Shown here piece by piece: positions 1 through 28,365 of a stretch of 28,365 bases of DNA. The DNA comes from a virus, in the IMG/VR virus record IMGVR_UViG_3300032084_001580, positions 1-28,365 of that record; one strand, given 5' to 3'. Each line of letters opens with the position of its first letter. Positions within the stretch are counted from its first letter, which is position 1. The position numbers and the translations under genes are program-made. The notes under the pieces are model-generated. The model saw only the letters and a program-made list of their open reading frames with translations. It ran no database searches and had not been told where the DNA came from.

Positions 1-108
1 GATGTATATTTGGATGGCGATCTTATATTTCAGGCAATGGATGTTGTCACAGAAGAAGCATTGCAATTACAGTTACAAAAAGAATTTGTAATTAATATCA
101 TTGATTAA
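1..108 (+). CDS. C-terminal end of an unidentified protein (partial at window edge)
   Basis: The window opens inside a reading frame that runs 35 codons to a TAA stop. The visible tail is acidic and Gln-rich, with VTEEALQLQLQKEF followed by a hydrophobic end (VINIID). It has no cysteines and no recognisable motif. The stop is followed at once by a late-promoter-like element, so this is probably the last gene of an upstream transcription unit. Frame and stop are certain; the function cannot be judged from this fragment. Confidence 0.6.
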   Translation, partial: DVYLDGDLIFQAMDVVTEEALQLQLQKEFVINIID

Positions 109-118
109 CATATTTATA
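109..118 (+). promoter_or_regulatory. late-promoter-like element CATATTTATA
   Basis: This is the first of five intergenic copies of (C/T)ATATTTATA in the window. It lies between the stop of the partial first gene and the Hc1-like gene, 15 bases before its ATG, and a ribosome site (AAGGAAAG) fits between. No -35 hexamer stands at the proper distance, as expected for a T4-type late promoter, which uses only an extended -10 element. The role is inferred from recurrence and position. Confidence 0.5.
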
Positions 119-133
119 TAAAAGGAAAGAGTC

Positions 134-319
134 ATGACATCAAATGAGCTATACGAACAAATCAACGAATTTTATCTGGACTTCAAAGAGAACCACGAAA
201 AGTTCGTAAACAAAGGAACTAAAACAGCTTCTGTCAGAGCACGGAAAGCAATTGGCGAACTCAAAAAATTAGTCACTGCTTATCGTAAGGCATCTGTAGA
301 AGAAAGTAAAAAATCATAA
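134..319 (+). CDS. histone H1-like (Hc1-type) DNA-binding protein
   Basis: A 61-residue basic protein with an N-terminal helix rich in acidic residues, then the core KGTKTASVRARKAIGELKKL, then AYRKASVEESKK. This order, especially the K-G-x-K-x-A-x-x-R-A-R-K-A segment, matches the short Hc1/histone H1-like proteins that I recall from Bacteroidota, which have nearly the same length. Such proteins bind and compact DNA non-specifically. In a phage it could coat or condense phage or host DNA, but that is inference. It has a good ribosome site (AAGGAAAG) and its own late-type promoter element just upstream; the next gene follows after two bases. The lysine-rich C-terminal tail typical of chlamydial Hc1 is short here. 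Confidence 0.75.
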   Translation: MTSNELYEQINEFYLDFKENHEKFVNKGTKTASVRARKAIGELKKLVTAYRKASVEESKKS

Positions 320-321
320 CA

Positions 322-702
322 ATGAAGCAAGATCAGCTTAGACATATTATCAAAGAAGAAGTAAGCAAAGTACTTCAGGAGCAGAAGATAGGAGGATTGT
401 TAGATCCTGAAAATTTCGACCCAGTTAATCCAGATGTGGAGATTCCAGGTTTTGGGACAATGGATCGTAACTCACTGCGTCTGGGTATTGTTACTAGATT
501 GGAAGGTATTTTAGCCACTGCTAAAAATGCTGCTAAAGGTGGTCCGATGACATATAAGAACTATGAGAACATGTCATCATTGCTATCAGATAATAATGTT
601 CTTCTCACAATGATCAGAACAGAAATTGCAGTCGCAGATGAACTAGAGTCAATGCGCAAGCGTGGAGGTCGAAGAACCATCCCAATCCCGAAACAATATT
701 AA
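322..702 (+). CDS. unknown protein with N-terminal LRxIIxxE helix
   Basis: A 126-residue protein of unrecognised function. Residues 5-21 form a basic/acidic amphipathic helix (QLRHIIKEEVSKVLQEQ). A Pro/Asp-rich linker around residues 27-45 (DPENFDPVNPDVEIPGFG) follows, then a mostly helical part and a basic tail with RKRGGRR. The same N-terminal pattern occurs in the protein at 11803-12219, and I know similar starts from small proteins of marine T4-like phages, where it may be a docking helix. It starts two bases after the Hc1-like gene without a ribosome site, so translation is probably coupled. It is the last gene of its unit: a T-rich hairpin and a sigma-70 promoter follow. Confidence 0.6.
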   Translation: MKQDQLRHIIKEEVSKVLQEQKIGGLLDPENFDPVNPDVEIPGFGTMDRNSLRLGIVTRLEGILATAKNAAKGGPMTYKNYENMSSLLSDNNVLLTMIRTEIAVADELESMRKRGGRRTIPIPKQY

Positions 703-720
703 ACTTTTTTTACTTTTTTC

Positions 721-749
721 TTGATTCTTTGAGAAAAAGGTCTTATATT
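721..749 (+). promoter_or_regulatory. sigma-70-type promoter TTGATT-17-TATATT
   Basis: The -35 box TTGATT (721-726) and the -10 box TATATT (744-749) are separated by exactly 17 bases, and transcription should start near 756. The site lies in the only sizeable gap between 322-702 and 773-988, and the mRNA would carry a short leader with AAAAGG before the ATG. The -35 box overlaps an A/T-rich hairpin (714-722 pairing with 731-739) that follows a T-run and may weakly terminate transcription from the preceding gene. This is a host-type, early-class promoter, unlike the ATATTTATA elements. Confidence 0.6.
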
Positions 750-772
750 TAAATTGTATCAAATAAAAGGTT

Positions 773-988
773 ATGACATATTACATATCGAAAGTCAAGG
801 TAGCCACGGACGGACCGAAAGGTGGCACAAAATGGTTGAATGAGACGTATCTCGTAAAGGCAGCTTCTGTAACGCATGCCGAGGAGTTAGTTTACAAAGA
901 TTTTGAAGGAGCTCAAATGGATTTCGAAGTGAAATCAGTGAGCGCATCTAAGATTGGTAAAGTAATTGATAACTCTCAAATCAAGTAA
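773..988 (+). CDS. DUF4494-like small protein
   Basis: A 71-residue protein whose start (YYISKVKV), its central ETYLVKAASVTHAEELVYKD and the later FEVKSVSASKIGKV follow the layout of DUF4494 proteins as I remember them: a KVKV strand, a YLVDA-S-T-EAE strand-helix and a final beta strand. DUF4494 is found mainly in Bacteroidota and their phages; its molecular role is unknown. AAAAGG stands seven bases before the start codon and a clear sigma-70-type promoter lies upstream. The stop codon is immediately followed by the next ATG (TAAATG), so the two genes are co-translated. Family assignment is from pattern memory, not from a search. Confidence 0.55.
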   Translation: MTYYISKVKVATDGPKGGTKWLNETYLVKAASVTHAEELVYKDFEGAQMDFEVKSVSASKIGKVIDNSQIK

Positions 989-1393
989 ATGAAGGTACGT
1001 TATAAAGTTAATGATAAAGTAGTATTTGATTATCAGGGTAAGAAGCAGATTGGCGTCATAACAAATGAACGCTATGCACATAAGGCTTATAATTATGACC
1101 TCCGTGCAGAGAATGGATCTGGTTTCATCTGTGTTTTCGTAGACAAGAAACGTCAAGCAGGAGTTCCCGATTATCCAGTTATCGACAGCAAGTTGACTGA
1201 AGCCTGGAATGAATATGGATCTGGGACAACCAATCTTTGGGCCAATCATAATGTTGGACATACCAGAGCAAATTACCCGGAAGGCACAGAGTTGCTTCAG
1301 GACGGAGATGTTGTTTACAAGAACAATATTGAGATATTGGTCAATCATATCGAACGACATAACAATCTAACCTTCTTAAGAAGTCATGCTTAA
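989..1393 (+). CDS. unknown protein, SH3-like beta N-terminus
   Basis: A 134-residue protein of unrecognised function. Residues 1-30 (VNDKVVFDYQGKKQIGVITN) look like the first strands of a small SH3-type or KOW-like barrel, a fold that often binds RNA, DNA or peptide. The rest alternates short strands with a Trp/Asn/His-rich stretch (NEYGSGTTNLWANHNVGHT). Its start follows the DUF4494-like stop directly, and its end overlaps the next gene by eight bases, so it is a middle member of an operon. The antisense frame over the same bases is long but is a shadow. Confidence 0.5.
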   Translation: MKVRYKVNDKVVFDYQGKKQIGVITNERYAHKAYNYDLRAENGSGFICVFVDKKRQAGVPDYPVIDSKLTEAWNEYGSGTTNLWANHNVGHTRANYPEGTELLQDGDVVYKNNIEILVNHIERHNNLTFLRSHA

Positions 1394-1664
1394 ATCAGAG
1401 CAACATGTAAAGCGTTTATTTCCAGATGCGCGCCCCATCACTTTTGAAGATGGGGTTCGTATCATGGATCATGACGTGTTTATTGCAGAAGAGTATCTGT
1501 TCCCAGGAACATATGATCTGGAACAGGCATGGGAGTACGCTGCATTAGCATGTAAGACAACTCAGAACTTCAATCGTACTCATCCAATGAGAATGGATCT
1601 TAGCACATTGGAAGCTAAGAAACGAAGAATTTCAAGACGTAAAAAAAGAAAACAAAATGTTTGA
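1386..1664 (+). CDS. unknown small protein with basic C-terminus
   Basis: A 92-residue protein. It begins MLKSEQHVKRLFPDARPITF, has an acidic aromatic middle (AEEYLFPGTYDLEQAWEYAA) and ends in a strongly basic tail (KKRRISRRKKRKQ) that may touch nucleic acid. No family is recognised. It overlaps the genes on both sides by eight bases, which suggests translational coupling and supports its being real. A purine-rich stretch (AAGAAG) before the start could act as a weak ribosome site. Confidence 0.5.
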   Translation: MLKSEQHVKRLFPDARPITFEDGVRIMDHDVFIAEEYLFPGTYDLEQAWEYAALACKTTQNFNRTHPMRMDLSTLEAKKRRISRRKKRKQNV

Positions 1665-2475
1665 AAAAGTTAAACGAATGTTGAACTTCGACAATGTCGC
1701 TGATCAACAACAGAAACAGGCAGAAATTGAACGTATGTTAGAAGAACGTGGTAAAGATGCTGTAGAATTATCCGATGACCCAAATGACAATGTTTTTTCA
1801 TTTGATGCTTCCAATCCTGCTATCAAAGAACTTACCGAGGTCAATACCACAGTAAATAATGATGAAACATCAACACAGACATCCGGACCAGATCCTGTAC
1901 TGGACATCTATACTAGTACTGAAGTTGTAGGTTGGCCTGATAGACAAACGCAGTTTTATTTCTATAATAACGTGCAACGTTATATGCCTCATAATGATAG
2001 TGTCTTAGAATTTGGAGCTGGTCGCGGTGATTTCAATCAATGGTATGAGACAACATATCAGACAGAACGTGAATATCTAGGTTATGAACTTAGAGATGAA
2101 CTCGTCCAGGCCGGAAAAGTTGCATATGGTGATGATATTGATATTATCTCTAAAGATTGGATGAATATGAAAAAACGACATGTCATGGATTGGTGTGTCA
2201 ATATTGGGGCTAATAATTATGTATTTGATACAGAAGATTCAGATGTAGACCCAGTACAATTTTTAAAAGATACAATTGATCAGATGATGGCTCATTGTCG
2301 CAAAGGTAGTGTGATTATGTTTCAATCTGATGAATATGATAATTTGCCTGCGGGATTTGTAAGTTTCAATGCTGGAGATATTACATCCTGGGCAATAGAT
2401 AAGTATAAAACTTTAGCGCTGGACCATAGCGCAGGAGATGGTCAATGTTATTTAGTAATTTATAAAACAGTATAA
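1657..2475 (+). CDS. SAM-dependent methyltransferase-like protein
   Basis: A 272-residue protein. Residues 1-90 are a charged, poorly ordered N-terminal extension rich in Asp, Asn and Thr. From about residue 100 a class I methyltransferase fold begins: motif I VLEFGAGRGDF (116-126) for the SAM glycine loop, then GYEL (142-145) with the acidic residue that would bind the ribose, then a DWMN segment and a later strand (SVIMFQSDEY) before the end. The substrate is not evident; nucleic acid, protein and small molecules are all possible. The usual catalytic signatures of DNA methylases (DPPY or PCQ) are absent. It overlaps the preceding gene by eight bases and its stop overlaps the next start (TAATG). 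Confidence 0.6.
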   Translation: MFEKVKRMLNFDNVADQQQKQAEIERMLEERGKDAVELSDDPNDNVFSFDASNPAIKELTEVNTTVNNDETSTQTSGPDPVLDIYTSTEVVGWPDRQTQFYFYNNVQRYMPHNDSVLEFGAGRGDFNQWYETTYQTEREYLGYELRDELVQAGKVAYGDDIDIISKDWMNMKKRHVMDWCVNIGANNYVFDTEDSDVDPVQFLKDTIDQMMAHCRKGSVIMFQSDEYDNLPAGFVSFNAGDITSWAIDKYKTLALDHSAGDGQCYLVIYKTV

Positions 2476-2741
2476 TGGGAAACCGTTTAAACAATTCGTA
2501 CGCTTGGGGGCCAAGCAAAACTAAGAGAGGTAAATTTTACAACTCAGTTGATTTTGAAACAAATGAAAATCTTATGGAACGAGATTATCAACAAGATTTG
2601 GAAAATGCCAGGCTTGGTAAGTTCTATATCGGTAAAAGTGTATTTGAATTGACTAGGGGAGAAATAGATCTGATCATGGATACTCTATATCGAGCAAAGG
2701 ATACGGCCGAGAAACGATATAAAATGGGTATGTTAAAATAG
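2475..2741 (+). CDS. unknown small basic protein
   Basis: An 88-residue protein sharing one base of its ATG with the methyltransferase stop. The N-terminal third is polar and aromatic (NNSYAWGPSKTKRGKFYNS). The rest should be helical (RDYQQDLENARLGKFYIGK, then a helix ending KRYKMGMLK). No family is recognised. The tight coupling suggests it is made together with the methyltransferase, possibly as a partner, but nothing in the sequence proves that. It ends shortly before a late-promoter-like element, so it closes this operon. Confidence 0.45.
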   Translation: MGNRLNNSYAWGPSKTKRGKFYNSVDFETNENLMERDYQQDLENARLGKFYIGKSVFELTRGEIDLIMDTLYRAKDTAEKRYKMGMLK

Positions 2742-2752
2742 CAGATTGTTTA

Positions 2753-2762
2753 CATATTTATA
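2753..2762 (+). promoter_or_regulatory. late-promoter-like element CATATTTATA, almost touching the start codon
   Basis: An identical copy of the element at 109-118. It ends only four bases before the ATG at 2767. If transcription starts six or seven bases after a -10 element, as is normal, the mRNA would begin at about the start codon. No -35 box or ribosome site is visible. The match to the other copies supports a promoter; the exact start is inferred. Confidence 0.5.
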
Positions 2763-2766
2763 TTAA

Positions 2767-3186
2767 ATGCAGAAAGACGCTATATACATAGAAGATTTTC
2801 TTTATTTCCATATGAAGTTGTCTATACAGAACAAGATAGAATTTGTATACGACTTGTTGAAAAATGATGTGGCATATGCTGTGGAAAAGCATCTTAGTGT
2901 CGATGAAGAAGAATTCATTGATGAAGTTGCTACATCAAGTATGGAACCATTGATTATTTCAGCTATTAAAATTGAAGATCAGATACTGGGCATTAGCATG
3001 CATGGCGATGAACTTTATCTGAATTCGGATAGTTTGAAATTGATCAGAAGATATGTTAACAAGATGTGTTTTGATGGTATAGTGCTTAGCAGATTGCGAG
3101 ACAAAAAGAAATCAGAATATGATCCAATGCGTTTTTTCAGAGCATATAAAATAGTAGGACATGGAGGACCAATTTCCATGAACTAG
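2767..3186 (+). CDS. unknown acidic protein
   Basis: A 139-residue protein of unrecognised function, mostly helical, with an acidic centre (VDEEEFIDEVATSSMEPLI) and a basic segment (SRLRDKKKSEYD) before the end. No membrane segment or metal motif is visible. It stands alone: a late-type promoter element lies immediately upstream and a hairpin with a T-run follows, so it is probably a single-gene transcript. The start is not secure because the promoter-like element sits so close. Met16 is an alternative start if the mRNA begins downstream of the first ATG. Confidence 0.5.
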   Translation: MQKDAIYIEDFLYFHMKLSIQNKIEFVYDLLKNDVAYAVEKHLSVDEEEFIDEVATSSMEPLIISAIKIEDQILGISMHGDELYLNSDSLKLIRRYVNKMCFDGIVLSRLRDKKKSEYDPMRFFRAYKIVGHGGPISMN

Positions 3187-3195
3187 ATATATATT

Positions 3196-3229
3196 AGAAA
3201 TTGATTGGTACTGCGGACCTTTCTTTTTT
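3196..3229 (+). terminator. imperfect hairpin followed by a T-run
   Basis: AGAAA (3196-3200) can pair with TTTCT (3220-3224), and GGT (3207-3209) with ACC (3217-3219) inside it, leaving a six-base internal bulge on the 5' side. A T-run follows directly. It lies just after the stop of 2767-3186 and would separate that gene from hsp20. The stem is weak, so this is a candidate only. Its apical part contains the left copy of the inverted repeat that flanks hsp20. Confidence 0.35.
3210..3219. repeat. left arm of a 10-bp inverted repeat flanking hsp20
   Basis: ACTGCGGACC here is the exact reverse complement of GGTCCGCAGT at 3681-3690, on the other side of hsp20. It is GC-rich in a very AT-rich gap, and both arms are preceded by GATTG. 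Both arms lie in the loop region of terminator-like hairpins, so the two loops could pair in the RNA, or the repeat could mark the ends of a transferred gene cassette. Confidence 0.6.
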
Positions 3230-3269
3230 GTTTATTTTTTAATTTTTAAATCATCTAAGGAGATTTATT

Positions 3270-3671
3270 ATGAGTACATTAGATTTACATCCATTCGATT
3301 TGATGTTCCGCAATTTTTTCGACAACGGAACAGAGTTCAGAACAGCATTAAACAGTAAAGTTCAGCATCCAGTTGACATTTCAGAAACAGACGATGGTCT
3401 GCAGATTGAAATTGCAGCAGTGGGTGTTGACAAGCAGGACTTGGAGTTACAGACCCAAGGAGATACTTTACGAGTTGCATACCGTAAAGACAATCGACCT
3501 GCACATGAGTATATCCATAAGGGTATTGCTCGCAGAAACTTTGACTTAGGTTGGAGGCTGGCAAGAAAGTTTGATTTGGAAAAGATAGACGCCAAATTGG
3601 ACAAAGGGTTATTATGCATCAAAGTTCCTTACACTAAGGAACAGGCTACAAAGAAAGTTTCTATCAGCTAA
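3270..3671 (+). CDS. hsp20: Hsp20 / alpha-crystallin family small heat-shock protein
   Basis: A 133-residue protein of typical small heat-shock length. A short N-terminal arm with aromatic FDLMFRNFFDN precedes the alpha-crystallin domain (about residues 30-130): PVDISETDDGLQIEIAAVGV, then the VDKQDLELQTQGDTLRV strands, then RNFDLGWRLARKFDLEKIDA and the closing GLLCIKVPY. The family holds unfolding proteins in a soluble state without ATP. Phage copies occur in cyanophages and other marine T4-like phages and may protect virion or replication proteins. It has the strongest ribosome site in this region (AAGGAGA), unlike most neighbours, and is bounded by terminator-like hairpins and an inverted repeat, so it looks like an independent cassette. 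Confidence 0.9.
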   Translation: MSTLDLHPFDLMFRNFFDNGTEFRTALNSKVQHPVDISETDDGLQIEIAAVGVDKQDLELQTQGDTLRVAYRKDNRPAHEYIHKGIARRNFDLGWRLARKFDLEKIDAKLDKGLLCIKVPYTKEQATKKVSIS

Positions 3672-3675
3672 AATG

Positions 3676-3701
3676 AGATTGGTCCGCAGTCAATCTTTTT
3701 T
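3676..3701 (+). terminator. intrinsic terminator after hsp20
   Basis: AGATTG (3676-3681) pairs with CAATCT (3691-3696) around a nine-base loop, and a T-run continues to 3701. It begins four bases after the hsp20 stop. The loop carries the right arm of the inverted repeat. Stem plus T-run is the standard intrinsic form, although the stem is only six pairs. Confidence 0.6.
3681..3690. repeat. right arm of the inverted repeat flanking hsp20
   Basis: GGTCCGCAGT, the reverse complement of 3210-3219. It occupies most of the loop of the terminator hairpin after hsp20. The arms are 461 bases apart with exactly one gene between them. Confidence 0.6.
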
Positions 3702-3745
3702 CCATTTAAATTTGGTATTACGAAAATTATTTCTTATCTTTATTA

Positions 3746-3751
3746 TATAAT
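3746..3751 (+). promoter_or_regulatory. TATAAT -10 element directly before uvsE
   Basis: A perfect TATAAT lies in a very AT-rich gap. The 17-base position upstream holds AAAATT, so there is no recognisable -35 box. Transcription would begin near 3758, two bases before the ATG at 3760, giving an essentially leaderless mRNA. The preceding terminator makes a separate promoter here necessary. Confidence 0.45.
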
Positions 3752-3759
3752 AAGTAAGT

Positions 3760-4827
3760 ATGAGACTAGGATATGCATGTACTAACATGACCTTAACTAA
3801 TCGTCCTAAGAAGTTAGGAGGTAGAATAACGACATCAAGAACTTTGAGACAAGCCTCCTGGCAACCAACTTGGGATCTGCATAGAGTAGGCGAACTGGCT
3901 GTTGCCAATGCCACTGATCTGTTAGAATATCTGAAATGGAATGATGAGCATAGAATAACTTTGTTCCGTGTAGGATCTGAAATTGTCCCATGGCACGATC
4001 ATTTTGAACTAACAGATCTTCCTCAGTATGAAGAGTTGTCCGAAGCTTTGTTCAAGGCCGGAGAGTATGCTCGAGAACATGGTCATCGTCTCACGACACA
4101 TCCAGGACCATTTCACGTTCTAGGTTCTCCTAATCAAGATGTAGTAGAAAGAAGTATTACAAGCCTCGAAAGACATTCAGAAGTATTTGATCTGATGGGG
4201 TTTGAGCCGTCACATGAAAACAAGATTAACATTCATATCGGCGGAGCATATGGCAATCATGAAGGTACTGCAGTAAGATGGATTGAAGGTTACAATCGAT
4301 TGTCAGATGCTTGTAGAGCAAGACTAGTTATTGAAAATGATGATAAGAATAGTATGTACAGTGTACGTATGTTGTATGATTTGTTTCATCGTGTTGTAGG
4401 TATGCCTATCACATTCGATTATCACCATCATATGTTTCATCCAGATGGTCTTGATGAATATGAGGCATTGCAGATGGCAGCTGATACATGGCCTTCAGAT
4501 GTTCGTCAATGTACACATTACAGTGAATGTCGAACTCATGAGAAACAACGTGACTTTGAAGAAATGATTCAGAAGCAAGGTTTGAGTCTGAATGAAGTCC
4601 AAGAGTGGCCTGAATTGGCAAAAATAAAACATAACATTGATAAAATCAGAAAACAAGCTCATTCTGATTATATCTATGATGAGATCCGTACATATGGTAT
4701 GGACTTTGATATTGTGGTGGAGGCAAAGGCAAAAGAGTTAGCCGTTCTCCATTACAGACATATTTATCCTAAAAGCGAAACAAAGGTTTACAATGAAAGA
4801 CAGAGAAAATACACTAAGACGACTTGA
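3760..4827 (+). CDS. uvsE: UV-damage endonuclease (UvsE/UvdE family)
   Basis: A 355-residue TIM-barrel nuclease of the family that nicks DNA 5' to UV photoproducts and abasic sites. The family signature opens the protein (RLGYACTNMTL, residues 2-12). Likely metal ligands follow in order: H114 and H119 (THPGPFH), H159 (NIHIGG), E192 (VIEND), D220 with H222-H224 (FDYHHH) and H253/E256 (THYSE). Near the end HSDYI and DIVVEAKAKELA match the usual closing part. About 30 extra helical residues before HSDYI appear lineage-specific. The start is fixed by the conserved N-terminus, although no ribosome site is present. The 3' end overlaps a small gene in another frame. It would let the phage repair sunlight damage in surface water. 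Confidence 0.92.
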   Translation: MRLGYACTNMTLTNRPKKLGGRITTSRTLRQASWQPTWDLHRVGELAVANATDLLEYLKWNDEHRITLFRVGSEIVPWHDHFELTDLPQYEELSEALFKAGEYAREHGHRLTTHPGPFHVLGSPNQDVVERSITSLERHSEVFDLMGFEPSHENKINIHIGGAYGNHEGTAVRWIEGYNRLSDACRARLVIENDDKNSMYSVRMLYDLFHRVVGMPITFDYHHHMFHPDGLDEYEALQMAADTWPSDVRQCTHYSECRTHEKQRDFEEMIQKQGLSLNEVQEWPELAKIKHNIDKIRKQAHSDYIYDEIRTYGMDFDIVVEAKAKELAVLHYRHIYPKSETKVYNERQRKYTKTT

Positions 4828-4966
4828 TGAAGTTGATAACATGGTTATGATTTTACAACAAACTGTAGAGCGTAATATGCCTATAGATCGCGCAGAAGCG
4901 ATATCAAGGCTGAAAGAAATCAGACGTAGGTTACAGTTTGTGACTGATCGCGTCACTGCTAGTTAA
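4793..4966 (+). CDS. small helical protein overlapping the uvsE end
   Basis: A 57-residue frame that starts inside the last 35 bases of uvsE and ends one base before the next start codon, filling an otherwise empty gap. The product is highly charged and helical (LRRLDEVDNMVMILQQTVE, then RAEAISRLKEIRRRLQFV) with a heptad-like spacing that suggests a short coiled coil. It reads as a genuine protein, with coding density and spacing like its neighbours. No family is recognised. The overlap and the TAA-T-ATG junction with the next gene fit operon translation from the uvsE message. A weaker late-promoter-like sequence (CATATTTATC) lies about 24 bases upstream within uvsE. Confidence 0.55.
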   Translation: MKDRENTLRRLDEVDNMVMILQQTVERNMPIDRAEAISRLKEIRRRLQFVTDRVTAS

Positions 4967-4967
4967 T

Positions 4968-5957
4968 ATGAAAAAATTATTACCATTTCTGATCACTATA
5001 TCAGCACTGTCTATTTCAGGCTCTGCTGCATTCTTTTCAGTATTTGGTTTATCTAAGCTATTTGCAGGAGCTGCTACTGCTGTGATTATCATGGCTGGTA
5101 CTCTTGAAGCTTCTAAGCTGATCATAGCAACGTTATTACATCAGTACTGGAAGAAGTTGAGTATATTACTGAGAGCATATCTTACTATAGCAACACTTGT
5201 ATTGATAATGATAACTTCCATGGGCATCTATGGTTTTTTATCTGCAGCATATCAAGAGACGGCAAATGCATCATCAATGGTTGACAAAGAAATAGCATTG
5301 ATAGATAATCGTATTGAGACTTTTGAAAAACAAAAAGATCTGAAATCAGAGTCTTTAGTCGGCGTTGAAGAGCGAATTGCTCAATTAAATGAAGGTATCA
5401 ATAATATTGAATACAGTTGGGTAGATAGAGACGGAGCAGGAGATCAGAGAGAACTGTTATCAAAACAATTAGAAATAGCAAATTCAGATTATATCAGACT
5501 TACAAGAGATATATCTGATCTAGATTCTACCATTTTGACTTTGGAAACAGATCGATTTGATGTCGAGATTGATTCTGATGTAGCAGCTGAATTAGGTCCA
5601 CTGAAATACATATCAGAAATAACTGGTAAGCCAATGGCTCAGGTAGTGAATATACTACTACTCATTATTGTATTCGTATTTGATCCATTAGCAATCTCGC
5701 TCGTAATAGCCGCTAACCGTTCATTTGAAATAGCCTTCAGTAAGCCCAGTTCAAATAATAACGTAACAGTTACGACACCAAATAAGAACGTTATAGAACC
5801 AGATCCAGATGTGATAACAGAGGAACCGGTAGAGATAGAAGCAGATACAAATGATTTGCCTAAAATGGATAAAGAAACAGAAGAAGTTATCGAACAAGAA
5901 GAAAGTGAAAAGCCGGCTCCAAAAAAATCTAGGAGATCGGGCGGTTATTGGTATTAA
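4968..5957 (+). CDS. four-span membrane protein with a long periplasmic or cytoplasmic coiled coil
   Basis: A 329-residue protein. Three hydrophobic spans lie in the first 92 residues (about 4-25, 33-55 and 66-92), then a soluble coiled-coil stretch at about 95-200 (e.g. VDKEIALIDNRIETFEKQ and LSKQLEIANSDYIRLTRD), a fourth span at about 228-252 (VNILLLIIVFVFDPLAISLV), and an acidic Pro/Glu-rich tail ending in a basic KKSRRSGGYWY. I recall proteins of this layout, with SAAFFSVFGLSKLFAGA-like first spans, as uncharacterised in marine T4-like phages. Possible roles are membrane anchoring of phage complexes, superinfection exclusion or lysis control; none is shown. It is too large and complex for an ordinary holin. 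Confidence 0.65.
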   Translation: MKKLLPFLITISALSISGSAAFFSVFGLSKLFAGAATAVIIMAGTLEASKLIIATLLHQYWKKLSILLRAYLTIATLVLIMITSMGIYGFLSAAYQETANASSMVDKEIALIDNRIETFEKQKDLKSESLVGVEERIAQLNEGINNIEYSWVDRDGAGDQRELLSKQLEIANSDYIRLTRDISDLDSTILTLETDRFDVEIDSDVAAELGPLKYISEITGKPMAQVVNILLLIIVFVFDPLAISLVIAANRSFEIAFSKPSSNNNVTVTTPNKNVIEPDPDVITEEPVEIEADTNDLPKMDKETEEVIEQEESEKPAPKKSRRSGGYWY

Positions 5958-5965
5958 ACAAATAT

Positions 5966-6475
5966 ATGAAAATAAAGTTCAAAACTAAAATTATTGATGG
6001 TGAACGGTATATGATATGCCGTAACAGTATAGCTGATAAAACACATTGGTCCTGGCCACATCTAATGAATGAAGATCGATGTAACAGATATTCAGTGGTG
6101 TCAGGAGATACCACATCAATTTTATGTTACAAATGCACCATGAAGACAGTGCCACAACCGAAGATCAATAAAGGATATGTTTCGTCCGGACGTCCTCGAG
6201 GATGGCAATTCATGAAAGAGTTTGTTGATAAAGAAGGTAATGTATTTCATAAAGGAGTTGAGCAACCAAAACTCAAAGGTACAATGAAACCTACTGAGAT
6301 CAAACCTTCCAATAAAAAGAAGTTGTCAAAGAAAGAGAAAGCGGAGCTAAAATTAGAGCTTCAGAAACAATTGGCATTTCATAGAGGTGCAATGAAGAAG
6401 GCAAAGTTGAAAAAGGATATTAAGTCTCATCACGTAAAAGTATCTAGAATTCAACGCAAGTTGAAAAAGCTGTAA
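5966..6475 (+). CDS. unknown basic protein with a Cys cluster
   Basis: A 169-residue protein if started at the ATG eight bases after the previous stop. A TTG further upstream would overlap the preceding gene and is less likely. The N-terminal half has four cysteines (ICRNS, EDRCNR, LCYKCTM) that could form a small zinc-binding fold. The middle carries a run with SGRPRGWQFMKEFVDKEGN and HKGVEQPKLKGT. The last 70 residues are Lys/Glu-rich and helical and end in RIQRKLKKL. I recall similar proteins in marine T4-like phages without an assigned function. Zinc binding plus basic helices would suit nucleic-acid contact, but this is inference. A hairpin overlaps its stop codon. Confidence 0.55.
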   Translation: MKIKFKTKIIDGERYMICRNSIADKTHWSWPHLMNEDRCNRYSVVSGDTTSILCYKCTMKTVPQPKINKGYVSSGRPRGWQFMKEFVDKEGNVFHKGVEQPKLKGTMKPTEIKPSNKKKLSKKEKAELKLELQKQLAFHRGAMKKAKLKKDIKSHHVKVSRIQRKLKKL

Positions 6476-6480
6476 GCTTT
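6466..6480 (+). terminator. short hairpin spanning the stop codon
   Basis: AAAGCT (6466-6471) pairs with AGCTTT (6475-6480) around the loop GTA, so the TAA stop lies in the loop and 3' arm. The following CTTTG is only mildly T-rich. With the promoter three bases later it probably marks a transcription boundary, but as a terminator it is weak. Confidence 0.35.
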
Positions 6481-6482
6481 CT

Positions 6483-6510
6483 TTGATAGTTGATATATTT
6501 TTCTTATAAT
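6483..6510 (+). promoter_or_regulatory. sigma-70-type promoter TTGATA-16-TATAAT
   Basis: TTGATA (6483-6488), a 16-base spacer and a perfect TATAAT (6505-6510) make the best host-type promoter in the window. Transcription should begin at about 6517, which is the start codon of the ClpP-like gene at 6516, so the message is predicted to be leaderless. It would drive the clpP-HD-small membrane protein-sigma factor operon. Confidence 0.65.
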
Positions 6511-6515
6511 TAGAT

Positions 6516-7130
6516 ATGAAAGATATATACGGAGAATCCGGTCCATCAAAAATTATGAAAGAGATTGATACTGATACCGGTCATTTATATGAATCGCTGA
6601 ATTATCAACTTGGCACATTACTGGATTATGAAGATTCTATTATTTATATGAATGAAGAAATATCTGACAGTAGTGTTACTGATCTGATAATTCGTATGCG
6701 AAGTTTACTTCAACACCGTAAAGATAAACAAGCACCGGTTAACATCTTGATTGATTCGCCCGGTGGAGATGTTTATGCTACTTTAGGTATTATTGATTAC
6801 ATTGAGCAATTGGATGTGAAAGTGAATACTCTTTGTCGTGGTAAAGCATTTTCAGCAGCAGCGATTATATTAGCATGCGGAACTGGAACCAGAATGTGTA
6901 GTAAACGAAGTACAGTGATGTTGCATCAGACATCAAGTTTCTTAGGAGGTAAAATGTCAGATATATCCGCATTCCTGGAGAATGTGAAAGTAATGGAAAA
7001 TACCATTTATGATATCTTAGCAGAAAAGACGAAGAAGGATGCAGCTTTCTGGAGAGAGAACATGAAATCGGACATGTTCTTAACTTCTGAACAATTGTTA
7101 TCTTATGGTTTAATTGATCAAATAATTTAA
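6516..7130 (+). CDS. clpP: ClpP-type serine protease
   Basis: A 204-residue member of the ClpP/crotonase-fold protease family, the usual length. The full catalytic triad is visible: Ser113 in RGKAFSAAA, His137 in MLHQTSS and Asp186 in KSDMFLTSEQLLSYGLID. The oxyanion-side IDSPGGDVYATLGIIDYI (about 79-96) is also intact. ClpP forms tetradecamers and degrades substrates fed by an AAA+ partner; no ClpX/ClpA gene is in the window, so it would use host unfoldases or act alone. Phage copies may remodel host proteins or mature capsid proteins. It is first in an operon with a perfect promoter and no leader. Met14 is a possible alternative start, since the fold begins at about residue 28. Confidence 0.88.
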   Translation: MKDIYGESGPSKIMKEIDTDTGHLYESLNYQLGTLLDYEDSIIYMNEEISDSSVTDLIIRMRSLLQHRKDKQAPVNILIDSPGGDVYATLGIIDYIEQLDVKVNTLCRGKAFSAAAIILACGTGTRMCSKRSTVMLHQTSSFLGGKMSDISAFLENVKVMENTIYDILAEKTKKDAAFWRENMKSDMFLTSEQLLSYGLIDQII

Positions 7131-7131
7131 A

Positions 7132-7884
7132 ATGTTAACAGCAGAACAAATACATCAGAATTGGGAAACGTTTCAATCACAGATAAAAGAACTGTTTCCA
7201 GGCAGAGCAGATGCCTTAGCTAAACTTTATGATGACTTAGGCGAGCGCATGGCATTGGCTCCTGCATCATCTATATCACATTTTCATAATGCATTTGAAG
7301 GCGGATATGTGGATCACATATTACGTGTAATGGAATTTGCAAACATGTTGTATGATGTGTATGAAAAAGCTGGAATGGATATGCATGGCTTCACAAAAGA
7401 AGAACTGATGTTCGCAGCTGTACATCATGATCTAGGTAAAATTGGATTTCCTGGTGATGGTGGAGAAATTTATCAACCTAATGACTCAGAATGGCACAGA
7501 AAAAATCAAGGTCGGATGTATAAGATCAATGAGAACAATCCATTCACCATGGTTCCAGATCTGAGCATTTGGTTGTTACAGAAATATGGTATTGAAATGA
7601 CCTGGAACGAATTTCAGGCAATTCGTATTCATGATGGTCTATATGATGAAGGTAATCGCCCATATTTCATTTCCAGATCAGAGTCTAGCAAATTGAAAAC
7701 CAACATGGTAATGATCTTACATCAAGCAGATATGATGGCATCACGAAAGGAATATGAAGCTTATCGTGATAAAAAACCATCAGCTTCAATACCTAAACGT
7801 TCGACACGAACAGGTAAGAGCAGTATCTCATCATCTAACAAACCAATGAACACAAAAGACATGTTCAATGATCTATTTGGATAA
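7132..7884 (+). CDS. HD-domain metal-dependent hydrolase
   Basis: A 250-residue protein with an HD fold at about residues 50-210. The candidate metal ligands are H62 (YVDHILRV), H99-D100 (AVHHDLGKIG), H167 (RIHDGLYDE) and D200 (LHQADMMA). The early FEGGYVDHI with a later HHDLGK resembles the YhaM-type and related HD nucleases or phosphohydrolases. The substrate cannot be told from sequence: (d)NTPs, cyclic nucleotides and RNA ends are all possible. The last 40 residues are a Ser/Lys-rich disordered tail followed by NTKDMFNDLFG, which could be a peptide docking onto a partner. It begins one base after the ClpP-like stop, so the two are made together. Confidence 0.8.
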   Translation: MLTAEQIHQNWETFQSQIKELFPGRADALAKLYDDLGERMALAPASSISHFHNAFEGGYVDHILRVMEFANMLYDVYEKAGMDMHGFTKEELMFAAVHHDLGKIGFPGDGGEIYQPNDSEWHRKNQGRMYKINENNPFTMVPDLSIWLLQKYGIEMTWNEFQAIRIHDGLYDEGNRPYFISRSESSKLKTNMVMILHQADMMASRKEYEAYRDKKPSASIPKRSTRTGKSSISSSNKPMNTKDMFNDLFG

Positions 7885-7887
7885 ATT

Positions 7888-8172
7888 ATGATAGCAGCAG
7901 TAATCACAACGTCGGCATTGTTATTGGCATCAATTCTATTAAATTTCAATCAGATGCGTAAACAAGAAAAACTGGAAGAGTATATTGAAGATTTGGAAAG
8001 TTCCAATACTAATTACTATACCTTTTATAATGATTTAAAAAAGATATCAAATGAATCTTATTCTAGAATGCGCCAGATTGATCGAATAGGATCGTTTGAA
8101 TCAGATGATGAAATTGGTTTCATATTCAAAGACATCAAACTGATAATAGAAGAACTTAACAGGAAGTTTTAA
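7888..8172 (+). CDS. small membrane-anchored protein
   Basis: A 94-residue protein. Residues 2-20 (IAAVITTSALLLASILLNF) are a hydrophobic anchor and the rest is a charged helical domain. The part around RQIDRIGSFESDDEIGFIFK resembles a stretch I recall from small conserved proteins of marine T4-like phages, whose role is unknown. It lies three bases after the HD gene, and its stop overlaps the start of the sigma-factor gene, so all four genes of this unit are coupled. With one span and a short soluble domain it could tether a complex to the membrane; it does not look like a holin. Confidence 0.55.
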   Translation: MIAAVITTSALLLASILLNFNQMRKQEKLEEYIEDLESSNTNYYTFYNDLKKISNESYSRMRQIDRIGSFESDDEIGFIFKDIKLIIEELNRKF

Positions 8173-8930
8173 TGAGCAGTGTAGATCAATTTTATGAATG
8201 GTATAGGACTGAAGGCAGTCAGAAAGAATTGGAACTTTCTAAAAACAAGAAATACAAACGACAATATTTCACTTTCGTAACTGAACAAGCCATACATGCT
8301 TATAATGGAGAAGAAAACAAATATAAGCGAGACAAAATCTTCAAAGAATACATCAATTATCCATTTCATAAGTTAGTGGAGAATGTGTATCACACTTTCA
8401 AGTTCACATATTTTGATGTTCCTTATGAAGATGTACAGAAAGAGGTCGTGGCTTTCATGACAGAAAAAATCAGCAAGTTTCAAGAAGGCAAAGGTAAGGC
8501 ATTTTCTTATTTCACTATCATTGCTCGAAACTATCTGATCATACAGAACAATTCCAATTATAAGAAACTCAAAGCCCGGGCGACCACAGATGCCATTGAC
8601 ATGGAACGTGATCTTGACACTGAAATGAATCTATCAGATCATCAGGAAAATCTTAAAGATTTCATCGATCTTTGGGTTGCTTGGTATGATAAAAATTTGA
8701 ATAAACATTTCACGAATGAACGTGATATACAAATTGCTGACACAGTGTTAGAACTATTTAGACTTCGGGCAAATCTGGAAAGTTTCAATAAGAAAGCATT
8801 GTATATTTTGATCAGAGAACGTACTGGCATGAAAACACAATTCATTACTAAAGTTGTGAACATCATGAAAGCTCAATTCGAAGAGATGTACAAAGAATAC
8901 CTACGGACGGGGCAGTTAACAGAAATATAA
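8172..8930 (+). CDS. late-transcription sigma factor (T4 gp55-like)
   Basis: A 252-residue protein. Residues 60-135 look like a sigma-70 region 2: a helix (FHKLVENVYHTFKFTY), DVQKEVVAFMTEKISKF, and the marked GKGKAFSYFTIIARNYLII followed by a basic NYKKLKARAT. T4 gp55 and marine homologues share this arrangement, where an aromatic F-x-Y-F-x-x-x-A-R-N helix contacts the promoter. A second helical pair near 215-245 (RERTGMKTQFITKVVNIMKA) could be a region-4-like or accessory part that T4 gp55 lacks. Such proteins direct host RNA polymerase to late promoters, with gp33 and a sliding clamp. It lies immediately before the structural module, and the ATATTTATA elements are its likely targets. The assignment rests on motif resemblance. 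Confidence 0.65.
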   Translation: MSSVDQFYEWYRTEGSQKELELSKNKKYKRQYFTFVTEQAIHAYNGEENKYKRDKIFKEYINYPFHKLVENVYHTFKFTYFDVPYEDVQKEVVAFMTEKISKFQEGKGKAFSYFTIIARNYLIIQNNSNYKKLKARATTDAIDMERDLDTEMNLSDHQENLKDFIDLWVAWYDKNLNKHFTNERDIQIADTVLELFRLRANLESFNKKALYILIRERTGMKTQFITKVVNIMKAQFEEMYKEYLRTGQLTEI

Positions 8931-8936
8931 TGGTTT

Positions 8937-8946
8937 CATATTTATA
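8937..8946 (+). promoter_or_regulatory. late-promoter-like element CATATTTATA before the tail module
   Basis: Third copy of the element, between the sigma-factor gene and the first gene of the structural block, followed by AGAAAAGGATCTATG with a ribosome site. It is eleven bases from the start codon. TTAACA (8916-8921) lies 17 bases upstream of TATTTA within the same element, so a weak sigma-70 reading is also possible. Confidence 0.55.
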
Positions 8947-8957
8947 GAAAAGGATCT

Positions 8958-9344
8958 ATGAGTACGGAATTTGAACTGTTTAAGGGGACCACCTTTTCTG
9001 ACTTGATGAAAGACATTTATCATAATTCTAAACGCAAGTCCAGACAGATAGAAGGTCTTATCAAAGAACTGCAGCCTATGATCAACAATGTCGGTGATGC
9101 CACTGTCATTGTACCAATGATCAAAGATTATCTGGAAGTGTCAGTTAAAAATGATGATGCATTAGTTAAACTGGCAGCTGTAGTGCAGCGATTAGTAGCA
9201 GGTAACAAACGCGATGATGAAGGTAGTCTACTTCTTACAGATGAAGAACGTGATCAACTTCTTAAAACTGCAGAAGAAGAAATTGAAAAACTAAAAACAG
9301 ATGATAAAGTAGAATTTAAGGATATCCATGATAAGTACGAATAG
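8958..9344 (+). CDS. helical protein of the baseplate module, function unknown
   Basis: A 128-residue, almost fully helical protein. Its first part (LFKGTTFSDLMKDIYHNSK) and the segment IKDYLEVSVKNDDALVKLAA match a conserved small protein I recall next to baseplate genes in marine T4-like phages; no role is established there. The C-terminal 35 residues are highly charged (TDEERDQLLKTAEEEIEKLK) and probably a coiled coil. It has its own late-type promoter and AAAAGGA ribosome site, and it overlaps the next gene by 17 bases. A virion or assembly-chaperone role is plausible from context. Confidence 0.6.
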   Translation: MSTEFELFKGTTFSDLMKDIYHNSKRKSRQIEGLIKELQPMINNVGDATVIVPMIKDYLEVSVKNDDALVKLAAVVQRLVAGNKRDDEGSLLLTDEERDQLLKTAEEEIEKLKTDDKVEFKDIHDKYE

Positions 9345-10452
9345 AGCCAATAACGGCCCGTTAAGTTTAGTTACAGGAACTGTAGTTGAATTTTACGAGC
9401 AGAATTCATATGTGAATACAGCTCAGTATGGTATCATATATGTAGCCACAAATACAGGATATGTTACAGCCTACCCTATCAATGTTAATTCATTCAAAGT
9501 ACCATTACCAGGAGAAGTTGTGTTGTTGCTACAAGGACCTCCTTCAGCAACTGCAGAAGAAGCGGGGCAACAACATTATTATATTTCTACAATAGACACA
9601 TTAAATAATATCAATCATAATGTGTCGCCAATACCCAGAGCTCGTATTCCTCAAATAGTAGATTCGGCTGCAAAAAACGCTGTGAAGTTGGATCAAGGTT
9701 TACTAAGAAGAAATTATCAACTAACCAATGATGCTGTAGATGATATAGATCTTCAAAACAAACAAGATATAGATGGCCAAACCGATGAATACATAGATAC
9801 TATTAAACGTATGTTGTTACCTGAAAATATGACTTCGTTTAATAGTAAAGATGTCAAACCTTTACAACATTTTCAGGGAGATCTATTACAACAAAGTAGA
9901 TTTGGTAATGCAATAAGATTATCTTCAACACATACTATCAATGTTAATTCACCAGGTGAATATGAAAGATATCCTTATTGGAAAGGCGAGCAATCAAACG
10001 ATCCCTTCATTGCAATAACATGTGGTATCAATGACAATGATGCTTCATTTTTTGCTATTGAAAATCCAGATGTAGATGATAGTAGCATCATGTTGTCAAG
10101 CAGACAACGAATTCAAAACATGACCTTGTCTCAGCCAAAACGTGTTAAAGGTTTCACAGCCATGACTGAGTATGCCAATCCACAGATTGTGATCACATCT
10201 GACAGGCTTGTGTTCAATTCTAAGCAAGATGAAATACTGTTGTCAGGTAAAAAGACAGTCGGTATTGCCACACCAGGATGGGCCATGGATATGAACAAGA
10301 TGTTTGACATCCTAGAAGGCATGTTGTCAGAATTGGCAGCATTGACATCGGCACAAGCCACCTTTGCAACAGGAGTAGGCCCTTCTGGTCCATCCACAAA
10401 TGCCCAGGCAGTACAAGAACTGTTAGGCAGTTTACGAAACATGAAACAATAA
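9328..10452 (+). CDS. baseplate hub/spike protein with OB-fold domain (gp5-like)
   Basis: A 374-residue protein. Residues 14-90 look like the OB-fold that caps the tail tube in gp5/gpV proteins: TGTVVEFYEQNSY, then IIYVATNTGYVTAYPINVNS, a loop VPLPGEVVLLLQGPP, and HYYISTIDT. A linker of about 100 residues leads to a beta-rich domain (LLQQSRFGNAIRLSS; NDPFIAITCGINDND) and a C-terminal part with FNSKQDEILLSGKKT and GIATPGWAMDMNKMFDILE. This later order is typical of the gp5-like central baseplate protein in marine T4-like phages as I remember it. No T4-type lysozyme domain is present; the next gene supplies a peptidase instead. The final 40 residues are Ala/Gly-rich. Confidence 0.6.
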   Translation: MISTNRANNGPLSLVTGTVVEFYEQNSYVNTAQYGIIYVATNTGYVTAYPINVNSFKVPLPGEVVLLLQGPPSATAEEAGQQHYYISTIDTLNNINHNVSPIPRARIPQIVDSAAKNAVKLDQGLLRRNYQLTNDAVDDIDLQNKQDIDGQTDEYIDTIKRMLLPENMTSFNSKDVKPLQHFQGDLLQQSRFGNAIRLSSTHTINVNSPGEYERYPYWKGEQSNDPFIAITCGINDNDASFFAIENPDVDDSSIMLSSRQRIQNMTLSQPKRVKGFTAMTEYANPQIVITSDRLVFNSKQDEILLSGKKTVGIATPGWAMDMNKMFDILEGMLSELAALTSAQATFATGVGPSGPSTNAQAVQELLGSLRNMKQ

Positions 10453-10459
10453 TAGTTAT

Positions 10460-11755
10460 ATGCCATTATCAGAATCAAAATTAGCAGAAGCTTTAACCGA
10501 ACTATATGATAGCTCGGCTTATAAAAATGCAAATACTGCCGGCGAAGGCCGGATGAGCAATTCTTATAAAAACAGATGGAAAGCCACAGCAGAAGTTATA
10601 GTTACATATCTGAAAGAAGCTTTACCGCCTATGAACACGGTGATATATGAAGAAGCAGCTGCTGCATTGATAGAAGCTCAGTACAATTTAGTTTTTTTAG
10701 CTAATTGGAACAGTAAATTAACTGAGTTCATAACCAATTTAGGAAAGGCTGCTGGTGTGGCAATGCTTCCATTATATAAAGCTTCAGCGCCCAATGATCC
10801 AGATCTGAAAAGAAAACTTTCTAGTGCGTATGTCTCAAATACTCTTGGAGCTGGTAAAACCAATGCAGACTGCGCAAAGGCCATTGCAGAAGTAGTGCAT
10901 GAATATTTCAAAAAAGGATCTGCTCAACCTGCTTCAGGATTCGTAGGATTTCCGCCCATACCAACCTGGGCAATTGCTGAAATGCCTGGAGCTGAAAAGA
11001 ATGGAAGATACAGTACAGATCAATGGACGCCGATAGATCATCCAAAGACGCCGGTGGCAAATCGTTTGCGTGCAGCGCTGAGAGCATTAGGTTATGGAGA
11101 AAAATTAATAGGCCGTGACCGTGACGGAGGAGAAATAGCCAACAATCCTGGTACTGCTACATATCATACAACAGACATTGCTCCAGAGCTAGCAAACTTC
11201 TGTATCTGGCTCTTTGGTTTATTGAGAGATGAAATACCAGACCTCAGTTTATGCTGCAGTGGCGGTAATGACAAATTTCATAATCCGGATATACCAACCT
11301 CCTCAGGTAATGTAACTTATGAAAGTCATCACACAACAGGGACTGCAATGGACTTTGTAATTGCAAAAGGAGATAGCAGAGGTCATAATTCAACGGTACT
11401 CAAAGTCGAAGACATTCTCAGAGGCATAGAAGGATCGACCAGTAATCTTCGGCCGGATCATACTAGTGACAGGCCTAAACCATATTTTCGATTCATCAAC
11501 GAATATTATCATTTGTCAAAGCAAGGTACCGGTGACCACTTTCATATAATCGTAGTACCACGGAGAAAACATGGTAACAGAACTGCTGACTTCAGCAAAA
11601 GCTCAGAATCTACAATCAGGGGAGATAGATGGAAACTCTCAAGAAAAGCTGTACAAAATAGGTCATATACTACAACAGATGAAAGTACCGGAGCAACATA
11701 TCAACGTGAATGTGAAGAGATACCTTTGCCATCGTTCATACGAGATGATATGTAA
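10460..11755 (+). CDS. M15-type zinc D,D-/L,D-peptidase, probable tail-associated cell-wall hydrolase
   Basis: A 431-residue protein. Residues 1-150 are helical, with two similar stretches (near 5-50 and 115-152) that may be a duplicated docking domain. A Pro-rich linker leads to a peptidase domain at about 195-370. It has the VanY-like signature S-x-H-x-x-G-x-A-x-D at 289-298 (SHHTTGTAMD, ligands H291 and D298) and GDHFH at 358-362 with the third ligand H362. The family cleaves peptide cross-links of peptidoglycan. The place after the hub gene suggests a baseplate enzyme that opens the wall at infection, in place of gp5 lysozyme. The last 58 residues are Ser/Thr/Arg-rich, unlike the rest, and share their DNA with another frame. 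Confidence 0.75.
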   Translation: MPLSESKLAEALTELYDSSAYKNANTAGEGRMSNSYKNRWKATAEVIVTYLKEALPPMNTVIYEEAAAALIEAQYNLVFLANWNSKLTEFITNLGKAAGVAMLPLYKASAPNDPDLKRKLSSAYVSNTLGAGKTNADCAKAIAEVVHEYFKKGSAQPASGFVGFPPIPTWAIAEMPGAEKNGRYSTDQWTPIDHPKTPVANRLRAALRALGYGEKLIGRDRDGGEIANNPGTATYHTTDIAPELANFCIWLFGLLRDEIPDLSLCCSGGNDKFHNPDIPTSSGNVTYESHHTTGTAMDFVIAKGDSRGHNSTVLKVEDILRGIEGSTSNLRPDHTSDRPKPYFRFINEYYHLSKQGTGDHFHIIVVPRRKHGNRTADFSKSSESTIRGDRWKLSRKAVQNRSYTTTDESTGATYQRECEEIPLPSFIRDDM

Positions 11756-11762
11756 AACATAA
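11571..11762 (+). CDS. candidate 63-residue gene overlapping the peptidase 3' end
   Basis: An open frame, +1 relative to the peptidase, of 63 codons lying almost wholly within that gene's last 185 bases. A GGAGA stands five to six bases before its ATG, one of the better ribosome sites in the window. The predicted product is a sensible small helical protein (TELLTSAKAQNLQSGEID; EKLYKIGHILQQMKVPEQH) with two Cys near the end. By contrast the peptidase tail over the same bases is of low complexity. Either both genes are real, or the tail is produced by a frameshift, or this frame is a chance opening. It ends 17 bases before a late-type promoter element. No family is recognised. Confidence 0.4.
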   Translation: MVTELLTSAKAQNLQSGEIDGNSQEKLYKIGHILQQMKVPEQHINVNVKRYLCHRSYEMICKT

Positions 11763-11779
11763 TAAATTCCAATGCCATC

Positions 11780-11789
11780 CATATTTATA
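11780..11789 (+). promoter_or_regulatory. late-promoter-like element CATATTTATA before the wedge genes
   Basis: Fourth intergenic copy, in a 40-base gap, extending as ATATTTATAGTAAAA. The gene start follows 13 bases later. The upstream region has no -35-like hexamer. It would give the gp25-gp6 wedge operon its own late transcript. Confidence 0.55.
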
Positions 11790-11802
11790 GTAAAATAGTA
11801 CT

Positions 11803-12219
11803 ATGGGTAAATTTACACAAGCTTTGCGGCAGATCATACGTCAAGAAATGCGTGAAGTTTTGACTGAAGAACTGCTTCCTATACTGCAAGATGTGTTGTC
11901 AGAACAGAAACGTCCGACAACAAGTAGACCAAAACGAAGCAAGCCAAGCAAAAGAAAAACATTTTCCAAGAACTCCATTCTGAATGATCTGTTAAATGAC
12001 ACAGCTAGTTCAACAAACTTCTCTGATATGAACACAGGACCATTAGTGGAATCCGGACTGAGCATGATGAGTTCAGAGCCTAATGTCACTCCAATGACTG
12101 ACATTGATGGACGTCCAGTAGACACTTCTAATGAAGCTGTTGCCAATGTTCTAAATATCATGAACAAAGATTATTCTGCTCTAATGACTGCCATTGACAA
12201 GAAAAAAGGTATTGTATAA
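11803..12219 (+). CDS. unknown baseplate-module protein with N-terminal LRxIIxxE helix
   Basis: A 138-residue protein. The first 33 residues are an amphipathic helix (ALRQIIRQEMREVLTEE, then LLPILQDVL) of the same pattern as the start of the protein at 322-702. A very basic linker follows (RPKRSKPSKRKTFSK), then a Ser/Asn/Asp-rich middle and a C-terminal helix (NVLNIMNKDYSALMTAIDKK). It opens the operon that carries the gp25-like and gp6-like genes, and its stop touches the gp25-like start. I know proteins of this kind in the same place in other marine T4-like phages, without a known role. An assembly factor or minor baseplate part is the natural guess. Confidence 0.6.
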   Translation: MGKFTQALRQIIRQEMREVLTEELLPILQDVLSEQKRPTTSRPKRSKPSKRKTFSKNSILNDLLNDTASSTNFSDMNTGPLVESGLSMMSSEPNVTPMTDIDGRPVDTSNEAVANVLNIMNKDYSALMTAIDKKKGIV

Positions 12220-12831
12220 TTGGCACGAACTATATACACATATCAACCAGTACCAGTTACATCTAATACAGCATTAGGTGTGAAATTGCCACTAAACAAA
12301 GGGGTTGTAGGTGGTAGAACAGCTACTCAAAATTATGCTTCTGGGTCGGCTGAAGGTGCTGGTGTTTTTGAATCATCATATGATAATATTGAGCAAGCTA
12401 TAACAAATCTGAAAAGTTTATTATTGACACGTACGAATGAAAGACTCATGCAGCCAGATTTAGGAACTGATATTTACAATGTATTGTTTGATAATATGTC
12501 AGATGATTTAGAAGAGTACCTACAGACCAATATCAAAGAAAAAATTGCATTCTGGTTACCTTATATCAAATTGAACAGTTTAAGATTGTTTGAAAACAAT
12601 GATAAAGGATCATATCTAATACAAATGAGATTCACTGTAAATCCTCAAGGAGCTAACATAGTCATTAATCTTTTAGCAGGTAATGAAAATTTACAAATTA
12701 TTGAAAATACTAATGCTGTACCTATACAGAGTAATTTAGTAGAAGCAAGTACATTTACCGGAGCTAGTCTCACAGGAGGAACACCGTTGGTAGGAGTTGA
12801 TCCAGTTAATCCAGGTAATAACATATATTAG
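12220..12831 (+). CDS. 25: baseplate wedge protein, gp25-like
   Basis: A 203-residue protein with the gp25/GpW-type fold at about residues 40-145: YDNIEQAITNLKSLLLTR, then NERLMQPDLGTDIYNVLFDN, then a long helix (LEEYLQTNIKEKIAFWLPY) and two strands ending MRFTVNPQ. The R-L-M-x-P-x-L-G-T segment is the family hallmark. gp25 sits at the wedge-hub contact and seeds sheath assembly in T4 and related contractile machines. It has extensions of about 35 residues before and 45 after, the latter Gly/Thr-rich. The start codon appears to be TTG, directly after the upstream TAA, because MARTIYTYQPVPV reads as a natural N-terminus and no ATG is better placed. Confidence 0.85.
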   Translation: MARTIYTYQPVPVTSNTALGVKLPLNKGVVGGRTATQNYASGSAEGAGVFESSYDNIEQAITNLKSLLLTRTNERLMQPDLGTDIYNVLFDNMSDDLEEYLQTNIKEKIAFWLPYIKLNSLRLFENNDKGSYLIQMRFTVNPQGANIVINLLAGNENLQIIENTNAVPIQSNLVEASTFTGASLTGGTPLVGVDPVNPGNNIY

Positions 12832-12839
12832 GAACCAAA

Positions 12840-14699
12840 ATGAGTTTAGTTAAAAAAGATGTAACATATTTGAATAAAGATTTTGCACAATTCAGACAAA
12901 ATCTTATCAACTTTACAAAAACATATTTTCCAAATACATATGGAGATTTCAATGAAACTTCACCAGGAATGTTATTTATGGAAATGGCATCATATGTAGG
13001 AGATGTTTTATCATTCTATACTGATACATCGTTTAGAGAATCTATTATATCATCTGCTCGTGAACGTAGAAATATAATGGAATTGTCACATTTATTTGGA
13101 TATAAACCAAGAAATAGAACAGCTGCTACATGTACAGTTTCAATATATCATCTAGTAAATAGTATAGGAACTGGCGCAGCTACTGAACCTGATATGAGGC
13201 AAGCATTAGTACTTGATAGTGGTGCTGAAGTTTTAACAGATAATGGTACTGTATTTAGGACAATTGAAACAGTAGATTTTCAAAATAACCCTGAAATAAC
13301 TGTTTATGACTTAGATAGTAACGGCGATCCAGCTAATTATCTGTTAAAAAAATATGTACAAGTTGTTTCTGGTGAAGTTGAAACATTAGATTATGTTTTT
13401 AATAATCCAAAACCGTATGATAAAATTGTAATACCTAATGAAAATGTTTTGGACATTATATCAATAACTGACTCAGCTGGTAATACCTGGCGTGAAGTTG
13501 ACTATTTGGCACAGGATACCGTTTTTGATGATGTTTTAAATATTCCGTTCAATGATCCTACACTAAGCCAATTTAGATCTTCTGTTCCATATATTTTGAA
13601 GTTAAGGAAAACCCCAAGAAGATTTATTACAAAACGTAGAGAAGATGGTCGTATTGAAGTTCAATTCGGGTCTGGTGTCAGTTCTGATGCAGATGAAGAA
13701 ATTGTACCGAATCCAAAAAATGTAGGTATTGGATTAGAATATCTAAGAAGAGAAACATTGAATAACTTAGATCCGTCTAATTTTTTATATACAAGTACAT
13801 ATGGTTTGGCTCCAAATAATACAACATTAACCGTTACATACTCTATAGGTGGAGGATTAGATGATAACGCTGGAGTGAATACTATAAACAGATTTCAGTC
13901 ATTTAATGTTTTAAATGAAAGCTATGATGACATTAATTTTGATTTGATATCAGATACATTGGCAGTGATAAATGAAGAGCCGGCTACCGGAGGTAATGAT
14001 TTTTCTGATATTGAACATATTAGACAAAATGCCATGGCATCATTCGCTGCACAGAATAGAGCAATTACAAGAGAAGATTATATCTCTCGTATATATTCTA
14101 TGCCACAGAAATACGGTTCTATAGAAAAGGCTTTTGTAATAGGTGATGATCAGATTAACACATCTGATATGTCATATCCTTCATACACAATACAGAATCC
14201 ATTGGCATTAAATGTTTATGTGTTATCATATGATGAAAATCAAAATCTTGTACCAGCTAATCAAGCATTGAAAGAAAACTTACGTACATATCTTTCAGAA
14301 TATAGAATGTTAACAGATGCTTTAAATATTAAAGATGCTTTCATAATTAACATAGCAGTTGATTTTGAAATTACATGCAGGCCGACATATAATAACACTG
14401 AAACAATTTTGCGATGTATCGAACGTTTAAAGTTTTTGATGTCAAATGAACGTATGCAAATAAATGGTTCTATAGATATCAATGCATTGAAAGCAGATTT
14501 AGATCGTGTAGAAGGTGTTCAAACTGTAAATGATTTATCAATAAGTAACAGATATTCTACAGCACAAGGATATTCAGGTAACGTTTATGATATTACATCT
14601 GCTACAAGAAATGGCATCATTTATCCAAGTTTAGATCCATGTATTTTTGAAATCAAATATCCTAACAGAGATATTAAAGGCAGAACAATAGGAAGTTAA
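12840..14699 (+). CDS. 6: baseplate wedge protein gp6-like (Baseplate_J family)
   Basis: A 619-residue protein close to T4 gp6 in length. The N-terminal part (TYLNKDFAQFRQNLINF; NETSPGMLFMEMASYVGDVL; SFRESIISSARERRNIMELS; LFGYKPRNRTAAT) is the family's conserved start. The central strand-rich domain contains VQFGSGVSSDADEEI, and near residue 400 FAAQNRAITREDYISRIYSM follows the Baseplate_J pattern. The C-terminal half (LRTYLSEYRMLTDALNIKDA; INIAVDFEITCRP) matches the wedge-dimer region. gp6 dimers form the continuous inner ring of the baseplate. A GGA sequence precedes the start. The gene sits directly after the gp25-like gene, as in related phages. Confidence 0.92.
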   Translation: MSLVKKDVTYLNKDFAQFRQNLINFTKTYFPNTYGDFNETSPGMLFMEMASYVGDVLSFYTDTSFRESIISSARERRNIMELSHLFGYKPRNRTAATCTVSIYHLVNSIGTGAATEPDMRQALVLDSGAEVLTDNGTVFRTIETVDFQNNPEITVYDLDSNGDPANYLLKKYVQVVSGEVETLDYVFNNPKPYDKIVIPNENVLDIISITDSAGNTWREVDYLAQDTVFDDVLNIPFNDPTLSQFRSSVPYILKLRKTPRRFITKRREDGRIEVQFGSGVSSDADEEIVPNPKNVGIGLEYLRRETLNNLDPSNFLYTSTYGLAPNNTTLTVTYSIGGGLDDNAGVNTINRFQSFNVLNESYDDINFDLISDTLAVINEEPATGGNDFSDIEHIRQNAMASFAAQNRAITREDYISRIYSMPQKYGSIEKAFVIGDDQINTSDMSYPSYTIQNPLALNVYVLSYDENQNLVPANQALKENLRTYLSEYRMLTDALNIKDAFIINIAVDFEITCRPTYNNTETILRCIERLKFLMSNERMQINGSIDINALKADLDRVEGVQTVNDLSISNRYSTAQGYSGNVYDITSATRNGIIYPSLDPCIFEIKYPNRDIKGRTIGS

Positions 14700-14700
14700 G

Positions 14701-15828
14701 ATGTATAGAATATTTTATGCTGAACGCGATGTAACATTATATGAAAGATTCCCGGAACGTAACACTGGCGTTGATCAGATATTGGAATTATCAAAAATTT
14801 CATCTGCTTCGGGCGACTTCGGTGATACATTTAATACTCGATTCATTGTGGATTTCGGTAGTCAGATTGATACATTGAGATCTGAGATTGCTGCTAATAG
14901 AATACCTGCATTAGGAAATCCATCATCAGCAGCGTCTGCATCTGTATTTTTGTCTTTGACAGCAATTGAATCAAAAGAATTAAAACATCAATATACATTA
15001 GAAGCATATCCAGTTTCTGAATCGTGGACAAATGGTAATGGTACTTTTTCTGATCAGCCTGAAATTAGAAACGGCGCATCCTGGTACTATAGAAATGGTT
15101 CAGATACAGCTTTATATTGGAATACAGGATCGGGTCATTCTTCGGGACAAACATCTGCTACAAACATAGGCGGCGGAACATGGATAACAGGTTCCACATA
15201 TGAAGCTTCGCAATCATTTAATAATCAGATACCTGACGTCAGAATGAACGTTACTGATATAGTCAAGCATTGGATAGATGAAGATATTACCAACAATGGA
15301 TTCATTGTTAAACGTTCTTTAACCGACGAATTATCCGGTGAAATATTAGGTGATATCAAGTTCTTTAGTAGAGAGACTAATACAATTTATGTGCCAAGAT
15401 TAGAAGTTGCATTCAATGATACTTCATTTGCAAATACATCGTCTCAAGAGATAACATCTGAAACATATGTACCATATATCAAAAATATCAAACCAGAATA
15501 TCGACCTACTGATATAGCAAAATTTAGAATAGGCGTTAGACCCGAATTTCCTACTAAAACATATTCAACGGCATCTTTCTTTATAACTACTAATCGTTTA
15601 CCAACATCAAGTTTTTATAGTATATGTGATTCAGTTACTAACGATGTGATAGTGCCATTTGATACAAGTGCAACTCAGATTGATTGCGATGCTAACGGTA
15701 GTTTCTTTAAGTTACGTATGGATTCATTTTTCCCGGACAGATATTATAAAATTAAATTAAAAATAGAAAGAGATGCAGGTGATGATATTCAAACATTTGA
15801 TGATTTTTATTTCAAAGTTATAAATTGA
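14701..15828 (+). CDS. virion structural protein with DNRLRE-like domain
   Basis: A 375-residue protein. Residues 1-60 carry an N-terminal connector with the opening MYRIFYAERDVTLYERFPER, also seen in marine phage structural proteins as I recall. Residues 80-245 form a beta-rich domain (SVFLSLTAIESKEL; VSESWTNGNGTF; DVRMNVTDIVKHWIDE; IYVPRLEVAFNDT) whose strand order, with V-T-x-x-V-x-x-W and a later L-x-x-R-E, resembles DNRLRE domains of surface proteins. The last 130 residues contain two Ig-like stretches (YIKNIKPEYRPTDIAKFRI; RYYKIKLKIERD). It begins two bases after the gp6-like stop and is probably a wedge periphery or tail-fibre attachment protein. T4 gp8 is of similar size and place, but no sequence identity is claimed. 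Confidence 0.6.
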   Translation: MYRIFYAERDVTLYERFPERNTGVDQILELSKISSASGDFGDTFNTRFIVDFGSQIDTLRSEIAANRIPALGNPSSAASASVFLSLTAIESKELKHQYTLEAYPVSESWTNGNGTFSDQPEIRNGASWYYRNGSDTALYWNTGSGHSSGQTSATNIGGGTWITGSTYEASQSFNNQIPDVRMNVTDIVKHWIDEDITNNGFIVKRSLTDELSGEILGDIKFFSRETNTIYVPRLEVAFNDTSFANTSSQEITSETYVPYIKNIKPEYRPTDIAKFRIGVRPEFPTKTYSTASFFITTNRLPTSSFYSICDSVTNDVIVPFDTSATQIDCDANGSFFKLRMDSFFPDRYYKIKLKIERDAGDDIQTFDDFYFKVIN

Positions 15829-15834
15829 TAGTAT

Positions 15835-18831
15835 ATGCCAAATACGTTTATATTCAATCCAAGTCCTCAGACAATACCTGCTGAACCGTTTGTGGTTAAT
15901 GGTTATTATCCATTATACTTTACACCTCAGGCGGCGTTGAATGTATCACCGGTCGGTGCATATCACGAACATATACTTAATGGTACAGCATATTATATGC
16001 CTGATCTAATACAAGCCCCGCCGGCGCCGGGACAGTATCATGGAGATTATCCAGGTTCAGCTAATCAAGCTGTACCATATGATCTGCAATTAGCAGACAG
16101 AAATAATAACAATATAGCAGAAATTGATCAGTTTCAAGATCAGTTTGTATTATATGGTTTACAGCAAATTGTGCCTACGGTTACACAGGACATTTTAGAT
16201 GATGTGTTAGATCCATTCTTTGGTTATTTTGTACAAGATGATTTACCTGTTGTACCATCTCCGAATGATCTATTTATAGTAGCTGGTGGAGATTTAACTA
16301 CAATTGTAAGTTTAAATCTTGTAGATGTCCATGATCAATACATTTCACGAGGACCACAAAATTTAAGTCCAGGTGATAATCAGGTATCAAATGTTTTCTG
16401 TGTTTACTATATTAGATATGGTGAGGCATTACCGATACCAAATTACAAGACATTGGAAGTGATGTTGGTAGAGCGTGGCTTGACATATGACGCTATTAGT
16501 TTAGCAACTAATCAAGACTTTGAAACATATGATCTTTCTATAGATGGCCAAATCGGAGATGATACCACTTTATCATCATATGATGAATTCATACAAAAAA
16601 TGACTTTAGATAGATCTGCGGAATGGAATTATGACATCAGATATCGCAGTGGTTACAGACCATTGAATCCATTTGTGCGAGACCCGGGAGATTATATTAG
16701 ACCATTACCTGCAGGAGCTACATATGCAACCATAACAGCAATAACACCTCAGCAAAGATATTTTGAAAGAGTATTTCAGCAACAGACATATCGAGAACGG
16801 ATGCGAGATCGGTTTGAGGGTAAAATGATGATACTTGATTGGCCTACTCTGTTTGGTGGTTGGGATGATGGTGCGATAAGCAATAATACGGCAGCTCAGA
16901 TCGATGATCTTGTTTTAAATTTACGAATGATGATACATGGTCATTGGAAACAGGTAACTGATGTGTTTGTGATAAAAAAATATGCTTATAACAAAAACTT
17001 TGATATTTCAAACTATGGAGCTGTTGCACCTAATCCAGTAGAAGGTATAGTAGGAGCAGATGGTCGTTATGGAGAATCTGGTCTGATTAATACATTAGTG
17101 ATACAAGAAGGCATTGATAATATTCAATCATTGTTACCAGAAGGAACTACAAATGCTAGTTTCAGTGACACTGTTCAGGAAATTGAACCTATCTGGAATG
17201 AATTTCCGCATATATTAACATCCGATGCTGGTTCAGATCCTGGAGATGATGGAGTTGCTGGATTAGATTTGGCAGAGTATGATAATTATATTGATTTTGA
17301 ATCCAATGGTGATGCAATGTTTGATGTCACTGAGCTGCAACCATATGAACCTCGAGGTTCCATCAAATATTATCCTGAAAATAGATTCTTAGCATTAACA
17401 CAACAAGCTCTACAACAAAATCAAATTTCTGGTATTGTAGATCAAATTTTAGAATACTTACCATCTATTATAACTAAATTAGAATCTCTCGTTATAGCAT
17501 ATGATTCTACTCCACAGAGTCTAGTTAATTATGTAGATCAGAAATTAGGTCCAGGAAGTCCACTATACAATGTATTTCTAGCAAATGATCCATTTAAGGT
17601 GAAACGTAAGAAGAATAATGGCGATATTGTGGATATTGCTGAATATGGTAATTTCTTTAGAGCATATGGTAATAATAGCAATGTAAGAGACAAATTATCA
17701 AGTAATCAGAAAGATAATCTATTGAGTAACTATCAATGGGGATTGATATTTGATCAAAGAGGAGTTAGTCAAATTGTTGCTAATGAACAGGCAAATCTTT
17801 TAGCTACAAGTATAAATAATGGAATATTACAGTTCATCGCAGATCTAAATGATTTAAGCATACATAGTATACCTAATCTTACCATTGGTCAAGCGCCACT
17901 GCAGATCATAGATCCAACACAGATACCAACTATACCAAACAGTGCTACTATTGCTACTCCTGGCGCCGCTCCTGGCGTAGGAGCTGGTAATCCGGTTGTG
18001 CCTCCATCATCAGGAACTCCTGCACCCCCTGTTATTCCTAATCCATTATCAGGTATTATTCCTTCGGGTGGTGGCCCTACCCCAGGTACATTGACAAATC
18101 CAATCACCGGGCAGACAATACCGATTACACCTTCCGGTACTACAACGCAACCATCACCTAACATATCAACATCAACATCTGGGGCAAATCTTTCAACTAT
18201 ATTTATAGGATCGAATTCATCACAGGTAACATTTAATGTACCTGTAAGTATTCAAAATTATTTAGATAATACGGGTCTTATTCAGCCATCAAATTATCTG
18301 ACTGATAACACATTCAATTGTAATGATAGAACAATACGAGAGGCATTGAAGCAGAATGATTACATGAGAACTATCATCTTCAATAAGATTAAAGTTCAAT
18401 ATGCTAACATTAGGGCAGCAGCATCATTGTTAGATAATTATCTAGATTATATAAGAACATTGATGAACAATCTGGAACAGACATTGCAACAGATTGATAA
18501 TCTAGTAAGAACTGCTTTTGATCCATCTCAGGCTCAATTAATGTTAGACACAGTTATAGCTCTGAACAATTTTGTTAATAATCTACAAAGTACAGGTACC
18601 GGGGTAGGTGTTGTATATTTACCATTTTTTGTGATACAAGCAACAGATGATCTTGTAAGTACTGAATTAAAAGCACAATACAATTCTATACAATATGTCA
18701 GACGTAAAGTGTTTGAAAACGATCAACCAAAATCGTATTTCATTAAATGGCCTAACAGTAGTCGTCAAGTATTACTACAGAATGTACGTAATCCAAATAC
18801 CTTGACTTTTGATAATTATATATACACGTAG
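15835..18831 (+). CDS. large baseplate/tail structural protein
   Basis: A 998-residue protein. It opens with a beta-type head (GYYPLYFTPQAALNV; AYHEHILNGTAYYMPD) of a kind common in marine T4-like virion proteins. A mixed central part follows, with a polar, Tyr-rich composition (e.g. RYFERVFQQQTYRERMRDRF). About residues 698-785 form a Pro/Gly/Thr-rich linker (PGAAPGVGAGNPVVPPSSG). The end at 830-925 is a long helical, coiled-coil-like region (NYLDYIRTLMNNLEQTLQQI). Size and place suit T4 gp7, the large wedge protein, but I see no signature that proves it. Gene order (after gp6 and a 375-residue protein) makes a wedge or fibre-network role the most likely. Confidence 0.6.
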   Translation: MPNTFIFNPSPQTIPAEPFVVNGYYPLYFTPQAALNVSPVGAYHEHILNGTAYYMPDLIQAPPAPGQYHGDYPGSANQAVPYDLQLADRNNNNIAEIDQFQDQFVLYGLQQIVPTVTQDILDDVLDPFFGYFVQDDLPVVPSPNDLFIVAGGDLTTIVSLNLVDVHDQYISRGPQNLSPGDNQVSNVFCVYYIRYGEALPIPNYKTLEVMLVERGLTYDAISLATNQDFETYDLSIDGQIGDDTTLSSYDEFIQKMTLDRSAEWNYDIRYRSGYRPLNPFVRDPGDYIRPLPAGATYATITAITPQQRYFERVFQQQTYRERMRDRFEGKMMILDWPTLFGGWDDGAISNNTAAQIDDLVLNLRMMIHGHWKQVTDVFVIKKYAYNKNFDISNYGAVAPNPVEGIVGADGRYGESGLINTLVIQEGIDNIQSLLPEGTTNASFSDTVQEIEPIWNEFPHILTSDAGSDPGDDGVAGLDLAEYDNYIDFESNGDAMFDVTELQPYEPRGSIKYYPENRFLALTQQALQQNQISGIVDQILEYLPSIITKLESLVIAYDSTPQSLVNYVDQKLGPGSPLYNVFLANDPFKVKRKKNNGDIVDIAEYGNFFRAYGNNSNVRDKLSSNQKDNLLSNYQWGLIFDQRGVSQIVANEQANLLATSINNGILQFIADLNDLSIHSIPNLTIGQAPLQIIDPTQIPTIPNSATIATPGAAPGVGAGNPVVPPSSGTPAPPVIPNPLSGIIPSGGGPTPGTLTNPITGQTIPITPSGTTTQPSPNISTSTSGANLSTIFIGSNSSQVTFNVPVSIQNYLDNTGLIQPSNYLTDNTFNCNDRTIREALKQNDYMRTIIFNKIKVQYANIRAAASLLDNYLDYIRTLMNNLEQTLQQIDNLVRTAFDPSQAQLMLDTVIALNNFVNNLQSTGTGVGVVYLPFFVIQATDDLVSTELKAQYNSIQYVRRKVFENDQPKSYFIKWPNSSRQVLLQNVRNPNTLTFDNYIYT

Positions 18832-18836
18832 ATGAT

Positions 18837-21800
18837 ATGTCAATAAACAGATTTACAAATTTTAGAGATATTGTTAATACTGATGGACCATTATTAACAT
18901 CTACATGGAGACCGGAGCATGTTTCCATATTAGCGCCTAGTGCCACATCATTAACGCCCGGCCCGGTGGGATATGGATTACCGTATTTACAGAACACTGA
19001 CATTGTAGTTGAGACGCATGTATATGGCCCAACTGCTAATCAACTTGTGCCATCTGCTACAGAATACATAATTGGTGGACCAATACAAGACTATGTAATC
19101 GATAACAATGAACTAATGGTAAATTACACTGAAGTAATGAAGAACTTCGGTATCACCAGAGGAACATTTGAAACAATAGTAAACGTTTACAGAAACATAT
19201 TAGGTGATTATAGTAGCAGACCGTTTGTCATCAAAGAAATATCACCCGATAGAAAAGAGCTTCATTTAAAGATACGTCCAGGATCATTTTTATATCCTCA
19301 AGATCTTGAAAATTATCTGAATAGTTATGGTACTCCGGCTTATCAGCAAAATGTATATCAGACTGCAATAGATCCAGTTACAAATCAAGAGTATGTTCAG
19401 GTCGATGCATTTGGCAACCCAATTATACTACAATATAATAATATTCCATTATCAGATGCCCATACATTTATTAATTTAGGTGATAATGAACTGTATCGAA
19501 TCATTAATGTTAAACCATGGTTAGAAGGTGATGATTTAGTAGTACGATTATATCAGGCATTACCAGAAAAATTCAATGAAAATGACGCATTTGCTTTCAT
19601 AGTAGATCAATTAACAGATTCTTACAGTGATAACATTAAAGTAGCGCCTAGGCCTCAAGCAGAAATATTGAATGAGTTAGCTGGTCCTAATTTTGAAACA
19701 TATACATATGCACTATCCACCGAATCAGATTTTCAAAATTATAATCAAATTTTAACTGCGACTCCTGCAATAGCTCAACAAGTAGTAGATTCTTTATTTT
19801 CAGGATCATTAGGAAGATCAAAAAAAATTCCTATAGATTATTCTGGATTTCAAAATTTTGTATTTTATTCATCAGCTGAACAACGAATTCGTAACTTCAA
19901 ACATAAAATGGAGTTAATTGAATATTATGATACTGTCATTGATCAACTGAATGCAGCCAATACGGATGCTGCTTATATGTCCAATAACATCACTGTAAAT
20001 GAAGCTTTAAAAAATCGTGTTATCGGCAGTTTTGATGCTTACGAGCATTGGTTATACAATGATCCTACATCGAGTTTGTTTACAAATCAAGCTGATATTT
20101 ACGAAAATCGAGATCCATTCTTTGCTGAGGGAGGTTTAATAGGAGCTGAAAATTACAGAATTCAGCCATGGCCTAAATTTTTATCTGGTAGTCAATTCAT
20201 ACGACATGCTAGCACATCCACCATAGTAACTAATTGGTTTGATGGCACTGTTGCCACAGCATCACTATATGATATTGAAAATAATAATGCATTACGTAAT
20301 ACCATTCCGGAATTCATAAGAGAAGATGAAAATAATGATCAGTATATATTGTTTACTGATATGGTCGGTCATCATTTTGATATATTATACACATATGTTA
20401 ACAATCTTAGTAAAATATATCACACAGAAGAACATCCGAAATTAGGTCAAGATGCAAGAATTTATACAGAACTAGCAGAATCATTAGGATGGTATCTTCA
20501 AGAAGGTAATCAGGCATCATCTTTAATACAATACACATTAGGAGTTGATTCTGGTAGTGGTGCATTTGCACAGACCGGATCATTGTTTTCTAAATCTAAT
20601 TCTGACATAACTGCTGAAATATGGCAAAGAATGTATAACAATTTACCATACATTCTAAAGACCAAGGGTACAAAGCGTGCAATACATGCTATAATGAACA
20701 TTTATGGTATTCCGCAATCATTGTTAAGCATTCGTGAATATGGTGGACCAAAAGTAGGAGAAGATGAACCTGTACTTATTGAAGATCGATTTGCATATGC
20801 ATTAAAGTTCAATGAAGGTTCACATCTGAAAATAAACAATGAATATGTTAGTTCCAGTTTTGGTTTATTTGGTGTAGGTTTAGATAAAGGTGAAATACCG
20901 ATTATCAAAAGAGAATTCAGAATTAAACCATCCGGAAGTTCACTTCTATACTCCAGAGTTGAACATGATGATAGTGGTAATGAATTTCCAACTGCGCATA
21001 TTGCGATTGAACATACCGGATCATATTCTGGTAGTTCAAAATATGGAAGACTTAATTATGTGATAGGTAAAGGTTCTGGTGCATCAACTGCGTTGGTAGG
21101 TTCCACAGATTACTTACCACTTTATGATGGTGATATATGGAACATAACAGAATATTATACTACTACCGGTAATCATTTCAACACAGGTTCAAATACTGAT
21201 ACAACATATAATTTACAGATACAGAAAGCGTCAGATTACATAGTAGGTAAAATTATACATTCTGGTTCTGTATCAATAACTCCGACATATGCAGAACATT
21301 ATGATGGATGGTCTTTATCTCCAGAATTAGAAACTGCGGGTAGTTCATCTTTTTCATATCTAGGAGGTAATACAGGTAGTTCAGATCAATATAATGTGAA
21401 TTCAGCTCTCACATCATTAATGGGTACATTACGTACGTATACCGGATCGATGCAGGAATATAGAGAATATATCGAAGCATTTGATCAGAAATCTTTTGAT
21501 ATTCATACTCTGAACCCATCATCCTATGTGTCAGGTTTATCTGCTACTGGATCATTTGACACATTAGTGAAACATTATCCATTAGGAACAGATCTGAAAG
21601 CGGTTGATCGTTCTCAAGGTGCTGGATTATTTGTCACATCATCACATCCTGATCAGCGTAATAAAGATTTTTCACCATTATTCACTGATGGTAGAAATAC
21701 ATATGCATCGGCATCTGGATTCAATGTTCCGGATAATGTACAGAGAGGTAACTATGAAGTTGTAGAAGAAACCTATTATGTACAGGGTGTATCCATGGGA

Positions 21801-23600
21801 GGATCAGTACCAAGATCTCAGAAAATCAGATTGGAAGATAATGAACTTATCAATACATTATCACCAGAACGCTCAGCTGAAGTTTCTAGATTTGACAGAG
21901 CACCATTGGATTCAAATCGGTTAGGTCTGTTCTATTCATTAGCAGATCAGATCAATAAAGATATATTCAATCATGTCGGAGATATATCATTAGATGATTT
22001 CATTGGTGATCCAGATCATGAATTCACTGAAGAATACTCAGATCTATTTCATTTTTCTAAACACTATTGGAAGAAATTTGATCAACGAAATGACCTAAAT
22101 GCTTTCATAAGAGTCTTTAGTCAGTTTGATTTTGGTATATTCACACAAATTGCTCAAACTATACCTGAACGTGTTGATGAAGTAATGGGTTTGTTAGTTG
22201 AGCCTCATGCTTTGGAGCGAAGTAAATCGAGATTGACATCATTACCTGAAGTAGAAAATATAGGCGTTTTTGCTGATTTCACTGTCACATCATCAGCAGA
22301 AGCTGAAGCTGATGTCGGTCCTCAACGAGAGGGAGTAATAGATAGACCTATCACATTTGAAGGAAATACAATTTATCATCTCAATGATAATGGTTATGCT
22401 GATATTGGTAATAGATTCGGGCAAATATCAATGTTCACATCAGGTACTAGTGATTATTGTACAATTGCAGTTTATCCAGTAGATGAAAAATTATCTGCCA
22501 CAGCGTCTATTCATACTAAATATACAGTTAAAAATGATCATATTTCTCAGCCATGGACTAACTTAGGTCACATGGATGTTTCAGGAGGCGGTCGCACAAA
22601 GTCTGAGCCACTTAATGCTGGAACAGGTAGTGACAGTTTAAGATTACAACTTCGTACATATAATATGTTTGAAACTATACGTGATTTTCGTATTAACATT
22701 TCTCATCAAAATGAAGCAGGATCAGGAATTAAAGCTGTCAAAATTGATTCTGCAATAATGACAGTTTTTGATAAAGATACAAATTCTGATCACCCTAATT
22801 ATAAAACAAATTTATCTGCACAACATCCGGATTATTTTGATGGTACTAGACATCGTGTTGATCGTTCTGGAAGTTTTGTTGGTACGAGTATACAAGAGAA
22901 ATCATTTACAACTAATTATTCTGCTTCAGCTCTCAGATCAGATATAATAGAATTTAATGATGTACGGGTGAATCCGTTTACAGATCTAACAATTGATCTG
23001 AAATTTTTCACAACTGGGTCGTATTCTTTGATACCTGCTATTGATAAACTTGATGTTGTTCAATCAATATGTAAGGTATGTCATAATCCATTACAGCAAA
23101 TAGCAGATCAATGTAGACCTAGTACAATTTACAGTAAGAAAATTTATCACTTTGGTAATCAGCAAGAGACATTTGCAAATAAATACAAACGTGATTTTGA
23201 TAGATTTTCAAGCCAGTCATTAGGTTTATATTACAGCAGTTCATTAGAAACAGCTTGTTACATGGACGATTTTCTTGCTCTAGACGAGCTACGATATTTC
23301 GAAGGAATGAAGAATAGTGGCACATCAGTTAATGGTGTGTCATTAGGCGGATTCGCTGTTGTAGGAAATATGGATTTCACAGGATTAAATTCAGTAGGCA
23401 CGCCGGTTGAAATATTCATTGTGAATCCAAATCAAATGATTTATAATCCAACAGCACCGACACCGGTAGTAGGAGGAGGTACATTAGTGGTATCATCAGG
23501 TGGAGGGACTAGACCTACTCCTGCTTATCCTCCCACACCAATTGCTGCAGATCCAAGTTTATTGGCTCAAGGAGGACAAAATACCGGATTAGGAGGTTAA
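18837..23600 (+). CDS. giant virion structural protein with LamG-like insertion
   Basis: A 1587-residue protein, the largest in the window. Recognisable stretches are YTEVMKNFGITRGTFETIVN (near 95-115), an all-helical WQRMYNNLPYILKTKGTKRA and MNIYGIPQSLLSIREYGGPK (about 595-640), then FAYALKFNEGSHLKINNEYV, which begins a LamG/ConA-like beta domain to about 870. YIEAFDQKSFDIHTLNPSSY and SQFDFGIFTQIAQTIPERVD follow, then strands with LRLQLRTYNMF, and a cysteine group C1412-x2-C1415-H...C1426. The end is Pro/Gly-rich. The helical segment with ILKTKGTKRA is shared by marine T4-like structural proteins that I remember as tail-fibre or baseplate proteins. The start lies five bases after the previous stop. 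Confidence 0.6.
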   Translation: MSINRFTNFRDIVNTDGPLLTSTWRPEHVSILAPSATSLTPGPVGYGLPYLQNTDIVVETHVYGPTANQLVPSATEYIIGGPIQDYVIDNNELMVNYTEVMKNFGITRGTFETIVNVYRNILGDYSSRPFVIKEISPDRKELHLKIRPGSFLYPQDLENYLNSYGTPAYQQNVYQTAIDPVTNQEYVQVDAFGNPIILQYNNIPLSDAHTFINLGDNELYRIINVKPWLEGDDLVVRLYQALPEKFNENDAFAFIVDQLTDSYSDNIKVAPRPQAEILNELAGPNFETYTYALSTESDFQNYNQILTATPAIAQQVVDSLFSGSLGRSKKIPIDYSGFQNFVFYSSAEQRIRNFKHKMELIEYYDTVIDQLNAANTDAAYMSNNITVNEALKNRVIGSFDAYEHWLYNDPTSSLFTNQADIYENRDPFFAEGGLIGAENYRIQPWPKFLSGSQFIRHASTSTIVTNWFDGTVATASLYDIENNNALRNTIPEFIREDENNDQYILFTDMVGHHFDILYTYVNNLSKIYHTEEHPKLGQDARIYTELAESLGWYLQEGNQASSLIQYTLGVDSGSGAFAQTGSLFSKSNSDITAEIWQRMYNNLPYILKTKGTKRAIHAIMNIYGIPQSLLSIREYGGPKVGEDEPVLIEDRFAYALKFNEGSHLKINNEYVSSSFGLFGVGLDKGEIPIIKREFRIKPSGSSLLYSRVEHDDSGNEFPTAHIAIEHTGSYSGSSKYGRLNYVIGKGSGASTALVGSTDYLPLYDGDIWNITEYYTTTGNHFNTGSNTDTTYNLQIQKASDYIVGKIIHSGSVSITPTYAEHYDGWSLSPELETAGSSSFSYLGGNTGSSDQYNVNSALTSLMGTLRTYTGSMQEYREYIEAFDQKSFDIHTLNPSSYVSGLSATGSFDTLVKHYPLGTDLKAVDRSQGAGLFVTSSHPDQRNKDFSPLFTDGRNTYASASGFNVPDNVQRGNYEVVEETYYVQGVSMGGSVPRSQKIRLEDNELINTLSPERSAEVSRFDRAPLDSNRLGLFYSLADQINKDIFNHVGDISLDDFIGDPDHEFTEEYSDLFHFSKHYWKKFDQRNDLNAFIRVFSQFDFGIFTQIAQTIPERVDEVMGLLVEPHALERSKSRLTSLPEVENIGVFADFTVTSSAEAEADVGPQREGVIDRPITFEGNTIYHLNDNGYADIGNRFGQISMFTSGTSDYCTIAVYPVDEKLSATASIHTKYTVKNDHISQPWTNLGHMDVSGGGRTKSEPLNAGTGSDSLRLQLRTYNMFETIRDFRINISHQNEAGSGIKAVKIDSAIMTVFDKDTNSDHPNYKTNLSAQHPDYFDGTRHRVDRSGSFVGTSIQEKSFTTNYSASALRSDIIEFNDVRVNPFTDLTIDLKFFTTGSYSLIPAIDKLDVVQSICKVCHNPLQQIADQCRPSTIYSKKIYHFGNQQETFANKYKRDFDRFSSQSLGLYYSSSLETACYMDDFLALDELRYFEGMKNSGTSVNGVSLGGFAVVGNMDFTGLNSVGTPVEIFIVNPNQMIYNPTAPTPVVGGGTLVVSSGGGTRPTPAYPPTPIAADPSLLAQGGQNTGLGG

Positions 23601-23614
23601 TTTCCTAGTTAAAG

Positions 23615-23624
23615 TATATTTATA
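23615..23624 (+). promoter_or_regulatory. late-promoter-like element TATATTTATA
   Basis: Fifth intergenic copy, extending as ATATTTATAGTAAAC and so resembling the copy at 11780 in its flank as well. It lies in the only gap of this part of the structural block, 16 bases before the ATG at 23641, and would give the distal adhesion genes a separate late transcript. No -35 box is visible. Confidence 0.55.
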
Positions 23625-23640
23625 GTAAACAAAATAGAAT

Positions 23641-24285
23641 ATGGGATATCTAAATAATTCTACAATAACTGTTGATGCTATTCTCACTAAGAAAGGTAGA
23701 GAAATATTAGCACGTGGAACTAATCAGTTTCAGATCACGCAGTTCGCATTAGCAGATGATGAAATAGATTATGATCTTTATAATCCAGATCATCCTCTCG
23801 GTACAGCATTTTATGGTGCTGCGATTGAAAATCTTCCAATAACGGAAGCATTGACAGATGAAACGCAGATGATGAAGTACAAACTCATCACATTGCCTCG
23901 AGGCTCTCAACGTTTACCAGTTATTGCAGTTCCAGTTCCAGCAATCAATGGGGCTTCTGGTACAACATTCCAGATAACTCCACAGACTGTCAACTTACCA
24001 TCGGCTAATGCAGGAGTATTTGGTTATACAGCAGTTATCAATGATTCTAATTTAGTTGCAGGTACTGGTACAGGTCAAGCTGGTACAGCTGGAGCAACAG
24101 TTGCTACATTTATTGGCGATGCTGGTACGACAGCGCAGTTAACGGGCAATCAATTCAGTTTCACATTGATACATCCACAAGCTGGTAATACGGCAGCTCC
24201 TAACTTACAGACATCAATCACATTCTTCGGAAATGAAACAGGAGGGTCAGTAACATTACCTATCACAATCAGACCAGTACAATAA
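23641..24285 (+). CDS. conserved marine-phage structural protein, tail-fibre/baseplate region
   Basis: A 214-residue protein. Its first 90 residues (GYLNNSTITVDAILTKKGRE; FQITQFALADDEIDYDLYNP; then an IENLPITEALTDETQ stretch) are a highly conserved opening among marine T4-like phage structural proteins as I recall, although no role is established. The rest is Gly/Ala/Thr-rich and beta-like (AGTGTGQAGTAGATVATFIG), with strands that could form an Ig-like surface domain at the C-terminus (FSFTLIHPQ; SITFFGNETGG). It follows a late-type promoter and comes first in a three-gene set of likely adhesion or fibre proteins. Confidence 0.65.
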   Translation: MGYLNNSTITVDAILTKKGREILARGTNQFQITQFALADDEIDYDLYNPDHPLGTAFYGAAIENLPITEALTDETQMMKYKLITLPRGSQRLPVIAVPVPAINGASGTTFQITPQTVNLPSANAGVFGYTAVINDSNLVAGTGTGQAGTAGATVATFIGDAGTTAQLTGNQFSFTLIHPQAGNTAAPNLQTSITFFGNETGGSVTLPITIRPVQ

Positions 24286-24301
24286 ATTAAAGAAGACAAT
24301 T

Positions 24302-25699
24302 ATGCAAACAGCGTTATCACTAGCAATTGAACAATTCGGACATAGACTTCCGATGGATTTTTATGGCTCAGTTTTTTCACCTGGAGGTCCAATTGGACCA
24401 GGGCCAATGGTACCAGATCCTAACAATCCATTTTTAGCTGGTCAGGGAGCTGGAGCCGGTCAAGGAGGTAATTATGGTGGACTCAATATGCAACAAAATC
24501 CAGGAGGACAAGTCTTTAATCCAGGTCTAACTCCAGGCGCTCAGGGTAACAATATCGGACAGATAGGTGGCACATTTGCCAGCAATGTGTTCACTCCATT
24601 TGATTTTAACAATGACGTTCTGTCAGATGTACAGGAAGAAGTTACCAGAGGTTTGTTTTCAGGTAATACAGGTAGTTTAGTCAACATGTTCACAAGTTCA
24701 TTGTTAACAGCAACTCAGAAAACATATTATCAGGAGATTCATTCCAATGGAGATCCTGCTTTAACAAATGATGCGGTATCAGAACTTTCCATAGCATATG
24801 GTCATTTCGGAGGCTCAGGTTCCAGAGATTTGACAGGCAATCTTAACAATGACACACCGACAAGAGGTATTTATTCACAATATGCTCAATTGTTATTAGA
24901 CCCGGGAGATCGTAAATTTACATTTGATGGCACAAACAGTGATTCCATTTATGTATTAAATTTCAATAGAGCTAGATTTAGAGAGCGAATTGATGCTGGT
25001 AACTTTGAATTGACATTAGCTAGACTATCTGCATCTTTAGGAAGTGCGTTTGCAAACAATGCACATACCGGATCTAATGTGAAATTATCCGGCGATAGTG
25101 AATATATACAGATAGTCGATGATTCATCTGCTAACAATCCTACTGTAGGTCAATTTGGTCCAATTTATAATTTAGTATCAGGGACATTAGATAATGCAAC
25201 TCAAGGTCAGGTTATACATAATCCGACTGACCCAGTGCATTATGGATTGTTATATCCACATCTAGGTGTCGCTGTACTTAACGCTGAAAAATTAGATTTA
25301 GATTTATCAGCAGGAGGTGTCAATTTTGGATCAGTGACAGGATCTCAGGTTCAGGGTGATAATGCAATGAAATTGTTCAGATCTTTATCTGGATCAAATA
25401 ATTTAACACCGGTGAATTTTAATGGTGGTATACAGGCCCGTTCCATGGAACGAGTTAAAGCATCATACTATTTCTGCAGAGTACGTAATGCTACTTACAA
25501 TTATTCTAATAATAAATCATTTACATCTGGATCTGGAGAATTAGCATATGCTAGTTTTGCAGATAATCCTCAAGTATATATCACTACTGTAGGGATGTAT
25601 AATAATAATAGAGAATTATTAGCAGTTGCAAAACTGAGTCAGCCGATATTAAAGAACTTTACTAGGGAAGCATTGATCAAGGTGAAGTTAAATTTCTAA
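24302..25699 (+). CDS. virion structural protein with Gly/Pro-rich N-terminus
   Basis: A 465-residue protein. The first 20 residues (MQTALSLAIEQFGHRLPMDF) are a conserved-looking head. A disordered Gly/Pro/Asn-rich stretch follows at about 27-100 (e.g. PGGPIGPGPMVPDPNNP), then a beta-rich body beginning near YSQYAQLLLDPGDRKFTFDG. The last 90 residues hold YYFCRVRNATYNYSNNKSF and VYITTVGMYNNNRELLAVAK. The same C-terminal module ends the following protein, so both probably attach to the same partner or form related trimers. A purine stretch (AAAGAAGAC) precedes the ATG. The role as tail-fibre or baseplate periphery protein is inferred from place. Confidence 0.65.
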   Translation: MQTALSLAIEQFGHRLPMDFYGSVFSPGGPIGPGPMVPDPNNPFLAGQGAGAGQGGNYGGLNMQQNPGGQVFNPGLTPGAQGNNIGQIGGTFASNVFTPFDFNNDVLSDVQEEVTRGLFSGNTGSLVNMFTSSLLTATQKTYYQEIHSNGDPALTNDAVSELSIAYGHFGGSGSRDLTGNLNNDTPTRGIYSQYAQLLLDPGDRKFTFDGTNSDSIYVLNFNRARFRERIDAGNFELTLARLSASLGSAFANNAHTGSNVKLSGDSEYIQIVDDSSANNPTVGQFGPIYNLVSGTLDNATQGQVIHNPTDPVHYGLLYPHLGVAVLNAEKLDLDLSAGGVNFGSVTGSQVQGDNAMKLFRSLSGSNNLTPVNFNGGIQARSMERVKASYYFCRVRNATYNYSNNKSFTSGSGELAYASFADNPQVYITTVGMYNNNRELLAVAKLSQPILKNFTREALIKVKLNF

Positions 25700-25717
25700 C
25701 CTAAAAATCAATGTTGA

Positions 25718-27859
25718 ATGGCAACACGTCCTTACATATTCCATCCAGTAAAGAGTCGGGATGTACATCAACGACCGGTAAAAACGTTTAAACATTATCG
25801 TATAACAGATACGTCATTTAACACAGGTAGCGGGGCTACTAGATATGACGCTATATACTTAGGTCGGCAATATCCAGAAATTAATGTTGGCGATTCTACA
25901 TATGGTTATCCAGAAAATACTGAAACAGGTACGAATAAACATGTTGTATGGCATGGTATAGATCATAGATATTATGACCGTCCTTTTGATCCTACCATGA
26001 CACAGGAATTATACGATATTAAAAATACACATAAATTTCTTTGGTATTCTGCTTCTATAATGTCAATACCATATTTTGATATGGGCGAACGAATAAGAAA
26101 GAATAGTGTTAGATTAAATATCGATGGCCCTGGTGATATTAATTATACGGCTACTGATGATGGTTATGGTAATTTACGTGACCATCAAATTGATAGTGCT
26201 AGTTTTGCGTCATCTAGTAAGAGTGTATTACATCTATCATTTAATAATGAATATAGACAGTTTAGATTTCAGCAAGGGGGATTAGGAACGCCTACACATC
26301 CGTTCCCATATTTTCTTAAAACAGCTCCTACTAATTTAAACCATTATCAGAAACAAACTGCTAATACATACGAATATAAAGATATTGATATTGTCAGAGG
26401 TGTCAGGACTACTGGTTATGATCAACATTCAGGGTTGGCTGCGCATTTTAAACAGTCCGGGTCTTATATAAGATTATCAACATATACTAATGGCATTCCT
26501 CCGTTAGATTCACATCGTGAAGTTGACAATCCTTTTGAAAGTTTCGGTTTCTGTGATGATTATACAATATCATTCTGGGTAAAAAGAACTCCTAGCGTTC
26601 CAGGTCCTTATACATTACTTAGTAAAAATACAATAAAACGTGTTGCAAGACATGATTCCGTTAATGGTACATATTTTGAAGATGTTGTTCATGAGCCGCC
26701 AGCTATTGGCCAGAACTTTGATAATCACCGTACACCATTTGCTATAGGAGTGATACCAAATACAGATGATACAGTTAGTTATCGATTTCATGCTAGTAAT
26801 GGTAGTACATCAGTGCATTTATCCGGATCGAGTACTACCACTACCGGAGATGAAGCTACTGCTTGGGACCATGTATTGATACGTAATAAAAATTCTAATG
26901 TACAGATGTATCTTAATGGTAGCCAAGTAGCATCTGATAGATTACCAAAAGGTAAATTAGGTAATGAATATGATATAATGTTAGGTTCATCGGTGGGAGG
27001 ATTTTATAGTAATAGAATTATTGAATCACCTATAAGTACTGATCTAACTACTCCAGACAATGTCATTAGATATATTCAGTCTGATTTATTAATCGAAGAT
27101 GAAGCTGTATTTACAATAGGAGAAAATACAGTCGTCGTTATACAAGGTAACTTAACTATTGAACCTAGCGCTTCTATGGTGTTAAGCAAAGATTCAACTG
27201 TTTATGTTGCAGAATCGGTTACATTAGAAGCCCCAGGTGATTTGACAGATAGTATACAAATGGGATTTGATTCGACATTGATATTTGGTGACCGTACGGG
27301 ATCGGATGGTTGGCTTGATTTTCATATGGCTGAATTACGTATGTATGATTATGCCGTAGATGAGACAGGTATTTCATCATTGAGCAATAGAAATTTCGTA
27401 TCTGGTTCATTGTATCAAACATCGGTGATGGGCAATACCTTCTATAAACAAGGAGCTATAGTTGTCACATCTCCATTAGAAAAACATGTCACTGGTTCTG
27501 GTGTTTTCTTCCCAGGTAGTAATGAAAGTTTTGATCTAAGATATCGAGGTTGTCATACCATATACGAAAATGAAGTGATGGTGAGAATACCAGCTGGTAA
27601 ATTAAATGTAAGTACAAATCCTACAGCAACATTTAGAACTACTACAAAGGGTGGTAATCCATGTTTACCATTTGAAAGACAGTCAATGCCAGGTTACAAT
27701 ATCAAATCAATGTTTGTATCAGGAACAGCAGATCCATATATCACAACTATAGGATTATATGATAGATATAGAAGGTTATTAGCAGTTGGAAAATTATCAC
27801 AGGCAGTTCAGAAAAGGCCAGATATTGATACCAACATTATTTTAAGATGGGATTATTAA
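25718..27859 (+). CDS. LamG-like adhesion protein with inserted beta-solenoid and shared C-terminal module
   Basis: A 713-residue protein. Residues 1-230 are a virion-attachment part (RPYIFHPVKSRDVHQRPVKT; HKFLWYSASIMSIPYFDMGE). A LamG/ConA-like jelly roll starts near 240 (GLAAHFKQSGSYIRLST; DYTISFWVKRTPS; NVQMYLNGSQVASDRL; YDIMLGSSVGGFYS). It is interrupted at about 435-517 by a repeat-like run (FTIGENTVVVIQGNLTIEPS, then ASMVLSKDSTVYVAES) that looks like beta-solenoid coils, and resumes with WLDFHMAELRMYDYAVDE. The C-terminus (YITTIGLYDRYRRLLAVGKL) repeats the module of the previous protein. LamG-like domains bind glycans, so this is a candidate receptor-binding protein. It ends immediately before the resolvase gene. 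Confidence 0.7.
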   Translation: MATRPYIFHPVKSRDVHQRPVKTFKHYRITDTSFNTGSGATRYDAIYLGRQYPEINVGDSTYGYPENTETGTNKHVVWHGIDHRYYDRPFDPTMTQELYDIKNTHKFLWYSASIMSIPYFDMGERIRKNSVRLNIDGPGDINYTATDDGYGNLRDHQIDSASFASSSKSVLHLSFNNEYRQFRFQQGGLGTPTHPFPYFLKTAPTNLNHYQKQTANTYEYKDIDIVRGVRTTGYDQHSGLAAHFKQSGSYIRLSTYTNGIPPLDSHREVDNPFESFGFCDDYTISFWVKRTPSVPGPYTLLSKNTIKRVARHDSVNGTYFEDVVHEPPAIGQNFDNHRTPFAIGVIPNTDDTVSYRFHASNGSTSVHLSGSSTTTTGDEATAWDHVLIRNKNSNVQMYLNGSQVASDRLPKGKLGNEYDIMLGSSVGGFYSNRIIESPISTDLTTPDNVIRYIQSDLLIEDEAVFTIGENTVVVIQGNLTIEPSASMVLSKDSTVYVAESVTLEAPGDLTDSIQMGFDSTLIFGDRTGSDGWLDFHMAELRMYDYAVDETGISSLSNRNFVSGSLYQTSVMGNTFYKQGAIVVTSPLEKHVTGSGVFFPGSNESFDLRYRGCHTIYENEVMVRIPAGKLNVSTNPTATFRTTTKGGNPCLPFERQSMPGYNIKSMFVSGTADPYITTIGLYDRYRRLLAVGKLSQAVQKRPDIDTNIILRWDY

Positions 27860-28273
27860 ATGGGCTGGAGAAGTCGAAGTAAGACACGACGCGATGCGTT
27901 GAAGTCAGGTTATAGATCGGGATTTGAAGTTAAGATAGCAGATCAACTCACTGAGCAGAAAATAGATCCAAAAAAGGTTTATGAAACGACAAAAATTAAT
28001 TATATTGTACCTGAGAGGCAGAGTACTTATACAGTTGATTTCACATTACCTAATGGTATATTGATTGAAACGAAAGGTCGATGGACTACGGAAGATCGTA
28101 AGAAACATTTGTTAATAAAGAAACAACATCCAGACTTAGATATCAGAATTATATTTCAGTCAGCAAAAACAAAGATCAGAAAGGGTTCAAAAACCACCTA
28201 CGGAGACTTTTGTGATAAACATGGCATTACGTGGTCAGAGAAGGAAATTCCAGAAGAATGGTTGAATGTTTGA
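27860..28273 (+). CDS. T7 endonuclease I-type Holliday junction resolvase
   Basis: A 137-residue protein of the Phage_endo_I family, similar in length to T7 gp3 (149). The active-site residues of T7 endonuclease I (E20, D55, E65, K67) have clear counterparts at E23 (GFEVKIADQL), D60 (YTVDFTLPNG) and E70/K72 (LIETKGRW). The family landmarks TTEDRKKHLLIKKQHPDLD and IRIIFQSAKTKI follow. The enzyme cuts four-way and branched DNA so that replicated concatemers can be packaged. T4 itself uses gp49 (endonuclease VII) instead, so the phage has taken a T7-type enzyme. It is the last gene here, placed directly after the adhesion protein without a gap. Confidence 0.92.
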   Translation: MGWRSRSKTRRDALKSGYRSGFEVKIADQLTEQKIDPKKVYETTKINYIVPERQSTYTVDFTLPNGILIETKGRWTTEDRKKHLLIKKQHPDLDIRIIFQSAKTKIRKGSKTTYGDFCDKHGITWSEKEIPEEWLNV

Positions 28274-28283
28274 ACCGACAAAA

Positions 28284-28319
28284 AACTTTGAAAAAAGTTG
28301 GCAAAAAGGTTGACCTTTT
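28284..28319 (+). terminator. tandem hairpins after the resolvase gene
   Basis: Hairpin 1: AACTTT (28284-28289), GAAA loop, AAAGTT (28294-28299), a stable GNRA-type tetraloop. Hairpin 2: AAAAGG (28304-28309), loop TTGA, CCTTTT (28314-28319). They are four bases apart and begin ten bases after the stop codon. The T-rich tract after the second starts at 28326, after GAAAAA, so intrinsic termination is uncertain, but mRNA end protection or partial termination is plausible. Confidence 0.45.
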
Positions 28320-28338
28320 GAAAAATTTTTATTATTTT
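28310..28338 (+). promoter_or_regulatory. candidate sigma-70 promoter TTGACC-17-TATTTT
   Basis: TTGACC (28310-28315) is a five-of-six -35 box and stands 17 bases from TATTTT (28333-28338), a four-of-six -10 box. It overlaps the second hairpin and would read out of the window. The extreme AT content makes chance matches to -10 easy, so confidence is low. No gene start is visible before the window ends. Confidence 0.3.
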
Positions 28339-28365
28339 CAATTAATAAATTTTCATTTGAAAGTT

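Follow-up and report, generated by a model that had tools for sequence, protein, structure and literature searches.

TATTTATA as a probable late promoter of a T4-like myovirus lineage with a diverged gp55-like sigma factor

The particle-building genes of the virus analysed here and of hundreds of its environmental relatives appear to be turned on through the octamer TATTTATA, and the reader of this box is most likely a diverged version of the late-gene switch protein of T4. In our estimate, the probability is roughly 0.87 that [A/C]TATTTATA serves a large T4-like myovirus lineage as its late promoter, read by a gp55-like sigma factor on the host RNA polymerase. Flavobacterium phage immuto and Microcystis phage Mel-JY01 are isolates of this lineage. 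The analysis started from a stretch of 28,365 nucleotides (IMG/VR record IMGVR_UViG_3300032084_001580), referred to below as the window, for which a late promoter with an altered sequence had been proposed, together with a gp55-like sigma gene; comparative evidence across related genomes supports this original prediction. The late promoter of T4, TATAAATA, is a textbook system served by the sigma factor gp55, the co-activator gp33 and the sliding clamp gp45 (PMC2988020). A search of openly accessible journal papers returned no report of TATTTATA as a phage promoter.

Distribution of the box in the window

On the + strand of the window TATTTATA occurs eight times, five times between genes and three times inside them (6641, 16271 and 18200), as originally predicted with coordinates that refer to the 10-mer (C/T)ATATTTATA. 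The single - strand copy (17811) is located inside a gene, and the 9-mer ATATTTATA was found six times on the + strand and not at all on the - strand. The raw count is mildly high, with nine copies against 4.7 expected, a number reached by 4 of 100 dinucleotide shuffles of the whole window. The signal resides in placement and not in raw number, since five of the eight + strand copies fall within the 2.5% of the DNA that is intergenic (binomial 3e-7). When the 20 gaps were shuffled with dinucleotide composition kept, none of 5,000 shuffles reached five copies (mean 0.23).

All five intergenic boxes precede start codons, and the predicted spacing of 4-16 nt agrees with the measured distances of 15, 4, 11, 13 and 16 nt from the last base of the octamers beginning at 111, 2755, 8939, 11782 and 23617. 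The first late box (110..118, +) is situated 15 nt 5' of the ORF at 134 and is also present in two relatives (L014 and L016) with identical flanks, so that its conservation can be followed in relatives of identical sequence only. The second (2754..2762, +), placed 4 nt 5' of the ORF at 2767 with a leaderless-type spacing, is kept in 3/3 diverged relatives, and the third (8938..8946, +), which adjoins the 3' end of the sigma gene 11 nt 5' of the ORF at 8958, in 8/8 diverged close relatives. The fourth box (11781..11789, +), kept in the one testable diverged relative (1/1), stands 13 nt 5' of the ORF at 11803 and heads a late operon with a gp25-like baseplate wedge gene (12220..12831, +; phrog_261, E=3e-13; PF04965) and a gp6-like baseplate wedge gene (12840..14699, +; phrog_219, E=5e-32). 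The fifth (23616..23624, +), 16 nt 5' of the ORF at 23641 and its tail-region genes, fell outside the conservation comparison. Within the same set of relatives (L009-L016), the in-gene copies have been mutated away, the one at 6641 being kept in 0/5 and the one at 16271 in 0/2.

The box in independent genomes

Relatives of the protein encoded at 8172-8930 were detected in immuto, in Mel-JY01 and in the metagenomic genome LR756508, all three of which also match the gp6-like baseplate protein of the window, and in approximately 500 or more IMG/VR stretches. In the complete 160-kb genome of immuto, TATTTATA was the octamer most enriched between genes on the + strand (24/30 copies), and with both strands pooled it ranked second to the overlapping TATATTTA. 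All 24 intergenic copies lie 5' of + strand genes, 23 of them at 1-33 nt. Gaps carrying the box were concentrated in the structural region (16/30 versus 5/65 elsewhere; Fisher P=2e-6, with the late region defined from annotation after part of the data had been seen). Mel-JY01, whose host is a cyanobacterium as given in its record, showed the same direction with a weaker signal (16/35 versus 6/28).

Among 56 non-redundant IMG/VR loci, TATTTATA was positioned upstream in the sense direction in 111/241 cases against 19/241 for its reverse complement TATAAATA, and the one-base-shifted ATATTTAT (127/289) was the only octamer ranked above it. Counted by locus, 46 preferred TATTTATA, 2 preferred TATAAATA and 8 were tied. 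An upstream copy was present in 51/56 loci and missing from 5/56, a co-occurrence of motif and sigma family that by itself constitutes no independent proof, as the loci had been chosen by the sigma. The same pipeline returned TATAAATA as the top octamer of a T4 late segment, and in 58 loci around a gp55 of the T4/cyanophage type the preference was reversed (TATAAATA 39/56, TATTTATA 2/56); these loci were used in place of a 50-kb stretch of S-PM2, which holds few late genes and was uninformative as a motif control. Two outcomes had been named at the outset as evidence against a + strand promoter, namely copies as frequent inside genes as between them and use of the box in the TATAAATA orientation; whole related genomes, checked for both, did not refute the promoter reading. 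Chance clustering of an AT-rich octamer, with which the mildly elevated raw count of the window would agree, has a negligible probability and was ruled out by the gap shuffles, the replication in independent genomes, the strand asymmetry (111 versus 19) and the conservation.

Host-type promoters and gene layout

The boxes might instead represent the -7 element of host Bacteroidota sigma-A promoters (TAnnTTTG with TTG near -33). Such promoters (TTTG ... TAnnTTTG) are likewise AT-rich near -10, as the box is, and the host-type element TATATTTAG of immuto has ATATTTA in common with it, but they require an upstream TTG that is missing from the late boxes: neither TTG nor TTTG is enriched about 20 nt upstream of 147 boxes. 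The host-type promoters of immuto are bipartite, with TTG exactly 23 nt 5' of TATATTTAG in 20/20 intergenic sites, and lie in the opposite half of the map (1/30 gaps of the structural region versus 25/65 elsewhere). Moreover, four Bacteroidota phages in which no relative of the sigma was detected displayed no enrichment of TATTTATA in their first 47-50 kb (1/9, 0/10, 1/18 and 2/12), and the motif is present in a phage whose record gives a cyanobacterial host. The motif therefore tracks the sigma lineage and not the host group. A host sigma-A origin of the boxes is highly improbable, and we rejected it on the lack of an upstream TTG and the lack of enrichment in the sigma-less Bacteroidota phages.

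Between about 60 and 77 kb of immuto (L018), 20 copies of TTG-N20-TATATTTAGGTATCAATAATTAAAA with invariant spacing were observed ahead of small early-region genes. The window contains one putative early promoter of this host type, TTG-N20-TATATTTA (721..751, +), located 5' of the ORF at 773 and matching the bipartite motif of immuto exactly, a single match that is not significant alone. A second candidate, TTGATA-N16-TATAAT (6483..6510, +), which matches a consensus, precedes the cluster of ClpP-like, HD and sigma genes and may serve as its early promoter; a scan of the window for sigma-70 and terminator consensus sequences gave matches near chance level.

In the window and in many distant loci the box directly follows the sigma gene and precedes the next gene, and in some loci a terminator-like hairpin separates the sigma gene from the box. 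In immuto a host-type promoter (76214) precedes the sigma gene cluster, and a late box (78885) directly follows it. The sigma gene closes an earlier gene cluster, with the first late box directly 3' of it in many loci, and in this arrangement production of the sigma would turn on the genes immediately downstream. The layout suggests a simple cascade, with the sigma gene transcribed first by the host polymerase and its product then activating the late operons.

Anatomy of the box and predicted leaderless mRNAs

Alignment of 147 sites from relatives confined the information to the octamer and the preceding base (A 74%, C 18%, T 2%), apart from a weak bias towards A/T at about 13-18 nt upstream and a preference for A 4-5 nt after the box. 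The absence of a -35 box, already noted in the original prediction, was borne out on these sites, which show no enrichment of TTG, TTTG or TTGAC at the -35 distance. The distance between box and ATG is bimodal, with sharp maxima at 3 nt (15 sites) and 4 nt (19 sites), neighbouring values of 0-3 sites each and a broad group from 10 nt onwards. Spacings of 3-4 nt account for 36/142 sites versus 5% expected, with a P value (7e-16) that overstates independence because some gene families recur among the related loci; roughly a dozen gene families carry boxes at this spacing.

An element of translation initiation or of the mRNA, placed before start codons and distinct from a promoter, would agree with the sharp group of sites 3-4 nt before ATG and with the lack of Shine-Dalgarno signals in many Bacteroidota. 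Other boxes, however, are 10-60 nt away from the start codon, some directly follow terminator-like hairpins, and most genes, including genes within the same operons, have no box; we give such an element hardly any probability. Under the preferred reading of the box as a late promoter, the T4 geometry, in which the box spans -13 to -6 (PMC1524935), would bring the transcription start of closely spaced boxes to or next to the start codon. About a quarter of the boxes end 3-4 nt before ATG, which on this geometry predicts leaderless late mRNAs. Most of the short spacings in the T4/cyanophage set measure 5 nt, and most come from one gene type: in L134, L136, L146, L151, L165, L187 and others, a gene type beginning MTAITRxPxNPNxLHP... 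has TATAAATA exactly 5 nt before its ATG, which by T4 geometry would likewise yield a leaderless mRNA.

The sigma-like protein and the T4 partner proteins

The gene at 8172..8930 (+) encodes a putative gp55-like late sigma factor of 252 aa which, by profile alignment and predicted structure, comprises sigma region 2 and an extra C-terminal helical domain. Its region-2-like part aligned with T4/cyanophage gp55 in a profile-profile comparison (hhalign E about 2e-5, probability 76%). A scan of the whole immuto genome with the gp55 profile gave the orthologous sigma gene as sole match (E=0.008), and in a library-wide scan the immuto sigma (gp118) reached the gp55 PHROG with E=0.5 only. The sigma of the window had no match in PHROGs, 15 of 47 sigma relatives weakly matched Pfam Sigma70_r2 (best 0.0014), and a search of solved-structure sequences with the sigma alignment returned nothing useful. 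The AlphaFold model is all-helical (pLDDT 85.5, pTM 0.51), and its Foldseek lists consist mostly of sigma factors, with the sigma of a T4-like phage (KPV15) among them and none below E 0.001. By these comparisons the protein reads as a sigma region-2 protein and remote kin of gp55. The gp55-like label given to it originally probably holds for region 2, with the reservations that the kinship is remote, that a C-terminal domain has been added and that gp33 was undetected.

This C-terminal domain (window 8628-8927) adds about 100 residues, which are confidently predicted to form four helices with a helix-turn-helix-like stretch (pLDDT 91 when folded alone). A fusion of sigma2 and sigma4 ("gp55-gp33 fusion") was considered, and Foldseek of the domain gave no sigma-4 or other convincing PDB match. 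No common C-terminal motif of the kind by which gp55 binds the clamp was seen among 47 sigma sequences; according to a review, the clamp-binding C-terminus of gp55 is not conserved throughout T4-related phages. The gp33 profile found T4 and S-PM2 and none of eight lineage records, a result that a diverged gp33 could escape. A gp45 clamp profile of limited sensitivity matched one lineage contig, and a gp44-like clamp loader was detected in 5/8 records (Mel-JY01, LR756508 and three contigs), immuto giving no match. The clamp profile evidently misses some clamps, because Mel-JY01 possesses the loader without a clamp match.

Since binding of the sigma to the box is deduced and the homology to gp55 is remote, a different factor, of phage or host, might read the late promoter. 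We regard this as unlikely: motif and sigma family were found together in 51/56 loci (selected by sigma), the box often directly follows the sigma gene, and a related sigma in Rhodothermus phage RM378 accompanies the related motif TTATTTAA. The motif, its orientation, its conservation, its link with structural genes and its occurrence together with the sigma family were observed; for the 8172-8930 sigma as the reader, we infer its recognition of TATTTATA, the late timing and the start sites. Carrying this sigma, the host RNA polymerase would need no -35 element: it would bind one 8-bp box at the -10 position, and transcription would begin about 4-6 nt 3' of the box to produce structural-gene mRNAs.

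Comparison with known late promoters

Like the T4 late promoter, TATTTATA is a single AT box of about 8 bp near -10, without a -35 element, before structural genes, and it is accompanied by a sigma with a region-2 domain of probable remote kinship to gp55. Unlike in T4, the core has changed from AA to TT, the base before the box is A or C and not mostly T, and the sigma is larger, with an extra C-terminal domain and no detected gp33. Transcription from a T4-type late promoter begins late in infection and about 10 bp 3' of the box centre. Neither TATAAATA nor a variant with the AAATA core predominates in the lineage, as the counts of 111/241 and 19/241 and their reversal in gp55-type loci demonstrate. 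The box would work like its T4 counterpart, with a sequence other than the one by which the T4 promoter is defined. The original prediction had called it the inverse of the T4 late box. That description did not hold: TATTTATA and TATAAATA agree at 6/8 positions in the same orientation, and their reverse-complement relation arises because TATNNATA is self-complementary. Aligned in this manner, the box represents a probable core substitution of AA to TT and no inverted promoter.

Late boxes diverged from TATAAATA are known from S-PM2 and other cyanophages (NATAAATA; PMC2984593) and from Aeh1 (CTAAATA; PMC1524935). Similarly to TATTTATA they depart from the T4 sequence, but they retain the AAATA core, as do the variant boxes of the cited papers generally, whereas the present lineage has a TTATA core. 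In Rhodothermus phage RM378 (NC_004735; L106/L191/L192), p020, annotated as hypothetical, is a distant homologue of the sigma (E=6e-13). The strongest upstream motif of this phage, TATTTAA/TTATTTAA, is also found in the gap right after p020, and 31 of 61 TATTTAA heptamers lie upstream in sense. A single box TTATTTAA(A) followed by an A-run was observed ahead of many of its structural genes on both strands. The RM378 motif has the TATTTA core in common with TATTTATA, but its box is TTATTTAA/TATTTAAA.

A large, mostly uncultured lineage would combine a changed-core box with a strongly diverged sigma, with TTATTTAA of RM378 as a third state, and the co-evolution of late sigma and promoter is directly testable with the cultivated phage immuto. 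We advance more tentatively, and consider less likely than not, a combination of switched-core promoter, larger sigma, no gp33, no T4-type clamp in PolA-type members (immuto among them), and many leaderless structural mRNAs (box 3-4 nt before ATG). If true, the late sigma and its box can change specificity together and operate without a link to the replication clamp. In practice, TATTTATA can be used as a rule for annotating late operons on environmental contigs, with leaderless late mRNAs predicted.

Further genes and sequence elements

Several auxiliary genes were noted in the window, namely those for an Hsp20 protein (3270-3671), a UvdE-type UV endonuclease (3760-4827; PF03851, E=6e-57) and a ClpP-like protease (6516-7130). 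In Mel-JY01 a gene for ribosomal protein S21 (RpsU; L021:22183-22410) is annotated within the structural region, which may bear on the translation of late mRNAs. Either side of the Hsp20 gene of the window, at 3201-3222 and 3674-3696, the related stretches ACTGCGGACC and GGTCCGCAGT were recognized by eye in inverted orientation; each is followed by a T-rich run, and they are possibly terminators or a paired element.

Follow-up and report, generated by a model that had tools for sequence, protein, structure and literature searches.

Pairing between the two untranslated regions (UTRs) of one bacterial mRNA has been described in single cases, namely RNAIII, icaR, and hbs (PMC7821165). In Staphylococcus aureus, the 3' UTR of the icaR mRNA pairs with its own leader, covers the ribosome-binding site, and makes a substrate for RNase III (PMC7821165, PMC5502269). 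The icaR motif is absent in a sister species, and the use of UTR pairing by other genes is stated to need study (PMC7821165). In the hbs mRNA of Bacillus subtilis, protection from RNase Y has been measured (PMC7821165). The hok mRNA of plasmid R1 can form a metastable structure on its 5' side or a 5'–3' helix over a long distance; the two exclude each other, and both of them covary (PMC2891591). In γ-proteobacteria, the small heat-shock protein IbpA controls its own gene through the 5' UTR, which is structured and possibly a binding site for the protein (PMC10474464).

The locus analyzed here, an hsp20 gene, lies in a fragment of a T4-like myovirus, in which baseplate wedge families were found; the whole stretch of 28,365 nucleotides is called the window below. 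As in the mRNAs with paired UTRs, complementary segments, the 5' and 3' arms, are present in both UTRs of this one gene, and the same was found at every one of the 150 hsp20 loci for which the flanks are complete. The likeness to icaR is that the 3' UTR probably pairs with its own leader. Unlike in icaR, a distance of 28–74 nt separates the core of the 5' arm from the start codon across the 70 representatives, and no consistent change in predicted Shine-Dalgarno access was found. Whereas the effect was measured for hbs, the present case is one of sequence comparison; it differs from hbs also in the compensating changes across 70 phage clusters and in having a competing hairpin as the 5' partner. 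As in hok, a local 5' structure and a long-range helix were found to be mutually exclusive and both to covary, but hok-type loci carry a toxin gene with an antisense RNA, whereas the gene here is hsp20 and no overlapping reading frame was found. Many cyanophage hsp20 leaders share a hairpin with a bulged nucleotide and a tetraloop, the bulge being G, but have no 5'–3' arms. A structure of this kind around phage hsp20 did not appear in titles and abstract openings among the matches listed from the open-access literature, and PMC3827213, on viral small heat-shock proteins, has no words beginning with promoter, untranslated, upstream, mRNA, or regulat.

Arms flanking hsp20 in the window

The following features of the locus are referred to in the text.

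3188..3196 (+): AT-rich, promoter-like stretch shortly before the 5' arm (putative)
3203..3219 (+): 5' arm, seen in the sequence; its hairpin and the long-range helix covary in relatives
3207-3219 (+): hairpin I, GGT[ACTGCGG]ACC, inside the 5' arm; alternative fold
3247..3267 (+): hairpin II, TAAATC-A-TC[TAAG]GA-GATTTA, with bulged A3253; includes the Shine-Dalgarno sequence AAGGAG (3257-3262)
3270..3671 (+): hsp20, 133 aa; Pfam HSP20, E 4.7e-13; PHROG 432
3676..3701 (+): alternative local 3' hairpin, AGATTG[GTCCGCAGT]CAATCT, with a T-run after it; resembles a terminator in the window's clade
3681..3695 (+): 3' arm; GGTCCGCAGT pairs with 3210-3219

The hsp20 gene is flanked by a gene for 139 aa without known function on one side and by a uvdE-type UV endonuclease gene on the other. 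An earlier note on this DNA had reported that ACTGCGGACC and its exact complement flank hsp20. The report was confirmed: ACTGCGGACC lies at 3210–3219 (+) and the exact reverse complement at 3681–3690, and the window contains no further match when one mismatch is allowed. Among dinucleotide shuffles of the two gaps (3187–3269 and 3672–3759), 7 of 2000 matched the exact complementary run, and of 29 open frames of the window that were scored for flank complementarity, hsp20 ranked first. Over the whole window, 9 of 100 shuffles yielded at least two matches at one mismatch or fewer; since the pair is thus not significant by itself, the evidential weight was placed on the relatives. Two details of the earlier description held in part. 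GATTG indeed precedes the 5' arm, although GT intervenes, but at the other site it runs one base into the 3' arm. The hairpins had been called terminator-like on both sides; the 3' AGATTG stem is followed by T, but the 5' stem has just 3 bp, and a terminator scan, which covered loops of 3–8 only, listed neither.

The stretch at 3188..3196 corresponds in position, by eye, to ATATTTATA-like stretches in many relatives. TATTTATA showed a modest enrichment before genes, with 20 of its 114 occurrences lying within 50 nt upstream of a plus-strand frame start, compared with 6.2% of the sequence. Because TATAAATA was enriched more (19 of 57 occurrences), we regard TATTTATA as a candidate promoter element at most.

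Arms in relatives and in control genes

A total of 161 hsp20 loci was compared: the window and 160 loci from two profile scans, of which one contributed the best 80 of 399 relatives and the other the best 80 of at least 528. Some contigs occur in both scans, and these duplicates were removed by clustering at 90% protein identity. Full flanks (110 nt upstream and 60 nt downstream) were available for 150 of the 161 loci; the 11 loci left out include L046, L057, L058, and L061, whose low scores arise because the contigs begin inside the leader. An arm pair was defined by a local complementarity score with a threshold of 28, which replaced a whole-flank RNAduplex scan that gave long AU-rich duplexes and poor contrast. 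An arm pair lies tightly around hsp20 in 150 of 150 full-flank loci, corresponding to 70/70, 32/32, and 10/10 clusters at 90, 75, and 60% identity, respectively. Because the best 80 loci per scan were kept, this result is valid for the loci nearest the two queries and not for all phage hsp20 genes. The arm sequences vary from lineage to lineage (12 of the 150 loci fell into no sequence group), while the complementarity is preserved inside each phage.

The controls gave far lower frequencies. Cross-paired flanks reached the threshold in 108 of 1200 cases, a figure inflated by arm sequence common to some groups, and other genes of the same loci did so in 10 of 365. The judgment of the earlier note that the pair is improbable by chance is well supported by the contrast between hsp20 and the other genes of these loci. 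In four long records, 22 of 879 genes reached the threshold, and three of the 22 were hsp20 (the hsp20 gene of G005 was uncounted owing to a piece boundary, and the same locus, L126, is within the 150). With so few genes at the threshold in these four records, we abandoned the idea that these phages contain many genes closed in this manner.

Other genes with complementary flanks were observed in a few places. In two related phages (L034:548-958 and L050:538-951), a second gene of about 137 aa is flanked by similar complementary hairpins (ATTAGGA..TCCTTAAT / TTAAG..CTTAATT), and its product looks like a small outer-membrane protein with a signal peptide. Among the 43 of 879 genes with a score of at least 25 in the four records, the only other recurring homologous pair consists of small genes in G008 (L235:8231-8479, minus strand) and G005 (L227:18601-18786, plus strand), which are 75% identical and have scores of 27.5 and 25.5, respectively, below the threshold.

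The relatives of the window were also compared individually. L001–L003 have both arms, and L004, whose contig begins inside hsp20, has the 3' arm. The arms of L003, ACTGCGGGCC and GGCCCGCAGT, represent a compensated change, and its leader hairpin is altered in step with the arms (GGT/ACC to GGC/GCC); L002 has one uncompensated mismatch between the arms. Further-off relatives, reached via uvdE, have other arm sequences, which match within each phage. Among the three loci from metagenome-assembled genomes (MAGs), L204 and L205 have arms and L203, whose hsp20 is 44% identical, has none; arms are absent also in the viral locus L005. In L015, homologs of the 139-aa gene and of uvdE were found between 1907 and 4001 with no hsp20 match, so that the hsp20 unit may have been lost or relocated naturally in this relative. 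The earlier note had proposed that related phages be compared for covarying arms, and had taken an hsp20 gene kept in place between arms diverging without compensation as the outcome against its idea. Covariation is present and the arms compensate, and the contrary outcome was unseen in the 150 loci, the mismatch of L002 being as described above.

No hsp20 gene from outside the lineage reached the threshold among the 20 in the phage record collection that were scored (maximum 26.5, mean 19.8); these came from 14 cyanophages, two pelagiphages, a methylophage, a Campylobacter phage, an Agrobacterium phage, and a marine single-cell virus record. In the same collection, nothing reached 60% identity to the four hsp20 queries. 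These two results place the arm trait in a T4-like lineage to which the phage record collection has no close relative.

A probable long-range helix and the leader hairpin

Covariation was counted in an alignment, A5, comprising only the loci with the loop pattern ACNNNRG (78 of the 150 loci, with 50 distinct arm pairs). In those 78 loci, the 5' arm is a hairpin of 5–6 bp with a 7-nt loop. The long-range helix is formed by loop nucleotides 3–7 and the 3' strand of this hairpin with the 3' arm; 90.5% of its cells were paired (68.8% in shuffles), its covariation was 0.683 (0.288 shuffled, at most 0.172 when slid), and 147 cells were changed on both sides (55.3 shuffled). The corresponding values for the local 5' stem were 87.3% (64.8% shuffled), 0.708 (0.301 shuffled, at most 0.251 when slid), and 76 cells (29.1 shuffled). 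For neither helix was there an excess over shuffles in the remaining two of the five measures, namely how many pairs had double changes and how many pair types occurred. Because the register of A5 was picked by the long-range match and its rows are related, these counts lean toward the long-range helix. Columns 14–19 of A5 are used by both the local 5' stem and the long-range helix, and the leader hairpin and the long-range helix exclude each other, since both need the 3' strand of the hairpin. The 5' strand of the hairpin was paired with the 3' arm in 49.3% of cells, equal to the shuffled value, but in 61.0%, with a covariation of 0.367, when slid by −2 columns. These latter values suggest that the 5' strand may join the helix across a 2-nt bulge in some loci, as is possible in the window, where CAATC (3691–3695) is able to pair with GATTG (3203–3207) in this way.

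Folding predictions were examined for the same regions. Compared with shuffled flanks, hairpins with p ≤ 0.1 were found at the 5' side in 27 and at the 3' side in 13 of the 70 representatives, and the mean energy z-scores of local hairpins in fixed windows were −1.08 and −0.52, respectively. When the whole region was folded for 37 sequences, the minimum-energy structure included at least half of the arm pairs in 36 of them, and in all 37 the most probable arm pair had a probability of at least 0.5.

Mismatches within the arms were used to distinguish pairing in RNA from a DNA repeat. Internal mismatches, defined as those flanked by at least two Watson–Crick pairs, were counted on the hsp20-sense strand of the 70 representatives with G·U and A·C scored alike. 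There were 31 G·U and 2 A·C, compared with 77 and 60 in the cross-paired control (Fisher p 1.6e-5). These are the counts for the middle one of three penalties, which gave G·U/A·C ratios of 35/5, 31/2, and 28/2, with controls of 121/85, 77/60, and 59/44. An earlier form of the test, with long alignments and 36 representatives, gave 52 G·U and 23 A·C. At the ends of the helices, where pairing gives out and no preference is expected, none was seen (39 and 38). Since G·U is far in excess over A·C on the sense strand, and a DNA repeat should lack strand preference, we conclude that the arm pairing most probably acts in RNA, not in DNA. It is highly probable that the arms form a long-range helix in the hsp20 mRNA that competes with the leader hairpin, the two being conserved alternative states.

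A second element of the leader, hairpin II, has the shape of a stem, a bulged A, two base pairs, and a tetraloop. Such a shape was found in 55 of the 70 representative leaders; in at least one of the 55 (L064) the hairpin coincides with the 5' arm, and a few AT-rich ones may be due to chance. The bulge is A in 55 of 55, although A or G was allowed. The controls gave a mean of 2.5 (maximum 7) for shuffled leaders, 2 for a bulge on the opposite side, and 2 for the 3' flank. The outer stem covaries with many pair types, such as GCUG/CAGC, GCUC/GAGC, GGUU/AACC, and GACG/CGUC. Among the 20 hsp20 leaders from outside the lineage, 12 have such a shape when any bulge is allowed; the bulge is G in 11 of these 12, and 8 of the 11 have the tip CC[UUCG]GG. 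A stricter form, whose loop list was taken from hsp20 leaders, was found in 3 of 879 leaders in the four long records and in none of the shuffled ones; two of the three are hsp20 leaders, and the third hsp20 leader of the set (G008) is without the hairpin. The covariance models of Rfam 15 had no match at the gathering score in the window and seven loci. The geometry of hairpin II resembles, we presume, that of the MS2 coat-protein operator. A protein probably binds hairpin II, perhaps Hsp20 itself by analogy with IbpA, from which the phage case differs in that binding by Hsp20 is putative and that hairpin II is without an Rfam match at the gathering score. Because hairpin II is largely specific to hsp20, the analogy suggests autogenous control of hsp20 through this hairpin.

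With respect to translation, the Shine-Dalgarno sequence sits within hairpin II in the window, a point relevant to a comparison with the RNA thermometers of small heat-shock genes, in which a hairpin enclosing the Shine-Dalgarno melts when heated. A simple translational switch was considered and rejected: when the 5' arm was blocked, predicted Shine-Dalgarno access went up in 12 and down in 13 of the 70 leaders. When the presence of the 3' arm was compared with its absence, access went up in 6 and down in 12 of the 70 for the Shine-Dalgarno sequence and up in 2 and down in 12 for the start-codon region, a slight lean to less access with a mean change of 0.01.

Proposed mechanism and alternative readings

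In the proposed mechanism, the open state would be that in which the leader hairpin is formed, and the closed state that in which the leader is joined to the 3' UTR. Once RNA polymerase had moved past the end of hsp20, the 3' segment would capture the 5' loop, strip the 3' strand from the hairpin, and close the mRNA. Closure would then set the lifetime, processing, or translation of the hsp20 message, as in other mRNAs with paired 5' and 3' UTRs. Message stability or processing is favored as the main output by analogy with hbs and icaR (PMC7821165; PMC5502269) and with a hok-like folding pathway (PMC2891591), but this assignment is tentative. A bolder version, which we consider rather doubtful, is that the hsp20 mRNA senses the end of its own transcription and locks end to end like a clasp, and that this, together with a bulged-A operator bound by Hsp20, would provide a self-timed, self-limiting chaperone burst.

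Several other RNA-based readings are to be weighed against the competing helix. Each UTR might hold a stable hairpin, with the complementary loops alone meeting and both hairpins staying folded. Hairpins with complementary loops are possible at both arms in many loci (e.g., L072, L170, and L064), but the 3' strand of the 5' hairpin also takes part in the conserved pairing, and the separate 3' hairpin is near its shuffled value (50.8% compared with 47.6% in a fixed register, a weak signal; p ≤ 0.1 in 13 of 70). Such kissing hairpins are unlikely as a general account, and the proposal of the earlier note is supported as to pairing of the arms in RNA, by covariation and by the strand-specific G·U excess, but its ring closed purely by a loop–loop kiss is too narrow. 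The long-range pairing would also fit a small RNA derived from the 3' UTR that pairs with hsp20 leaders in trans and provides feedback, and autoregulation by such small RNAs has precedent (PMC7398697). This reading is quite improbable, the core of the 3' arm starting 2–28 nt past the hsp20 stop codon in the 70 representatives, so that pairing in cis is available at once. The uninterrupted double-stranded core of 10–20 bp, and the precedent of icaR with RNase III (PMC5502269, PMC7821165), are compatible with a processing stem at which RNase III would cut and thereby free or destroy the hsp20 message. A mere cut site needs no conserved competing 5' hairpin, and this possibility too appears small. 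In addition, RNase III would usually need a longer helix than several of the loci offer.

Two readings concern termination and DNA. The earlier note had considered the arms as terminators made mutually exclusive by their pairing. The exclusion was found, between the 5' hairpin and the long-range helix, but terminators are present in a minority of loci at most. In the window's clade each arm has a T-run behind it, in L028 a 7-bp hairpin precedes T7, and T-rich tails occur after the 5' core in 19 and after the 3' core in 14 of the 70 representatives (both in 5), compared with 52 of 1400 random places, a baseline that was not limited to AT-rich gaps. On the other hand, the arms are kept without T-rich tails in 51/70 (5') and 56/70 (3'), the 5' stem in the window has 3 bp, and a stable GC-rich stem with a T-run at both arms, as in a pair of intrinsic terminators, was not the rule. 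The terminator or attenuator reading is very unlikely for the arms in general; judging from the T-rich tails, termination may have been added in some clades. Least probable by far is a DNA feature, in which the arms would be inverted repeats at the two ends of a mobile chaperone cassette (the earlier note had considered the footprint of a cassette's entry) or the ends of an invertible segment. The next gene does differ among lineages, and L015 has a homolog of the upstream gene and uvdE without an hsp20 match. However, different lineages have different arm sequences, as would not be expected of a recombinase site; the arms remain beside hsp20 even though the gene after it changes; and the mismatches are of the RNA type with a strand-specific G·U excess. 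Terminal inverted repeats with conserved recombinase-site ends were accordingly rejected as a candidate, and the idea of an insertion footprint is not upheld. A plus-strand frame of at least 45 aa, called mechanically, begins 5–91 nt past hsp20 in 70 of 70 representatives, and there is thus no sign of inversion.

The next gene is uvdE in the window and small frames elsewhere. In some loci its product looks GroES-like from the first residues, as we take it: the gene begins MKIKPLHNHVVI or similar in L072, L102, L118, L122, L124, L126, and L130, presumably a co-chaperonin of the GroES type, and these loci may have an hsp20 + groES operon. In several groups of the L068-L178 type, the next gene starts in the 3' arm or a few bases from it, and in L087, L174, and L175, the opening codons of that gene, for MRPTNS or MRPTTS, belong to the 3' arm. 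Because the start is in or beside the 3' arm in some groups only, control of that gene is not what all the groups have in common.

The competing helix gives strong comparative support for 5'–3' closure of an mRNA, in one gene across 70 phage clusters, with the competing leader hairpin also kept. These loci provide a test bed for the effect of closure, and a handle on the control of phage small heat-shock genes, which are found in many marine T4-like phages.
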